64,000 bases of DNA from Rhizomicrobium sp. (lineage in GTDB: Bacteria; Pseudomonadota; Alphaproteobacteria; Micropepsales; Micropepsaceae), in the NCBI GenBank assembly GCA_037200385.1, contig JBBCGL010000001.1:2805418-2869417 (forward strand). The letters are read 5' to 3'. The notes beneath the pieces were generated by a model. It was not told the DNA's origin and did not search any database. It saw only the letters and a program-made list of their open reading frames with translations. Position 1 is the stretch's first letter. Each line of letters begins with the position of its first letter. The position numbers and the translations under genes are program-made. Below are positions 1 through 64,000 of the stretch, piece after piece.

Positions 1-1
1 G

Positions 2-5167
<5,166 letters not shown>

Positions 5168-5171
5168 AGGC

Positions 5172-7025
5172 ATGATGATGAGCAACGTCAACGTCCTCCT
5201 TGTCGACGATCAGCCCGCCAAGCTCCTCAGCTACCATGTGATGCTGAAGGATCTGGAGGTGAACCTGATCACGGCGCAATCGGCCCGCGCCGCGCTCGCG
5301 GTCCTGCTCAAGAGCGACGTGGCGGTCGTGCTGATCGACGTGTGCATGCCCGATCTCGACGGCTTCGAATTGGCCTCGATGATCCGCAATCATCCCCGCT
5401 ACCAGGAAACCGCGCTGATCTTCGTCTCCGCGATCAACATCTCCGAGACCGACCATCTTCGGGGCTACGATGCCGGCGCGGTCGACTATGTCTCGGTGCC
5501 GGTGATCCCGGAGATCTTGCGCGCCAAGGTGAAGGTCTTCGCCGATCTCTATCGCAAGTCGCGCCAGTTGGCGGAGCTCAACCGCGACCTCGAAAAGCGC
5601 GTCGCGGAGCGGACGGCGGAACTCGAAGCCTCGACGACGCAGCTCTTCGAGAGCGAAAAGCGTCGCAGCCTCGCGCTGGCGGCCGCGCAAATGGGGTCGT
5701 GGGAATACGACGCCGTGGCCGGGACCTGGGCCTGGGATGAGGGCCAGGCGCGGATCTTCGGCATCGACCTGCCCGCGACCAAATTCGACCTCGCCTCGGT
5801 GGCCCCGTTCATTCATCCGGAAGACTGGCCGCGTCTGGAGAAGATCGTGCGCGGCTTCGGTCCCGGCCAGAACACGGCGCGGAGCGAACTGCGCATCGTG
5901 CGGCCCGACGGAGAGGAGCGCTGGTGTTCCGTAGTCGCGACCGCATCCTTCGGTGCCGATGATTCCGTGGCGCGGATAAGCGGCGTGACGCTCGACATCT
6001 CGGAGCGCAAGCTGATCGAAGGCCGTCAGGAGCTTCTTGCGCGCGAGGTCGACCATCGTGCGCGCAACGCCTTGGCCGTGGTCCAGGCGATCGTCCGCCT
6101 TACCAAGGCCGACGACATCAGGGGCTATGTCGCCGCGGTCGAAGGTCGCGTTCGCGCGCTGGCACATGTCCACGATCTGCTGTCGCAGGCGCGCTGGCAG
6201 GGTGCCGATATCTACAAGCTCATCGCCGAGGAGATGGCGCCCTTCTCCGAAGGAGATCCGGCACGCCTGACACTCAACGGCCCTGCCATCGTGGTCGACG
6301 CGAACAGGGCGCAAACCATCAGCTTGGCCTTGCATGAGCTCGCGACCAACGCCGCAAAGTATGGCGCGCTGTCCGAGCCGCAAGGCAAGGTTCATGTCGG
6401 CTGGTCGGTCGAGAATGGCAGCCTCACGATCGATTGGCGCGAGGCGGACGGCCCTGCCGTCGAGCCGCCCACACGCAGCGGCTTCGGGAGCAAGATCATC
6501 AATGCCAGCGTCGCCACCCAGCGCGGCGGCAGTGCGCATTTCGACTGGCGCCCGGAAGGCCTCGAATGCGCCATCACCATCCCGTTGCTGGCGCCGGAGG
6601 CGATGCTGGCGATCAAATCGGCCCCGGCAGCGCTTGACGCGCGCCACGGCGTCGCGACGCTCCGAATCCTGGTCGTGGAGGACGAGCCCCTGATCGGCAT
6701 GGCGACGAGCGATCTGATAGAGGAGCTCGGCCATCGCGTGGTCGGGCCGTTCTTCAACGTCGCTGCATCGCACGACGCCCTCACCGGCCAACTCGATGCC
6801 GCGATCCTCGACGTCAATCTCGGCGCGGACGAGGCTTATCCCATTGCCGAGGCCCTGGCCGGCCGGGGCATCCCATTCGTCTTCATGACCGGCTACGGAC
6901 CGGAGAGCCTCGACAAGCGCTTCCGGCATTATCCCGTGCTGCAAAAGCCGGTGGTGCGGGATGCGCTCGCCGAGGCCATCGCGGGATTTGCCAATCCCGC
7001 AAAGCCCGTGCCGACGGCTGCTTAG
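5172..7025 (+). CDS. Response regulator-PAS-HWE histidine kinase-receiver hybrid protein
   Basis: Domain order is an N-terminal receiver (about residues 5-125, with VLIDVCMPDLDGFE), a short coiled coil, a PAS domain (about 170-280), an HWE-type kinase core and a C-terminal receiver (about 495-605, LRILVVEDEPLIG). In the kinase core REVDHRARNALAVVQ holds the phospho-His, LHELATNAAKYGAL is the N-box, and IDWREADGPA carries the W-x-E signature. It has no membrane segment. Three ATGs stand in a row (5172, 5175, 5178); AGAGG at 5166-5170 lies 7 nt before 5178, so translation may start there. It directly follows the poly-HAMP kinase gene and probably works in the same phosphorelay. Members of this kinase group often feed the alphaproteobacterial general stress response, but no phyR or ecfG is present here. 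Confidence 0.93.
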   Translation: MMMSNVNVLLVDDQPAKLLSYHVMLKDLEVNLITAQSARAALAVLLKSDVAVVLIDVCMPDLDGFELASMIRNHPRYQETALIFVSAINISETDHLRGYDAGAVDYVSVPVIPEILRAKVKVFADLYRKSRQLAELNRDLEKRVAERTAELEASTTQLFESEKRRSLALAAAQMGSWEYDAVAGTWAWDEGQARIFGIDLPATKFDLASVAPFIHPEDWPRLEKIVRGFGPGQNTARSELRIVRPDGEERWCSVVATASFGADDSVARISGVTLDISERKLIEGRQELLAREVDHRARNALAVVQAIVRLTKADDIRGYVAAVEGRVRALAHVHDLLSQARWQGADIYKLIAEEMAPFSEGDPARLTLNGPAIVVDANRAQTISLALHELATNAAKYGALSEPQGKVHVGWSVENGSLTIDWREADGPAVEPPTRSGFGSKIINASVATQRGGSAHFDWRPEGLECAITIPLLAPEAMLAIKSAPAALDARHGVATLRILVVEDEPLIGMATSDLIEELGHRVVGPFFNVAASHDALTGQLDAAILDVNLGADEAYPIAEALAGRGIPFVFMTGYGPESLDKRFRHYPVLQKPVVRDALAEAIAGFANPAKPVPTAA

Positions 7026-7027
7026 GT

Positions 7028-7246
7028 TCAGGCGGATTTCTTCTTGGTCTTGCGCTTCTTGGCGACCTTGCGCTTCGGCACCTTCTTGCCCTTCTTGCGG
7101 GCCTCGGACAGGCCGATGGCGATCGCTTGCTTCCTGCTCTTGACCGTGCCGCCTTTGCCGCCCTTGCTACGCTTGAGCTTGCCCGCCTTGCGCCGGTGCA
7201 GCGCGCGTTTCACATCCTTGCCGGCGCTTTTGGAATACCTAGCCAT
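7028..7246 (-). CDS. Small lysine-rich basic protein, DUF6496-like
   Basis: A 72-residue protein with a middle block VKSRKQAIAIGLSEARKKG, which I recognise from the DUF6496 / histone-like small basic proteins. Its C-terminal tail is almost only Lys and Arg (KKRKTKKKSA). Such a charge suggests nucleic-acid binding, but no function is established. A strong Shine-Dalgarno (GGGAGGA) lies 3-4 nt before the ATG. It converges on the upstream kinase gene with a 2-nt gap and is divergent from the cupin gene. Confidence 0.8.
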   Translation of the reverse strand: MARYSKSAGKDVKRALHRRKAGKLKRSKGGKGGTVKSRKQAIAIGLSEARKKGKKVPKRKVAKKRKTKKKSA

Positions 7247-7311
7247 GGTGTCCTCCCATTTCGGAAGACATAACGCGCGGAACCTTCTCTTTTATCCCGG
7301 ATTTCCTGCAC

Positions 7312-7917
7312 ATGTCGGTCGTGGAAGATGTCAAAGCCTTCGTCGAGCGCCGCACAGGTCTCCGCCGTCCGTCGAATGCCGCTCTCGAATCGTTGGTGCG
7401 TGAAAGGCAGCCGCGGACGTTCCGCTTTCGCGATGACGGCGAGGTTCCGAACAGCCCCTGGCCGCTGCTGGTCTATCGCTCCGCGGTCAGGCTGGACGGC
7501 GACTACGATCCGGCGGCGATCTTCGAGGCGCTGTTTGCGCACAATGGTTGGCGCGGCTCGTGGCGCGACGGCATGTATGACTGGCTGCACTATCACAGCA
7601 ACACACACGAGGTGCTCGGCGTGGCGCGTGGCTGGTTGCATGCCCGCTTCGGCGGAAGGAATGGCCGGCGGATCGCCGTGAAGGCGGGAGACGTGATCGT
7701 GCTACCCGCCGGTCTCGGCCACTACCGATTGCGCAAAGCCCGCGATCTTCTGATCGTCGGCGCCTATCCCAACGCGAAAGCGTATGACGAATGCGAGCCG
7801 AAGGACACCGACGGCAAGGTTCGACGCTCTGCGGCGCGCGTGAGACTGCCGCGCAGGGATCCGGTATACGGCGCGAACGGTCCGCTTTTTCAGAAATGGA
7901 ACCGTTCTAGATCTTGA
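7312..7917 (+). CDS. Cupin-fold protein, YjlB-like
   Basis: A 201-residue single-domain protein. The cupin signature is visible as WLHYHSNTHEVLGV, then a Gly-rich turn, then VKAGDVIVLPAGLGHYRL. The histidines of YHSNTHE and GLGHY would be the metal ligands. The family is widespread and has no assigned reaction. No clear ribosome binding site precedes the ATG. Its last 11 nt overlap the convergent end of the next gene. Confidence 0.8.
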   Translation: MSVVEDVKAFVERRTGLRRPSNAALESLVRERQPRTFRFRDDGEVPNSPWPLLVYRSAVRLDGDYDPAAIFEALFAHNGWRGSWRDGMYDWLHYHSNTHEVLGVARGWLHARFGGRNGRRIAVKAGDVIVLPAGLGHYRLRKARDLLIVGAYPNAKAYDECEPKDTDGKVRRSAARVRLPRRDPVYGANGPLFQKWNRSRS

Positions 7918-9484
7918 TCTCCAAGATGCAGTGCAGTCCGGCCGCTGCGTAATCGAACATTGCCGCACCCTGCTCGCCGCGCAAGGTGCGCTCGATCATC
8001 TGGCTGCCGAAGCCGCGTTTTTCCGGCTTCTTGACCGCCGGGCCGCCATGCTCGACCCAGTCGAGCTTCAGCCGTGTACCGTTGGATGTCTCGCCCAGGG
8101 ACCAAGTGACTGCAACCTCGCCGCTGTCATTCGACAATGCGCCGTACTTGACCGCATTCGTCCCGAGCTCATGGATCACCATGGACAAAAGGAGTGCCGT
8201 GGTCGGGTTGAGTTCGACCACCGGGCCTCCGAGGACGAAGCGCTTCCGGTCCCGCTGCTGGAACGGAGTCAGGGCGCGCGCGATCGTCTCCTCGACTCCG
8301 ACGGATCGCCAATTCTGAAGGTTCAACAGATCATGCGCGTCGGAGAGCGCATGAAGCCGGGCGACAAAGGCCTGCCGTTCCTCCTCGGGTGCAGTGCGAA
8401 AGGTTTGGCTTGCGATCGCCTGGACCGTGCCGAGCGTGTTCTTCACGCGGTGCCGGAGTTCGTTGAGGAGCAGTTCCTTGGCCTCCTCCGCCTTCTTGCG
8501 CTGCTCGATCTCCGTCTGCGCGGCGCGGTGGAGCCTTGCATTGTCGATCGCCACAGCGGCCTGCGCCGCCACAGCCGCGATAAGGGACTCGGATTCGTCG
8601 CTGAAGACGCCTGCCCGATCGTGGCCGAAAAAGAGCCCGCCGATGACTTCGTTCGACGACGACATCACGGGCACGGCCAGATAGCTCACGACCGGCAAGT
8701 GGCCGGCCGGCATTCCATGGTGCGGCGCGCTCTTCCCGTAACGGGGATCCTTCGCGATATCGTCGACGCGGACGATCCCTTCGCCGCGGAACGTCTGTGC
8801 GAACAGGGCGGTGTTGCGCGGCAGGCCGAAGGTCTCGAACGCTTCGCGCGGGGCGCCGGACAGCGCGTAGAGAAGATAGGATTGTCCGGCTTCATTGGAG
8901 ACGTTGTAGAAAAACGCACCGAATTTCGCGCCGCTCAGTTCGGTTGCAAGGTCGGTGATCGACTGGACGATTCGCTGCAGATCGAGGTCGCGGGACACGA
9001 CTTCGGCGACGTGGTTGAGCGTCTGAAGATGCTTCGCCTGGCGGCGCAATTGCTCGTCGGCGCGCCTGCGCTCCGAGATATCGCGCGCGATCTTCGACGC
9101 ACCGACGACGGTGCCCGTGCCGTCGCGGATGGGCGAGACGGTCAGCGAGATGTCGATGGGAGAGCCGTCCTTGCGGCGGCGGATCGTTTCATAATGCTCG
9201 ATCCGTTCGCCCCGGCGGATGCGTTCGATGATGCCCGGCTCCTCGCTCTGGCGGTCGGCCGGAATCAGCAGCAAAATCGGCTTGCCGATGATCTCCTCTG
9301 CGGAATAGCCGAACAGCCTCTCGGCGCCTTTGTTCCAACTGGTCACGATGCCGTTGAGGTCTTTGCTGATGATGGCGTCGTCCGAGGAGGTGATGATCGC
9401 GGCCAGATGCTGCGCCGCATCCGGCGTCGGCGAAGCGCGGCCTGCAGGCGTGCTCTCGTGTTCCGCCGATGTGCCCGAACTCAT
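7907..9484 (-). CDS. PAS-GAF-HWE sensor histidine kinase
   Basis: A soluble kinase of 525 residues. PAS lies at about 20-135 (SSDDAIISKDLNGIVTSWNK; IARDISERR at its end), GAF at about 155-310 and the HWE core at about 330-525. NELRHRVKNTLGTVQAI holds the phospho-His, VIHELGTNAVKYGAL is the N-box and LDWVEHGGPAV carries the W-x-E residues. The frame is open further upstream, but the ATG of MSSGTSAEH follows a G-rich ribosome binding site and the extra upstream residues are low-complexity. It is divergent from the single-domain response regulator at 9675, the arrangement expected for a kinase and its partner. Confidence 0.93.
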   Translation of the reverse strand: MSSGTSAEHESTPAGRASPTPDAAQHLAAIITSSDDAIISKDLNGIVTSWNKGAERLFGYSAEEIIGKPILLLIPADRQSEEPGIIERIRRGERIEHYETIRRRKDGSPIDISLTVSPIRDGTGTVVGASKIARDISERRRADEQLRRQAKHLQTLNHVAEVVSRDLDLQRIVQSITDLATELSGAKFGAFFYNVSNEAGQSYLLYALSGAPREAFETFGLPRNTALFAQTFRGEGIVRVDDIAKDPRYGKSAPHHGMPAGHLPVVSYLAVPVMSSSNEVIGGLFFGHDRAGVFSDESESLIAAVAAQAAVAIDNARLHRAAQTEIEQRKKAEEAKELLLNELRHRVKNTLGTVQAIASQTFRTAPEEERQAFVARLHALSDAHDLLNLQNWRSVGVEETIARALTPFQQRDRKRFVLGGPVVELNPTTALLLSMVIHELGTNAVKYGALSNDSGEVAVTWSLGETSNGTRLKLDWVEHGGPAVKKPEKRGFGSQMIERTLRGEQGAAMFDYAAAGLHCILEIKI

Positions 9485-9674
9485 CTGGCCCCCAGGAGGC
9501 ATACAGCTGTCACGAATTCGTTTTACCTGCGCCCCGGCGAAAGGCCAGCGATTAAATTGGTCGCCCCTTCGGAACCAAGATGGACGAGTCGCGTTCACCA
9601 TCGCTTGTGCCGCTGCGTGTCGGACGTCGACTATTCGCCTATGGTGCCGGCCGCAGGGCATTCGGAGCGAAGGC

Positions 9675-10055
9675 GTGGCTGATTCCGCACAAAAGCCGGT
9701 CGTGCTACTGGTCGAAGACGAATGGCTCGTCCGCATGGAAATCGCCGATGCCCTGCTGGAGGCCGGCTGGGAGGTCTTGGAGATCTCCAGCGGCGAAGCG
9801 GCCGTCGCGCACATCGCCGGCGGACATGCCCTCGACCTCCTTGTCTCCGACATCCGGCTGACGGGGCCTGTCAATGGCTGGGACGTCGCCGAGGCTTGCC
9901 GCGCCGCCCATCCGGCGATCCCCGTCGTCTATGCATCGGCCAACCCCTGCGACCGGGATCGCATGGTCAAGGACAGTGTATTTCTCAGCAAGCCGTCCCG
10001 CACCGAGCAACTTGTCTCGCTCTGCCGGAATCTCTACGAGCGGAAAGCGAAATAG
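9675..10055 (+). CDS. Single-domain response regulator
   Basis: A 126-residue receiver with no output domain. VVLLVEDEWLV gives the acidic pocket, LVSDIRLTG the phospho-acceptor Asp, VVYASAN the Thr/Ser switch position and FLSKPS the conserved Lys. Start chosen at GTG 9675, since GGAG at 9664-9667 sits 7 nt upstream and the receiver fold begins at once. It lies back to back with the HWE kinase gene and is its likely phosphoacceptor; such small receivers act by protein contact or as phosphate relays. Confidence 0.9.
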   Translation: MADSAQKPVVLLVEDEWLVRMEIADALLEAGWEVLEISSGEAAVAHIAGGHALDLLVSDIRLTGPVNGWDVAEACRAAHPAIPVVYASANPCDRDRMVKDSVFLSKPSRTEQLVSLCRNLYERKAK

Positions 10056-10161
10056 GCATACGGAACGAGTGTCGCAGGCCACCACGCGAATTTCGCGCGG
10101 GCCTGCGATACGGTAAGAATTCGACGGCCTGGAAAGACAAACGTCCGGAACGGGGACTCTG

Positions 10162-11607
10162 ATGCATTTGAGCCGCGCGATCGTTATCTTCGGCGCCACG
10201 GGCGATCTGGCGCAGCGCATGCTGTTTCCATCCTTCTATTTCCTCGACAGCGAGGGGCTGCTGCCCGACGGCCTCATCATCGTCGGTTGTTCGCGCGGCG
10301 CGATGACGGACGAGGCCTTCGTCACCATGGTCGAGATGGCGATCCGCACCCGCGCCGGCGAACAGTTCGATCCCGCGCATTGGGCCAGGCTGAAGGCCCG
10401 GCTGCGTCATGCGACGGTGGATGCCAACGATGCCGCTTCGTTCGCCAATCTGCACGGTGCGACCGATGGCGCGCGGGACATCCTCTACTACCTGTCGACC
10501 TCTCCCAGCCATTACGGCGCGATCTGCCGCAATCTCAAGGAGTCGGGTCTTGCGACGCCGGAGAGCCGCGTGATCGTCGAGAAACCCATCGGGCGCGATC
10601 TGGAGAGCTGCCGGGCGATCAACGATCAGCTCGCATTGGCGTTCAGCGAGGAGCGCATCTTCCGGATCGACCACTATCTGGGCAAGGAAGCGGTGCAGAA
10701 TCTCCTGGCGCTGCGCTTCGCCAACGCCTTTTTCGAGCCCCTGTGGAACAAGATCAGTATCGAGCAGGTTCAGATCACGGTCGCCGAGACGGTCGGCGTC
10801 GAGGAGCGGTGGTCCTATTACGACGAGTACGGCGCGATCCGCGACATGGTGCAGAACCACCTGCTGCAACTGCTTTGTCTCGTCGCGATGGAGCCGCCGG
10901 CCAGCCTCGATCCGGATTCGGTGCGCAACGAGAAGGTGAAGGTGCTGCGCTCGCTCCGCCCCATCGGCGGCCGCGACATCGCCAGGAAGACCGTGCGCGG
11001 ACAGTACAGTGCTGGTTTCGCCGACGGGCACGCGGTTAAGGGATATCGTGACGAAGCCGGCGGCCATGGCAGTGGCACCGAGACGTTCGTCGCCATCGCC
11101 GCCCATATCGACAATTGGCGCTGGGCCGGCGTGCCATTCTATCTGCGCACAGGCAAGCGGCTGCCGCTGCGCCGTTCGGAGATCGTGATCCAGTTCCGCG
11201 ACGTGCCGCACTCGATCTTCCCCGGCAACGACCTGCCGCCCAACCGCCTTACCATCCGGCTGCAGCCCGAGGAGGAAATCGCGCTGCTGCTGATGAACAA
11301 GACGCCGAGCCTCGAACAGAACGGCATGCAGCTGCGGCCGCTCAGCCTCAATCTCAGCCTTAGCGACACCTTCCAGAACAGACGGCGGCGCATCGCCTAT
11401 GAGCGGCTGCTGCTCGAGGCGCTGCACGGCAAGGGCACGCTGTTCGTGCGCCGCGACGAAGCCGAAGCCGCGTGGTCGTGGGTCGACGCCATCATGGCGG
11501 GCTGGGAACGGCATGGCCTGCCTCCTTTACCCTATGCGGCCGGCAGCTGGGGGCCTTCCGCCGCGGTCGCGCTCACCGAACGAAACGGACACAGCTGGTA
11601 TGAGTAG
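10162..11607 (+). CDS. zwf: Glucose-6-phosphate 1-dehydrogenase
   Basis: Oxidises glucose 6-phosphate to 6-phosphogluconolactone with NAD(P)+, the entry to the Entner-Doudoroff and pentose phosphate routes. At 481 residues it is of normal length. The nucleotide-binding motif IFGATGDLAQRM is at the N-terminus. The active-site segment RIDHYLGKE with the catalytic region, and EKPIGRDL, are intact. Its stop overlaps the start of pgl by 8 nt, so the two are translated together. A purine-rich GGGGA precedes the ATG. Confidence 0.97.
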   Translation: MHLSRAIVIFGATGDLAQRMLFPSFYFLDSEGLLPDGLIIVGCSRGAMTDEAFVTMVEMAIRTRAGEQFDPAHWARLKARLRHATVDANDAASFANLHGATDGARDILYYLSTSPSHYGAICRNLKESGLATPESRVIVEKPIGRDLESCRAINDQLALAFSEERIFRIDHYLGKEAVQNLLALRFANAFFEPLWNKISIEQVQITVAETVGVEERWSYYDEYGAIRDMVQNHLLQLLCLVAMEPPASLDPDSVRNEKVKVLRSLRPIGGRDIARKTVRGQYSAGFADGHAVKGYRDEAGGHGSGTETFVAIAAHIDNWRWAGVPFYLRTGKRLPLRRSEIVIQFRDVPHSIFPGNDLPPNRLTIRLQPEEEIALLLMNKTPSLEQNGMQLRPLSLNLSLSDTFQNRRRRIAYERLLLEALHGKGTLFVRRDEAEAAWSWVDAIMAGWERHGLPPLPYAAGSWGPSAAVALTERNGHSWYE

Positions 11608-12325
11608 CACTCCTGACTTCCAGCAACCGGTCTTTTGCGGCTTCCGCAACGCCGACGATCTTCATGCCGTTCTCGCCGGCGAGATCGCCGCACGTCTCGG
11701 CTCCGGCGTGGCGCAAAGCGGGCGAGCAAGCTTCGTCGTCTCGGGCGGAACGACGCCGGGCCCTCTGTACGACATGCTGTCGGCTCGGGCGGTGCCCTGG
11801 ACGGATGTGACGGTCACGCTGTCGGACGAGCGCTGGGTCGATCCAACCTCCGAGCGAAGCAACGAGCATCTCATCCGTACACGCTTGCTGGTGGGTGCGG
11901 CCGCGCAGGCGCAATTCGTGCCGCTCAAGACCATGCACCTTCACGCCGCGGAGGCTGAGCCCCACGCGGATTCGGCGCTCTCCGCCATGCCGCGTCCCTT
12001 CGACGTGGTGCTGCTCGGAATGGGCGATGACGGCCATACCGCCTCGCTGATTCCCGGATCGGTGGGGCTGGCGCGCGCGCTGGATACGACCGATGCAGCA
12101 CTCGCGCGCGCCGTCGACCCGCCGCGGTCTTCGGCGATGGGCGAGCGCATGACGCTGACCTTGCGCGCCCTGCTCGACGCGCGATGGATCGCGTTGTTGA
12201 TCCGCGGCCAGGCGAAGCTCGATGCCTACAGGCATGCCTTGGCGGGACACGACGTGGACGAGGCACCGGTGCGTGCCGTGCTGCATCAGGCCGCCGTGCC
12301 CGTGTCGGTCTTCTGGTCGGACTGA
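11600..12325 (+). CDS. pgl: 6-phosphogluconolactonase
   Basis: Hydrolyses the lactone made by Zwf to 6-phosphogluconate. The protein has 241 residues, typical for the DevB/Pgl type. VSGGTTPGPLYD forms the phosphate-binding loop, VTLSDERWV and LLGMGDDGHTASLIPG are the family signatures. The ATG at 11600 lies inside the last codons of zwf (ATGAGTAG overlap), which fixes the start and shows translational coupling. The frame is open further upstream, but that part is inside zwf. Confidence 0.95.
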   Translation: MSSTPDFQQPVFCGFRNADDLHAVLAGEIAARLGSGVAQSGRASFVVSGGTTPGPLYDMLSARAVPWTDVTVTLSDERWVDPTSERSNEHLIRTRLLVGAAAQAQFVPLKTMHLHAAEAEPHADSALSAMPRPFDVVLLGMGDDGHTASLIPGSVGLARALDTTDAALARAVDPPRSSAMGERMTLTLRALLDARWIALLIRGQAKLDAYRHALAGHDVDEAPVRAVLHQAAVPVSVFWSD

Positions 12326-12349
12326 AGGACGATCGCGAAGGGCCGCAGG

Positions 12350-13777
12350 CTAGATGCCTTCGCCGATATCCAGGAAGTCGCTGGTCGTCAGGCGTCGGCT
12401 CCCGGCCGGCACTTCGCTGACCAGATGATCGACGAGACGGTCGATCTGGATCTTGATCTCCGGCACCGCGACGATCTCCCACCAAGCCGGCCTCGTGAGC
12501 GGACCGAGGGCAAACAGCCAGTCGGAAGCCCGGCCGTTCGCGTCAAGCACAGCACAATCGGACGTCTCGAAGCCGATCCCCAGCGGATCGGCGCGAGCAG
12601 CACCACGCTCGCGGAGGTCCGCGATCAGCGGGATGGCGATCCTGCCGAAGTCCGCGCCCGGGCCGGTGCAATTGATCACGCGGCCGGCTTCGAAGAGGCG
12701 CTCGCCTCCCTTGCGGGCGCGCACCGTCACGGCAACGCCCGCCGGGATTTCGCGGAAGCCGGCGATGCGTCCGCCCAGCGTCTCGATACGCCCGCTTTGC
12801 ATGAGGTCGTGCAGCGCATTCGCGACGCGCGGCGCCATGCGATGGCGATGGATATCCCAGCGCGGCCTCAGATGCCGGACGAACTGCCGGCGCTGCTCGG
12901 CACTCCAGCTCTCCCAGATCGTCGGCACGGCGGGACGGATCGCGTCGAAGACGCGCTGCCACGGCACGCCTTGCTCCTGTGCCCGCGCAACCTCCTGCCG
13001 CACCAGGCGCAGCAGGGCGAGCGGCGAGGCAGGAATGCGGCCTTGCAGGAACGCGCGCCAGTTTCCTCCGGCCCTGTGCGTTTGCGGCAGAAGGCCCCGT
13101 CGCGACACGGCAAGGACGGCGCCGCGATGGCCGCGCTTATCCAGATGCAAGGCGACATCCACCATGGTGAGGCCGGTGCCGATCAACAACAGAGGCTCGT
13201 CATCTTCGAGATCCTGGAACGCATCCACCGCCCAGGGATCCGGGATGAAGGTGCCGGTATCATACAGCCAGCGATCGGGCCCTCCCGGAGGGCGGGGCGG
13301 CAGGTTGCCCATGGCGAGAACCACGATGTCGGCCTCGACTTCGCGGCCGTCGGTGAGGAGCAGGCCGCGGCGGGGCGCCGCCAGCAGGCGCACGGCTTCA
13401 CCGCGGATCACGTGCAGGCCGGCGCGGCCACGGGTGGTCACCGCCGTCTTCAGTTGGGCCTCGATATAGTCGCCGAACAGCCGCCGCGGCGCGAAGGCCG
13501 CCGCCATGTCGCCGCCGGCCTCGGCCACGGCATCCTCCATCTCGCCGCCGCGAGCGAGCCAATCGGCGAAGCCTGGCGACAGACCCAGTTCCATGCGCGC
13601 CACCGGGACGTTCAGCATGTGTTCGGGTGCGCAAGCGCCGTAGGCGATGCCGCGCCCGATCCTGGGCTTTGCTTCGATGATATCGATGCGCCAGTCGGGA
13701 CGGGCTTCGCGCAATTTCAGCCCCAGCAGCGCGCCGCTGAAGCCGCCGCCTACGATCGCAACGATTTTGGATGACAT
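12350..13777 (-). CDS. FAD/NAD(P)-binding oxidoreductase, YdhS-like
   Basis: A 475-residue flavoprotein with an N-terminal Rossmann motif IVGGGFSGALLG and a second nucleotide-binding region around VVLAMGNLPP and LLIGTGLTMVDVAL. This layout matches the NAD_binding_9 / YdhS family, whose substrate is not known; some relatives sit in siderophore or amine N-hydroxylation loci. Start taken at the ATG of MSSKIVAIVGGG, directly before the dinucleotide fold; a longer open frame upstream adds nothing recognisable. It converges on zwf-pgl with a 24-nt gap. Confidence 0.85.
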   Translation of the reverse strand: MSSKIVAIVGGGFSGALLGLKLREARPDWRIDIIEAKPRIGRGIAYGACAPEHMLNVPVARMELGLSPGFADWLARGGEMEDAVAEAGGDMAAAFAPRRLFGDYIEAQLKTAVTTRGRAGLHVIRGEAVRLLAAPRRGLLLTDGREVEADIVVLAMGNLPPRPPGGPDRWLYDTGTFIPDPWAVDAFQDLEDDEPLLLIGTGLTMVDVALHLDKRGHRGAVLAVSRRGLLPQTHRAGGNWRAFLQGRIPASPLALLRLVRQEVARAQEQGVPWQRVFDAIRPAVPTIWESWSAEQRRQFVRHLRPRWDIHRHRMAPRVANALHDLMQSGRIETLGGRIAGFREIPAGVAVTVRARKGGERLFEAGRVINCTGPGADFGRIAIPLIADLRERGAARADPLGIGFETSDCAVLDANGRASDWLFALGPLTRPAWWEIVAVPEIKIQIDRLVDHLVSEVPAGSRRLTTSDFLDIGEGI

Positions 13778-13831
13778 GGATGGCTCTCTGATCGACGCGA
13801 TCAGACCATGTCTTCCGGCGCGAATCCACAA

Positions 13832-16800
13832 TCAGATGTGGTGATGCACCATCTCAGTGCCCGTCACGCGCTTTTCGAGCATGCGCAGCAGCACGTAGAA
13901 CACCGGCGTGAGGAAGAGGCCGAAGAAGGTCACGCCGAGCATGCCGAAGAACACCGCGATGCCCATGGCATGGCGCATCTCGGCGCCGGCCCCGGAGGAC
14001 AGGACCAGCGGTATGACGCCCATGATGAAGGCGAAGGACGTCATCAGAATGGGGCGCAAACGAAGCCGAGCCGCTTCCAGCGCCGCGTCGATCGTGGCGC
14101 GCCCCTGGATCTCGAGCTCGCGCGCGAATTCGACGATCAGGATCGCGTTCTTGCATGCGAGGCCGATCAGCACGAACAAGCCGATCTGGGTGAAGATGTT
14201 GTTGTCGCCATGCGTCAGCCATACGCCCGCGATCGCCGAGAGCAGGCACATCGGCACGATCAGGATGATCGCCAGCGGCAGGAACAGGCTCTCATATTGC
14301 GCCGCCAGGACGAGGAAGACGAGCAGCACGCAGAGCGGAAAGACCAGGAGCGCGGTGTCGCCGGCCAGGATCTGCTGATAGGTGAGGTCGGTCCACTCGA
14401 AGGTCATGCCTTTGGGCAGGTTGTCTGCGAGCAGCTTGGTGATCGCGGCCTGCGCCTGGCCGGACGAATAGCCGGGCGCGGCAGCGCCGTTGAGATCGGC
14501 GGCGCGAAATCCGTTGTAGCGCAGCGCGCTGTCCGGTCCCGTCGTCTCCCGCACATTCAGCATCGCGCCCAGCGGCACCATCTGATTGTCGGCGTTGCGG
14601 ACCTGCAGGCGCGCAATATCCTCCGGCTTCGAGCGGTATTGCGTATCGGCCTGCGCGATCACCTGGTAGGTACGACCGAAGCGATTGAAGTCGTCGACAT
14701 AGATCGAGCCAAGATAGGTCTGCATCGCATCGAACACGTCCTGGACGTTGACGCCCAGTTGCATCGCCTTGGTCCGGTCGAGATCCGCATAGAGCTGCGG
14801 CACGCCCGTGTTGAAATTCGAAAACACGCCGACCAGCGCCGGATTGGCCCGGGCCTTGGTCTGGATGTCCTTCATCACACGATCGAGCGCGGCATCGCCC
14901 AGGTCGGTGCGATCCTCGACCTGCAGCTTGAAGCCGCCGATCGTACCGAGCCCCTGCACCGGCGGCGGCGGGAAGATCGCGATCATCGCTTTCTGGATGG
15001 CATTGTACTTCGCCTGCAGCTTCTGGGAGATCGCAATGCCGGAGAGATCGGACGAGGTCCGCTCGGAGAAGGGCTTCAAGGCGACGAAGATGATGCCGGC
15101 GGACGGGCTGTTGATGAAGCCGTTGATGGAGAGGCCTGGGAAGGCAATGGCATTCTCCACCCCGGGTTCCTTGAGCGCGATATCGGACATCTGGCGGATG
15201 ACCGCCTCGGTCCGGTCGAGCGTAGCTCCCTCGGGAAGCTGGGCGAAGCTTACGAGATATTGCTTGTCCTGCACCGGCACGAAGCCGGGGGGCACGGCCT
15301 GGAAGCCGATATAGGTGAGGCCGAGGAGGACGGCATAGACGAGCATCGCGCGGGACTTGCGGGCCACGACGCCGCCAAGACCGCGGCCATAGCCCTCGGA
15401 GCCGGCGTGAAAGAGGCCGTTGAAGCGCCGGAAGAAGCCGCCGAACACGCGGTCCATGCCGCGGGCCAGCGCATCCTTCGGGGCGTCGTGGCTCTTCAGC
15501 AGCGCTGCAGCCAGCGCCGGCGACAAGGTGAGGGAATTGAAGGCCGATATGATCGTCGAGAAGGCGATGGTGAGGGCGAACTGGCGATAGAACTCGCCGG
15601 TCAGGCCGCTGATGAACGCGATGGGAACGAACACGGCGCAGAGGACCAGCGCGATGGCGACGATCGGACCGGTGACTTCGGACATCGCCTTCAGTGTGGC
15701 ATCGCGGGGCGACAGGCCCGCCTCGATGTTGCGTTCGACGTTCTCGACCACGACGATGGCGTCGTCGACCACGATGCCGATGGCAAGCACCAGGCCGAAC
15801 AGCGACAACGCGTTGATCGAGAAGCCGAATATCAACATCGCGGCGAACGTGCCGACGATGGAGATCGGAACGGCAAGCAGCGGGATGATCGAGGCGCGCC
15901 AGGTCTGCAGGAAGAGGATCACGACCAGGACGACCAGCAGCACCGCCTCGAGCAGCGTATGCACCACGGCCTTGATCGAATCGCGGACGAAGACCGTCGG
16001 GTCGTAGACGATGGAATAATCGAGCCCCTGCGGGAAATTCTGCTTCAACTCCTCCATTGTCGCGCGAACGCGGTCGGAGATCTGTATGGCGTTGGAGCCG
16101 GGGGCCTGGAAGATCGGAATGGCGACCGCCTGCTTGTTGTTCAGCAGGGAGCGCAAGCCATATTGTGAAGCATCGATCTCGATCCGCGCCACCTCGCCCA
16201 GCTTGGTGACGACGCCGTTGTCACGCTTGACGACGATGTTGGCGAACTGTTCGGGATCCGTAAGGCGTCCCTGGACGTTCACCGGAAGCTGCAGCTCGCC
16301 GGTCTTGCTGTAGGGCGGCCCGTTGATCACGCCGGCGGCAACCTGGGCATTCTGGGCCCGGATCGCGGCGACGACGTCGTCCGCCGTCATGTTGCGCTCC
16401 GCGATCTTCTGCGGATTCAGCCAGACCCGCATCGCATAGTCGCCGGAACCGAACAGCTGGACGTCGCCGACGCCTTCGATCTTGGCAAGACGGTCCTTGA
16501 CGTTCAGGACCGCATAATTCCGCAGGTAAAGCATGTCGTAACGGCCGTCCGGCGAATTCAGATGGACGACCATGGTGAGATCGGGCGAACTCTTGATCGT
16601 GGTGACGCCGAGGTTGCGCGTGACGTCCGGCAGGCGCGGCAGGGCCTGGTTGACGCGGTTCTGCACCATTTGCTGGGCCAGGTTCGGATCGGTGCCCAGC
16701 TTGAAGGTGACCGTCAGCGTCAGGGTGCCGTCCGACGCGGCTTGCGAGGACATATAGAGCATGCCCTCGACGCCGTTGATCTGCTCTTCGAGCGGCGTCG

Positions 16801-16990
16801 CGACCGTGTCTGCGATGGTATTGGGATTGGCGCCGGGAAACATCGCCTTCACCACGACCGAGGGCGGCACGACCTCCGGATATTCCGAGATCGGCAGCTG
16901 CGTCATCGCGATCAGGCCCGCGAGAAAGATCACGACCGAGATGACGCCCGCAAAAATCGGACGATCGACGAAGAATTTGGACAGGTTCAC
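13832..16990 (-). CDS. RND multidrug efflux transporter, inner-membrane pump (AcrB/MexF type)
   Basis: At 1052 residues this is a full-length HAE1-family pump. The N-terminus MNLSKFFVDRPIFAGV and first membrane helix are typical. The proton-relay aspartates lie in LAIGIVVDDAIVVVENVERN, and GAGAEMRHAMGIAV in the second half is also canonical. It starts at GTG 16990 after GGGG at 6 nt. The adaptor gene lies upstream in the same direction with a 56-nt gap containing a short CCCC/GGGG hairpin. No outer-membrane factor is in the cluster, so a TolC-type channel encoded elsewhere must be used. Confidence 0.96.
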   Translation of the reverse strand: MNLSKFFVDRPIFAGVISVVIFLAGLIAMTQLPISEYPEVVPPSVVVKAMFPGANPNTIADTVATPLEEQINGVEGMLYMSSQAASDGTLTLTVTFKLGTDPNLAQQMVQNRVNQALPRLPDVTRNLGVTTIKSSPDLTMVVHLNSPDGRYDMLYLRNYAVLNVKDRLAKIEGVGDVQLFGSGDYAMRVWLNPQKIAERNMTADDVVAAIRAQNAQVAAGVINGPPYSKTGELQLPVNVQGRLTDPEQFANIVVKRDNGVVTKLGEVARIEIDASQYGLRSLLNNKQAVAIPIFQAPGSNAIQISDRVRATMEELKQNFPQGLDYSIVYDPTVFVRDSIKAVVHTLLEAVLLVVLVVILFLQTWRASIIPLLAVPISIVGTFAAMLIFGFSINALSLFGLVLAIGIVVDDAIVVVENVERNIEAGLSPRDATLKAMSEVTGPIVAIALVLCAVFVPIAFISGLTGEFYRQFALTIAFSTIISAFNSLTLSPALAAALLKSHDAPKDALARGMDRVFGGFFRRFNGLFHAGSEGYGRGLGGVVARKSRAMLVYAVLLGLTYIGFQAVPPGFVPVQDKQYLVSFAQLPEGATLDRTEAVIRQMSDIALKEPGVENAIAFPGLSINGFINSPSAGIIFVALKPFSERTSSDLSGIAISQKLQAKYNAIQKAMIAIFPPPPVQGLGTIGGFKLQVEDRTDLGDAALDRVMKDIQTKARANPALVGVFSNFNTGVPQLYADLDRTKAMQLGVNVQDVFDAMQTYLGSIYVDDFNRFGRTYQVIAQADTQYRSKPEDIARLQVRNADNQMVPLGAMLNVRETTGPDSALRYNGFRAADLNGAAAPGYSSGQAQAAITKLLADNLPKGMTFEWTDLTYQQILAGDTALLVFPLCVLLVFLVLAAQYESLFLPLAIILIVPMCLLSAIAGVWLTHGDNNIFTQIGLFVLIGLACKNAILIVEFARELEIQGRATIDAALEAARLRLRPILMTSFAFIMGVIPLVLSSGAGAEMRHAMGIAVFFGMLGVTFFGLFLTPVFYVLLRMLEKRVTGTEMVHHHI

Positions 16991-17046
16991 GGCGTTCCCC
17001 GCTTCTCTTTATATTTGGATGTATAGCACCCCCGACGGGGCGGCGC

Positions 17047-18261
17047 TCAGCGCGCCGCCACCGCCTGGCGGGCGTCGACCAACGCACCCGGCTGGACCCG
17101 CTGCAGACCGTCGACCACGATCCGCTCGCCGGGGTTCAGTCCCGCTGTCACAATCCGGCGCCCGTCGACTTCGCGCCCGAGGGTAACCTCGCGGAACAAG
17201 GCGTGATTGCCGCGGTCCAGCGCATAGACAAAGCGCTTGCTCTGGTCGTTGCCGATGGCGGCTTCCGGAATCAGCAGTGCCTTGCTGGTCGCGGGGTTGG
17301 CGATCCGCACCGTCACGAACATGCCGGGCACCAAGGAGCCGTCGGCATTGTCGAAGCGCGCGCGGGCGCGGATCGTCCCGGTGCCGGTGTCGATCTTGTT
17401 GTCGAAGCTCTCGATCGTCCCGCGATAGACATGGCTATCGTCGCCCTGCAGCGTGAGCTGCACCGGAATGCGCTGCTCCTGGCCGATGGTGGCCGCATGG
17501 CTCCGGATGCTCTGCAGATAGGTCTGCTCGTCGACCTCGAAATCGGCATAGATTCCGTCATTCGATACGATGCTGGTCAGCAAAGGGGCAGTAGCGCCGG
17601 ACTGCACCAGATTTCCGATGGTAACCTCGGCGCGGCTGACACGGCCGCCGATAGGCGCCTTAACATAAGCGTGGTCGACGTCGATCTTGGCCTGCGCCAG
17701 TTCCGCCTGCGCCGCCTGTACCGCGGCGACCGCGACGCCGCGAGCATTGTCGCGTGTGTCATAAAGGTCCCGGGCGACGGCCTGGGCTGCCATGAGGCGC
17801 TGCGCCCGCTCGAACTCGGCTCCCGCCAGTTTGAGATTGGTATTGGCGGTTGCCAGATCGGCTTCGGCCTTCTTGACCGCCGCCTCATAAGGGCGCGGAT
17901 CGATGACGAACAAGATGTCGCCGGCGGCGACCGTCTGGCCGTCCTTGAAGCGCACCTCCACCACCCGGCCACCGACTTCGGGACGGATATCGGCGGCGTT
18001 CACCGCAGCCATCCGGCCGGAGAAGTCCGACCAGACGCGCACCACCTGCGGGTTGACCGCGGCGACGGTGACAACCGGGGGCAGATTGGAGACGGCCGGC
18101 GCCTCGCTGCCGCTGGCGCTGTGGATGGCGACGCCCAGGCCGATGACCAAGGCGGCCCCGACGCCGCTCAGCGCGGGATGTTTCTTTAGGAAAGACAAAG
18201 GCTTAGGCGATGAGACGTCGGCGGCGGTAAATTTTCCGGTCAGTTCGGCGATATGCGACAT
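17047..18261 (-). CDS. RND efflux periplasmic adaptor (membrane fusion protein)
   Basis: A 404-residue AcrA/MexE-like protein that links the pump to an outer-membrane channel. Residues about 30-50 form one hydrophobic anchor. Then come the lipoyl half-motifs (RPEVGGRVVEVRFKDGQTV and APIGGRVSRAEVTIG) flanking an Ala-rich coiled-coil hairpin with GAEFERAQRLMA, followed by the beta-barrel and membrane-proximal domains. Start at ATG 18261 (MSHIAELTG) with a GGGGA element upstream; the open frame beyond it runs through the divergent promoter and is not coding. First gene of the efflux operon. Confidence 0.94.
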   Translation of the reverse strand: MSHIAELTGKFTAADVSSPKPLSFLKKHPALSGVGAALVIGLGVAIHSASGSEAPAVSNLPPVVTVAAVNPQVVRVWSDFSGRMAAVNAADIRPEVGGRVVEVRFKDGQTVAAGDILFVIDPRPYEAAVKKAEADLATANTNLKLAGAEFERAQRLMAAQAVARDLYDTRDNARGVAVAAVQAAQAELAQAKIDVDHAYVKAPIGGRVSRAEVTIGNLVQSGATAPLLTSIVSNDGIYADFEVDEQTYLQSIRSHAATIGQEQRIPVQLTLQGDDSHVYRGTIESFDNKIDTGTGTIRARARFDNADGSLVPGMFVTVRIANPATSKALLIPEAAIGNDQSKRFVYALDRGNHALFREVTLGREVDGRRIVTAGLNPGERIVVDGLQRVQPGALVDARQAVAAR

Positions 18262-18277
18262 GGGCGGTCCCCTGTAT

Positions 18278-18297
18278 TCTGTAACGAGAGCTACAGA
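18278..18297. promoter_or_regulatory. Putative TetR operator 1 (TCTGTA-N8-TACAGA)
   Basis: A perfect 6-bp inverted repeat with 8-bp spacer, 17 nt before the adaptor start. It overlaps a possible minus-10 (TATCTG, 18294-18299 on the minus strand) whose minus-35 candidate TTGAAG is at 18318-18323 (18-bp spacer). Binding here would block transcription of the pump operon. The core TGTA-N8-TACA recurs 52 bp away. Confidence 0.6.
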
Positions 18298-18331
18298 TAT
18301 GGACCCTGGACGAAGACCTTCAAGGCCATTA

Positions 18332-18347
18332 TGTAGTGAACGATACA
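18332..18347. promoter_or_regulatory. Putative TetR operator 2 (TGTA-N8-TACA)
   Basis: Same core and spacer as the site at 18278-18297, placed 52 bp further, close to five helical turns, and 23 nt before the GTG start of the divergent TetR gene. It suggests autoregulation together with repression of the pump. Confidence 0.5.
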
Positions 18348-18370
18348 AATAAATGCCAGGGAGGCATGCA

Positions 18371-19042
18371 GTGAGAACGGGACGACCACGCACCTTTTGC
18401 GTGGAGGATTCGCTCGATCGCGCCATGGATGTGTTTTGGCGCAAGGGTTACGAAGGCGCGTCGCTGGCCGACCTCACCAGCGCAATGAGCATCAGTGCGC
18501 CCAGCCTCTACGCATGCTTCGGCAGCAAGGAAGGGCTTTTCCGCGCCGTGCTCGACCGCTACGAGGAGGGACGCAAGGGATTCCTGCAGGAAGTGCTCGA
18601 CGCGCCGACCGCCCGCGCATCTGCCGAGTTGTTCCTGACAGGCGTGGCCGAAATGGCGACGGATCCCAACAATCATCCACCGGGCTGCCTGTTGCTGCAG
18701 AGTGGGCTTGCGGGTGACGATCAGCGCATCCCCAATGAGCTCGCACGCCATCGCGCCGAGAAGGAGCTGGTCTTGCGCGAACGCTTCGAATGCGCGCGGC
18801 GGACCGGCGACCTGCCCGAAAGCGCCGATGCGTCGGCGCTGGCGCGCTATCTCGTCACGATTGCGAACGGAATGTGCGTGCAGGCGTCGGCCGGCGCAAA
18901 GGCCGCGGATCTGCGAGAGGTCGCAGCAATGGCCTTGGCTGCCTGGCCCGGCGGCGATCGGGCGAAGCCGAGGCGGAACGCATCGGGCGAGCGACCGTCT
19001 CCGCACGCGCGCGGTTCCGTGTCCCGCAGAGCCCGGTCCTGA
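18371..19042 (+). CDS. TetR/AcrR-family repressor, probably of the adjacent efflux pump
   Basis: The N-terminus TGRPRTFCVEDSLDRAM and the HTH (ASLADLTSAMSISAPSLY followed by ACFGSKEGLF) are typical for the subfamily that regulates RND pumps and oxidoreductases. The ligand-binding part contains HPPGCLLLQSGLA, a characteristic loop. Start chosen at GTG 18371: GGGAGG at 18359-18364 lies 6 nt upstream and the usual M-R-T-G-R-P-R follows. An ATG at 18353 is in frame but has no ribosome binding site. The last 25 residues are a basic, low-complexity tail. It is divergent from the adaptor gene. Confidence 0.9.
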   Translation: MRTGRPRTFCVEDSLDRAMDVFWRKGYEGASLADLTSAMSISAPSLYACFGSKEGLFRAVLDRYEEGRKGFLQEVLDAPTARASAELFLTGVAEMATDPNNHPPGCLLLQSGLAGDDQRIPNELARHRAEKELVLRERFECARRTGDLPESADASALARYLVTIANGMCVQASAGAKAADLREVAAMALAAWPGGDRAKPRRNASGERPSPHARGSVSRRARS

Positions 19043-19412
19043 CGCGCTGCGCCGTAACGAACGCGGCGCGATACTCCGTCCGGGTTGCCAGCGCCCTGGC
19101 GTCGAGCCATGTGTGAATAGCCGCAGAGGTTGGTCTCGCCGGCTCCATGGATATGTGTCGTGGCCGACGGCCTCGCTCAGCTTCCTGTGCAATCTACAAA
19201 GGAACACATCGATGATCTTCGGGTCGTCCGCGATGTGGAGAATGCGCGTGTGCCGCCCCTGTGTGGTTTTCTACGCGGCATGTCCCGGCATTCGGACGCG
19301 GCGGCCATAAAGCGAGGCCTGCCGCGTCCGCCCTCTTAGCCCGGGGGAGAGATCAGGAGGGGCACCCGGATAGTGGCGCAAATCGCGGCCCGGCCATATT
19401 CGGGTTGATCCC
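19043..19412. other. Intergenic stretch without recognisable gene
   Basis: These 370 nt contain only short, unconvincing open frames and no tRNA-like fold. Near the right end a perfect inverted repeat TGATCC-N5-GGATCA (19406-19422) spans the stop codon of the receiver gene; it lacks a T-tract and is only a weak terminator candidate. Confidence 0.6.
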
Positions 19413-19805
19413 TTACGGATCACTACATAACCCCCGAGTGGCAAACGCCGCGCGGATCATGCCGATCAGTTCGTCGTCAGAGGCAGGTTTGTTGAGCAAA
19501 GAGGCACCATATCGCCACGCCTCCGCTTCCACGGCGTGGTCCGCTCGTCCCGTGAGGATAATCGCCGGCGTATTCACGCCCCAGCCGCGCAGAAGCGCGA
19601 GGAGAGCAATGCCGCTGAGGCCCGGCATATGGACATCGAAGATCAGGCAACCCGCCAGCGTGGCATCAAACGCAGCAAGAAATGCGCCCGACGATCCGTA
19701 GCCCCGCGCCGGAACACCGGCCGCTTCGAGCAGCAGGAGAGCCGATTCCCGGACCGCGTCATCGTCATCGACGACATATGCCAGCCATTCTGAAACCTCG
19801 CTCAC
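19413..19805 (-). CDS. Receiver-only response regulator of FixJ type
   Basis: A protein of 130 residues consisting of one receiver domain. AYVVDDDDAVRES gives the acid pocket, LIFDVHMPGLSG the phospho-acceptor Asp and AIILTGR the Thr switch. The Lys is in LLNKPASDDE. No DNA-binding domain follows. It starts at GTG 19805; an ATG at 19807 is out of frame. It lies 71 nt downstream of fixJ on the same strand. In Caulobacter a single receiver protein, FixT, inhibits the FixL kinase; a similar feedback role is possible but inferred only from size and position. Confidence 0.85.
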   Translation of the reverse strand: MSEVSEWLAYVVDDDDAVRESALLLLEAAGVPARGYGSSGAFLAAFDATLAGCLIFDVHMPGLSGIALLALLRGWGVNTPAIILTGRADHAVEAEAWRYGASLLNKPASDDELIGMIRAAFATRGLCSDP

Positions 19806-19876
19806 ATCCGTCTCACCATGTTTGGCCGACTTTAAACCTAGGCGGCACCCAAGGGGTCGGCCATACGTGCCATTGC

Positions 19877-20491
19877 CTAGTTTCCGGGTCCGGACTGGTA
19901 CGCGATCGCAATGCGAACGAGATCGGAGAGACTGCGGGCGTTCATCTTGTCCATGATGTGGGCGCGATGGATTTCGACGGTACGCGGCGAAATACCGAGT
20001 TCATAAGCGGCAACCTTGTTTGAACGCCCCATCACCAATTGGTCCAGGACATTGCGCTCGCGTGGAGTCAGCAACGCAAGCAGGCGCTCGGCTGCCGCAA
20101 CCTCCGCGGCCTTGACCCGGGTTTTCTGGCCGATCTCCAAGGCCCGTCGGATGCTGGTGAGCAACACCTCGTCGTCGAACGGCTTTTCGATGAAGTCGAC
20201 CGCCCCCGCCTTCATCGCCCGCACCGCAAGCGGTACATCGCCATGGCCGGTGATGACAATGACCGGTATTGGCATGTTTCGTCTGATCATCTCTTCCTGA
20301 AGTTCCAGACCGTCCATTTCGGGCATGCGGATGTCCGCCACAAGACAACCGCCACCGGTTCGATCGGCGAGAAATGCCTTGGCGGAATCGTGATCGCGAA
20401 CGATATAGCCGGCTGACTCCATCAGGACGCGAAGCGAGTCGCGTACGCCGGGATCGTCATCCACGACGAATATCGTTTTCTCGGCGCTCAT
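19877..20491 (-). CDS. fixJ: FixJ-type two-component response regulator
   Basis: A protein of 204 residues. The receiver (1-120) has FVVDDDPGVRDSL, the phospho-acceptor Asp in LVADIRMPEMDGLE, VIVITGHGD and DFIEKPFDD. The C-terminal LuxR-type HTH (about 135-195) has LTPRERNVLDQLV and ISPRTVEIHRAHIMDKM. This is the FixJ/NodW architecture, which activates fixK-like genes, typically under low oxygen. Its ATG overlaps by 4 nt the TGA of a degenerate FixL reading frame, as in intact fixLJ operons, so it may now depend on another kinase. Confidence 0.93.
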   Translation of the reverse strand: MSAEKTIFVVDDDPGVRDSLRVLMESAGYIVRDHDSAKAFLADRTGGGCLVADIRMPEMDGLELQEEMIRRNMPIPVIVITGHGDVPLAVRAMKAGAVDFIEKPFDDEVLLTSIRRALEIGQKTRVKAAEVAAAERLLALLTPRERNVLDQLVMGRSNKVAAYELGISPRTVEIHRAHIMDKMNARSLSDLVRIAIAYQSGPGN

Positions 20492-20628
20492 ACGGCAGCC
20501 TCCTTCGGATTGACAAGCGGCAGGCGGAAGCGGAACGCCGCGCCGGAACCGTCATAGGGAAGGGCGGTGGTGCTCCTCTTTGTCGCGTCGGTATCTTGCG
20601 CAAAAAGACGAATGACCACCACAATTAC
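20488..20628 (-). pseudogene. Relic of the C-terminus of a FixL-like histidine kinase
   Basis: Reading on the minus strand between TAA (20629-20631) and TGA (20488-20490), 46 codons are open and end in GSGAAFRFRLPLVNPKEAAV. The part GSGAAFRFRLPL matches the usual last strand of FixL-type ATPase domains. The TGA overlaps the ATG of fixJ as ATGA. Nothing upstream of the TAA resembles the rest of a kinase, so the gene has lost its sensor, dimerisation and most of its ATPase parts. A frameshift or wholesale deletion cannot be told apart here. Confidence 0.6.
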
Positions 20629-20785
20629 TTAAATGTTCGCAATATAGCAAATTTCGTCTTGCTGCGTTTCTCATAGACGTCAACGCCCCTCTTCTACGCA
20701 GTTTTGCCTAGCGGAAAGACCTAATTGTCGAAATCGGCGCCGCCGACGCATCTTCGACTTGCCGGTTGAACGCGCGGGAGCGGGG

Positions 20786-20971
20786 ATGCGGACATGCGAT
20801 TCAAATAGCCTGACGCCTCAGGAGCGTGCCGCGGAGATCGCGCGCGACCTCCGCGCCTATGCGGAAGCCGGCGCAGATCCACGCTATGCTGCAAAACTGC
20901 TTGCCGCCGCGGCCGAACTCGATGCACTTGCCGGTGCGTACAACCAGCAAATCGCCAATCGTCACGGTTAG
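20786..20971 (+). CDS. Small hypothetical protein
   Basis: A 61-residue acidic, Ala-rich, probably helical protein (SLTPQERAAEIARDLRAYAE, AAKLLAAAAELDALAGAY). I do not recognise it. GGGAG lies upstream of the ATG. Third-position GC bias in the helical part supports real coding. It converges on the multi-PAS gene. An in-frame TTG 27 nt upstream is a possible alternative start. Confidence 0.5.
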   Translation: MRTCDSNSLTPQERAAEIARDLRAYAEAGADPRYAAKLLAAAAELDALAGAYNQQIANRHG

Positions 20972-21095
20972 TTGATGCCGCGTACAGCTTGCGATGTTCC
21001 AGACTCCACAACCGCGCAGATCGCGCTATAGCCGGCCCATCCCAGACAGCCGTTGGGCTCCTGCTGTGCCGTATGGATGCCCGTTCACAATCCGC

Positions 21096-22760
21096 TCATG
21101 CAACGGCTACGTCGGATGCGATGGCAGCTTCAAAGCGTTCCAAGTCGGTTCGGTCCTCGAAGCTCACCAGCGTTGATCCCAACGGCAATCTCGTCAATGA
21201 GAGCGACAAGATCCGGCCGTCGGCCCGCGCGAGGCGGCCCCAATCGCCATAGCGCGCCGGCTCGTTTGATACGACGCCCGACTGCACCGCGCTCCAGATC
21301 CCGTCGCGACCGAAACGCGTGAGACAAAGCGCCGACAGCGTCGTCAGGTGCGGCTCGGCCTGCAGATCGGACTCATCGAGATGCCAAAGTCTTGCGAATG
21401 CGGCATTGTGCATCTTCAGACGCCCGTCCGGGCCGAATACGGCCATGCCGTCCTCGATGGTGTCCAGTGTCGCGCGTTGTGTCGCCGTCAGCATGTGAAG
21501 TGAAGTACTGAGACGCAGCGCTTCGCTGACATCTTCGAAAATGTAGTACACGCCACCCAGAAGATAGGGATACGCTCTTACGCGCACGCTCACGCCGCCC
21601 GGCACATGCCATGCTTCGTCGAGCTGGCCGTCATCCGTTTCGAATAGCTTCAGGTGCTCCTTCTTCCAATTCTGGAAATCACGCTGTTCTGGAAGCCGCC
21701 GAACCTCGCGCAGTCGATCGAAGATGTCCTCGATCGCCGGATGCGTCTCGAGCCATGCCTCGGGCAGACCCCACATTTGCGAGAATTTCCGATTCGAGAA
21801 CGCCAACCGCCGGTCCGAGCCGAACAGTGCTACGGCGACCTCGACCTTATCGAGCAAATCGGCATTTGCATCGGCATCAAGCCTGATTTGGGCCTCGGCC
21901 TGTGCGGTCTCCGTCACGTCGAGCGCCATACCTGCAACCTGGGCGCTCGGCAAGCGCACCATATCGACGGACAGTGCGCGACGCCGACCTTCGACGACGG
22001 CATACCGCCGTTCGCCCATGACGTCGTTGCCTTCTAGTACGGCACCCACCAGATCTCGCTCGGAGCGGACGAGGCGCTGGTCGGATCGGCGCGCGGCATC
22101 CAGCGTGATTGCGCCGATCGTGCCCAGAAATGCACGATTCGCCCAGGTCAGCGCGAAACTGCGGTCGCGAATCCATAGCGGCATGGGGATGGCCTCCAGC
22201 ATCGTCTGGAAATCGCGCGCGCGTCCTGTCGTCTCGTCTTCGATGCGCATGAAGATCGCGGCCCGACTGCCGACAACGCAGCCTTGGACGGCGACCCCCT
22301 GGTGAATCGCCGTGCGGGCGGTCAGGACGAACGGCGCCCCGGCTTCGAGAAGCGATTTCATCCGGGCTGCAAGCGTTGTGGAATCGGAGCCGGCAAGACA
22401 GGCTTGAAGGAGGGCGCTACCGCCCCGATAGCTCAGGGGCGCCGGCATGTCGGCTCCCATGACCACGATCGCCTCCGGGCAGGCGCTGATCATCGCCTCG
22501 CGGAATCGAATTTCCGATTGCGCGCGCGCCAGATTCTGGTTCATGGCATGCTGCCCGGCAGCGCGGCGTCCCCTCTCGACCAGCGCCCAGAAGCAGCCAA
22601 GGATACAAACCAGGAGCGATGCCACGACGATGGCAGCCATGGCGAGTTCACCCTGCTGCGGCTTGTGCCCGCCGAGAGCGCCAAGGCCGGTCGCGAGACT
22701 GGAGGTCCATATCGTGAGCTGGACGAAAGCGCTGAAGATCGCACTGACGATATCGTGCAT
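21096..22760 (-). CDS. Membrane-anchored multi-PAS protein, DivL-like, without kinase core
   Basis: 554 residues. One or two N-terminal hydrophobic segments (the clearest is AAIVVASLLVCILGCFWALV, about 42-61) are followed by three or four PAS-type repeats: about 85-170 (degenerate), 180-290 (AIPMPLWIRDRSFALTWANR), 300-420 (VALFGSDRRLAFSNRKFSQM) and 430-550 (DTIEDGMAVFGPDGRLKMHN). This is the sensory half of DivL-like alphaproteobacterial kinases, in which a HisKA domain should follow. Here the frame stops right after the last PAS (SFEDRTDLERFEAAIASDV), and no kinase sequence follows in any minus-strand frame. It may be a truncated kinase or a free signalling partner. Confidence 0.75.
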   Translation of the reverse strand: MHDIVSAIFSAFVQLTIWTSSLATGLGALGGHKPQQGELAMAAIVVASLLVCILGCFWALVERGRRAAGQHAMNQNLARAQSEIRFREAMISACPEAIVVMGADMPAPLSYRGGSALLQACLAGSDSTTLAARMKSLLEAGAPFVLTARTAIHQGVAVQGCVVGSRAAIFMRIEDETTGRARDFQTMLEAIPMPLWIRDRSFALTWANRAFLGTIGAITLDAARRSDQRLVRSERDLVGAVLEGNDVMGERRYAVVEGRRRALSVDMVRLPSAQVAGMALDVTETAQAEAQIRLDADANADLLDKVEVAVALFGSDRRLAFSNRKFSQMWGLPEAWLETHPAIEDIFDRLREVRRLPEQRDFQNWKKEHLKLFETDDGQLDEAWHVPGGVSVRVRAYPYLLGGVYYIFEDVSEALRLSTSLHMLTATQRATLDTIEDGMAVFGPDGRLKMHNAAFARLWHLDESDLQAEPHLTTLSALCLTRFGRDGIWSAVQSGVVSNEPARYGDWGRLARADGRILSLSLTRLPLGSTLVSFEDRTDLERFEAAIASDVAVA

Positions 22761-22819
22761 GGCAACGGATCCCGATGAAATGAGCGGCCAGGCTTTGCGG
22801 CCGCGAGCGAAGCCGCCGG

Positions 22820-23551
22820 CTAGTGCAAGGAATCACCTTCGGCCAAGCTGCATAGAACTTCGACATTCCGCAGCAGGAGTTCGTGAACGCTGGGAACCAG
22901 CAACACGCCGTCGTTCTTTAGCGCCGTGATTGCCCGGCAGACCGTTTCGATCGTAAGACCGAGATGATCGGCGATGTCCTGTCGACCCATCGGGAGCGTC
23001 AGCCGACCGGTTTCGATAGCACCGGTCCGTTCCGCGAACCGGACGATGAACGATGCGACGCGTTCCTTGGCGCTCTGACAGCCCAGGATGAAGGTATGGA
23101 GCTGTGCGCTCAACAGGTCGGTCGACAGGTGCGAAAGCACGTTGGCACGGAAGCGCGCGTCGCACTCCGCGACGCGATCGAGCTGAGTCCGCGAATAGGC
23201 GACGAGAACGGCGTCGCCGACCGCCTCCGCCGTGAAGGCCTGTTGTTGCCCGCCGAGCACCCCGAACAGGTCTCCCGCCAGCGCGAATTCGGCGATATGG
23301 CGACGGCCGTCGGGCGTATGACGGCAAAGTCGGATCGTTCCACTCACGATCCGATAAATATGCTGAGCCGGATCGCCCTCCTGGAAGATCATTTCGTTGC
23401 GAGACAACTTGAGTCTTGCCCCGGCGTCGCGCAACAGAACCAAGTGCTCGTGCAGCGTCGTGGGCGCAACCGGCGGAGCCGCGGCGATCGCAACCGCGGA
23501 ATGCGGCAGAACGATGCTGCGAGGCTGTTCGTGCGCGGCATTGAGTGACAT
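22820..23551 (-). CDS. Crp/Fnr-family transcriptional regulator (FixK-like)
   Basis: A protein of 243 residues. The cyclic-nucleotide-binding-like beta-roll (about 40-150) contains EMIFQEGDPAQHIYRIVSG and FALAGDLFGVLGG. The C-terminal winged HTH (about 170-235) has LPMGRQDIADHLGLTIETVC followed by RAITALKNDG. There is no N-terminal Cys cluster of the FNR type, so it is not an Fe-S FNR; FixK or NnrR-like regulators fit. ATG 23551 follows GGGAA; the frame is open a little further up. About 60-75 nt upstream an imperfect FNR-like half-site pair (TTGATTCGATTCAT) could be autoregulatory. Confidence 0.88.
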   Translation of the reverse strand: MSLNAAHEQPRSIVLPHSAVAIAAAPPVAPTTLHEHLVLLRDAGARLKLSRNEMIFQEGDPAQHIYRIVSGTIRLCRHTPDGRRHIAEFALAGDLFGVLGGQQQAFTAEAVGDAVLVAYSRTQLDRVAECDARFRANVLSHLSTDLLSAQLHTFILGCQSAKERVASFIVRFAERTGAIETGRLTLPMGRQDIADHLGLTIETVCRAITALKNDGVLLVPSVHELLLRNVEVLCSLAEGDSLH

Positions 23552-23806
23552 GTCGATGTTTCCCGTTCGATCGGTGCAATTGCTGCGAGACCGTTGGAGC
23601 ATCGTTAAGAATGAATCGAATCAATAGCTGGGACTTCCGCGTACGGAGAATCGCAGGGTCTGGAATAAGGCGTTCTCCCTATGCACATGGAGCATCGATC
23701 GCCTCGGCGCAAATCTGCACAGCTCGCCACTATGTAGTTTGCCCAGATATCGCTTCGTGCCGTCGCGACTTCGACACTTGCGTATTCCGGCGCCGGATCG
23801 AGCGGA

Positions 23807-24679
23807 TCAGGCCGGAATCACATCGACGCCAACCTCTACGACATGTTCGCTCCCGCCGGTGATCACGCCATTGAGCGGTGCCACGTCGCCATAATCCCGG
23901 CCCCAGGCCAGTGTCACGTGGCCGTCGCTGACCCGCACGTCATTCGTCGGATCCAGATCGACCCAGCCAAAGGGCGGCGCCCAGACGGAGAACCAGGCAT
24001 GGCTGGCATCGGCGCCAAGCAAGCGGGGCTGGCCCGGCGACGGTTTGGTCAGGAGGTAACCGCTTACATAGCGTCCGGCGAGGCCCAGCGCGCGCAGACA
24101 GGCGATGGCGGCATGCGCGAGGTCCTGGCAGACACCCGAGCGGATCTCGAACACGCGATGAACCGGCGTCGCGGCGTCCGTCACGGTTGTGTCGTAGCGA
24201 AAATCCGCGTGAATGCGATGCATCAAGTCCAACGCGCCATCGACGATCGCGCGTCCGGCCGGAAAGCTTTGCGCTGCATAGATTGCGATGGCTGAGCTCG
24301 ACGCCGTCAACGGCGAGTCGAACGTATATTGCACGGCATCACAGCCGTCGCTCGGAGCAGTGTCCGCCAAAGCCCCTTTGACGCGCTCCCAAGCCGCACT
24401 CCCGGTGGGACCGAACGGTCTGGCCGGCGTTACGATCACGCGCGACTGCGAGATGACCTCCAGCACTGCATGAGGCTGGTCGATCGCGAACCACTCCACG
24501 ACATTTCCGAAATAATCGGCCATACGGCGCCGGCGGGCGGCGGGCTGAGACAATGCGATCTCCGCCTGCTCGACGCTCTGGGAATCCGTCGCCCTCGGCA
24601 GCAAATGGGCGAGATGACAGGAATAGGACACATCCTGCAGATAACGATAGGACGTGCGATGACGGACATCGTATCGCAT
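23807..24679 (-). CDS. Transglutaminase-like cysteine protease-fold protein
   Basis: A 290-residue protein with the bacterial transglutaminase N-terminal strand domain (MRYDVRHRTSYRY) and a C-terminal core. The catalytic triad is visible as Cys in RSGVCQDLAHAA, His in ADASHAWFSVW and Asp in WVDLDPTND. Proteins of this type are thought to cleave or remodel peptide bonds and isopeptide links. The ATG at 24679 shares one nucleotide with the stop of the ATP-grasp gene (TGATG), so it is the last gene of a coupled three-gene operon. Confidence 0.92.
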   Translation of the reverse strand: MRYDVRHRTSYRYLQDVSYSCHLAHLLPRATDSQSVEQAEIALSQPAARRRRMADYFGNVVEWFAIDQPHAVLEVISQSRVIVTPARPFGPTGSAAWERVKGALADTAPSDGCDAVQYTFDSPLTASSSAIAIYAAQSFPAGRAIVDGALDLMHRIHADFRYDTTVTDAATPVHRVFEIRSGVCQDLAHAAIACLRALGLAGRYVSGYLLTKPSPGQPRLLGADASHAWFSVWAPPFGWVDLDPTNDVRVSDGHVTLAWGRDYGDVAPLNGVITGGSEHVVEVGVDVIPA

Positions 24680-27204
24680 CACGGCATCTCGCGCGCGGGC
24701 GCCGCGCCGGTGCGCCGATACAGCGTATGTTGAAAGTACGCATCGGTAATCGCGTTGGTCACGTGTGTCATCGCATTTTCGATCTTTGCGGTGAACATGC
24801 CGAGCGCGGTCCGCTCGCCGTCTTCTCCCGACACGGCAAGCAACAGCGAATTGGCGCCGGCTGCCGCAAGCCGCGCGTCGCCGGCGATCCGCAAAGCGCT
24901 GCCACCGCGCTGGGCCGGAGTCATCAGCGGCAATTCCTTCAAGTTCCTTTCGATTGCCGCCAGTTGAAAAGCGACGGCGCGCGGATTGCCTTCATCCAGC
25001 AGCAGCAGATCGATCAGCGCGGCGACATCGAAGACGTTCAAATAGCGAGACCGATACGTCATGGCGCTGTCCGCGATCTCCAGCACCATGCGGATGCATC
25101 CCGCTTCGGAATCCGCGGACAGGCCTGCGGCCTGGCCGACGAGCCAGGTGAGATGTGAAGCCCGCTCGACGCGACGGCCAAGATCCACGAACAGCCAATT
25201 GGGCCCTCGCGTCATGTTTTCGGCACAGAGCCCGGAAAACGCAGCCGTCCGCCGCACCAGCGCGTCGAGCGTGGTTTGCGCCTGCGCGAGATCGAATTCG
25301 TCGCTCCGGCCGGGCGGCACGCTTTCCGTGAGGATGTGAATCGTGCGCCAGGTATCGAGCGAAAGACGATCTCGCGCCGCCCAGGCAGCTTGGCGTACGC
25401 GAAAGAGAAGCCGCTGCAATCCGTCAGTTGCCTTGCGGTCATAGAGAAGGCCGTGCAATTCGCCGCGCAACTTCGTATCATCGCCTGCGATCGTCTCGCG
25501 GATCGCGGCTGTGCTCGCCTGCGCGTAGGGAAGCAAAAAGCGTTCCGCGCCGACCACGGCGAGGTTCGGATCCTCACCGAGTCGGGAAGTTACGGCGCGC
25601 AGGATGCGCACGAGACTTTCGGCGCGTTCCGTATAGCGGCCCAGCCAGAACAAATTGTCCATTGCGCGACTGGGCGGCGCCTCACCAGTGCGCCGAATCT
25701 CGATCGCCCGGCTCGGCGGATTGAGCAGGCTGAAAGTATCGGCCGGTCCTTGTCCACCGACCCAAACGTCCTTGCTGGCGGCGCCGGATTGAATCGAGAG
25801 CATTCGGACATGGTCGTCCGGTGCGACCCGCACCAAGCCGCCGGGCATCACGACGTAACCGTCGGGCGTCCAGGCTGCGAAGACGCGCAGCGACACAGGG
25901 CGTGCCCCGAGCTTGCCGTCGCGATAAACCGGCGCGAGACCAAGCGGCACGGCATCTTGCGTCACCACGGTGGCACCGCGGCGCGAAATCCGGTCCTTCA
26001 GCACGCGTATATCGGCCAAGGTGAGTTCGCTGCCCAGCCGGGCCGAGGACTGTCGCGAGAATAGCGGGCGCGCATCGAAGGCGTCCCGCACGACAACGCG
26101 ATCCAGCCGCGCGAGCGCTTCCCGAATGCCCCATTCGGTGCCGCACCAGACGGTCGGAATATCCGGAATCTTGAGATTCTCGCCGAGCAAGGCCCGCGCG
26201 AGGCCGGGCAAATAGGCGTCCATCGCCGGCGATTCCATCACGCCGCCGCCCAATGCGTTCGCCAGCACGACGCTGCCCGAGCGCACGGCCTCGACCAGGC
26301 CGGGAATGCCCAGCGCGGAATCGCCGCGAAGCTCGAGAGGATCGCAGAAGTCGGAATCCACGCGTCGGAAGATGACCGCGACGCGTTCCATGCCCATCAG
26401 CGTCTTGAGATAAACCTGCCCATCGCGCATGGCGAGATCATCGCCTTCGGCGAGGGTCAGGCCCAGATAATGCGCAAGATAGGCGTGCTCGAAATACGCT
26501 TCGTTGTGGGGCCCCGGCGTGAGCAGGACGGCGCGGCCGCGCCGACCATGGCCCAGAGACAGAACATGCTCGCGGTAGGCATTGAAGAACGAAGCCAGGC
26601 GCTGAACCCGCATTTCGCTGAAAAGATCGGGAAAGGTCTGCCCGACCACGATGCGGTTTTCGAGCGCATAGCCGATGCCGCTGGGCGCATCGGCGCGACT
26701 GGCGACGATCATCCATGATCCGTCGGGCATGCGGGCCAAATCCGCGGAATAAAGATGCACGTGCACGCCGTCCGGCGGCTCCAGACCCACCAAAGGGCGG
26801 AGAAATTGCGGATGACCGTGCACGAGATGCGGCGGCAAATGGCCCTGTGCGATCGTCTTTTGCGGTCCGTAGACGTCCCGCAGCACGGCGTTCGTAAGTT
26901 CGGCGCGCTGGATCACCCCCGCCTCGATCATCCGCCAGTCCGACTGTCCGATGACGAACGGCACGATATCGAGCTGCCAGAGGCGCGCTTGGCCGCCGGC
27001 GTCGTCGTACACATTGTAGGTAACACCATTTTCGCGCAGCATCGCCTGCGCGGCCGCGCCGCGGCGGGCGAACTCCGCGGTGCCCATTGCACCCAAGGCA
27101 TCGGCAAGCGGCTTCCAGTCGGGGCGCACAGCCCCATCGGCATCGCGTAGCTCGTCGTAGCGTGCCGATCGCTTCGACCGAGGGACGACCTCGTTCATCG
27201 CCAT
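24679..27204 (-). CDS. Circularly permuted ATP-grasp peptide ligase fused to alpha-E domain
   Basis: 841 residues in two parts. Residues about 30-490 form the circularly permuted ATP-grasp region (earlier DUF404/DUF407), with NVYDDAGGQARLWQLDIVPF, LSLGHGRRGRAVLLTPGP, FRRVDSDFCDPLEL and ANALGGGVMESPAM. Residues about 510-840 form the alpha-E helical domain (DUF403), which opens with SRAMDNLFWLGRYTERAE. The two are separate genes in many bacteria and fused here. Comparative genomics (Iyer, Aravind and co-workers) predicts COOH-NH2 ligation of amino acids or peptides; the product is unknown. The start overlaps the upstream gene by 10 nt (ATG 27204) or 4 nt (ATG 27198, ATGA). Confidence 0.93.
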   Translation of the reverse strand: MAMNEVVPRSKRSARYDELRDADGAVRPDWKPLADALGAMGTAEFARRGAAAQAMLRENGVTYNVYDDAGGQARLWQLDIVPFVIGQSDWRMIEAGVIQRAELTNAVLRDVYGPQKTIAQGHLPPHLVHGHPQFLRPLVGLEPPDGVHVHLYSADLARMPDGSWMIVASRADAPSGIGYALENRIVVGQTFPDLFSEMRVQRLASFFNAYREHVLSLGHGRRGRAVLLTPGPHNEAYFEHAYLAHYLGLTLAEGDDLAMRDGQVYLKTLMGMERVAVIFRRVDSDFCDPLELRGDSALGIPGLVEAVRSGSVVLANALGGGVMESPAMDAYLPGLARALLGENLKIPDIPTVWCGTEWGIREALARLDRVVVRDAFDARPLFSRQSSARLGSELTLADIRVLKDRISRRGATVVTQDAVPLGLAPVYRDGKLGARPVSLRVFAAWTPDGYVVMPGGLVRVAPDDHVRMLSIQSGAASKDVWVGGQGPADTFSLLNPPSRAIEIRRTGEAPPSRAMDNLFWLGRYTERAESLVRILRAVTSRLGEDPNLAVVGAERFLLPYAQASTAAIRETIAGDDTKLRGELHGLLYDRKATDGLQRLLFRVRQAAWAARDRLSLDTWRTIHILTESVPPGRSDEFDLAQAQTTLDALVRRTAAFSGLCAENMTRGPNWLFVDLGRRVERASHLTWLVGQAAGLSADSEAGCIRMVLEIADSAMTYRSRYLNVFDVAALIDLLLLDEGNPRAVAFQLAAIERNLKELPLMTPAQRGGSALRIAGDARLAAAGANSLLLAVSGEDGERTALGMFTAKIENAMTHVTNAITDAYFQHTLYRRTGAAPAREMP

Positions 27205-30200
27205 CTCAGGTCGAGCGTGTGCGGAAAGTCGGGATGTATGTCCTCCGCCGGCGGTTCGAAGATGCCGCCGGTGAATCCGAACGGTTCGAACCGCGCCAGC
27301 CGGCGGCCCTCGGCTTCATAGGCATTGACGGGAAACGTCACGTAGTTGCGTCCTCCAGGATGCGCGACGTGATAGGTACATCCCCCTAAGGACCGCTTGC
27401 GTCGGCCGTCCCAGACCTCGACGGTCAGGGGTGCATGGCTGGGAATCGTAGGGTGCAGGGCGCTTGCCGGCTGCCAGGCCCGGAAGCGGACGCCGCCCAC
27501 CGACTCACCCTGTGAAATGAACTTGAGCGGCACAGCCCGGCCATTCACGAGAATCTTGTGACGCCCATCGACCAAGCCCGCGGCCTTCACCTCCAGGCGC
27601 TCGACGGAAGAATCGACGAAGCGGACAGTGCCGCCGACCGCGCCCTCCTCACCCATCACATTCCACGGCTCGAGCGCCTGGCGCAGTTCGAGCGCCACGC
27701 CGCCATATTGCACCTTGCCGGCCAACGGGAAGCGGAAGGCCCAATGGGGGCGGAACCATTCCGCGTCGAAGGAGAACCCGCTCGCGTTCATATCCGCGAT
27801 CACATCGGCGAAATCTGCCCAGACGAAGTGCGGCAGCATGAAGGTGTCGTGCAGTGCCGTGCCCCAGCGGACGAGCGGGGCGCGATACGGCGCCTGCCAA
27901 AACCGTGCGATCAATGCCCGGAGCAACAGGCCTTGGGCCAGGCTCATTTCCGGATGCGGCGGCATTTCGAAGCCGCGGAATTCGACAAGGCCGAGGCGAC
28001 CTGTGGGGCCATCGGGCGAATAAAGCTTGTCGATGCAGATTTCCGTGCGATGGGTGTTGCCCGTGACATCGATCAGAAGATTGCGAAAAATGCGATCTAC
28101 CAGCCACGGAGGAACGCCGCCTGCACCTCGCTCCGGCACTTCGCGGAACGCGATCTCCATCTCGTAAAGTGAATCGAGACGTGCTTCGTCTATGCGCGGC
28201 GCCTGACTTGTGGGGCCGATGAACATGCCCGAAAACAGGTACGAGAGAGACGGGTGGTTCTGCCAATAGGCGATGAGGCTCTTCAGAAGGTCCGGCCGAC
28301 GCAGGAATGGGCTGTCTGCCGGTTGCTGCGCGCCAAGGACGATGTGGTTGCCGCCGCCGGTGCCGGTATGGCGGCCGTCCAGCATGAACTTCTCGGTTCC
28401 CAGGCGCGATTGGCGCGCTTCTTCGTAGAGCGCTTCGGTGATGGAGACTTGGTCGCGCCAGGATCGCGCGGGATGGATGTTCACCTCGATCACGCCCGGA
28501 TCGGGCGTCACCTTGATGACGTTGATGCGGGGATCGTAAGGCGGACCATAGCCCTCGATGTGCAGCTGCGCGCCGATTTCGGCAGCGGCGTCCTCGACGG
28601 CGGCGAGGAGGTCGAGATAGTCGGAAGCGCTTTCCGCCGGAGGCATGAAGACGTTGAGGCGACCATCGCGGGACTCGACAGCAAGCGCGGTACGGACAGC
28701 GGCACTTTCGACCGGGGGCTCCTGTTCGACGCGCTCGCGCCGGGCTTCCCAACCCGGATCGCGCAGCGCACCCGCAAGATAGGGCTGGCGATAGGAGTCG
28801 CGCTCGGGCAATGGCGGCAGCTTTTCGAACGGATCAGGCGGCGGGACGAAGGGCCGTGCGGCCTCCGGCAACCAAGGAAGCGCGTCCAGCGGCAGGCGAT
28901 AACCAACAGGCGAGTCGCCAGGTATCAATTGCAACCGCCCCGACCGCGTAGTCCAGCGCTCGGAGCGCCAGCGCCGCTTGTCGGGCGCGTTCCATCGCTG
29001 CACCGGAAGCACATAGCCCGCCACACTGTTCAGCCCCCGTTCGAACACGCGGGCCAGACGCGCGCGCTCTTCCGCGTCCTCAAGCTTGGAGTCCAGGGGA
29101 TCGACATTGGAGGGAAGCGCGGCTTCCTTGCCGAGATAGTGCCACGGATCTTCGAACGCCGGCACGGCATAGGCCGGATTGACATCGAGGCGGCGCGCAA
29201 TGCCTTGGATAAGCATGCGAGCATCATCGGCTGTCGGCTTGTAATCCTCGGCCTCGCGCGCGACGCGCTCGACATCCCGCCAAAGTGGAACGCCGTCGCC
29301 GCGCCAATAGAGCGCGAAGGCCCAGCGCGGCAGGCTTTCGCCCGGATACCACTTGCCTTGCCCGTGATGGAGAAAACCGCCAGGCGCGAAACGGTCGCGC
29401 AGACGGCGGATCAACGTGTCGGCGAGCCCGCGCTTATTGGGCCCGACGGCGGCTGTGGTCCATTCCGCGCCGTCCATGTCGTCGATCGATACGAATGTCG
29501 GCTCTCCACCCATCGTCAGGCGCACGTCGCCGTCCTTCAACATCGAATCGATGCGATCGCCGAGAGCATCGATCGCGCGCCATTGTGCGGACGTGTAGGG
29601 CTTTGTCACGCGCGGCGGCTCGACGACTCGATGGATCGACATCTCGAACTCGAACGCGACCTCACACTCGTCCAGCGAGCCCGTGATCGGTGCCGCATGT
29701 GTAGGATTGGCCGCACAGGCCAATGGAATGTGCCCCTCGCCCGCGAAGAGACCGGAGGTCGGATCGAGCCCAACCCAGCCTGCGCCGGGCAAATAGACCT
29801 CGCACCAGGCGTGCAAATCGGTGAAGTCCTGCTCGGCGCCGGACGGACCATCGAGCGACTTCTGATCTGGCTTGAGCTGGATCAGATAGCCCGACGCGAA
29901 GCGCGCGGCGACACCGAGGCGACGGAGCAACTGCACCAGCAGCCATGCCGAATCGCGACAGGAGCCGGCACGACGCTCCAGGGTCTCGTCCGGCGTTTGA
30001 ATGCCCGGCTCCATGCGAATGAGATAGGCGATGTCACGTTGCACCTGCGCATTCAGATCGAAGAGAAATCCGGTCGTCGGCTTTTCCAGGCGCGGAACAG
30101 CGGCGAGATAGGTCTCGAAACTGGCGCCGAGCGTTGCGGCTTGAAGATAGGGTTTGAGATCTTCAAGCATTTCCGGCGCGTAGGCGAAGGGAAATGCCTC

Positions 30201-30497
30201 GGCCTCAGGCTCCAGAAAGAAATCGAACGGATTGATGACATTCAGCTCGGCGGTGAGATCGACGGTCACCGTCAAATGGTCGGTCTTCTCCGGCACCACG
30301 ACACGCGCCAGCCAGTTGGACTGCGGGTCCTGCTGCCAGTTGAGAAAATGCCGGTCTGGGCTGATCGTCAGGCCATAGTTCAGGATTGGGGTCCTGCAAT
30401 GTGGCGCGGGGCGCAGCCGCACGATCTGGGGGCCAAGATTGATCAGCCGATCGTAACGGTAGCGGGTGGAATGGCGGAGGGCGACCTGGATGCTCAT
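27195..30497 (-). CDS. Transglutaminase-DUF2126 fusion protein
   Basis: A 1100-residue protein. Residues 1-290 are a transglutaminase module with MSIQVALRHSTRYRYDR, catalytic Cys in RAGSCRDSAW, His in DLHAWCEVYLP and Asp in GLDPTSG. Residues about 330-1100 are the DUF2126 region (MGGEPTFVSIDDMD, ILDGRHTGTGGGNH-like segment, RFWQAPYRAPLVRWG), always found next to such ATP-grasp and alpha-E genes. Start at ATG 30497 (MSIQ) after CGGGA. First gene of the operon; divergent from the metallopeptidase gene at 30617. Function is not established beyond predicted peptide processing. Confidence 0.93.
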   Translation of the reverse strand: MSIQVALRHSTRYRYDRLINLGPQIVRLRPAPHCRTPILNYGLTISPDRHFLNWQQDPQSNWLARVVVPEKTDHLTVTVDLTAELNVINPFDFFLEPEAEAFPFAYAPEMLEDLKPYLQAATLGASFETYLAAVPRLEKPTTGFLFDLNAQVQRDIAYLIRMEPGIQTPDETLERRAGSCRDSAWLLVQLLRRLGVAARFASGYLIQLKPDQKSLDGPSGAEQDFTDLHAWCEVYLPGAGWVGLDPTSGLFAGEGHIPLACAANPTHAAPITGSLDECEVAFEFEMSIHRVVEPPRVTKPYTSAQWRAIDALGDRIDSMLKDGDVRLTMGGEPTFVSIDDMDGAEWTTAAVGPNKRGLADTLIRRLRDRFAPGGFLHHGQGKWYPGESLPRWAFALYWRGDGVPLWRDVERVAREAEDYKPTADDARMLIQGIARRLDVNPAYAVPAFEDPWHYLGKEAALPSNVDPLDSKLEDAEERARLARVFERGLNSVAGYVLPVQRWNAPDKRRWRSERWTTRSGRLQLIPGDSPVGYRLPLDALPWLPEAARPFVPPPDPFEKLPPLPERDSYRQPYLAGALRDPGWEARRERVEQEPPVESAAVRTALAVESRDGRLNVFMPPAESASDYLDLLAAVEDAAAEIGAQLHIEGYGPPYDPRINVIKVTPDPGVIEVNIHPARSWRDQVSITEALYEEARQSRLGTEKFMLDGRHTGTGGGNHIVLGAQQPADSPFLRRPDLLKSLIAYWQNHPSLSYLFSGMFIGPTSQAPRIDEARLDSLYEMEIAFREVPERGAGGVPPWLVDRIFRNLLIDVTGNTHRTEICIDKLYSPDGPTGRLGLVEFRGFEMPPHPEMSLAQGLLLRALIARFWQAPYRAPLVRWGTALHDTFMLPHFVWADFADVIADMNASGFSFDAEWFRPHWAFRFPLAGKVQYGGVALELRQALEPWNVMGEEGAVGGTVRFVDSSVERLEVKAAGLVDGRHKILVNGRAVPLKFISQGESVGGVRFRAWQPASALHPTIPSHAPLTVEVWDGRRKRSLGGCTYHVAHPGGRNYVTFPVNAYEAEGRRLARFEPFGFTGGIFEPPAEDIHPDFPHTLDLRWR

Positions 30498-30616
30498 TCC
30501 CGGTACTCTGCCGCAACTGCGAAGAACCTGCCACGCCACTTTCGCAACCGCGTCAAAGGAGCCCGGAACCAGCCTTTTGCCCGCCGCGTTACCCCTCGCT
30601 TCCCGGGACCCACACC

Positions 30617-31672
30617 ATGCGCGTTTTCACCTGCCAAGCCTGCGGGCAATTGCTATATTTCGAGAATATCCGATGCGAAAATTGCGGTCACGCGCTCGGC
30701 TATCTTGCTGATAAGCAAACGATTTCTGCCATCGAGCCCCTGACAGACGGCACGTTTCGCGCCTTGGCTGCGCGTGGCCGCTATCGGTTTTGCCAGAACC
30801 AGGAATTCGGCGTTTGCAACTGGATGGTGCCGGTCCGGAGCAAAAGCGCCTTCTGCGCAGCCTGCCGCCACAACCGGACGGTCCCCGATCTGTCCGTGCC
30901 CGAAAATGCCGGTCACTGGTCCAAGATCGAGGCGGCAAAGCATCGCCTCTTTTACAGCCTGCTGAAGTTGAAGCTTCCGCTTCGCAACCGGACCGACGAT
31001 CCGCAGCATGGGTTGGCTTTCGACTTCCTGGCCGATCCGCCGCAGACCCATGGCCAAAGCGTCATGACGGGGCATGACAACGGGCTGATCACGCTCGCCG
31101 TCAAAGAGGCGGACGATGCAGAGCGGGAGCATGTCCGCGCGGCAATGGGAGAGCCCTATCGTACCTTGCTTGGCCATTTCCGGCACGAGATCGGGCACTA
31201 TTTCTGGGATGTGTTGGTGCGCGACGGAGGCAAACTCGACGGCTTCCGCGCGATATTCGGCGACGAGAGTCAAGACTACGCGGCCGCGCTGCAGGCGCAC
31301 TATCAAAACGGCGCGCCGGTCGACTGGCAGCAGAACTTCGTGAGCAGCTATGCCAGCGCGCATCCTTGGGAAGACTTCGCCGAGACCTGGGCTCACTACC
31401 TTCACATCGTCGACACGCTGGAGACGGCTGGCGCCTTCGGCATCAGGGTAAGGGTCAAGCCCGGCTGGCGGACCAAGCTCACCGCCGCCGTCGATTTTGC
31501 CCCTTATGAAAACCCATCGATCGCGGCGCTAATAGACGCTTGGCTGCCGCTGACCTTTGCGATGAACAGTCTGAACCGCAGCATGGGGCAGAGCGACCTC
31601 TATCCCTTCATCCTGTCGCCCAATGTGATCGCAAAACTGCGCTATGTGCACGATCTGGTCCACGGCTCGTAG
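30617..31672 (+). CDS. Zinc-binding metallopeptidase with zinc-ribbon N-terminus
   Basis: A protein of 351 residues. The N-terminus has Cys pairs TCQACG and RCENCG, then FCQNQEFGVC and FCAACR, forming rubredoxin-like or zinc-ribbon knuckles. The catalytic motif is HEIGHYFWD (HExxH), and the downstream Glu ligand is probably in HPWEDFAETWAHYLH. This matches the putative zinc-binding metallopeptidase family (Peptidase_Mx) that accompanies ATP-grasp/alpha-E/transglutaminase operons. It is transcribed divergently from that operon over a 119-nt gap, so it probably belongs to the same pathway, perhaps trimming its peptide product. Confidence 0.88.
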   Translation: MRVFTCQACGQLLYFENIRCENCGHALGYLADKQTISAIEPLTDGTFRALAARGRYRFCQNQEFGVCNWMVPVRSKSAFCAACRHNRTVPDLSVPENAGHWSKIEAAKHRLFYSLLKLKLPLRNRTDDPQHGLAFDFLADPPQTHGQSVMTGHDNGLITLAVKEADDAEREHVRAAMGEPYRTLLGHFRHEIGHYFWDVLVRDGGKLDGFRAIFGDESQDYAAALQAHYQNGAPVDWQQNFVSSYASAHPWEDFAETWAHYLHIVDTLETAGAFGIRVRVKPGWRTKLTAAVDFAPYENPSIAALIDAWLPLTFAMNSLNRSMGQSDLYPFILSPNVIAKLRYVHDLVHGS

Positions 31673-31702
31673 GCCGACCACGAGACCATCTTCAGTGTTC
31701 TT

Positions 31703-32728
31703 CTACAGGTCGATGATGACGCGGCCGTCGACCTTGCCGGCTTTCAGGTTCGCGAACACGTGATTGATGTCTTCGAGTTTCGCCTTGTGGATATGCGGGC
31801 GAACTTTGCCCTCCGCCGCGAAGGCGATCGCTTCGGCCAGATCCCGTCGCGTTCCGACGATGGAGCCGCGGATCGTGATGCGCTTCAATACGATGTCGAA
31901 AATCGGTGTCGCGAAGTCGCCGGGCGGCAGGCCGACCAGGCTGACCGTTCCCTTGCGGCGCGTCATGTTGACGGCCTGGGTGAAGGCTTTCGGCGACACC
32001 GCGGTGACGAGCACGCCGTGCGCCCCACCGCCGGTTTGCTTTATCACCTGCGCGGCGGCGTCCGGCTCGGCCGCATTGATTGCGATGTCGGCGCCGAGCG
32101 TTACGGCCAAAGCGAGCTTTTCTTCGGTGACATCGAGCGCGACGACATGCAGGCCCATTGCCTTGGCATATTGAATCGCGACGTGGCCGAGGCCACCCAC
32201 GCCGGAAATCGCGATCCATTCACCGGCCCGTGCTTCGGTCTCTTTGATACCCTTATAGGTCGTGACGCCCGCGCACAGGATCGGCGCCATGAGCGCGAAA
32301 TCCGGGTTGGCCGGGAGGCGCGCGACATAGGCCGCCGAACCGATCGCGTATTCCGCGAAGGTGCCGTTCACGCTGTAGCCGCTGTCATGCTGGGTCTCGC
32401 ACAGCGTCTCCCAACCGGTCGTACAATACTCGCAACCGCCACAGGCGTCGTGCAACCAGGCAATGCCGACCGGATCGCCCTCCTTCAGGCCCGTCACGCC
32501 AGGACCGATGGCGGCGACGACACCGGCACCTTCGTGACCGGGAACAAAGGCAGGCGTCGGCTTGACCGGCCAGTCTCCGTCGGCGGCATGGAGATCGGTG
32601 TGGCAGACGCCGGTGGAAACGATCTTGACCAGGACCTCGCCGACGCCCGGTTCGGGAATTGGAATCTCGTCGATGGTCAGCGGTTTGCCCAATTGATGGA
32701 CCACCGCGGCTTTCATCATTCGTGTCAT
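31703..32728 (-). CDS. adhP: Zinc-dependent alcohol dehydrogenase, AdhP-like
   Basis: A 341-residue medium-chain dehydrogenase that oxidises primary alcohols with NAD+. The catalytic zinc ligands are in TGVCHTDLHAADGDWP and VPGHEGAGVV. The structural zinc site is the four-Cys loop DACGGCEYCTTGWETLC. The cofactor fold is GVGGLGHVAIQYAKAMG. Start at ATG 32728 (MTRMMKAAVV), because AGGGAG lies 6 nt upstream. It stands alone; the next gene upstream on the same strand is 103 nt away. Confidence 0.94.
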   Translation of the reverse strand: MTRMMKAAVVHQLGKPLTIDEIPIPEPGVGEVLVKIVSTGVCHTDLHAADGDWPVKPTPAFVPGHEGAGVVAAIGPGVTGLKEGDPVGIAWLHDACGGCEYCTTGWETLCETQHDSGYSVNGTFAEYAIGSAAYVARLPANPDFALMAPILCAGVTTYKGIKETEARAGEWIAISGVGGLGHVAIQYAKAMGLHVVALDVTEEKLALAVTLGADIAINAAEPDAAAQVIKQTGGGAHGVLVTAVSPKAFTQAVNMTRRKGTVSLVGLPPGDFATPIFDIVLKRITIRGSIVGTRRDLAEAIAFAAEGKVRPHIHKAKLEDINHVFANLKAGKVDGRVIIDL

Positions 32729-32831
32729 CCGCCACTCCCTTGAGACCACCAGCGGACGCTAGCGCTGTCGGATGCAACAGGATTGATCAGGATCAGCGCA
32801 ATGTCGCCGATGCAGCGCAGCGGCGATTTCG

Positions 32832-34391
32832 CTAGGGCATCACGCCGCGCCGATATCGCGGTTCGGGCGGCTTGGTCCGCCGGGTGCGAGCCAGCGCCAG
32901 AGCCTCGGCGAGACGCTCACGTGTTTCGGAGGGCGCGACGACATCGTCGATGTTCGCCTTTGCCGCGGCATGGAAGGCGCCGCTGCTGCGATTGTAGCGA
33001 TCCACAAGCTCGCGCTCATGGGCCTCTCGGTCGGCCGCTTCCTCGATTTCCTGGGCATGTGCGGCGAGCACCGCGCTGCGGGCCGGCAAGGAGCCGAACA
33101 TCGCCCCTGGCCAGGCGAGCACCAGCGTTTGCCCGGAATGTCCACCGCCGCCCATCGCGACGGCGCCATAACCGAAAGCCTTCCGCAACACGACCGTGAT
33201 CCGCGGCACCTCCGCCCAGGCCAGCGCATAGGTCAGCGCAAGACCGGGGCGCAGGGTTCCCTCGCGCTCCGACTGCGGTCCCGGCATGACGCCCGGCACG
33301 TCTTGCAGGAAGATCAGCGGCAGATGATAGGCATTGCACAAGTCGATGAATCGCCGTGCTTTGCGCGCCGCCGCAGCCGTGATCGCGCCCGCCTGCACGA
33401 CAGGCTGATTGGCCAGGATTCCCGCCGGGTGGCCCTCGATGCGTGCGAAACCGACAACCAGCATGCCGGCGAATTCCGGACCGATCTCAAAAAAGCTGGC
33501 CTTGTCGACGATCGCAGCGATCACGCGCTTTACATCGTAGGGCCGACGCATATCCGCGGGAATGACCGTCGCGAGATTCGCCGCAGCATCCATATCCGGG
33601 CCTTCATTTGCGCTGGAAGGCGGCCAAGACCACGCATTGGTCGGCAGATAGGACAGAAACCTTTTCGCCATCGCGATAGCGCTCGCGTCATCCGGTGCGG
33701 CGTTGTCGGCAAGGCCGGAGATGCGGCAATGGATCGAGGCGCCGCCGAGTTCTTCCTTCTCGACGTCCTGACCTGTCGCCGCCTTCACCACCGGCGGGCC
33801 GCCTGCCGCAAGCATGCTGGTTCCTTCGACCATGATGATGAATTCGCACAGGCTGGCGATCAGCGACGAATCACCGGCGCTAGGGCCGGCCACGACCGCA
33901 ACCTGCGGCGCGATCCCGGAATGGCGCGCAATGGCGAAATAGTGAGGGCCTTCCGGCAATCCCTCGCCGATCATCTCCTGGGCCCGAGCGCCCGCGCCGT
34001 CCTGTATCCAGACGACGGGCAGCAATTCGCGGCTTGCCATTTCGATCGCGCGCAATTTCTTGCGCCCATGGACGATGCCGAACGTGCCGCCCAGCACCGT
34101 AAAGTCTTCCGCGACGATACAGACCGGGCGGCCATCGACCGTCGCAAAGCCTGTGACAACCCCGTCGGCCGCGCTGATATCCTCGATAGCCTGCGGCCGT
34201 CCCTGCGCGCCCGAATGAGACGCCAACTGGCCGTATTCGCGAAAGCTGCTCGGATCTGCGAGCATCGCTATACGCTCGCGTGCCGTCGTCTTTCCGCGCG
34301 CATGCTGTTTCGCGACCCGCTCGGAGCCGCCCATGGCGAGTGCTTTTGCGCGGCGCGACGCCAATTCGCGCGGAAGCGAGTCGTCGTCCAT
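32832..34391 (-). CDS. Acyl-CoA carboxylase, carboxyltransferase (beta) subunit
   Basis: A protein of 519 residues in the propionyl-/methylcrotonyl-CoA carboxylase beta family. It transfers the carboxyl group from biotin to an acyl-CoA. ARGKTTARERIAMLADPSSF at the N-terminus, VWIQDGAGARAQEM, LPLIFLQDVPGVMPG and the glycine-rich GAVAMGGGGHSGQT mark the two crotonase-fold halves. No biotin carboxylase or carrier subunit is encoded nearby, so it must use one made elsewhere. Start at ATG 34391, only 7 nt after the stop of the CocE-type hydrolase, indicating an operon that links hydrolysis and CoA metabolism. Confidence 0.9.
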   Translation of the reverse strand: MDDDSLPRELASRRAKALAMGGSERVAKQHARGKTTARERIAMLADPSSFREYGQLASHSGAQGRPQAIEDISAADGVVTGFATVDGRPVCIVAEDFTVLGGTFGIVHGRKKLRAIEMASRELLPVVWIQDGAGARAQEMIGEGLPEGPHYFAIARHSGIAPQVAVVAGPSAGDSSLIASLCEFIIMVEGTSMLAAGGPPVVKAATGQDVEKEELGGASIHCRISGLADNAAPDDASAIAMAKRFLSYLPTNAWSWPPSSANEGPDMDAAANLATVIPADMRRPYDVKRVIAAIVDKASFFEIGPEFAGMLVVGFARIEGHPAGILANQPVVQAGAITAAAARKARRFIDLCNAYHLPLIFLQDVPGVMPGPQSEREGTLRPGLALTYALAWAEVPRITVVLRKAFGYGAVAMGGGGHSGQTLVLAWPGAMFGSLPARSAVLAAHAQEIEEAADREAHERELVDRYNRSSGAFHAAAKANIDDVVAPSETRERLAEALALARTRRTKPPEPRYRRGVMP

Positions 34392-34398
34392 GGCGCGC

Positions 34399-36270
34399 TC
34401 AATCGCGCCAGGGGCGTAGCGCGACCGTGATGGCGCTGGGATGGCGAGCGGACCGCTGAACCCTGAAAACGTCGCTGCCGCCGTCGGAATAGCGGCGGAA
34501 GGTGTCGGCGTCCGCGCCGGCGATCGCGACACGCAAGCGATGACCGGCGCGAATCCGCGCGGCAACCGGAAAGAGCGCGAAGCTGGCTTCGAACACTTGA
34601 CCTGGAATAACGGGCTCGGCATCGGCCCGGCGGAAACTGTGGAAAGGCGCAGACTGCGCATAGGGCAACGATGCAGCCGTCGCAGGCTTGCGGTCTACGG
34701 CACGAAATTCACCTTCCGTCAGATAGCTGACTCGCCCGTCGGGCGCGACATCCTGAAGATAGACGAAGAAGGCGGGGTCTTTGCTCTGGGTCGAGACATA
34801 GAGCGAGACCGTTGGCGTGCCGACGATCTCGGTGTCGGCCGTCATGGCGTCACCTGTATAGAGCAGCAACTTCTTATCGGCGTCGCGCAAATCCGGATAG
34901 GCCGCGGGCTCTCCGATCTGGGTCGTCCAGCGGGTCTTGAGGCCCATCGTGGCCGTGAAGTCCACGGCATAGGCATCTTCACCGTCGCTCGCGTCGGCGC
35001 CGGACGCAGCAAGCGCACCGGAAGGCGCGAAGCGCAAAACTTCCCGCGTGACGTCCGTCGGGGGCCAAGCCTTGGTCGTCTTGTACCGTCCGGTGCCCAA
35101 TACGTAATAGTGGATCTGGCGCCCGATCGGCTTGCCGGCGCGAACCTCGGCGAAGAATTTTCCGATCCCGGCCATTTGGTCGTCAAAGGATGGAATTGGT
35201 GCATGCTGGTCGGGCAGCAGCGGATCGGTAAGCATATCGGCGCCATGGGCGTGACCGCTGAGCCAGACATCCATCGGCACATTCGGCAACGAGCGGTAGC
35301 GCGCCAAGACGGATTCGGCAGTGCCCGCGTCCATCCAGCTTCCCCAATACTGTGTAGGCACTTTCCGAGCGCGAATCGCAGCGAGGTGAGCACCGGACGA
35401 GGAATCGAACATCGAAAAGCCGTTGCGGCCAAGGTCATCGCGGAATTCCGCGTCTTTATAGTCGTCGGGCAACCAGCGCTCGCGCCCGGCGATCGCCTCG
35501 CGGATGAGATTGAAGTCGTCGTCCCCGTCGACCTGCTGCAGGCGTGGCCAGAGTTTGGCGCAGTCGCCGACCCGCAAGGCGCAGTCCAGGTTGAGCGACG
35601 GGTCGATCGAACGGCCGAGATCGCGGCGCAAGGTCTCGCCACCCCATTCGCGCATCATCAATTCGTTGTAGACGCCGCCGGGATTGAACAGATCGAGATA
35701 GGCATCGAAATCCGCTTCGCGGACCACGGCGCCCAAGATGCGGGGACGCGCGCCGGTCGCGATGTCGGCCGTGTCGGCCATATAAGACACCCCCGTGGCG
35801 AGCACCTGACCGTTCGACCAAGGCTGTGATTTGAGATGGGCCACGATGGTGTTCATGTCCGCGACTTCGTCCGGACCGATCTCAACACGCCGTTTGCCGA
35901 AAGACGCGGTCGACCCGCGAGTATCAACCATCGCAACGACATAGCCGGCCGCCACAAAGTCCTTGTAGCGACCGCCTTCGCTGTGGCCGTAGATTCCGGC
36001 GCGACCGTAACGCGTCTGGATCAAGATAACCGGGACCCTTTGGGACGGTGGCTTACCGCCTGGAAAGTACAAGCTGATCGCGATGCGCGTGCCGTCGGGC
36101 ATTTTCAGGTAATAGGCGCGGTCCGACCAACCATCCGGATGTGCGACAGCGGCGACCGGCGAAGAGGGGCTCACGGAATTGGCGAAACTGGCGCCCAACC
36201 ACGCCACCGACACCAGGAGACTCGCGGCCAGCAACGGGAGTGCTCCAAATTTCCGGCCCTGGCGCGACAT
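34399..36270 (-). CDS. Exported CocE/NonD-family hydrolase (X-Pro dipeptidyl-peptidase S15 fold)
   Basis: A protein of 623 residues. The N-terminus (MSRQGRKFGALPLLAASLLV and following Ala/Ser stretch to about residue 30) is a signal peptide. The alpha/beta-hydrolase core has DTRGSTASFG (oxyanion area), nucleophile Ser in ATGVSYMADTADI and a likely His in LSGHAHGAD. A C-terminal jelly-roll domain ends the protein. The family includes cocaine esterase, glutaryl-7-ACA acylase and X-Pro peptidases, all acting on esters or amides. Start at ATG 36270 with GGAGG 5 nt upstream; an ATG 36 nt further up lacks one. A putative operator lies 15 nt upstream. Confidence 0.88.
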   Translation of the reverse strand: MSRQGRKFGALPLLAASLLVSVAWLGASFANSVSPSSPVAAVAHPDGWSDRAYYLKMPDGTRIAISLYFPGGKPPSQRVPVILIQTRYGRAGIYGHSEGGRYKDFVAAGYVVAMVDTRGSTASFGKRRVEIGPDEVADMNTIVAHLKSQPWSNGQVLATGVSYMADTADIATGARPRILGAVVREADFDAYLDLFNPGGVYNELMMREWGGETLRRDLGRSIDPSLNLDCALRVGDCAKLWPRLQQVDGDDDFNLIREAIAGRERWLPDDYKDAEFRDDLGRNGFSMFDSSSGAHLAAIRARKVPTQYWGSWMDAGTAESVLARYRSLPNVPMDVWLSGHAHGADMLTDPLLPDQHAPIPSFDDQMAGIGKFFAEVRAGKPIGRQIHYYVLGTGRYKTTKAWPPTDVTREVLRFAPSGALAASGADASDGEDAYAVDFTATMGLKTRWTTQIGEPAAYPDLRDADKKLLLYTGDAMTADTEIVGTPTVSLYVSTQSKDPAFFVYLQDVAPDGRVSYLTEGEFRAVDRKPATAASLPYAQSAPFHSFRRADAEPVIPGQVFEASFALFPVAARIRAGHRLRVAIAGADADTFRRYSDGGSDVFRVQRSARHPSAITVALRPWRD

Positions 36271-36285
36271 CTCGCCCTCCAAATA

Positions 36286-36299
36286 TGATACTAAACTCA
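36286..36299. promoter_or_regulatory. Putative operator, TGAT-N6-CTCA
   Basis: Imperfect inverted repeat in the divergent region between the exported hydrolase and the serine hydrolase. Read on the minus strand it is GTGAG-N6-ATCA, whose left half equals that of the perfect palindrome at 39696. A member of the TGA-N8-TCA set in this region; it would overlap the 5' leader of the hydrolase gene. Confidence 0.4.
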
Positions 36300-36425
36300 C
36301 TTTCATAAGTGTGGGAGACCACGGGGCTCTTTGTCAATGCGGTGCCAACTACGCCGAGCCGCCACGCAGGTAGAACAATACCTATCCGACGGCCCGGCTC
36401 ATACCGACGCAATATGCCAGAAACA

Positions 36426-36439
36426 TGATTGTTATGTCA
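36426..36439. promoter_or_regulatory. Putative operator, TGAT-N6-GTCA
   Basis: Same half-sites as at 39718 and 45804. The following bases (GTCAG then T5 GGG) match those after the 45804 site with one extra base there. The distance from its end to the start codon at 36501 is 61 nt, exactly as for the 45804 site and its gene. Confidence 0.5.
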
Positions 36440-36500
36440 GTTTTTGGGTGGTACGAACGTCTTCTGTCCCAGACGCCGCCTTTTGAGCAAAGGATCCATC

Positions 36501-37931
36501 ATGAATTTCCGCCTTTTGCGGTTGTCCGCCCTGCTGGTGACGGTGCTTGCTGTCGGTGCGGCCGGCGCCGCTCCTTTGAAGAACAAGCAGAAAGGCGATG
36601 ACGCATCGCTGGGGGCCATCGACGCGATCGTTGCCGATGCGCTGGTCCAGGGGCCTTATCCCGGCGTCGAGATCGCCATCGAGCGGCATGGCAAAATCAT
36701 TGCCGATAAGGGCTACGGTTTCGCCGATCTCGAGCGTAACGTGCCGGTGCGTGCCGACACGATCTTCCAGATCGGATCGATCACAAAGTCCTTCACCGCC
36801 CTTGCCATCATGCAGCTGGTAGATGCCGGCAAGCTCTCACTGGATGCGAAGATCGGCGATGTCCTGCCTGCTCTGCCGCAGCCGGCGCACGACCTGAAAA
36901 TCCGAAATCTGCTCAACCATACGTCCGGGCTTCAGAACTATACGGAGCTGAAGGATTTCCCGCTGCACTCGCAGGACCCCACGACGCGGGACAAGATGGT
37001 CGCCGCCTTCGCGACGAAGGACCTTCTGTTTCCGCCCGGGACGGGCTGGAGCTATTCCAATTCCGGCCTCTACCTGCTTGGCCTGGTGATCGAGAAGGTC
37101 TCCGGCGTCGACTACCCGACATATCTGCGGACGCATGTCTTCGAGCCGTTCGGCATGACCTCGACGTCCATTCCGGACTGGCAGACCGTGCTGAAGCGCC
37201 GCGCGGCCGGGTACAGCTTCGACGGCAAGGTGTTCCAGAACGCGCAACGTTATGATTGGGTCGTTCCCTTCTCGGCGGGCGCCATCGCCTCGACCGCGGG
37301 CGATCTAATCAGATATCGCCACGGTGTCTTCGCCTCGGCCGCAACGTCACAGCACGTTCGCGACCTGATCCTCACGCTCGACCCCTTGGCTGACGGCACC
37401 CCGCTGCCCTACGCGCTGGGCTGTCTGGTGCTGGGCGACTTCGAGGGACATCGGAAGATTTCGCACTCCGGCGACATCTTCGGCTTCGCCGCGCACTATG
37501 CGTATTATCCCAAGGACGATCTCACCATCGTTGTGCTGACCAATCACCAAGGCGCAAGCTTTCCACCGTCGACCATCGAACGAAAGATTGCCCGTGTGAT
37601 GCTCGGCATCCCGGCGCGCAGGTCGGCCGACTTGCCGCTGACGGCGGACGAAGCAAAGGCCTTCGAAGGCGATTACGCGCTGGCTCTGCATTTCGGCGCC
37701 GCCAAGCTGGGCTTTGCCTATGCCGACGGCAAGCTGGCAGTGACTCTAGGTGGGCTTGGTGGCGGCGGACCGACCATTCCGCTGCGCTATCAGGGCAATG
37801 GTGTGTTCCTGTCGCCCCAAAATAGCGAAGACAGCTTCGTCTTCGCACGTCGCGCGGACGGCAAATCCGGCGTGGTCATGACTTACTACGACGCCGAAAA
37901 TCCGGGCGTAAAGCTGGACAGCAGCAACTGA
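36501..37931 (+). CDS. Exported serine hydrolase, class C beta-lactamase/DD-peptidase fold
   Basis: A protein of 476 residues with signal peptide (MNFRLLRLSALLVTVLAVGA, cleavage after about residue 24). The active-site S-x-x-K is in GSITKSFTAL, the Y-x-N in WSYSNSGLY, and the third box is HSGDIFG. A C-terminal lipocalin-like domain (about 380-476) is present. Members hydrolyse D-Ala amides, esters, aminoacyl amides or linear peptides; MlrB of microcystin breakdown belongs to this family, but at about 12% longer. Start ATG 36501 follows AAAGGA at 7 nt. Monocistronic, ended by a hairpin at 37940. Confidence 0.92.
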   Translation: MNFRLLRLSALLVTVLAVGAAGAAPLKNKQKGDDASLGAIDAIVADALVQGPYPGVEIAIERHGKIIADKGYGFADLERNVPVRADTIFQIGSITKSFTALAIMQLVDAGKLSLDAKIGDVLPALPQPAHDLKIRNLLNHTSGLQNYTELKDFPLHSQDPTTRDKMVAAFATKDLLFPPGTGWSYSNSGLYLLGLVIEKVSGVDYPTYLRTHVFEPFGMTSTSIPDWQTVLKRRAAGYSFDGKVFQNAQRYDWVVPFSAGAIASTAGDLIRYRHGVFASAATSQHVRDLILTLDPLADGTPLPYALGCLVLGDFEGHRKISHSGDIFGFAAHYAYYPKDDLTIVVLTNHQGASFPPSTIERKIARVMLGIPARRSADLPLTADEAKAFEGDYALALHFGAAKLGFAYADGKLAVTLGGLGGGGPTIPLRYQGNGVFLSPQNSEDSFVFARRADGKSGVVMTYYDAENPGVKLDSSN

Positions 37932-37939
37932 AGAGGAAA

Positions 37940-37955
37940 GCCCGCGCGAGCGGGC
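37940..37955. terminator. Intrinsic terminator between convergent genes
   Basis: Stem GCCCGC-GCGA-GCGGGC directly after the serine hydrolase stop, with A-rich sequence to the left and ATCTTCT to the right, so it could end transcription from both sides. Confidence 0.6.
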
Positions 37956-37960
37956 ATCTT

Positions 37961-38785
37961 CTATCCCAGCGTCGGCGCCAGCGTCGTGAGGAATTGCATG
38001 ATGCGGTTGAGGGTGACCGCATCCTTCGCATCGAAGCGCACACCGCAAGCGCCGACACGCACAAACCCCGGCAGATAGCAAAAGAGCTCGGCAGCCAGCG
38101 GTGCCTTAAACGTCACTTCCGCGTGAAAGGGTGGTTCCGGCGAAAAAGGTTTGGTGTCCGTCGACCGGCGCAGGGCGGCACCTGCCGCGGCCCGCAGCTC
38201 GCGTTCGACGAGCATGGGCGTTTTCGAGTGCACCGAAAAATATCCGGTCGAGCGCTTGGTCACCACGGATTCGAGGCCGCCGAGCAACCGAGCGGTCTCG
38301 GCGATGAAGACGTCGTCACCGCTCATCAAGGTGATGGGCACACCAAACTGACCGGCGACGGCAGCGCTGAGACCGGCTTCAGACAGATCTAGGCCGTTAA
38401 TCTTGAGCGCGTGCAGCCCCCGACTCGACAATGTATGCGCCAGCGTACCGCCGGGCGACGCAGCTCCTGCGTGATAGCCGAGAAGGAAGGCGCAGGCAAA
38501 GGTGCCGCTTTCGATGCCCTGCATCATGCCGAGCGGGCGCGGCCAGCTGCGCACCAGTTCCGTGTCCTCCGCAAAGCGCTCCGGGATGAGGTTGAGGCCG
38601 CTGCCATGCGAGTCGCTGACGACAAAACCCGTCGCCCCATTCGCGCGAGCGCCTGCGATCGCGGCCAGCACCTCGCCCGTCATGCGCTCGCGGGCCCTGT
38701 GGAAATCAAAGCCCACAGTGCCGGTCTCCTCACGCGAGGTCACCGCTGCAATGCCCTCGATGTCGGCGGAAATGTAGACCCTCAC
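37961..38785 (-). CDS. M55-family D-aminopeptidase (DppA-like)
   Basis: A protein of 274 residues, the size of Bacillus DppA, which removes N-terminal D-amino acids from D-Ala-type peptides. The zinc ligands of the family can be seen: Asp and Glu in YISADIEGI, His in VSDSHGSGLNL, His in LLGYHAGAAS and Glu in LDLSEAGLSAA; the catalytic His is in GTLAHTLSS. Start chosen at GTG 38785, which overlaps the stop of the PhyH gene as GTGA and gives the usual M-R-V-Y-I-S-A-D-I-E-G; ATG 38803 is an alternative. Second gene of a coupled pair with the dioxygenase. Confidence 0.9.
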   Translation of the reverse strand: MRVYISADIEGIAAVTSREETGTVGFDFHRARERMTGEVLAAIAGARANGATGFVVSDSHGSGLNLIPERFAEDTELVRSWPRPLGMMQGIESGTFACAFLLGYHAGAASPGGTLAHTLSSRGLHALKINGLDLSEAGLSAAVAGQFGVPITLMSGDDVFIAETARLLGGLESVVTKRSTGYFSVHSKTPMLVERELRAAAGAALRRSTDTKPFSPEPPFHAEVTFKAPLAAELFCYLPGFVRVGACGVRFDAKDAVTLNRIMQFLTTLAPTLG

Positions 38786-39591
38786 GCGTCTGGACTCGAC
38801 CATATTGGTGGAAACGATTCGCAATCCATGCGATCGCCGTGTTTCAGACCGGGGTCCGTCGTCGGAATGGCGGTCTCACCTTCCCGAATGCAATAGCGCG
38901 CATCGTCGCCGGTCCAGCGCGTTGCCAATGCGCGCCGCCGGCGTCCGAGACTGGAATTGCCGCGTGCGCCGTGAACGATCATCGCCTGGAATACAAGACA
39001 ATCACCCGGCTCCATGTCCCAGGAGAGAATACGGTGCTTGTCTCGCTCGGCATCGATGTCCGGCAGCTTCGGCAGATCGCGACCTTCGTAGGGAGACCCG
39101 TCCTTGAAGTGCTGAGGGATGTATTCCCGCCCCCAACGATGGCTGCCGGCGATATACTCGACGCTGGTTTCGCGATCGACGACATCGAGAGGCAGCCAGA
39201 TCGAACACACTTGCCGGCCCGAGACAGCCCAATAGGGTTGATCCTGGTGCCAAGGCGTCTTGTCGCCAGTGCCGGGTTCCTTGACCAGCAACTGGTCGTA
39301 GAAGAAATTCACCCGCTTCGCGCGCATGATGAGGCCCGTGATTTCAGCGGCGGGACTTTCGAACACGAAGCGGCGAAACGGCTCATGGCGCCGCCAGATG
39401 TCCAGATCGCCGAAGAAACGGCCTGGCGCCCCGGGCGCGGTATACTCGCCCGCATGCGGCCCCGGCTCGGCCATCGCAACTTCGGTCGCCTCGCGGAGCG
39501 TCTCGATCCAGTGCGCGGCAAAGGCATTGCGCAGGCAGACCACGCCATCGGTTTCATAGGCCGTGCGCGCGGCATCGTCGATAACGTTCAT
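38782..39591 (-). CDS. Phytanoyl-CoA dioxygenase (PhyH) family Fe(II)/2-oxoglutarate oxygenase
   Basis: A protein of 269 residues. The iron-binding motif is in TPWHQDQPYW (H-x-D), and the distal His is in MIVHGARGNSS. KRVNFFYDQLLVKEPGTGDK is typical of the family. Such enzymes hydroxylate unactivated carbons, including fatty acyl-CoA, amino acids and peptide side chains. ATG 39591 follows GGAGG at 5 nt. The stop overlaps the D-aminopeptidase start by 4 nt, so both are probably made together. The intergenic region towards the TetR gene carries two putative operators. Confidence 0.9.
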   Translation of the reverse strand: MNVIDDAARTAYETDGVVCLRNAFAAHWIETLREATEVAMAEPGPHAGEYTAPGAPGRFFGDLDIWRRHEPFRRFVFESPAAEITGLIMRAKRVNFFYDQLLVKEPGTGDKTPWHQDQPYWAVSGRQVCSIWLPLDVVDRETSVEYIAGSHRWGREYIPQHFKDGSPYEGRDLPKLPDIDAERDKHRILSWDMEPGDCLVFQAMIVHGARGNSSLGRRRRALATRWTGDDARYCIREGETAIPTTDPGLKHGDRMDCESFPPIWSSPDA

Positions 39592-39695
39592 ATGGCCTCC
39601 GGAATTCAGTTTTCCCAGATTGCTTTGCACGCCACAGGACCTCCCGCCGCGGCCGGGAATTTTCATATGTGCGTTCAAAGTGTTGAACAACGAAA

Positions 39696-39711
39696 GTGAG
39701 GCTAGCCTCAC
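39696..39711. promoter_or_regulatory. Perfect 16-bp palindrome GTGAGGCTAGCCTCAC, putative TetR operator
   Basis: Fully symmetric; half-sites TGAG-N6-CTCA equal those at 49243 and 55778. It lies in the divergent promoter region between the PhyH/D-aminopeptidase pair and the TetR gene at 39829. A smaller inverted repeat TTCAA-N4-TTGAA (39674-39687) lies next to it. Confidence 0.65.
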
Positions 39712-39717
39712 AATAGA

Positions 39718-39731
39718 TGATTGTGACGTCA
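39718..39731. promoter_or_regulatory. Putative operator, TGAT-N6-GTCA
   Basis: Begins 6 bp after the palindrome at 39696. It contains the 8-bp palindrome TGACGTCA and has the same half-sites as those at 36426 and 45804. Two sites side by side suggest cooperative binding of a TetR dimer pair. Confidence 0.45.
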
Positions 39732-39828
39732 TATTCTTTTCTGTCAAGCCAAGTGCTATGAACAGCGACTCGAACACGGCGCGGATCGCGTCATCCGCAT
39801 CTCCCGTTTCTGCAGGTGATCGCCCACT

Positions 39829-40623
39829 ATGACGGATAGAAAACCGCGCCCAGCCACCCTCGCCGTGCAAGGTGCCGGCATGAGGGCCGATGCATTCAAA
39901 TTCAGCGACGTCGAAGCGCGGCGTCAGCGCGAACTGCCAAACCGCCGTAAGGGAGAGCGCACGCGTGACGCCTTGAAACTCGCGGCGATCGAAGTCCTGG
40001 GCGATACCGGCTATCACGACATGCGTCTCAGTGACATCTGCGAACGGGCGCAGGTCTCTCCGGCAACTTTCTACATCTACTTCGAGAACAAGACGGTGAT
40101 CACCGTGGAGGTGCTTACCGAGTTTCTCGACGCGTTATACGACATGGAGCAGCTACCCGGCACGGTGAACACCGCGTTCGGCGTGATCTGCAGTGCCAAC
40201 CGGCGTTGGCTGCGGGCCGCGCGCGCCAATTCCGGTCTGTTCCGCTGTGTCTACCAGCTCGGCGACGAAATTCCCGAATTCAACCAACTCATGCAGCGCG
40301 CCAATTTCCGGTGGTACAAGCGGGTGGCCGCGAGTGTCGCCAAACGCTTTCCTGGCGCGGATCCGGGCGAGTCCGTCGTCCTGCTGGCGGCCTACGGCCT
40401 CGGCGCCATCCTCGACGAGATCGCGCGCAAGCTCGTCGTCTATCCCGATCCGCACTTCCTCGCCGCTCTGGAAGACGAGAGGTTGAGCGACGACGACTTG
40501 GCCGAGTTCATCTCGGTGCTCTGGTATCGCGCGATCTATGGCGCCAACCCACCGGACGCGCTCAAATCCCCGACCGCGCAGAAACTGAGGAAGATCGTCC
40601 TCCAGCCCGGCACGGCGCGATAG
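39829..40623 (+). CDS. TetR-family regulator (paralogue of the one at 48456)
   Basis: A protein of 264 residues. About 40 N-terminal residues precede the HTH domain (KGERTRDALKLAAIEVLG; RLSDICERAQVSPATFYIYF). The ligand-binding part shares many blocks with the TetR protein at 48456-49226, among them NRRW, RAN-GL-RC, QLGDE, QR-N--WY and RKLVVYPDP. An ATG at 39880 is a possible shorter start. It is divergent from the PhyH/D-aminopeptidase genes over two operator-like sites and convergent with the TRAP genes (6-nt gap). A local repressor of the catabolic region is the likely role. Confidence 0.9.
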   Translation: MTDRKPRPATLAVQGAGMRADAFKFSDVEARRQRELPNRRKGERTRDALKLAAIEVLGDTGYHDMRLSDICERAQVSPATFYIYFENKTVITVEVLTEFLDALYDMEQLPGTVNTAFGVICSANRRWLRAARANSGLFRCVYQLGDEIPEFNQLMQRANFRWYKRVAASVAKRFPGADPGESVVLLAAYGLGAILDEIARKLVVYPDPHFLAALEDERLSDDDLAEFISVLWYRAIYGANPPDALKSPTAQKLRKIVLQPGTAR

Positions 40624-40629
40624 GGCCGC

Positions 40630-41121
40630 TCAGACAGGCTGTTCCTCGCAAAAGGGCTGGACGAGCTTCGCCACGGCATGGAACGCGATGATCGCCGCCA
40701 TCAGCGGCACGATCGACTCGACCAGCGCCAGCGGCAGCCGCGTCGATTCGGTCACGCGGATGGACGCGCGCTCCAGGAAATCCGGGCCGAAATAGATGAA
40801 CGGAGCGACGAAGATCAACACCGCGGCCATCCGCACCGGCAGAAGCCGCCGCCCGGTACGCGAAGGGCCCACCCAGGATACGAGAACCGGATCGGCGCCA
40901 CGCCGGAAGGAAACCGTCGCGCCCAACAGCGCGCTCCACACCATCGCATAGCGCGCGATCTCCTCTGTCCATTGCGGCGGCGCGGAAAAGCCGTAGCGTG
41001 CCACGACCTGGATCGCGACCATCACGATCATCACGAGCATGAAGACGCAAGCCGCCAGGAGACAGAGACGATCGATAGCATGGCTCAACCGCACGGTCAG
41101 CCTGCAAAAGGCACGCAGCAT
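40630..41121 (-). CDS. TRAP transporter small membrane subunit (DctQ type)
   Basis: A protein of 163 residues with four predicted membrane helices, the second half of the first being LLAACVFMLVMIVMVAIQVV, followed by the typical RYGFSAPPQWTEEIARYAM. It joins the large permease to form the translocation channel. Its ATG shares one nucleotide with the stop of the binding-protein gene (TGATG). Last gene of the TBDR-DctM-DctP-DctQ series. Confidence 0.9.
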   Translation of the reverse strand: MLRAFCRLTVRLSHAIDRLCLLAACVFMLVMIVMVAIQVVARYGFSAPPQWTEEIARYAMVWSALLGATVSFRRGADPVLVSWVGPSRTGRRLLPVRMAAVLIFVAPFIYFGPDFLERASIRVTESTRLPLALVESIVPLMAAIIAFHAVAKLVQPFCEEQPV

Positions 41122-42101
41122 CACGGCTTCCGCCCTTTCATCATATCCGTGACCACGGAGGTCGCCGCTTTGGACGTGACCAACTGAGCATAAATCGCGG
41201 CCGAGCGCGCGACAAAGGCGGCGCGCGCCTGCGGCGTCGGTTCGGCGATCGTGACGCCATGCGCTCGCAGGATGTCGAACTCTTTCTTCTGGATCGCCGC
41301 TGTCCAGCGCCGGTTGGCGGCTCGCGCTTGTGCGGCGGCGACATCGACAATGCGTCGGGTGGGCGGCGCCAGGCCGTCATACCAGCGCTGCGAAAAGGTG
41401 ATGGTCCGGACCGACGGCTGGATGCGCAAGTTGAGAAAGTAGTGGATGTTCGAAGTATGCCCGAAGATCACCGGCACAAGCGGCGCATTCATGTAGCCTT
41501 CGGCGATGCCGGTTCCCAGCGCTTGCGGGACCTCTTCCCATGCGACCTGAACTCCGTGAACGCCCCATGCGCTCAGCAAGGTCAGGTCGCGATGATCCAT
41601 GGCACGCAGGCGCAATCGGCTCACCTCATCCATCGTGCGCACCGGTCTGCGCGTGTTGAACACGCCGCTCATACCGCCGAGAAAGGCGACGTCAACGACA
41701 CGCACGCCGCGAGGCTCCGCCTCCGCATTGATACGCGCCAGAAAGCGGCCGGCGTGCAGCAGCTTGTCGAGCTCCGCGTCGTCGCGAAATAGAAACGGCA
41801 GGGAAAGGCCGTCGTACGGCGGACTTACCGCCGCGACCTCATTGCCCCCTGTGTCATTCACCGCCAGCAGACCGAGCCGGACGAGTTCGATCCTTTCGTC
41901 TTCGCCGCCCAACGCACTGTTGGGATAGAAAACCACTGCCTGGCCATGCTTCTCGAGCACGTCGGCGAACGCCTTCAACCAGACATAGACACCGGAGCGC
42001 TGCGGATCCGCGCTACTCGACATCCCGATGCGGATGGGATCGGCAAGGGCCGCTCCCGTCCAGGCGAAAAGTGCGGACAAAATCAGGGGGGCGAGACGCA
42101 T
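41121..42101 (-). CDS. TRAP transporter periplasmic solute-binding protein (DctP type)
   Basis: A protein of 326 residues with signal peptide (MRLAPLILSALFAWTGAALA). The family features are ANSALGGEDE-like segment FYPNSALGGEDERIELVRLG, the LRLRAMDHRDLT region that normally holds the substrate-binding Arg, and YHFLNLR-like IHYFLNLRIQPS. It binds an organic acid in the periplasm; the ligand cannot be told from sequence. Start ATG 42101 lies 2 nt after the DctM stop and follows GGAGGTGGATAGGG. Confidence 0.9.
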   Translation of the reverse strand: MRLAPLILSALFAWTGAALADPIRIGMSSSADPQRSGVYVWLKAFADVLEKHGQAVVFYPNSALGGEDERIELVRLGLLAVNDTGGNEVAAVSPPYDGLSLPFLFRDDAELDKLLHAGRFLARINAEAEPRGVRVVDVAFLGGMSGVFNTRRPVRTMDEVSRLRLRAMDHRDLTLLSAWGVHGVQVAWEEVPQALGTGIAEGYMNAPLVPVIFGHTSNIHYFLNLRIQPSVRTITFSQRWYDGLAPPTRRIVDVAAAQARAANRRWTAAIQKKEFDILRAHGVTIAEPTPQARAAFVARSAAIYAQLVTSKAATSVVTDMMKGRKP

Positions 42102-42103
42102 CC

Positions 42104-43399
42104 CTATCCACCTCCATGCAGCAGGCCGAAATGGCGCGGGATGAGGAGGCTTATCTCCGGAACAAATACCACGAGCAGGAGCGCAGCGATTTCGATGACG
42201 AGGAACGGCAGCGTGGCGCGCACCAGCCGCCAATAGGGAATGCCGGCCGTCGTCGCAGTGACGATCAGGACGCCGCCCGCCGGCGGCGCCAGCAAGCCGA
42301 TGGACAGATTGAGGCAGATCGCCACCCCGATATGGACGGGGTTGGCGCCCTGGGCGATGGCGACGGGGACGACGATCGGGGCAATCAGGGCGAGACCGAT
42401 CTGAGTATCGAGAAAGACGCCGACGATCAGGAACAGCACCGTCAGAGCGGCCATATAGCCCCAAAGCCCCAGGCCAAGATCGATCGCGAGATGGGAAATC
42501 GCCGCCGGCAGCCCAGTCAGGGTCGCAACGAAGCCTATGCCTGACGCGGCAATGATGATGGCGAAGATCGAACCGGAAAGAATGGTTGCGCGAACGATGC
42601 TCTCGCCGACGCTGGAGACATCCAGCGTGCGATAGAAATAGCCCACCGCTACGGCTGCGGCGACGGCAATGCCGGCCGCCTCCGTAGGCGTCATCCAGCC
42701 GAACACGATTCCACCGACGATTACCACGGGCAGCGACAGCGCCGGCAGGGCGCGCCACAGTGCGGGCCAGAAGGGAACCCGATCCTCGCTGAGCCCGCCG
42801 GGATGGCCGTACCGCCTTGCGAAGTACCAGTTCGCGAGCATCAGCATGACGGCGAGCAGCGCACCGGGTCCAACGCCCGCGGCCAGAAGCGCGGCAACGT
42901 CGACATTCATGATCGCGCCGTAGAACACGAGGATGATACTGGGCGGGATGATCGGGCCCAGGATTGCCGACGCGGCGGTGATCGCGCCCGCATAGGTGTC
43001 CTTATAACCGCGCTCCCGCATGGCGGGAACGAGAGTGCTCGACAGCGCTGCGGCGTCCGCCATCGCCGCACCCGAAATTCCGGCGAAGAACAGCCCCGCC
43101 AGCACGTTGACATAGCCTAGCGCGCCCCTGCGCCGTCCTACCAGTGCGACGGCGAGGTCGACCAAAGCCCGGGTGATGCCGCCGCGATTCATCAGCTCTC
43201 CGACAAGAACGAAGAGCGGGATCGCCATGAAGGCGAAGACATCCACGCTGGAGAAAATGCGTTGCGGCAGCGCGGCGAGGAATGCACCGTTGCCGCTCGC
43301 GACGTAGGCAAGGACCGCACCGGCACCCATCACATAGGCAAGACCGGCGCCCGCCGCGAGGAGGAGCACGAACAGAAGCGCCGCAATCACGCCCAACAA
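42104..43399 (-). CDS. TRAP transporter large permease (DctM type)
   Basis: A protein of 431 residues with about 12 hydrophobic helices; AIPLFVLVGELMNRGGI, GAITAASAILGPIIPPSIIL and FLDTQIGLALIAPIVVPVA are family signatures. It drives sodium-coupled uptake. The start is a TTG at 43399: AAAGGAG lies 8 nt upstream and no ATG or GTG is near. It follows the TBDR gene with a 44-nt gap, in the same direction. Confidence 0.92.
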   Translation of the reverse strand: MLGVIAALLFVLLLAAGAGLAYVMGAGAVLAYVASGNGAFLAALPQRIFSSVDVFAFMAIPLFVLVGELMNRGGITRALVDLAVALVGRRRGALGYVNVLAGLFFAGISGAAMADAAALSSTLVPAMRERGYKDTYAGAITAASAILGPIIPPSIILVFYGAIMNVDVAALLAAGVGPGALLAVMLMLANWYFARRYGHPGGLSEDRVPFWPALWRALPALSLPVVIVGGIVFGWMTPTEAAGIAVAAAVAVGYFYRTLDVSSVGESIVRATILSGSIFAIIIAASGIGFVATLTGLPAAISHLAIDLGLGLWGYMAALTVLFLIVGVFLDTQIGLALIAPIVVPVAIAQGANPVHIGVAICLNLSIGLLAPPAGGVLIVTATTAGIPYWRLVRATLPFLVIEIAALLLVVFVPEISLLIPRHFGLLHGGG

Positions 43400-43443
43400 A
43401 TGAAAAGCTCCTTTGCTATGGGACGGATCGCGGCGTCTTCAAC

Positions 43444-45609
43444 TCACCAGAACTTCGTGCGGATTTCGATGCCGACCGTGCGCGGCGCACCCAAGGCCTG
43501 GATGACCTGGCCCGGCACGATCGCGCCGGCCGTGCGATCTATCGCATACTCCGTGTCAAACAGATTGCGGGCCCATAACGTGGCTTCCCATTGGCCGTCG
43601 CTATCCGCCAGGCCGATGCGCATGTTCACGAGCGTCAACGGGCCTTGGTCGTACTGGTTGGCGGTGTCGAAGAAATACCGACTGCGATAGGTCAGCTCGG
43701 TGTGCCAGGTGAAGTCGAGGCCGCTGGTGATCGGCGCCTGGATCTGACTCGCCAGGCTCAACGTGTGGCCAGGCGCCTTGACGAGTCGATTGTCGGTATA
43801 GTCGTCATCGGCCGGCGTCGCATGGCGGTAGTCCGAGAAATGCGCATCGAGGTAGCCATAGCCGAGCGTAAGGCCAAGCCAATCATAGGGTTGCGCCGTG
43901 ACTTGCGTTTCTACGCCTTGGCTTACCGCCTTGGCAGCGTTCGAGGTCACAAATTGCGGCAGACCGCCGACGTTTAGGAGCTGATTCACCTGCAGATTGC
44001 GGTAATCCATATGGAACGCCGACACGTCGAACAGCAGTTTGCGGTCGAACCATTCCGATTTCACGCCGACCTCGTAGCTGTCGACCTGCTCCGGCTTGTA
44101 GCGGGCATCGTCGGTGGGAGTGACCGAAAACGCATTAAACCCGCCGGACTTGAAGCCGCGCCCGTAGGATGCATAGACCCGAAGATCGTCGTCGATCTTG
44201 TAGGCGACATTTGCGGATGGCGAGAGATTGCTTTCGGGCATCTTGATGGCCCGCACCGCTTGGGTTTGTGCCAATATCTGGAAAGGGTCGGCAATCTCGC
44301 TGTGGATCAGCGTCTTATGCTCATCCGCGTAGCGCAGTCCGGCAGTGACGGAAAGGGCATCCGTCACATTATAGGTCAACTGTCCGAAGACGGAGAACTC
44401 GCGCGTTCCGACATTGCCGGTGATCGTGATGTCTTCCGGGTTGGTGTAGGGATAGCCCGGTATGAGCGCCGCAAGATCGGGGCCTGCCGTGGCGAGTGCG
44501 TCCGTGTCGAGCTGCTGATTGAAATAGTATAACCCGACAATGTATTCCAACGCCTCTCCCGTGGGCGAGGCGAAGCGCAGCTCTTCGGAGAATTGCGTCT
44601 GGCGTTCGTTGATGCCGGAGCTTTCGAGATCGAGGACCGTATAATCGTTGTCGGCGAAGTTGCGCCACTCGAAACCGCGATAGGCGGTGATCGACGTCAA
44701 CGTGCCGAAGCCGGGCGACCAGTTCGCCTCGAGCGACGTGCCCCAGACGTCTCGATTCTGCACCGTGTCGAGATTCTCCGCAATCTTGCGGTCGTTGGGG
44801 TTCGAGTCGGCAAGCGGCGAGCCGGCGAGAGCGCCGTTGTTCAGCACGTCGTAAGCGCCCGAATTGGTGCGATCCTTTGCAATGTCGCCGCGCAGGATGA
44901 ATTCGAGATCGTCGGCCGGCTTGTAGGTGAAGGCCGCACGCGCGCTCAGCGAATTGACGTCGTCCAGGCTGGTGCCGGTGACCGTATTCTTCACAAAGCC
45001 GTCACGGCGCTCATAGGTGCCGCTGATCCGTCCGCCCACCGTGTCGCTGATCGGCCCGCCCGCGGATACCGTTCCCAGAAAATAGCCGTAGTCGCCGCCG
45101 TCGACGGTGGCGCGCGCGTCGAACGCATCACCCGGAAGCGCGGTGATCACGTTGATGGCGCCCGCAATGGTATTCTTGCCGTACAGCGTGCCTTGCGGTC
45201 CGCGGATGACTTCGACGCGATCGATGTCGGCCAGGCTGGTATTGATCGTCGTCGGGCGCCCCATGTAAACGCCATCGACGAAGACGCCGACCGCCTGATC
45301 GATGCCGGGGTTGTTGGTCTCCGAGACGATGCCGCGGATGCTGATGGCCGTGGTACGCAGATTGCGTTCGTCGATGTAGACGTTCGGCAGAGTGGCCGCG
45401 AAGTCTTGAAAGCGCGTGATGCCGGCGTTCTTGATGTCTTCGGCGGACAGCGCGGAAATCGACGCCGGGACGGATTGAATATCCTGCGAGCGTTTCTCGG
45501 CGGTGACGACGACGGTTTCCACTTCCGCTGCGAAAGCGGGGGCCAGCGTGCCCAGCGCGGTTCCACCCATCAGCAACACCGTCAATAACCTTACGCAACG
45601 CGAATCCAT
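43444..45609 (-). CDS. TonB-dependent receptor (TBDR 1)
   Basis: 721 residues with signal peptide, TonB box/plug start VETVVVTAEKRSQDIQSVP, plug end VEVIRGPQGTLYGKNTIAGA, a 22-strand barrel and C-terminal Trp (IEIRTKFW), the signal for outer-membrane insertion. It takes up large or scarce molecules through the outer membrane. Being first in a series with a complete TRAP transporter, it probably brings in the TRAP substrate or its precursor. A putative operator lies 57 nt before the start. Confidence 0.94.
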   Translation of the reverse strand: MDSRCVRLLTVLLMGGTALGTLAPAFAAEVETVVVTAEKRSQDIQSVPASISALSAEDIKNAGITRFQDFAATLPNVYIDERNLRTTAISIRGIVSETNNPGIDQAVGVFVDGVYMGRPTTINTSLADIDRVEVIRGPQGTLYGKNTIAGAINVITALPGDAFDARATVDGGDYGYFLGTVSAGGPISDTVGGRISGTYERRDGFVKNTVTGTSLDDVNSLSARAAFTYKPADDLEFILRGDIAKDRTNSGAYDVLNNGALAGSPLADSNPNDRKIAENLDTVQNRDVWGTSLEANWSPGFGTLTSITAYRGFEWRNFADNDYTVLDLESSGINERQTQFSEELRFASPTGEALEYIVGLYYFNQQLDTDALATAGPDLAALIPGYPYTNPEDITITGNVGTREFSVFGQLTYNVTDALSVTAGLRYADEHKTLIHSEIADPFQILAQTQAVRAIKMPESNLSPSANVAYKIDDDLRVYASYGRGFKSGGFNAFSVTPTDDARYKPEQVDSYEVGVKSEWFDRKLLFDVSAFHMDYRNLQVNQLLNVGGLPQFVTSNAAKAVSQGVETQVTAQPYDWLGLTLGYGYLDAHFSDYRHATPADDDYTDNRLVKAPGHTLSLASQIQAPITSGLDFTWHTELTYRSRYFFDTANQYDQGPLTLVNMRIGLADSDGQWEATLWARNLFDTEYAIDRTAGAIVPGQVIQALGAPRTVGIEIRTKFW

Positions 45610-45665
45610 GCCCAGCCCCTTTTTCGCCGATGTCCCTGCGACAAAAACCGTAACAGAAATAAGTA

Positions 45666-45679
45666 TGACATCAATATCA
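45666..45679. promoter_or_regulatory. Putative operator, TGAC-N6-ATCA (TGAT-N6-GTCA on the other strand)
   Basis: Located in the divergent region between TBDR 1 and the M81 peptidase gene, nearer the TBDR. Half-sites on the minus strand are identical to those at 36426, 39718 and 45804. Confidence 0.45.
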
Positions 45680-45744
45680 GTTTCTGCTATTTCGGATCAT
45701 GGAAATCCGCGCTTTCCGGGCGCGGCGTGACATAATTGCAAGTT

Positions 45745-45763
45745 ACCGGTTCTTGTGACCGGT
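45745..45763. repeat. Two copies of ACCGGT separated by 7 bp
   Basis: Both 6-mers are palindromes, so the pair is both a direct and an inverted repeat. It lies midway in the divergent promoter region of TBDR 1 and the M81 gene. Meaning unknown. Confidence 0.3.
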
Positions 45764-45803
45764 CGGTGCACTCCACTTCGCATGCGGCGCGGCTGCGCCA
45801 ATA

Positions 45804-45817
45804 TGATGGATGCGTCA
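45804..45817. promoter_or_regulatory. Putative operator, TGAT-N6-GTCA, facing the M81 gene
   Basis: Followed by AG then T5 GGG, much like the site at 36426. The end of the site is 61 nt from the start codon at 45879, the same as for the serine hydrolase gene. Confidence 0.5.
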
Positions 45818-45878
45818 GATTTTTGGGCAACGGCGACGCCGTTCGCCGGTTTTCGATGCAGTGATCGAGGGGAACGGC

Positions 45879-47336
45879 ATGCGCATTTTCACAGCGGCGT
45901 TCGGCGCGGAGACGAATACTTTCTCGCCGATTCCGACGTCGCTGACTTCTTTCGCTGAGCAACTCTTGCTGCGTCCCGGGGAGCACCCCGATCATGCCGT
46001 GTCGGGCTTGGCGCCGAATTGGGCAGTGCGCCAGCGTGGCCGTGCACAAGGATGGGACGTCATCGAAGGTACCTGTGCCTGGGCCGGACCTGCCGGCCCG
46101 TTGGTGCGTACGGCATTCGAGACCATCGCGGGAGAGATCCTGACGCAATTGGCCGCAGCATTGCCTGTCGATGCCGTGGTGCTGTCGCTGCACGGCGCGA
46201 TGGTGGCGCAGGGAATCGACGATTGCGAGGGCGAGCTGCTGCGGCGCATCCGCGCCTGCGCAGGTCCGCACGCAGTCATCGGCGTCCACCTCGACCCGCA
46301 TTGCGTTCTGAGCGAACTCATGGTGGACAAGGCGGACATCATCGTCTGCATGAAGGAATATCCGCACACCGATTTCGTCGAGTGCTCGGATCGACTGGTC
46401 GATCTCGTCGCTTCCGCACATGCGCGCAAAATCAGGCCCGTGATGACCTTGCGCGACTGCCGCATGATCGGCGTGTATCACACGACACGCTCGCCGATGA
46501 TGGAGATCGTGGCGCGGATGCATGCCCTTGAAAAGCAGACAGGAATCCTATCGGTCTCCATCGCACATGGCTTTCCATGGTGCGATGTGCCCGAAAGCGG
46601 CACGCGCGTCCTCGTGGTGACCGACGGCGATGCGGTGTTGGGCGAACAGGTGGCCGACATAATAGAGCATATGCTGCGAGCCGTCCGCGGCACGACCATG
46701 AACGTCCCGGTTTCCATGAAGGAGGCGGTCCGTCAGGCTGCAGCGCGCACCAGCGGCACGATCGTGCTGGCCGACATTTCGGACAATCCCGGCGGCGGAG
46801 CCCCAGGGGATTCGACCTTTCTTCTGAAGGCCTTGTTGGAGTGTAGCGCGAGAGCGGTCTGCCTGGGGCCGCTCTGGGATCCGCAGGCGGTCAAATTCTG
46901 CCACGCTGCCGGAGAAGGCGCCGAGCTGGCGCTGCGCGTCGGCGGCAAAGTGGGCGCAATGTCCGGCGAACCGCTCGACCTGAGCGCGCGCGTGACAGCG
47001 TTGAGCAACAGGCTGACACAGACCTTTGCCGGCCAAGCGACGTCGCTCGGCCCAGCCGCGGCGGTCCACGTCGCCGGCATAGACGTCGTGTTGGTCAGCG
47101 AGCGGCAGCAAGGGCTCGGGCCGGATCTTTTCAGCAATATCGGCATCGATCCCCGCGCACGACGGGTGGTCGTCGTCAAATCCAGCCAGCATTTCCACGC
47201 CGGCTTTGCGCCGCTCGCGGAAGAGATCTTGTATGTCGGGACGCCGGGCGCGTTGCAGCTCGACTTCCGCAGCTTGCCTTATCGGCGCATCGCGCGACCG
47301 ATTTGGCCGCTGGACGACGTGAGTTGGGATATATAG
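45879..47336 (+). CDS. M81-family metallopeptidase (MlrC-like)
   Basis: A protein of 485 residues, family DUF1485/MlrC. The N-terminus MRIFTAAFGAETNTFSPIPT is characteristic. Likely metal ligands are Asp and His in GVHLDPHC and His in KEYPHTDF; the C-terminal domain has LADISDNPGGGAPGDSTFLL. MlrC is the last peptidase of microcystin degradation, but most relatives are uncharacterised and act on unknown small peptides or amides. Start ATG 45879 follows GAGGGG at 6 nt. The D-amino-acid dehydrogenase gene follows after 7 nt. Confidence 0.92.
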   Translation: MRIFTAAFGAETNTFSPIPTSLTSFAEQLLLRPGEHPDHAVSGLAPNWAVRQRGRAQGWDVIEGTCAWAGPAGPLVRTAFETIAGEILTQLAAALPVDAVVLSLHGAMVAQGIDDCEGELLRRIRACAGPHAVIGVHLDPHCVLSELMVDKADIIVCMKEYPHTDFVECSDRLVDLVASAHARKIRPVMTLRDCRMIGVYHTTRSPMMEIVARMHALEKQTGILSVSIAHGFPWCDVPESGTRVLVVTDGDAVLGEQVADIIEHMLRAVRGTTMNVPVSMKEAVRQAAARTSGTIVLADISDNPGGGAPGDSTFLLKALLECSARAVCLGPLWDPQAVKFCHAAGEGAELALRVGGKVGAMSGEPLDLSARVTALSNRLTQTFAGQATSLGPAAAVHVAGIDVVLVSERQQGLGPDLFSNIGIDPRARRVVVVKSSQHFHAGFAPLAEEILYVGTPGALQLDFRSLPYRRIARPIWPLDDVSWDI

Positions 47337-47343
47337 GCGCGAT

Positions 47344-48450
47344 ATGGAACGGTTCGACGTCATCATCATCGGTGCGGGAATCGCAGGGGCGTCGCTCGCC
47401 ATGCCGCTCGCCGAAAGTGGATACGGTGTGCTGATGCTGGAGGCCGAAGCGCAGCCAGGTTTTCACGCCACCGGCCGGTCTGCGGCTTTCTTCGCCCCGG
47501 GTTACGGCAATGCGGTCGTTCGTACCCTGACGGCCGAGTCTGGACGGTTTTTCCGCGTACCGCCCGATGGTTTCACCGAAACGCCGCTCTTGCGTCGCCG
47601 CGCCGCCATGTTCATCGCGCGTCCGGATCAAGCCGGCTCGCTGCAGCGCATGGAAGCAGAGCTCGGCGATACTGCAAGGCGGCTGGACGTCACCGAGACC
47701 ATCGAGCAGGTGCCCATCCTGCGGGACGACTACATTGCCACTGCGCTGCTCGACGAGAACGGCGGCGACATAGATGTCGATGCGCTCCTGCAGGGTTTCT
47801 TGCGGGCAGCACGCAGATCCGGCTGTCTCCTGCGATGTGGCGGACGCGCAACTGCCATGCACCACAAAGACGGCTTGTGGCATATGGCTACGGCGGAATT
47901 CGATTGTGCGGCGCCGCTTGTCGTGAACGCTGCCGGCGCCTGGGCGGACAGTTTGGCCGCGCTGGCCGGATTGAAGCCCCTGGGCCTTGCGCCGATGCGG
48001 CGCACGGCGCTCACGGTTGCGGCAGGACAGGATTGGAACATGGCGTCCTGGCCCATGGCGATCGATGTCGACGAGCTCTTCTATTTTAAGCCGGAAGCCG
48101 GCGCCTTGCTGCTGTCGCCAGCCGACGAGACGATATCCGAACCGTGCGACGCACAGGCGGAGGAAATCGACGTCGCCTATGCGGTGGAGCGTGTGGAACG
48201 AGCGACGACTTTGCGCGTGAGACGCGTGCTGCACCGCTGGGCAGGATTGCGCACATTTGCACCCGATCGTACGCCGGTCGTGGGCTTCGATCCCCGTGCA
48301 CAGGGCTTTTTCTGGCTCGCGGGACAGGGAGGCTATGGGGTACAGACCGCACCTGCGCTCGGCGCCCTGGCCGCCGCGCTGATCATCCGCCAGGAGGCCG
48401 TAAGTGGTGAGATCACCGCCGCACTGTCGCCGGCCCGGTTTCTGGGCTAA
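47344..48450 (+). CDS. FAD-dependent D-amino acid dehydrogenase, resembling D-arginine dehydrogenase DauA
   Basis: A protein of 368 residues of the DAO family. The FAD motif IIIGAGIAGASLAMPLAESG is at the N-terminus. Blocks such as AQPGFHATGRSAAFF, VNAAGAWADSLAALAGLKPL, FYFKPEAGALLLSPAD and QGGYGVQTAPALG closely follow what I remember of Pseudomonas DauA. That enzyme oxidises D-Arg and other D-amino acids to 2-oxo acids. Its place after the M81 peptidase suggests that D-residues released from peptides are oxidised. Substrate range is not certain. It converges on the TetR gene at 48456 with a 5-nt gap. Confidence 0.88.
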   Translation: MERFDVIIIGAGIAGASLAMPLAESGYGVLMLEAEAQPGFHATGRSAAFFAPGYGNAVVRTLTAESGRFFRVPPDGFTETPLLRRRAAMFIARPDQAGSLQRMEAELGDTARRLDVTETIEQVPILRDDYIATALLDENGGDIDVDALLQGFLRAARRSGCLLRCGGRATAMHHKDGLWHMATAEFDCAAPLVVNAAGAWADSLAALAGLKPLGLAPMRRTALTVAAGQDWNMASWPMAIDVDELFYFKPEAGALLLSPADETISEPCDAQAEEIDVAYAVERVERATTLRVRRVLHRWAGLRTFAPDRTPVVGFDPRAQGFFWLAGQGGYGVQTAPALGALAAALIIRQEAVSGEITAALSPARFLG

Positions 48451-48455
48451 GAGCG

Positions 48456-49226
48456 CTACACCCACATGATCTTGGCGAGCTTGGCGGCCGTGGGAGGCAA
48501 GTCGTCCGGCGGCATCATGCCTGCATCGAGAATCCGGAGCCAAATGATGCTCGCCGCGTCGGCAACGGCATCGTCATTCGCTCGCATCGATTTGATGACT
48601 TTGATGAACTCCGGATCGGGATAGACGACCAGCTTGCGGACGACCTCGTCCATCATCGCACCCAGGAAGTAGATCGCCAGCAGTGCCGTTTCTTGCGCGA
48701 GATCCTTGTGGCGACGCAGGACGCTGCGCGACACACGGCCGTACCATTCGCGATTGGTGCGCTGCACCAACCTGCTGAAATCGGGCTCCTCATCGCCGAG
48801 CTGGAAAATGCAGCGCATCAAGCCGGCGTTCGCGCGGCAGAGCGCGATCCAGCGGCGGTTGGAAGCCCGGATCGAATCGAACGGTGATCGCGCGGTCTCC
48901 GGTGGCGCGCTCAACTTGAAAAAATCCTCGAGCAAGGCGCTCAACACCGTGAGGGATATCTCCTTCTTGTCGTCGAAATAGACATAGAAAGAGCCTTCCG
49001 CCACGCCGGCCCTCTCCGTGACGTCGGACACACGCATCGCGTGATAGCCCTTCTCGCCAAGTACGTTCGCCGCGGCTATCTTGAGGCGCGCACGCGTGCG
49101 CTCTCCCTTCAATTTGGGTGCGTCGTCGCGCAAGCGGTTTTCCAGGTATGCGGCGAAGGACAGCGTTTCCCGCATCGTGCCTGCTGGTGTATTCGTCGAC
49201 GAAAGAGTTGCGAGTTGACGTGCCAT
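48456..49226 (-). CDS. TetR-family regulator (paralogue of the one at 39829)
   Basis: A protein of 256 residues. HTH region KGERTRARLKIAAANVLGE and MRVSDVTERAGVAEGSFYVY; ligand domain with NRRW, CRANAGLMRCIFQLGDEEP, WYGRVSRSV and VRKLVVYPDPEF, shared with the TetR protein at 39829. ATG 49175 (MRETLSFAAYL) is an alternative start. It is divergent from the MaoC/MFS/CoA-ligase operon; the operator-like palindrome at 49243 lies 17 nt before its start, consistent with self-repression. Confidence 0.9.
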   Translation of the reverse strand: MARQLATLSSTNTPAGTMRETLSFAAYLENRLRDDAPKLKGERTRARLKIAAANVLGEKGYHAMRVSDVTERAGVAEGSFYVYFDDKKEISLTVLSALLEDFFKLSAPPETARSPFDSIRASNRRWIALCRANAGLMRCIFQLGDEEPDFSRLVQRTNREWYGRVSRSVLRRHKDLAQETALLAIYFLGAMMDEVVRKLVVYPDPEFIKVIKSMRANDDAVADAASIIWLRILDAGMMPPDDLPPTAAKLAKIMWV

Positions 49227-49242
49227 CCAAAGAGCCTATAAA

Positions 49243-49260
49243 ATTGAGGTCACTCTCAAT
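49243..49260. promoter_or_regulatory. Putative TetR operator ATTGAG-N6-CTCAAT
   Basis: Perfect 6-bp inverted repeat with 6-bp spacer, in the 69-nt region between the TetR gene and the MaoC gene. Extends to the same ATTGAG/CTCAAT arms as at 55778. Confidence 0.7.
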
Positions 49261-49295
49261 AATGCCATCCCCAAGGGGAGACCGAAAGGTACGCC

Positions 49296-49784
49296 ATGAG
49301 CGCCGACATTATAGGTACCGTCCAGGCGCTCAAGCCCGGTGAGGACCTCGGCGCATCGCCTTGGCTGACCGTTACCCAGGCGATGATCGATCAATTCGGA
49401 GCGGCCACGCTCGACCCGGATCCCATGCATATCGATCCCGATTGGGCAACGAAGAATGGATCGTTCGGCGGCACCATCGCGTTCGGCTTCCAGACGATCT
49501 CGCTGCTGACCTACTTCCTGCACAAGGTACTGGAAACCCAGCCGGGTCGCGATCCCGCGGTTCATGGTCACTACCTGAACTATGGTTTCGACAAGGTCCG
49601 CCTCGTCTCGCCCGTAAAAGTCGGCGCCCGGATCCGCGGCCATTTTCGAGTCGGGGAAAGACGCCAGGACGATCATGGCCGATGGATCAACACCATGGAA
49701 AGCACCATCGAGATCGAAAATGCAGACCGCCCCGCTCTCGTGGGGCAATGGCTCAGCGTTTGGGTCCCGCCCGACGCCAGCTGA
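49296..49784 (+). CDS. MaoC-like hotdog dehydratase
   Basis: A protein of 162 residues. The (R)-hydratase motif is visible: catalytic Asp and His in AATLDPDPMHIDPDWA and the glycine-rich GGTIAFGFQTISLL. It would hydrate or dehydrate an enoyl-CoA/3-hydroxyacyl-CoA. Its stop shares one base with the ATG of the MFS gene (TGATG). First gene of a four-gene operon with MFS, acyl-CoA ligase and enoyl-CoA hydratase. Confidence 0.9.
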   Translation: MSADIIGTVQALKPGEDLGASPWLTVTQAMIDQFGAATLDPDPMHIDPDWATKNGSFGGTIAFGFQTISLLTYFLHKVLETQPGRDPAVHGHYLNYGFDKVRLVSPVKVGARIRGHFRVGERRQDDHGRWINTMESTIEIENADRPALVGQWLSVWVPPDAS

Positions 49785-51106
49785 TGGATGCGCAGATGAA
49801 AAATCCGGCACAGCCGCCGAGCGGTGGGGGTATCGCCGCATATGCGGCGGGCTCATTTGGCACTGGCGTGTTTTCGACCGTGCCCTCCGTTCTGCTGCTC
49901 TATTTCTGCACCGAGGTGCTGCATATCTCCGCCGCGTGGGCGGCGATGGCGGTATTCGCTCCGAAGGCTTGGGGAGTCGTCTGGGATCCTCTGGTGGGAA
50001 TATGGTCGGACCGGACGCACACCCGGTTCGGTCGCCGACGTCCGTTCTTGCTTGCCGGCGCGATCGGCGTTGCGATTTCATTTGTCGCGGTTTTCACGCC
50101 ACCGCCACTCAGTCCTGGCGCGACCTTTGCGTGGGTGGCAATCGCCTATTTCGCGCTTGCCACTCTCTATTCCCTGTTCGCAGTTCCTTATGTCGCTCTG
50201 CCGGCGCAGATCGGCACGACACAGGGGCTGCGAGCCCAATTGGTGTCCTGGCGCATGACGGTCGCCATGATCGGCGTCCTCGCGGGCGCCGGAATCGCGC
50301 CGCTGATCGTCGAAGCCGGTGGCGGTGGTCGTGCCGGCTATGCCGTCATGTCCGAATGGGTTGCAATCGCCTGCCTCATCGCGATGACCGCGCCGATCGT
50401 CATGCTGCGCGGCCGCGACATCTCATCGTCCTCTACGGAGGCGAGAGAGCCCGGCCTTCTGCGCCAGGTTGGTGAAGCGCTCCGCCATCGCGAATTCGTC
50501 GTGCTTACGCTCGCTTACGTCTTGCAGTTGACGGCAGTTGGAATCGTGTCGGCGTCCGCGCCGTATCTTGTGACCCATGCTTTTGGCCGCAGCGAGGGCG
50601 ATATCGGAATCGCCTTGCTGGTCATGCTCCTGGCAACGACCGTAACGGTGCCGGCCTGGGCATGGGCGGGCCGCCGGTTCGGCGAGCGCCAAGCCCTGAT
50701 CGGAGCCGTCATCGCATTCGGCGTCGCCAGTTGCCTGTTGGGCCTGCTTGCGCGCGTCGATATCGCTTGGCCGTTGGCGCTGGTGGGCTTCGTCGCCGTC
50801 GGCATCCCGTTCGCCGGAATGCAGGTCCTGCCCTTCACCATCATCGCGCACCTGATCCACGAAGAAGGGCGGCGCGGCTCGCCCGCAGAAGGATCCTTCA
50901 CCGGCGTATGGACCGCCTCGGAGAAACTCGGACTTGCGATCGGCCCGGCGCTCACCGGTGTCGCGCTGGCCGTCGCGCATGGCGATATTCCACGCGGCCT
51001 GACGCTGTTCGTCATGGGCGGACCGCTCGTGCTGGCCCTTCTATCCCTGCCGCTGTTGCGCACGCGGCCGGTGCCTTTGGTCTCCACTTCAGAGTTTCAG
51101 CCATGA
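49784..51106 (+). CDS. MFS transporter of the GPH/MelB (MFS_2) type
   Basis: A protein of 440 residues with about 12 membrane helices. The loop WDPLVGIWSDRTHTRFGRRR (after helix 2) is the signature of glycoside-pentoside-hexuronide:cation symporters, a group that in proteobacteria also includes carriers of non-sugar compounds. Its stop and the next start overlap as ATGA (51103-51106). In an operon of CoA enzymes it most likely imports the acid that the ligase activates. Confidence 0.9.
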   Translation: MDAQMKNPAQPPSGGGIAAYAAGSFGTGVFSTVPSVLLLYFCTEVLHISAAWAAMAVFAPKAWGVVWDPLVGIWSDRTHTRFGRRRPFLLAGAIGVAISFVAVFTPPPLSPGATFAWVAIAYFALATLYSLFAVPYVALPAQIGTTQGLRAQLVSWRMTVAMIGVLAGAGIAPLIVEAGGGGRAGYAVMSEWVAIACLIAMTAPIVMLRGRDISSSSTEAREPGLLRQVGEALRHREFVVLTLAYVLQLTAVGIVSASAPYLVTHAFGRSEGDIGIALLVMLLATTVTVPAWAWAGRRFGERQALIGAVIAFGVASCLLGLLARVDIAWPLALVGFVAVGIPFAGMQVLPFTIIAHLIHEEGRRGSPAEGSFTGVWTASEKLGLAIGPALTGVALAVAHGDIPRGLTLFVMGGPLVLALLSLPLLRTRPVPLVSTSEFQP

Positions 51107-52677
51107 TCCGCCCGCCCGTCCTGCCGCGCATCAGCGATTATGCCGCCTGGCAAGCCCGTCACCAGCCTGATGCGGACGCACTGGTGCTCGGCGCGCGGCG
51201 CATCACCTATGCGGAACTCGACATCGCTGTCGATCGGACGGCCCGTGCGCTCCTCGCAGCCGGCGTCAAGAAAGGCGACCGAGTCGCGACGTTGCAGAAT
51301 CCGACGCCCGAATTCTTCATCGCATTTCTCGCGACTGCCTCCATCGGCGCCATATGGGTGGGATTGAATCCGAAATATCGCGTCGAAGAGTTGCTGCACG
51401 TCGTCAAAGATGCGGAGCCGGTCGTGCTTTTGACGCGCACGCAAATCGAAGGTCGCTCCTATGCGGACGAGATCGCGGCATTCAGAAGCGCCGTGCCAAT
51501 GATGGATCGTGTCGTCGTGTTCGACGGCAATCCCATGATCGCGGCCGCTCAGGCCATGGAAGAGTTCCTGCGGGAAGGCGATGGCATCGCCGGCGCGGAG
51601 CTGTCGGCGGCGCGGGAGGCGTGTGGCGGCCGTGATCCGTGCCTCATCGTCTACACGTCCGGCTCGACGGGAAAGCCCAAGGGCGCGTTGCTGCATCACG
51701 AAGGAATCGTCGAATTCAGCCTGGAGCAAAACCGCCTTTGGCCGGTCGATCCCCAGTCGATGATCAACTATTTCCCGATCAACCACATCGGCTGCGTCAT
51801 CGATTGCTCCAGCCCCTGCTTCGTCGGCGGCGGCAAGCTCGTCTTCCTGGAGCATTTCAGCCCGTCCGAATGCCTCGCCCTGATGGCAGAGGAGCGCATC
51901 ACGATCTGGGGTTCGGTGCCGACGGTGTTCCGGATGCAGCTCACGCTTCCAGACTTCGCGAGATACGATCTCGGCGCCGTTCAGCTCATCCTGTGGGAGG
52001 GGGCTGCGATGCCCAGCGAACTGTTGGAGCGGCTCATAGAGATCTGCCCCCGCATGGCCACGAATTACGGCATGACGGAGACGACAAGCGCGATCACGAT
52101 CGTCGAGCCGACCAGCGACTTCGACATACTGGCCGGTTCCGTGGGAGTCGCGTTTCCCGGCGTCGAGATACGGCTCGCGGACGGCGAAGACAGGGCGGTT
52201 TCCGACGGCACGGAAGGCGAAGTTCAGACGCGCTCGCGCTACAATCTGCTCGGCTATTGGCGGCGGCCCGACGCCACGAAAGATGCCTTCACAGCGGATG
52301 GCTTCTTCAAGACCGGAGATCTCGCGGTGCGGCGGCCCGACGGCCGCTACCGCATCGTTGGGCGTCTCAAGGAGATGTTCAAATCCGGCGGTTATAACGT
52401 CTATCCACGTGAAGTCGAAGCGGCGCTCGAAGCGCATCCGGCCGTCGGTCAGGCGGCGGTCGTGAGCATCGCCGATCCCCTTTGGGACGAGGTCGGGGTG
52501 GCCTATGTCGTGCCACGCGAAGCCGTGAGCGCGGCCGCGCTGGAATCCCATTGCCGGGCGCATCTGGCGAATTACAAGGTGCCGAAGCGCTTCGTGATCA
52601 CCGGCGAATTGCCGTTGCTTCCCATAGGAAAAGTCGATCGCCGCGCTCTCAAGACGCTGGCGGAAGGGAATAACTGA
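51103..52677 (+). CDS. Acyl-CoA synthetase (AMP-forming ligase)
   Basis: A protein of 524 residues of the ANL superfamily, activating a carboxylic acid with ATP and CoA. The P-loop-like motif IVYTSGSTGKPKGALLHH, the NYGMTETTSA motif, FKTGDLAVRR and the C-terminal catalytic Lys in LPIGKVDRRAL are all intact. Its substrate is not predictable. Start ATG 51103 overlaps the MFS stop by 4 nt; the frame is open earlier, but that part lies inside the MFS gene. Confidence 0.93.
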   Translation: MIRPPVLPRISDYAAWQARHQPDADALVLGARRITYAELDIAVDRTARALLAAGVKKGDRVATLQNPTPEFFIAFLATASIGAIWVGLNPKYRVEELLHVVKDAEPVVLLTRTQIEGRSYADEIAAFRSAVPMMDRVVVFDGNPMIAAAQAMEEFLREGDGIAGAELSAAREACGGRDPCLIVYTSGSTGKPKGALLHHEGIVEFSLEQNRLWPVDPQSMINYFPINHIGCVIDCSSPCFVGGGKLVFLEHFSPSECLALMAEERITIWGSVPTVFRMQLTLPDFARYDLGAVQLILWEGAAMPSELLERLIEICPRMATNYGMTETTSAITIVEPTSDFDILAGSVGVAFPGVEIRLADGEDRAVSDGTEGEVQTRSRYNLLGYWRRPDATKDAFTADGFFKTGDLAVRRPDGRYRIVGRLKEMFKSGGYNVYPREVEAALEAHPAVGQAAVVSIADPLWDEVGVAYVVPREAVSAAALESHCRAHLANYKVPKRFVITGELPLLPIGKVDRRALKTLAEGNN

Positions 52678-52678
52678 G

Positions 52679-53434
52679 ATGGATCGCGTCCTGTACGCCG
52701 TGAAGGACGGCATAGCGACCGTTACGCTCAACCGGCCGTCGCGACTTAATGCAATCGATACAGGCCTGCTCGAGGGATTGAATGCGGCGCTGGCGCATGC
52801 GGCCGAGGCGCCCGATGTCGACGTCATCTTGCTCGAAGGCAGCGGCCGGGCGTTCTGTGCGGGCGACGACCTCGAAGAGTTTGAGACCCTTCCCATCAAT
52901 CGACAGATCATCGAACGCTTCAACGAACGCCTGCAGCTGGTTACGCGACAGCTCATGCTGGGGCCCAAACCCGTGGTGTGTGCGGCCCAGGGCTGGATCG
53001 TGGGCGGCGGCGCGGCCTGGCCGCTCAATGCCGACTTCTGTGTCGCAGCGGACGATGCGACACTGTTCTGCCCTGAAGCGGGATTTGGCCTGTTTCCCTC
53101 CGGTGGCGTGACGATCCTGATGGCCGAAAGATGCGGACCGGCGCTTGCCAATGAAATCCTCTGGCTGAAGAAGAAACTGAACGCCGCGGAGTTGCTGGCG
53201 GCGCGGCTGGTATCGCGCGTGGTGCCTCGCGCCGAGATGGCGGAAGAAGCGCTCGCGCTGGCGCAGGCGATTCGCGCGCTGCCCGAAGGCTCGCGCCGGC
53301 GCTTCAAGGAGGCCAGGGCCAACGACATCCGCGCGCGGCTGGAGCGAGCGCTCGATTTCGAGGCCGCGTGCTGCGTGGAATCGGCGCTCGATGCTTCGGT
53401 GCGCGACAGGACCAGCGCGGCGTTGCGGTCCTAG
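52679..53434 (+). CDS. Enoyl-CoA hydratase/isomerase family protein
   Basis: A protein of 251 residues with crotonase fold. The oxyanion hole is formed by AFCAGDDLEEF and GWIVGGGAAWPLNADF. One catalytic Glu is present (CPEAGFGLFPSGG), but the other, normally in GGG-x-E, is replaced by Ala (GGGAAW). This makes a standard hydratase reaction doubtful; isomerase, hydrolase or another crotonase reaction is possible. Starts 1 nt after the ligase stop; last gene of the operon, followed by a hairpin at 53479. Confidence 0.88.
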   Translation: MDRVLYAVKDGIATVTLNRPSRLNAIDTGLLEGLNAALAHAAEAPDVDVILLEGSGRAFCAGDDLEEFETLPINRQIIERFNERLQLVTRQLMLGPKPVVCAAQGWIVGGGAAWPLNADFCVAADDATLFCPEAGFGLFPSGGVTILMAERCGPALANEILWLKKKLNAAELLAARLVSRVVPRAEMAEEALALAQAIRALPEGSRRRFKEARANDIRARLERALDFEAACCVESALDASVRDRTSAALRS

Positions 53435-53478
53435 AGTCGCGGCGCCGGCCGCCGCGGCGTTTTCAACAATCCGGAATA

Positions 53479-53516
53479 ATGCGCATCGTCCGAACGACGA
53501 CGCGGACGATGCGTAT
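53479..53516. terminator. Long hairpin between convergent operons
   Basis: A 14-bp stem (ATGCGCATCGTCCG against CGGACGATGCGTAT, one G-T pair) with a 10-nt loop, between the enoyl-CoA hydratase and TBDR 2 stops. No T-tract on either side, so a weak or factor-dependent terminator or a processing hairpin. Confidence 0.5.
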
Positions 53517-53559
53517 CAGAAGTGCTTGACTGCACTTGAGCGCATCGGAGCGGTTCACC

Positions 53560-55755
53560 TCAATTATCGATCTTCAGTTCGACACCGACGGTGCGCGGAT
53601 TTCCCAGAACGATGAATTTCTGCCCGACGAGGGTCTGGCCTGAGAGATCGAACAGACGTTCCTCATAGATCGTGTTCGTGAGGTTCTTGCCCCAGAGACT
53701 GAGGCGCCAATTCCCCTCATCCGGTGTCAGCGACATGCGCATGTTCAACAGACCATACGGATGCACGTGCCCATCTTCCTGATTGTCCGCGGTAAGATAG
53801 CTGTCGCCCCGGAAGAGATACTCGCCGAACAGCGACAAACTGCCGAAGCCATAGACCGGCAGCGTATATTCGGCGTTGAGCGCGGCGGTGTAATTCGGTG
53901 CATAGGGGATATGGTTCAGCGGCTGGCCGGTCGGCAACGTGCCGCCGTCGTAGCGCGCGTCCTGAACGGATAGATTGCCGCCGACCAACAGCGCTTCGGT
54001 CGGGCGAGCGGTAAACTCGAGCTCGACGCCCGTGGAGTGCGCGGAACCGCCGTTGAAAATGATGGGATCGAACACCGGCGTAAGTGGATTGTCCATGGTC
54101 ACCTGGATCTTCGTCCAGTCCATGTAGTAAACCGCAGCATCCAAGACGAGGCGATGATCGAACCACTCCGTCTTGAGGCCGCCTTCATAGTTCCACAGCG
54201 ACTCCGGCCCGAACGAAATGCCGTTGGCATCGCCCAGCGCGTCGTTATAGCCGCCGCTCTTGAAGCCCTTCGACACCGTCACATAGCCCATCACGTCCGG
54301 GGTGATGTGGTAGCTGGCGTTGAAATTCGGCGTGAAGCTTGGCCAGGAATCGTGCGCCTTGAGATGGCTGACGGAGCCGCCCAAGAGTCCGACGGGGTCG
54401 AACTGCGAATAGTCGATCTCCTTGCGATCTTCGGTGTAGCGCGCGCCGGCGGTGAATGTGAGTGCGTCGGTGGCATGCCAAGTCGCACTCCCGAAGACCG
54501 CCGTGCTGGAGGTATGCATCACCGCGTTGGAACCGATCAGCAGGCCGGTGAGGGTCGGGTCGCCCAATACATCGGCAAGGTCCGAGCCGATTTCGTCGAA
54601 GCTCTGGTTGTTGGTGTATTGCCGGAAATAATAGACGCCGGCGAGCCAATCGACCGGCCCGGTGGAGAAATCCGCGCGCAATTCGTTTGCGTAGCGCCAG
54701 ACTTTTTCCGGATCGCCGTCATAGGCCATTTTCAGCGGCGAACGATCGGTGTCGTCGCGGTCGTAATAGCCATGCCGATGGTAGGAGGCGATGTCGGTGA
54801 TGCCAACGCCGCCAAGCCGGGTGGTGAACCGTGCCGCGAGATCGTAGCCGTTGAGCTTTTCCTGCGTGATCGTATCGGAATAGACCACACGGTCGTAGGG
54901 GTCGAGATTGCGCGGCAATCCAGCGCCGTCGAGCAGATTCGGTAACAGCGCCGTGTTGTCGTATGCCTTGGTCTCGAATACCAACGGGTGTTGGTCGACA
55001 TGCTGGTAAGCGCCCGTCAAAAGCAATTCGGTGGCGTCGTCGAATTTGAAGAGCAACTGGCCGCGCGACGACCAGGCATTGTGATCGTTGACGTGATTTC
55101 CCAGCACGGCGTTATAGTCGAAGCCGCCACGCTTGTCCCAGACCGTGGACAGCTTGGCGTCGAGAAAGCCGGGCAGGATCGGACCTGACACCGTGCCGCC
55201 GAGCCGCACGGCGTCGTAGCTGCCATAACCGGCCGTACCTGAAAACGTGAAATCGTCGCTCGGCTTCTGGGTCGTGATGCTGATGACGCCGCCGATGGTA
55301 TTGCGGCCGAACAGCGTGCCCTGCGGGCCGCGCAGAACTTCGACTCGTTCGATATCATAGAGATCGGTGTTTACGCCCGCGCCCTGGCCTTCATAGATCT
55401 CGTCCACGTAAAAGCCCACGGCAGGATCGGCGCCGGCCGAGCCGGCATTTCCGATGATGCCGCGCAAGGAGGTCGGAGACAGCTTCACGTCGCCGTAGTC
55501 GCCGTATTGCAGGCCGGGCGTCGTCCTCGCGATGTCGGAGAAATTGTTGATCCCCGCACGTGTCATGGCATCGGCGGTAAAGGCCGTGACCGAGATCGGC
55601 GTGTCTTGGATGTTCTCGGCGCGCTTTTCGGACGTGACGACGATGGTCTCCACGACGGCCACTCCGGCTGGATCCGGCGCTTGCTGTGCTGCCGCCAGGC
55701 CCAGCGAGCCCAGCAATCCGGCGCTCGCCATCGAACCGCGCAAAATCCGACGCAT
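53560..55755 (-). CDS. TonB-dependent receptor (TBDR 2)
   Basis: 731 residues with signal peptide, plug start VETIVVTSEKRAENIQDTP, VEVLRGPQGTLFGRNTIGG and a full barrel. The protein ends in RTVGVELKIDN, so the usual aromatic last residue is missing. ATG 55755 follows AGAGGGGGGAA. A near-perfect operator palindrome lies 22 nt before the start. It is divergent from the ornithine-cyclodeaminase-family gene. The ligand is unknown. Confidence 0.94.
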   Translation of the reverse strand: MRRILRGSMASAGLLGSLGLAAAQQAPDPAGVAVVETIVVTSEKRAENIQDTPISVTAFTADAMTRAGINNFSDIARTTPGLQYGDYGDVKLSPTSLRGIIGNAGSAGADPAVGFYVDEIYEGQGAGVNTDLYDIERVEVLRGPQGTLFGRNTIGGVISITTQKPSDDFTFSGTAGYGSYDAVRLGGTVSGPILPGFLDAKLSTVWDKRGGFDYNAVLGNHVNDHNAWSSRGQLLFKFDDATELLLTGAYQHVDQHPLVFETKAYDNTALLPNLLDGAGLPRNLDPYDRVVYSDTITQEKLNGYDLAARFTTRLGGVGITDIASYHRHGYYDRDDTDRSPLKMAYDGDPEKVWRYANELRADFSTGPVDWLAGVYYFRQYTNNQSFDEIGSDLADVLGDPTLTGLLIGSNAVMHTSSTAVFGSATWHATDALTFTAGARYTEDRKEIDYSQFDPVGLLGGSVSHLKAHDSWPSFTPNFNASYHITPDVMGYVTVSKGFKSGGYNDALGDANGISFGPESLWNYEGGLKTEWFDHRLVLDAAVYYMDWTKIQVTMDNPLTPVFDPIIFNGGSAHSTGVELEFTARPTEALLVGGNLSVQDARYDGGTLPTGQPLNHIPYAPNYTAALNAEYTLPVYGFGSLSLFGEYLFRGDSYLTADNQEDGHVHPYGLLNMRMSLTPDEGNWRLSLWGKNLTNTIYEERLFDLSGQTLVGQKFIVLGNPRTVGVELKIDN

Positions 55756-55777
55756 GATACTTCCCCCCTCTTGAGAA

Positions 55778-55799
55778 ATATTGAGTATGAGCTCAATAT
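55778..55799. promoter_or_regulatory. Putative TetR operator ATATTGAG-N6-CTCAATAT
   Basis: Perfect 8-bp inverted repeat with 6-bp spacer, the strongest member of the TGA-N8-TCA set in this window, between TBDR 2 and the divergent ornithine-cyclodeaminase-family gene. Confidence 0.75.
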
Positions 55800-55863
55800 C
55801 AATAAATGAACCATTTGTTGCGGGCGGTTGTCAATCGACGTGTGGAACGTCCATAGGTACCGG

Positions 55864-56835
55864 ATGTCGATCTTCCTCCTTTCAGAAGCGGTGGTGGCCG
55901 GCGTACTGACTCGCACGCTCGCCTTTGCCGCCGTCCGCGAGGCGTTCGTCGCCAGTGCCGCGGGCGATGGAGAGATCTTCGCCGTCGCGCAGGGACGCGG
56001 CAATCCTGAGGGCTCTTCCTTCAGTTTGAAAAGCGCCCTTGTCGCCTCGCGCGATATCGGAGGGTTCAAGTTCGGCAGCTACTGGCCCGGCAACCGCGCG
56101 CGCGATATTCCCGCCCATGCTTCGCTCACCGTATTGATCGACGGGCAGACAGGCCTGCCGCGCGCGATTCTCAACGCGAGCCGGCTGAACGCGTTCCGGA
56201 CGGCCGCGGCGGATGCGGTGGCCACCGAAGCGTTGGCCCGCCCGGACGCGGAAACGCTTGGCCTCGTCGGCTGCGGCCACCAGGCCGAATTCGAGATTCG
56301 CGCGATCCTCGATATCCGGCCGATCAAGTCGATTCGCCTGTGGAACAGGACGCCCGACGGCGCCGTCCGCCTCCGCGACGCCTTGGCCGATTTGGCATTG
56401 GAGGTTGCGGTTGTCGACGAGATCGAGGACGCGCTGAAATCCGATATCATCATCACGACCACGGCCGCCCGCACGGCCCTGGTCCGCGCCGACGCGGTCC
56501 GGCCTGGAACGCATATTTCGGCGATGGGCAGCGATCAGCCCGGAAAGCAAGAACTCGACATCGCCTTGGTCGCGGACGCCAAACTGTTCGCCGACAAGCC
56601 GGAACAGTCGATCCGCATCGGAGAATTCCAGCATGCCCAAGCCCGAGGCTTGCTTCGCGCCGATGCGATCACGGCTATCGGTGCGGTTCTGGCGGGCACG
56701 GCCTCCGGACGGACGACGCCCGACGAAATCACGATCTTCGACAGCTCCGGCATCGCGATGCAGGACGTGCTGATCGCAGAAGCGATCCTGCAAGCGGCCA
56801 TCGCCAGCGGCACCGTTCGCTCCATTGCATTCTAG
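55864..56835 (+). CDS. Ornithine cyclodeaminase/mu-crystallin family dehydrogenase
   Basis: A protein of 323 residues. The NAD(P) fold is marked by LGLVGCGHQAEFEIRAIL; upstream FSLKSALVAS holds the usual active-site Lys and RLNAFRTAAADAVA is a family block. Members include ornithine cyclodeaminase, alanine dehydrogenase, ketimine reductase and DauB, which makes L-Arg from the oxo acid produced by DauA. A role in returning oxo or imino acids to the L-form is attractive but inferred. ATG 55864 follows AGG; its TAG shares the palindrome CTAG with the stop of the convergent PLP enzyme. Confidence 0.88.
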   Translation: MSIFLLSEAVVAGVLTRTLAFAAVREAFVASAAGDGEIFAVAQGRGNPEGSSFSLKSALVASRDIGGFKFGSYWPGNRARDIPAHASLTVLIDGQTGLPRAILNASRLNAFRTAAADAVATEALARPDAETLGLVGCGHQAEFEIRAILDIRPIKSIRLWNRTPDGAVRLRDALADLALEVAVVDEIEDALKSDIIITTTAARTALVRADAVRPGTHISAMGSDQPGKQELDIALVADAKLFADKPEQSIRIGEFQHAQARGLLRADAITAIGAVLAGTASGRTTPDEITIFDSSGIAMQDVLIAEAILQAAIASGTVRSIAF

Positions 56836-57785
56836 GCTTGCCAAGGCAGGTGATCGAGATCGACGTTGCCGCCGGATAGAATTATGCCGATCCGGTCGGC
56901 GTCCGGCAGCTTAGCCGAAAGCACGGCGGCAAGCGCGACGGCCGCCGACGGCTCGACCACGATCTTCATGTACTGCCAGACCATCTTCATCGCGGACACG
57001 ATTTCAGCTTCCGAGACGGTGAGGACGGCGTCGACGTGATCTTGCATGATCGCAAAATTGCGTTTTCCCAGCGACGTCAGCAGGCCATCCGCGATCGTTT
57101 TTGCACCCGACTGCGGGATCAGCGTGCGGGCATGGAAAGATCGCCAAGCGTCGTCGGCGCCGGCCGGCTCGGCGGCGATTACACGGGCTCCTGGCTGCAG
57201 CCACTTCGTCGCGAGCGCAGAGCCGGCGAGCAGGCCGCCACCGCCGACCGGACAAACCACCGTATCCAGACCCTTGACCTCTTCAAGCAGCTCAACCGCC
57301 GCCGTGGCCTGGCCGGCGATTATCGCATTGTCGTCGTAGGGATGGATGAAAGTCGCGCCGGTTTCGGCTCGGACGGCTTCGGCGGTGCGCTCTCGCGCGT
57401 CGAGGGTAGGTTCGCAGAAGACAATACGCCCTCCATAGCCGGCCACCGCCTGCTTCTTCAAGGTGGGCGAATTGCTCGGCATCACGATATGGGCAGCGAT
57501 GCCGCGCATACGCGCTGCGAGGGCCAGTGCGGCCGCGTGATTGCCCGACGAGTGCGTCACAACGCCCGCGGCGGCCGAGACCGTATCGAGGGACATCACG
57601 GCATTGAAGGCGCCGCGCGCTTTGAACGCACCGACCTTTTGGAAGTTCTCACATTTGAAGAACAGCGACGCGCCGGCGCGGCTATCGAGATGCGTGTTCG
57701 TGAGAACCGGAGTCCGGTGAATATAGGGAGCGATGCGGAGATGGGCGTCGCGGATGGCGGCGGCCCAGGACATGAGATCGGACAA
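56832..57785 (-). CDS. PLP-dependent threonine/serine dehydratase or racemase family enzyme
   Basis: A protein of 317 residues, fold-type II. Schiff-base Lys is in VGAFKARGAFNAV; VTHSSGNHAAALALAAR binds the substrate carboxylate and CPVGGGGLLAGSALA the PLP phosphate. No C-terminal ACT regulatory domain, as in catabolic dehydratases and serine racemases. Start at TTG 57785 with GGAG 7 nt upstream; ATG 57773 is an alternative without such a site. It is 84 nt downstream of the aminotransferase gene, same direction. Confidence 0.88.
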   Translation of the reverse strand: MSDLMSWAAAIRDAHLRIAPYIHRTPVLTNTHLDSRAGASLFFKCENFQKVGAFKARGAFNAVMSLDTVSAAAGVVTHSSGNHAAALALAARMRGIAAHIVMPSNSPTLKKQAVAGYGGRIVFCEPTLDARERTAEAVRAETGATFIHPYDDNAIIAGQATAAVELLEEVKGLDTVVCPVGGGGLLAGSALATKWLQPGARVIAAEPAGADDAWRSFHARTLIPQSGAKTIADGLLTSLGKRNFAIMQDHVDAVLTVSEAEIVSAMKMVWQYMKIVVEPSAAVALAAVLSAKLPDADRIGIILSGGNVDLDHLPWQA

Positions 57786-57869
57786 ACGCTATCTCCAAAT
57801 CGGCACGGCGGCAGCCGCAATGACCGATTTTCGATGCGTTGTGAAGCCCTGAACCAATCCAATAGGGAC

Positions 57870-59093
57870 TCAGCGGCCGGCAACGGCCTTGAATGCATCG
57901 TCGGCGGCTTCCAGCACCAGGGTCACATCGGAATCCGTCATGGCCGCGCATATGAACATGTTGTGCCAAGCGTGGACGTATACACCCCTGCGGAGCATTT
58001 CGGACGCCCAGCCATAACCCGTCTTCAGTTCCTTGTCGTCATCGAAGAGAATCAGCGGCATCTGCGCCGGCCCGGTCTGGCGTATTGAAAAGCCGCGGTC
58101 GCCGGCGAGACCGGCAAGGCCGCTGCGAAGCCGGGTGCCGATGCGTATTGTGTGCTCCAGGTAGTCGGTCGACGCGATCTCATTCAGCGTCGCGATTCCA
58201 GCAGCCATCGCGACTGCCGCGAACCAGAACGACCCCGTCACATAGAGCGAACCGGCAGCGGCGCGGGCCTTCTCCGAGCCGAGTAGCGCGGATATCGGAT
58301 AGCCATTCGCGATCGCCTTTCCCCAGCAAGACAAGTCGGGCTTCACGCCGACCAGCGACCAGCTGCAGTCCCTCGCCATGCGGAATCCGGCGCGCACATC
58401 GTCGACAATCAAAAGCGCGCCGCGTTCGTCGCAGATCTCGCGCACCCGCTTCGCATAGCCTGGATCTGGCAGCTCCTGGTCGACAAATGCGTCATGCTTG
58501 AACGGTGCGGCGAATATTCCTGCGAGGTCGTTGTCCGCAGCTCTTACCGCGGCCTCCAGGCTGCCGATGTCGTTATAGGTGTAATAGATGAGATGAGCTC
58601 GGTCTTCCGGTAACGTCCCTGCGGGGTTGGGCGTGCACCAAGGGGCTGCGCCGTGATAAGCGCCTTTGGCCGCGAGAATCTTTCGCTTGGCCGTATGCGC
58701 CCGCGCCGTCATCATCGCCATGGTCGTTGCGTCCGTCCCATTCTTGCAGAACATGGCCCATTCGGCGTGACCGATCATCGATACCAGCTTCTCGGCCAAC
58801 TCGACCATCACGGGCCCTGGACCGGTCATCGCATCTCCCAGAAGCTGCTGACGCGCCGCCGCCTCGGCGACCGGGCGATGTCCATAGCCGAAAAGGTTCG
58901 GCCCGAACCCGCACATGAGGTCGAGATAGACGTTGCCGTCCGCATCCCAGAGCCGCGCCGCGTCTGCCCGCGCGAAGAACTGCGGGTAATTCTCCGGCTG
59001 CGTGCGGACCGACTCATGCCCGTACATGCCGTTGGGGATGACCGCAAAAGCCCGCTCGCGAAGGGCACGGTCCTGCGAATTGGTTTGTCGCAT
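57870..59093 (-). CDS. Class III aminotransferase, glutamate-1-semialdehyde aminomutase-like
   Basis: A protein of 407 residues. The PLP-binding Lys lies in DLSCWGKAIANGYPISALLG, the pyridine-N Asp in LLIVDDVRAGF and the N-terminal LDLMCGFGPNLFGYGH is typical. It is not hemL itself, since its context is catabolic and its C-terminus differs. Relatives transfer amino groups from omega-, beta- or D-amino acids. It starts 17 nt before the end of the TBDR 3 gene boundary (16-nt gap), so the two are likely cotranscribed. Confidence 0.9.
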   Translation of the reverse strand: MRQTNSQDRALRERAFAVIPNGMYGHESVRTQPENYPQFFARADAARLWDADGNVYLDLMCGFGPNLFGYGHRPVAEAAARQQLLGDAMTGPGPVMVELAEKLVSMIGHAEWAMFCKNGTDATTMAMMTARAHTAKRKILAAKGAYHGAAPWCTPNPAGTLPEDRAHLIYYTYNDIGSLEAAVRAADNDLAGIFAAPFKHDAFVDQELPDPGYAKRVREICDERGALLIVDDVRAGFRMARDCSWSLVGVKPDLSCWGKAIANGYPISALLGSEKARAAAGSLYVTGSFWFAAVAMAAGIATLNEIASTDYLEHTIRIGTRLRSGLAGLAGDRGFSIRQTGPAQMPLILFDDDKELKTGYGWASEMLRRGVYVHAWHNMFICAAMTDSDVTLVLEAADDAFKAVAGR

Positions 59094-59109
59094 GCAAGCG
59101 CTCCGAACG

Positions 59110-61428
59110 TCAGAACCGGTAGTTCAGCTCCGCGCCGAATGTCCGCGGCTCGCCCATGATGCCCTGGAAGAAGCCGATCGAGCTCAGGTCGAAGATGTCG
59201 AGATAGTACTTCTGGCCGGACAGATTGCGGATATAGCCGGCCACTTCCCATTGCTCGTCGTCGAAGGAATACGCGACACGCGCATTCTCGATCCAATAGG
59301 GACGCTGCGTCAGATAGGGGCTGTTGGCGATGTCAAAGAACTGATGGCTCTTGAACGCGGCATTGACCTGGAAATCCAAGTTGCCGCCGGCCAGCGGAAG
59401 ACGATAGTCGGCCGAGGTGGAGAGGGTCATGTGCGGCGCCAAGGGGAGCTGATGGGCGTGATCGGTAACCGGATTGCCCAGCAAATCGACGGAAATCGTC
59501 TCGCCCGAATCCACCTTCGCCTGCAGGAGCCCGAGCTGGACGTTCAGCGTCAGATTGTCGATAGGCTTGCCGATGAGATTGATGTCGGCGCCCATCATGT
59601 GCGCATGGCGCGCGTTGGCGAGCACGTTCGCCTCCGTCAGCGTGCCAAGAACGGGGGTAAGCACGAAAATCTGCAGATCGCGATATTGGTTGTAGAACAG
59701 CGACGCGTCGAACAGGAGACGATCGTCGAAGAACGTGGTCTTGGTGCCGACTTCGAAGGCGGTGACGTTCTCGGGCTTGACGGGCTGGAGCTGTGCCGCT
59801 GCCTGCACCGGATCCGTCGACAGGAAGCTGCCGTTGAACCCACCGCTCTTGAAGCCGGTCGAGACGGAAGCATAAACCATCGCCTTGTCGGCCACGCGAT
59901 AGTCCAGCGCCGCCTTCCAGTTGAAGGACTGGTTCGAAAGCCTATTGAAGAAATTCGATACGATCGGCATGACCGGACCGAAATTATCGATGCCGGCCAC
60001 CTGCACCTGCTGTGCCGAGTCATAACGAAAGCTCTTGCTCTCGCCGGTGAACCGCGCCCCGAGCGTGAGCTTGAGCGCATCGGTGATGTTGTAGTCGCCT
60101 TGCCCAAAGGCGGCGTAAGAATTCGTTATCTGCTTGCTGCGATCGTAGAGAATCGTCGCGGTCAGCGGATTGGGATTGAGGGGATCCGGCGACGCATCGC
60201 CCGCGCCGGGGCCGAAGAAATTGTCGACATCGAGGAGCTCGTAGATCGGCTGGTCCTGCCGGAGATTCTCACCCAAATAGTACAGCCCGAACAGCCAATT
60301 GTAGTTCGCGCCGGACTGCGAGACGCGCAGTTCCTGCGTGAAATCCGAAGAATGGACGCCGAAATCGATCTCCAGCAACCGGTTGGGACCGGAGTCGGTG
60401 TCCTCCGGATGGATCTTGTCGTCGCGCTCATAGGACGACAGCGAGGTGAAGGTAAGAGAGCCCAAATGATATTCGCCTTGCAAAGACGCGCCGGCGGAGC
60501 GGACATCCAGATGCTGGCGGCGGTTATATGCGCCGCTATAGAACTTGTTCGGCGTGCCATAGCCGAACAGGTCGACGCAGTCGCTGTTCGCCGAGGCGAC
60601 CCGTTGCGGGCTGCACTCTGCAAAGGTTGCGGGATCGAGCGCACCGAGATGGCGATACTCCGCCGGCCGGTTCGCCACGGACCCGCCATGCACGCTCAGA
60701 AGAAAGCTCAGATCGGCGGTCGGCTTCCACTGCAATTGCGCGCGACCGGCAATGTTGTTGACGCCGTTTTCGCGCGTACCGGTCAACGCATTGTACGTAT
60801 AGCCACCCGACCCGTTCTTGACGATGGCGATCCGGCCATCGAGACCGTCGACGATGGGTCCCCCGAGCGCGCCTTCCAATTGATATTGGCCATAAGCGCC
60901 GTATTCGGCATGAAGATTTCCGGTGAAATCGTCGCTCGGCTTGACCGATATGAAATTGATCGCGCCACCGGAGGTGTTGCGGCCATACAGCGTGCCTTGC
61001 GGCCCCTTTAGAACCTCGATGCGTTCAAGGTCGAAGGCCTGAAAGGTCTGCGACGCAGGCGAGGCGAGATAGACCTCGTCCATGTATATGCCGTTCGGAC
61101 CGGCATTGTTGGTGTCGTAGTCGTTCAGGCCGACGCCGCGAATCGTGATGATCGGCTGGTTGCCGGCCCCGGCCGGAAGGGCGATCGCGACATTCGGAGT
61201 ATACTGGCTGAGATCGGTCGAAGACTTGATTCCGAGGTCCGTGATTTGCTTGCCGGTGATCGCCTGGATCGTGATCGGAACGGTCTGAACGTCTTCGCCG
61301 CGCCTCTCCGACGTCACCACCACGGTCTCGACGCCACCCGCATTGTCCGACGATTGGGCATGAACCTGCCCCAATGCACATAGAACGGGCAGACATGAGA
61401 CTGCCGACAGCAGGCGAAGACGCAACAT
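59110..61428 (-). CDS. TonB-dependent receptor (TBDR 3)
   Basis: 772 residues with signal peptide (ends VHAQ), plug start VETVVVTSERRGEDVQTVP, IEVLKGPQGTLYGRNTSGG and a terminal Phe (GAELNYRF). First gene of a series with the aminotransferase and the PLP dehydratase, suggesting uptake of an amino compound. The inverted repeat at 61461 lies 32 nt before the start, next to the TetR gene. Confidence 0.94.
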   Translation of the reverse strand: MLRLRLLSAVSCLPVLCALGQVHAQSSDNAGGVETVVVTSERRGEDVQTVPITIQAITGKQITDLGIKSSTDLSQYTPNVAIALPAGAGNQPIITIRGVGLNDYDTNNAGPNGIYMDEVYLASPASQTFQAFDLERIEVLKGPQGTLYGRNTSGGAINFISVKPSDDFTGNLHAEYGAYGQYQLEGALGGPIVDGLDGRIAIVKNGSGGYTYNALTGTRENGVNNIAGRAQLQWKPTADLSFLLSVHGGSVANRPAEYRHLGALDPATFAECSPQRVASANSDCVDLFGYGTPNKFYSGAYNRRQHLDVRSAGASLQGEYHLGSLTFTSLSSYERDDKIHPEDTDSGPNRLLEIDFGVHSSDFTQELRVSQSGANYNWLFGLYYLGENLRQDQPIYELLDVDNFFGPGAGDASPDPLNPNPLTATILYDRSKQITNSYAAFGQGDYNITDALKLTLGARFTGESKSFRYDSAQQVQVAGIDNFGPVMPIVSNFFNRLSNQSFNWKAALDYRVADKAMVYASVSTGFKSGGFNGSFLSTDPVQAAAQLQPVKPENVTAFEVGTKTTFFDDRLLFDASLFYNQYRDLQIFVLTPVLGTLTEANVLANARHAHMMGADINLIGKPIDNLTLNVQLGLLQAKVDSGETISVDLLGNPVTDHAHQLPLAPHMTLSTSADYRLPLAGGNLDFQVNAAFKSHQFFDIANSPYLTQRPYWIENARVAYSFDDEQWEVAGYIRNLSGQKYYLDIFDLSSIGFFQGIMGEPRTFGAELNYRF

Positions 61429-61460
61429 AAATCCCCCGTCGCAAGTGCAACAAAAATATG

Positions 61461-61474
61461 ATAGCTATCGCTAT
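61461..61474. promoter_or_regulatory. Putative operator ATAGC-N4-GCTAT before TBDR 3
   Basis: Perfect 5-bp inverted repeat with 4-bp spacer in the 56-nt gap between the TetR gene end and TBDR 3. The core TAGC-N4-GCTA is repeated at 62259. Confidence 0.55.
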
Positions 61475-61484
61475 AGTTGGCAAG

Positions 61485-62192
61485 TCATTTCTTGGCGCGC
61501 GGCTTCGCAAACGAATCCACGTAGAGCGCGACCATGTGGGAGATTTCCTGCATCACGAGATCGGCATCCAGCTCCGGCTGGTCTGTCACGAGTTCAAGTG
61601 CGGCGTAGCTGACTTCGACACACAGCGTGGCCGCGATACGCAATACGCACCGGTCGGCACGCGGATAGCGCTTCGCCAAAGCCGCGAAGTCGCGCTCCGC
61701 CACCATCTCGCGCGATGCGATGCGAACCGCGCTTAGCGTCGGAACCGCACGCAAGGCGCGCATCACCCAGCCGCCGCCGGGAAAGGCCTTCGTGACGCGA
61801 TTGACGTCGTAAAGTATATGGCGTCTCGCGTCTGCCATCCCTCGGATGCTGGTGGGGCCGGTGTTCTCGCCTCTATCCTGCCAGTCGAACACCACGCTGT
61901 CCTGTGCCGACATCAGCCTGGCGCCCAACTCCTTGAGAAGCGCGTATTTATTGGGGAAATACCGATATAGAGCGGGTGGCGTCAGCCCGGCGCGCTTGCA
62001 GACGAGATTGGTCGACAGGCGCTCGATGCCCACCTCGGCAAGCAGTTCGCCCGCGGCCTGGAGTATCGAATCATAGGTCGAACGCGCGCGGTCTTGGAGT
62101 GGACGGGCGTTGGCATCGAGACGAACCTTGGGTCTCGTGGGCCGCCGCTTCTCCACCTTCTGGCGAGCAACACGGTTCCGAGTCTTTTGCAT
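61485..62192 (-). CDS. TetR-family regulator of TBDR 3 and MFS genes (probable)
   Basis: A protein of 235 residues. A basic N-terminal tail of about 35 residues precedes the HTH (LSTNLVCKRAGLTPPALYRY then FPNKYALL). The ligand-binding part is unlike those of the TetR proteins at 39829 and 48456. It lies between two copies of a TAGC-N4-GCTA repeat: one in front of TBDR 3, the other between this gene and the divergent MFS gene. This suggests that it controls itself and both neighbours. Confidence 0.88.
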   Translation of the reverse strand: MQKTRNRVARQKVEKRRPTRPKVRLDANARPLQDRARSTYDSILQAAGELLAEVGIERLSTNLVCKRAGLTPPALYRYFPNKYALLKELGARLMSAQDSVVFDWQDRGENTGPTSIRGMADARRHILYDVNRVTKAFPGGGWVMRALRAVPTLSAVRIASREMVAERDFAALAKRYPRADRCVLRIAATLCVEVSYAALELVTDQPELDADLVMQEISHMVALYVDSFAKPRAKK

Positions 62193-62258
62193 ATATCCCC
62201 CAACAGGTCGTCATTCGCATCGCTGCGAAAGCCCGCAACATCGCGAAGGAACGATAGA

Positions 62259-62272
62259 GTAGCTACTGCTAC
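62259..62272. promoter_or_regulatory. Putative operator GTAGC-N4-GCTAC before the MFS gene
   Basis: Perfect 5-bp inverted repeat with 4-bp spacer in the 183-nt divergent region between the TetR and MFS genes; same core TAGC-N4-GCTA as at 61461. Confidence 0.55.
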
Positions 62273-62375
62273 CATTCGCGGCTCCTCGCGCACAACGGCC
62301 GAGAAGGGCGCGCTGGCGCCGCGCGATTCTCGCTGCTAGCCTTCACAAGCCAAAACTGCCGACGCGAAGGTCCTC

Positions 62376-63632
62376 ATGCAGCCCGCCTCCGAGATTGCCG
62401 CGCCGGCTCTAGGTCCCGCTCCGACAGGTATCGCGGGCCTCGAGATCGAGGCCGGCTTCGCGCCGGAAGGGCCGAGCGATTCTTGGGTCGTCGTCGGCAG
62501 CAGCATGGTGATCGGCACGGTCGCGCTGATGATATTGGGTATCCAGCCCATCCTGCTGGGAGCGCTGGCGCAGGAGGGGCGTGTCAACGAAGCGTCGCTC
62601 GGGTGGCTCGCGACCGTCGAAGTCCTCGCCTTGGCGATCGGATCGGCGGTCGGAGCCCATGTGCTCAGCCGTGGCAAGATCGCGGCGAGGGTGGCCATCG
62701 GGACCCTCCTGCTCGCGGCCTTGGATGCGGCGATCTACGCCTCGCATGGCTCCATCATGCTTTTCTTGACGCGCGGCGCCGCCGGCTTCGTCGAAGGCTT
62801 CATCCTGGGTGCCGCGATCGTCGTCATAACCCACTCCAGACGCCCCGACCGCCTGAATGGATTGTTCCTGGCGCTGCAGACGATTCCGCAAGCGGTGCTG
62901 GCCTATGCATTGCCGGCGTATCTTTTGCCGCGTATCGGCGCCGACGGCGGATTTGCGATTTTGGCTGTGCTTGCTGCGCTGTCGGCTGCAGCGGCGTTGG
63001 CGTTGACGGAGCGCGTCCCGCCGATTGCTGCGCAGGCACCTTCCGGCGGCAAGGTATGGACCTTGCCGGTACTTGGAATCCTGCTGGGCATCACATTGCA
63101 GAACGCTGCGATCGGCGGGGCTTGGGACTATGCCGAGAGGATAGCGGCGCAGTTCCATATTCCCGCGGACATCGCAGGCTCTGCGCTCGCCGTCAGCCTG
63201 CTGGCACAGGTTGCCGGAGCTTTTGCCGTGGCGGGCTTCGCGTGGCGCTTGCCCTTTCGCATCGTCACCGTGGTCGGCCCCCTCTGCCAAGCGATCGTGA
63301 TCGTGCTCATCGCGAGCGCGCAGTCGAATGCCGTCTACTTCATCGGGACAGGCTTGTTCGGACTGTTCTGGCTGGCGCTCAATCCGTTCCAGGTCGCTTT
63401 GTTGATAGATATGGAGCCGTCGCGCCGGGCGGTGATGCTTGGCACTGCCATCACCATTTTCGGGCTGAGCGCGGGGCCGTTCCTGTCGTCGTTTGGCGTG
63501 GCGCCCGGCGACGTGCGCGGCGCGTTCTATATCGCGGCCCTGCTCACGGCGCTCGGCGCGGCCGTTTTCGCGCTATCGATGACGCTCCACTATCGTGCCA
63601 AACCCGCGCGCGCGCGGAGCGGTGCCTTGTAG
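62376..63632 (+). CDS. MFS transporter
   Basis: A protein of 418 residues with about 12 hydrophobic helices and a polar N-terminus of about 40 residues. VEVLALAIGSAVGAHVLSRG and ITHSRRPDRLNGLFLALQTI mark conserved loops, but I cannot name the subfamily or the substrate. AAGG lies 6 nt before the ATG. It is divergent from the TetR gene and shares its putative operator, so it may carry the compound taken up by TBDR 3, in either direction across the inner membrane. Confidence 0.85.
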   Translation: MQPASEIAAPALGPAPTGIAGLEIEAGFAPEGPSDSWVVVGSSMVIGTVALMILGIQPILLGALAQEGRVNEASLGWLATVEVLALAIGSAVGAHVLSRGKIAARVAIGTLLLAALDAAIYASHGSIMLFLTRGAAGFVEGFILGAAIVVITHSRRPDRLNGLFLALQTIPQAVLAYALPAYLLPRIGADGGFAILAVLAALSAAAALALTERVPPIAAQAPSGGKVWTLPVLGILLGITLQNAAIGGAWDYAERIAAQFHIPADIAGSALAVSLLAQVAGAFAVAGFAWRLPFRIVTVVGPLCQAIVIVLIASAQSNAVYFIGTGLFGLFWLALNPFQVALLIDMEPSRRAVMLGTAITIFGLSAGPFLSSFGVAPGDVRGAFYIAALLTALGAAVFALSMTLHYRAKPARARSGAL

Positions 63633-63638
63633 GCCACC

Positions 63639-64000
63639 TCACCGTCCGGTCACGCGCTTGCCCTTCGTACCCACGAGACCATGGAGTGCGTCGGCAATGA
63701 CATCTTTGTAGATCGGTCGCATTCGAAGCCCGAGCGCTTTGGGAAGCGCCAACGCCAGCCTGCTGCTGGAAGCCGAAAAGTGCAGCAGGAAAACGCAGAC
63801 CGCCATCAGGTCCTCGGAATCCGCGGCCGGAAAGAACGGCCGCGCCATATCGTAAAATATCTGCGCATTCTTCAGCGAATCCTCGATGTCGAGCGCCTGC
63901 AATTCCGGGTCCGTCTGCACCAATGACCAGATATTGCGATAGAGCGGATCGCGCTGGTGCATTTCGAAATAAAGCTCGTAAACCGATTGCACGGTGAGGA
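63639..64000 (-). CDS. TetR-family regulator, C-terminal part (5' end outside window)
   Basis: The last about 120 residues of a protein whose N-terminus lies beyond the right edge. VQSVYELYFEMHQRDPLYRN, WSLVQTDPELQALDIEDSL and SSSRLALALPKALG resemble the ligand-binding domain of a TetR group that I have seen in alphaproteobacteria; no HTH is visible in this part. It converges on the MFS gene with a 6-nt gap. Family assignment is tentative. Confidence 0.55.
   Translation of the reverse strand, partial: LTVQSVYELYFEMHQRDPLYRNIWSLVQTDPELQALDIEDSLKNAQIFYDMARPFFPAADSEDLMAVCVFLLHFSASSSRLALALPKALGLRMRPIYKDVIADALHGLVGTKGKRVTGR

Follow-up and report, generated by a model that had tools for sequence, protein, structure and literature searches.

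Gene content of the cluster

The window, a 64,000-nucleotide stretch of Rhizomicrobium sp. DNA (contig JBBCGL010000001.1), contains the following genes, whose starts were chosen manually from start codon and context:

34399..36270, minus strand: S15/CocE hydrolase (PF02129, PF08530), start at about 36270
36501..37931, plus strand: beta-lactamase-fold serine hydrolase (PF00144), start at about 36501
37961..38824, minus strand: M55 D-aminopeptidase (PF04951), downstream of PhyH
38782..39666, minus strand: PhyH dioxygenase (PF05721), start at about 39666, picked by eye
39829..40623, plus strand: TetR A (PF00440), whose recognition helix (PATFYIYF) contains Ala
40630..43399, minus strand: TRAP transporter DctQ, DctP and DctM (PF04290, PF03480, PF06808), downstream of TBDR1
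43444..45609, minus strand: TonB-dependent receptor TBDR1 (PF00593, PF07715)
45879..48450, plus strand: M81/MlrC-like peptidase (start at about 45879), then an FAD-dependent DAO oxidoreductase (PF07364, PF07171, PF01266)
48456..49226, minus strand: TetR B (PF00440), recognition helix EGSFYVYF
49296..53434, plus strand: MaoC, MFS_2 transporter, AMP-dependent CoA ligase and enoyl-CoA hydratase genes (PF01575, PF13347, PF00501, PF00378)
53560..55755, minus strand: TonB-dependent receptor TBDR2 (PF00593, PF07715)
55864..56835, plus strand: ornithine cyclodeaminase/mu-crystallin family enzyme (PF02423), start at about 55864

The M81 protein matched MlrC (7ylq, 406 bits; NCBIfam MlrC, 430 bits), but an assignment as microcystinase C (MlrC) is not supported, the NCBIfam score lying below the cut-off of 999. 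Six M81 genes were found in the genome. Additionally, a third TetR gene (TetR C) is located in the window at 61485.

TGA-N8-TCA sites in the intergenic gaps

The sequence-only reading had proposed a regulon based on eight TGA-N8-TCA sites in the promoters of this region. All eight were present in the sequence, lying 0-4 bp from where they had been placed because of their longer arms; the cores begin at 36286, 36426, 39697, 39718, 45666, 45804, 49245 and 55782, and a ninth, at 55788, overlaps the last of these. The three long-arm palindromes were exact: GTGAGGCTAGCCTCAC (39696-39711), ATTGAGGTCACTCTCAAT (49243-49260) and ATATTGAGTATGAGCTCAATAT (55778-55799). For the palindromes at 49243 and 55778, the centre of the long arms lies 3 bp from that of the family-level dyad.

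Across the whole window, TGA-N8-TCA was mildly enriched (18 observed versus 10.95 expected; 4 of 100 shuffles reached 18). Between 34.3 and 57.8 kb, nine of 13 occurrences fell in the 1,055 bp of intergenic DNA, which make up 4.5% of these 23,486 bp (binomial P ~4.5e-10). The remaining four (38305, 38368, 51633 and 54174) were coding, so the claimed restriction to promoters, strong for the full operator described below, has exceptions when the six bases are taken alone. Nine occurrences lay in the seven gaps longer than 30 bp; in 2,000 Markov simulations these gaps averaged 0.265 and never held more than 3. Meanwhile, no TGA-N8-TCA was found in six other gaps examined between 43 and 62 kb, and promoter-like matches in the region were not above shuffles (4 versus 4.3).

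A motif learned from other genomes

A motif was learned by palindromic EM from 480-bp tetR-upstream regions of 27 loci, all from other genomes and partly non-independent, as several belong to close Rhodobacterales relatives. The resulting motif, AATGAAAnTGACGTCAnTTTCATT, reached a log-likelihood of 246 (60 restarts), compared with 48.5-52.5 in five Markov controls (25 restarts). A site scoring at least 13.5 was present in 20 of these 27 training regions. The other seven included L133, in which the best site lies not upstream of tetR but in the orthologous CoA ligase/MaoC gap. TGA-Nk-TCA in the 27 regions peaked at k = 8 (32) and k = 2 (14), with every other k of 0-20 at 7 or fewer. A score of 13.5 was reached at 12 of 64 additional loci whose TetRs are more distant, and seven of the 12 are in DNA of at most 40% GC, where chance matches are easier. 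The operator was also found upstream of TetRs outside the training set in Burkholderiales (L073), Rhizobiales (L067, one mismatch) and Myxococcota (L068 and L070).

When the window was scanned with the foreign-built matrix W24, the top six matches (five places, 45658/45664 being two registers of one place) were all listed sites and all intergenic, scoring 13.8-23.1, whereas the best coding match scored 5.8 and the best of 399,540 other positions in the same genome 13.0. The outcome that would have spoken against the regulon, equal matching of coding and intergenic DNA, thus did not occur with a matrix built without this genome. The margin was smaller with the foreign matrix W20 (listed sites 11.4-19.2, best coding match 10.1, best match in the 400-kb control 14.4).

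Similar sites were found before orthologous genes elsewhere in Alphaproteobacteria. Specifically, the TonB receptor, TRAP, M81 and TetR genes occur together in L053, L054 and L149, and those for TetR, CoA ligase, MaoC, S15 and TBDR2 in L133; sites lie there at promoters matching those of the cluster, and in L053 and L149 they precede the homologue of TBDR1. The tie between sites and TetR genes was also supported, since other species carry this kind of site in front of related tetR genes.

The predicted full operator and its distribution in the genome

The TGA-N8-TCA unit was real, but the operator was longer than first read: it is a 20-bp double site, TGA-N3-TGA-N2-TCA-N3-TCA, consisting of two TGA-N8-TCA dyads that overlap with a 6-bp offset. 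In the cluster gaps, TGA-Nk-TCA (k = 0-16) occurred only at k = 8 (nine), k = 2 (four), k = 14 (two) and k = 15 (one); the first three are the spacings of the overlapping inverted repeats within one operator, and the single k = 15 was the sole other. The sites in the cluster are:

36284..36307: double operator with a single mismatch in the promoter of S15/CocE, 14 bp ahead of the start (W24 20.1; 20-mer match)
36424..36447: weak site with a single unit, towards the promoter of the beta-lactamase-fold hydrolase (W20 13.3, W24 5.3)
39696..39711: GTGAG-N6-CTCAC palindrome that precedes PhyH by about 30 bp (W24 4.2, W20 -8.8)
39716..39739: double operator with a single mismatch in the PhyH/TetR A gap (W24 17.0; 20-mer match)
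45658..45687: double operator with a single mismatch, found in two overlapping registers and lying 49 bp ahead of TBDR1 (W24 21.6 and 16.2; 20-mer match)
45802..45820: weak single-unit site, TGA-N8-TCA, on the M81 side (W20 -3.1)
49237..49260: double operator with a single mismatch in the TetR B/MaoC gap (W24 23.1; 20-mer match)
55780..55803: perfect double operator in the gap that separates TBDR2 from the cyclodeaminase-family gene (the sole 0-mismatch 20-mer in the genome)

The cluster has five divergent gaps, the first at S15/CocE (36.3 kb) and the last at the cyclodeaminase-family gene (55.8 kb). Each contains one full operator, 11-50 bp ahead of whichever start codon of the pair is closer. 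The 20-mer, a pattern fixed after the foreign and window sites had been viewed together, gave six matches with at most one mismatch in the 5.0-Mb genome, five of them in these five promoters, and the same search with a control pattern gave none. A model built from 22 foreign sites (R1) found three places in the genome at E<=10, with 150 of 574 first-look candidates scored. All three were within the cluster, with 45658..45687 the best match among those scored, followed by 49237..49260 and 55780..55803, at weak E-values of 0.97-3.8. Sites 36285 and 39717 were absent from these genome matches (150 of 574 candidates scored); in the window search, 36284..36307 scored 9.5 bits and 39716..39739 11.2 bits. 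The perfect operator at 55780..55803 scored just over the null maximum with W24 (13.8 versus 13.1) and under the control maximum with W20 (11.4 versus 14.4).

The three weak sites were different. The 36426 site fits the motif weakly, its W20 score being exceeded once in the 400-kb control (14.4), and 39696 and 45804 do not fit it. The chances are about even that all three are chance matches or promoter parts instead of operators. In addition to the low scores, the 36426 site overlaps a -35-like match (CTGACA, minus strand), and 39696..39711, read as RNA, forms a terminator-like stem on the minus strand in the PhyH leader; this palindrome could equally be an RNA hairpin, and its status as an operator is unsupported. 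Against chance, three extra TGA-N8-TCA in the gaps have a Poisson P of ~0.0025 (at least three, mean 0.265) in a post hoc test.

Two probably non-equivalent TetR paralogues

TetR A and TetR B both matched the TetR_N helix-turn-helix (HTH) family in Pfam (41.7 and 47.5 bits; cut-off 24), and a candidate operator lies in the promoter region of each gene (39716-39739 for TetR A, 49237-49260 for TetR B). TetR B carries a recognition-helix Gly that was present in all 37 readable relatives among the 40 best listed (three had no helix-pattern match), whereas TetR A has Ala at this position. According to PMC6449355, the equivalent Gly48 of archaeal FadR touches a guanine, and G48A abolishes binding. 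Because TetR B keeps this Gly, it is the likelier main repressor, with TetR A a diverged paralogue, and the two are probably not equivalent.

Alternatively, TetR A and TetR B might be equal partners on one shared set of operators, or act there as heterodimers, so that control would be redundant or respond to two signals. Their 45% identity with a conserved HTH core and the full operator in each promoter region would fit this, and Ala is not fatal in general, being present in TetR C of the same window. Nevertheless, the Gly/Ala difference and the single TetR of this subfamily in the fetched stretches of both L149 and L053 make equal binding rather doubtful. It is unlikely that TetR A reads GTGAG-N6-CTCAC at 39696 while TetR B reads the full operators: the palindrome is perfect, lies in the PhyH/TetR A gap and occurs exactly at only two places in the genome (the other at 4664176), and the recognition helix of TetR A is changed, but the cluster holds one example only, off the family motif and with the hairpin alternative noted above.

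The predicted model of TetR B (mean pLDDT 80) has an all-helical fold like that of solved TetR proteins. A fold search gave 128 PDB matches at E<=0.001, led by FadR, BkaR and EthR.

Comparison with known TetR systems

The B. subtilis/B. halodurans FadR proteins resemble TetR B in predicted structure, B. halodurans FadR (5gp9) being the first-ranked match. In sequence, the phmmer match of TetR B to 3whb (34.5 bits) covered the HTH part, residues 49-103 only, with no similarity to Bacillus FadR beyond it. The Bacillus FadR box, TGA-N1-TGA-N4-TCA-N1-TCA, likewise contains two overlapping TGA-N8-TCA units; it is not matched here, since the offset is 6 bp instead of 4 bp. QacR controls a drug efflux gene. 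The QacR operator, of the dimer-of-dimers type, also consists of two overlapping inverted repeats (PMC6449355).

PMC6449355 describes Sulfolobus acidocaldarius FadR as a TetR repressor that acts locally on a single catabolic cluster of 30 kb. Its genomic sites are few and semi-palindromic, its own promoter among them, and its targets include acyl-CoA enzymes. All of these features resemble the present cluster, as does the Gly/Tyr pattern of the recognition helix. In that system, a G-C pair 11 positions from a C-G places a second dimer, the same spacing as in TGA-N8-TCA, and one or two dimers bind depending on the operator, as may also happen here. The archaeal regulator differs in its lipase and beta-oxidation cluster and its 16-bp motif, whereas the present cluster combines peptide genes, TonB-type uptake and acyl-CoA enzymes with two paralogous TetRs. 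Release by acyl-CoA was demonstrated for the archaeal FadR; TetR B probably works like an acyl-CoA-sensing FadR.

A probable one-cluster regulon

The motif, its confinement to the cluster and the way it accompanies this TetR subfamily across other species are computed results. Since five back-to-back promoters share a site that also accompanies related tetR genes elsewhere, the cluster very probably forms a single co-regulated unit under its own TetR repressor, a solid but fairly ordinary form of regulation. The proposed regulon is supported by the foreign motif, its near-exclusive presence in this cluster and the same TetR subfamily elsewhere; we put the probability of a one-cluster regulon under a repressor of this subfamily, as predicted from sequence, at roughly 0.87. 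A different regulator, for example TetR C or an unlinked factor, is very improbable: another TetR is nearby and binding by TetR A/B is our inference, but the motif came from regions that share this subfamily while their neighbours differ (ABC, TRAP or TonB transport), and the two gaps flanking TetR C contain no TGA-N8-TCA.

For this one-cluster regulon we infer, less certainly than the core, direct binding, two-dimer occupancy, an acyl-CoA ligand and a division of labour between TetR A and TetR B. One TetR dimer would read one TGA-N8-TCA unit, and because the full operator packs two units at a 6-bp offset, two dimers could bind the overlapping repeats. Without substrate, the repressor would silence uptake (TonB receptors, TRAP and MFS) and, in parallel, catabolism (peptidases, oxidase, CoA ligase and hydratases), while limiting its own synthesis. 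An intermediate would release it, and the likeliest candidate is an acyl-CoA produced by the CoA ligase encoded in the cluster; the predicted regulon includes the CoA ligase, MaoC and enoyl-CoA hydratase genes, which provide the gene context for this idea.

More tentatively, a TetR subfamily of Pseudomonadota and Myxococcota may possess a common operator code of TGA-N8-TCA units, single or in overlapping pairs. Here, tetR would have been duplicated, one copy lacking the guanine-reading Gly, and one- and two-unit operators with unequal repressors might grade the cluster for unusual peptides containing D-amino acids or beta-amino acids.

Because the paralogue pair differs naturally (Gly versus Ala) at a position known to contact DNA, it is suited to probing how TetR recognition diverges. 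An operator sequence defined for the subfamily makes the targets of its members predictable in many genomes, and the hunt for the substrate becomes narrower once the peptide, transporter and acyl-CoA genes of these 20 kb are regarded as a single functional unit.

The catabolic gene cluster and its TGA-N8-TCA sites

The catabolic genes occupy 34.3-57.8 kb of the window. Pfam assignments gave the following order, continued into the downstream neighbors:

S15/CocE hydrolase, minus strand
Beta-lactamase-fold hydrolase, plus strand
M55 D-aminopeptidase, minus strand
PhyH, minus strand
39829-40623, plus strand, TetR A
TRAP DctQPM, minus strand
TonB receptor 1 (TBDR1), minus strand
M81/MlrC-like peptidase, plus strand
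FAD oxidoreductase (DAO), plus strand
48456-49226, minus strand, TetR B
MaoC, MFS_2, CoA ligase at about 51106-52677 and enoyl-CoA hydratase, plus strand
TonB receptor 2 (TBDR2), minus strand
Cyclodeaminase-family enzyme, plus strand
Two PLP-type enzymes
59110-61428, TonB receptor 3
61485-62192, TetR C
MFS transporter

At 55828-57785, the cyclodeaminase-family and PLP genes show similarity to BhcD (284 bits, family cut-off 500) and BhcB (434 bits, cut-off 550), both from the beta-hydroxyaspartate cycle, without reaching either cut-off.

All eight TGA-N8-TCA sites proposed by the sequence-only reading were found in the sequence, with cores starting at 36286, 36426, 39697, 39718, 45666, 45804, 49245 and 55782, and its three long-arm palindromes were exact. 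A ninth site at 55788 overlaps that at 55782. In the whole window, the bare pattern occurred 18 times against 10.95 expected, a mild enrichment (4 of 100 shuffles reached 18) that makes it too loose to serve as the motif. Within the cluster, the proposed restriction to promoters held for 9 of the 13 occurrences, which fell in gaps amounting to 1,055 of 23,486 bp, and failed for the other four. The seven cluster gaps longer than 30 bp carried these nine sites, compared with a simulated mean of 0.265 and a maximum of 3 in 2,000 runs. No site was present in the divergent gap between TetR C and the MFS gene, in the other gap flanking TetR C, or in the other tested gaps apart from the cluster's five divergent ones. 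Therefore, TetR C and the third TonB receptor, which lie just beyond the regulon, are probably under separate control.

Among TGA-Nk-TCA spacings of k=0-16 in the gaps, only k=8 (nine sites), k=2 (four), k=14 (two) and k=15 (one) occurred. The values 2, 8 and 14 are those produced by two dyads with a 6-bp offset. The predicted operator is accordingly a double site of 20 bp, TGA-N3-TGA-N2-TCA-N3-TCA, which was used instead of the bare dyad. TTGAG-N6-CTCAA and GTGAG-N6-CTCAC were rejected as separate motifs; exact matches to them lay at four and two genomic places, respectively, and the two TTGAG-N6-CTCAA places outside the window were both within mechanical ORFs. On the minus strand, in the PhyH leader, the GTGAG-N6-CTCAC site at 39696-39711 could fold as RNA into a hairpin with T-rich sequence after it, and is a possible attenuator.

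The motif learned from other genomes recovers most of the window sites

A motif was learned by palindromic EM from 480-bp regions spanning the 5' end of the matched tetR at 27 loci (match of at least 70 bits), none of them from the own genome and several of them close Rhodobacterales relatives, so that the loci are partly non-independent. The search converged on AATGAAAnTGACGTCAnTTTCATT with a log-likelihood of 246, compared with 48.5-52.5 for five Markov control sets run with fewer restarts. A site scoring at least 13.5 was present in 20 of the 27 regions, and their TGA-Nk-TCA spacings peaked at k=8 (32) and k=2 (14), every other k of 0-20 being found at most seven times. Because the 20-mer pattern was settled after both foreign and window sites had been seen, the matrix built without any window site gives the cleaner test.

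The six best window matches of the 24-position matrix (W24), at 49237, 45658, 36284, 39716, 45664 and 55780, scored 13.8-23.1, marked five places, and were all intergenic and all among the sites of the sequence-only reading; the best coding match reached 5.8. The maximum was 13.1 in a 2-Mb simulated null and 13.0 over 399,540 other positions of the own genome, and 55780 exceeds the null only narrowly. With the 20-position matrix (W20), 36426 scored 13.3 and 55782 scored 11.4, compared with 10.1 for the best coding match and 14.4 for one control position. The sites at 39697 (-8.8) and 45804 (-3.1) misfit W20.

The regulon reading itself was right and is now stronger than the window alone could make it. 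We put the probability of a one-cluster regulon of this TetR subfamily at about 0.87, a value that covers neither the ligand nor the roles of the two paralogues.

Related loci carry operator-like sites with similar genes

Among 96 genomes from its family and order, the own genome included, only TetR B and TetR A reached E<=1e-15. By its 16S, the own genome is taken to be alphaproteobacterial: the best-ranked full-length plasmid-borne match is Methylosinus at 88.2%, the eight top rows belong to Methylosinus and Ensifer, and ten records with 90-99% identity lie outside those rows. Relatives from elsewhere came from a genome-collection scan, plasmids and class-mate genomes, and 10 of 384 other class-mate genomes had a TetR relative at E<=1e-30. 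A TonB receptor, TRAP, M81 and TetR occur together in Alphaproteobacteria bacterium NORP106 (L053), Emcibacter (L054) and locus L149. The receptor is TBDR1-like in L053 (41%) and L149 (48%) and not clearly so in L054 (26%). The Novosphingobium THN1 plasmid (L133) carries TetR, CoA ligase, MaoC, S15, MFS_2 and TBDR2. In L053, L054 and L149, operator-like sites are found at the M81 start and ahead of a TonB receptor, the TBDR1-like one in L053 and L149. L053 and L054 also have such sites before enoyl-CoA hydratase, and in L133 the position is the gap separating CoA ligase from MaoC.

Outside the training set, a predicted operator scoring 19.4-31.3 lies upstream of tetR at L073 in Burkholderiales, at L067 in Rhizobiales, where it differs from the 20-mer by one mismatch, and at L068 and L070 in Myxococcota; L071 and L072 scored 13.0 and 7.8. 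In total, 12 of 64 such loci reached 13.5, 7 of them at <=40% GC, where the score says little. In Sulfitobacter (L135, 11886-11927), two TGAC-N6-GTCA units 18 bp apart precede tetR; the second continues GTCAGTTTTTGG, like window site 36426 and nearly like 45804.

The M81 protein is MlrC-like and far under the MlrC cut-off, and a link to microcystin was kept only as a lead. The own genome has six M81/MlrC-type genes, seemingly a large set, and 14 control genomes have none. Both this number and the lack of an M81 gene on the THN1 plasmid speak against the link; the plasmid's TetR is 39.8% identical to TetR B, and that of L149 is closer (49.2%).

The regulon appears to be confined to one cluster

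With at most one mismatch, the 20-mer occurred at six places in the 5.0-Mb genome. Five belong to the cluster, one for each of its divergent gaps at 36271-36500, 39667-39828, 45610-45878, 49227-49295 and 55756-55863, and the sixth is at genome position 2454882; the reversed control pattern occurred nowhere in that genome. The site at 55780-55803 is a perfect match. A sequence model built from 22 foreign sites, in both orientations, returned three places at E<=10 when run on the own genome, each of them inside the cluster. This list is incomplete, as 150 of 574 first-look candidates were scored; 36285 and 39717, whose window scores are 9.5 and 11.2 bits, were not among the scored returns. In genome G276, all four places at E<=10 lay in its tetR cluster, and those four sites were in the training set. 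The regulon appears to be confined to this cluster.

At 18943-19686 of L177, a locus of the own genome (about C1:3768942-3769685), a mechanical 230-aa ORF has a similar site at each end, TTGACATAAGTGTCAG and TTGACATTAGTGTCAG; another ORF, of 206 aa, is on the opposite strand. The two sites share the N8 spacing and seem to be operators for a different repressor.

The predicted system is of an already known type, a local, autoregulated TetR repressor. Several spellings of the motif were not found in the open-licence literature, and it may be in print in subscription papers, which lay outside that scope. The same literature gave no match for TetR with TonB, TRAP, Alphaproteobacteria, operator or regulon, for TetR with TGACGTCA and alphaproteobacteria, or for the Bacillus FadR box.

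TetR B is the likelier main repressor

TetR A shares 45% identity with TetR B, and TetR C resembles TetR B mainly in the HTH. Most loci were found with a pattern that covers the FY-YF residues after the recognition-helix Gly and not the Gly itself. TetR B has the helix G-(S/T)-F-Y-x-Y, as do all 37 pattern-matching relatives among the 40 best listed; the remaining three are L054, L057 and L157, and L054 shows the Gly in a separate comparison. In TetR A, Ala replaces this Gly. In Sulfolobus FadR, Gly48 contacts guanine and G48A abolished binding (PMC6449355); Gly48, Tyr51 and Tyr53 of that protein have the same G-x-x-Y-x-Y spacing, matched here by pattern rather than by superposition. Therefore, TetR B is likelier to be the main repressor. 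As Ala is found in TetR C as well, DNA binding by TetR A may nevertheless occur.

The same paper describes one or two FadR dimers depending on the operator, the second-dimer position being explained by a G-C pair 11 positions from the palindrome C-G (PMC6449355). In TGA-N8-TCA, G and C are likewise 11 bp apart.

Mechanism, ligand and substrate

Each full operator has the nearer start codon of its two genes 11-50 bp downstream and the farther one 36-194 bp away, positions that fit a repressor that would block the promoter. Two of the operators overlap promoter-like matches (49215-49244 and 39747-39720), which are no commoner than in shuffles. The fold predicted for TetR B most resembles that of Bacillus halodurans FadR, followed by BkaR, EthR, B. 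subtilis FadR and FasR; judging by their titles, the B. subtilis FadR and FasR entries are acyl-CoA-bound. TetR B probably works like FadR, and given these fold neighbors and the CoA ligase, MaoC and hydratase genes in the regulon, acyl-CoA is our best guess for the ligand. Locus L149 further encodes an enolase-superfamily enzyme, a DUF1611 protein and an S58 peptidase. The M81, M55, S15 and beta-lactamase-fold hydrolases, together with DAO, suggest that the cluster serves the use of peptides with unusual residues.
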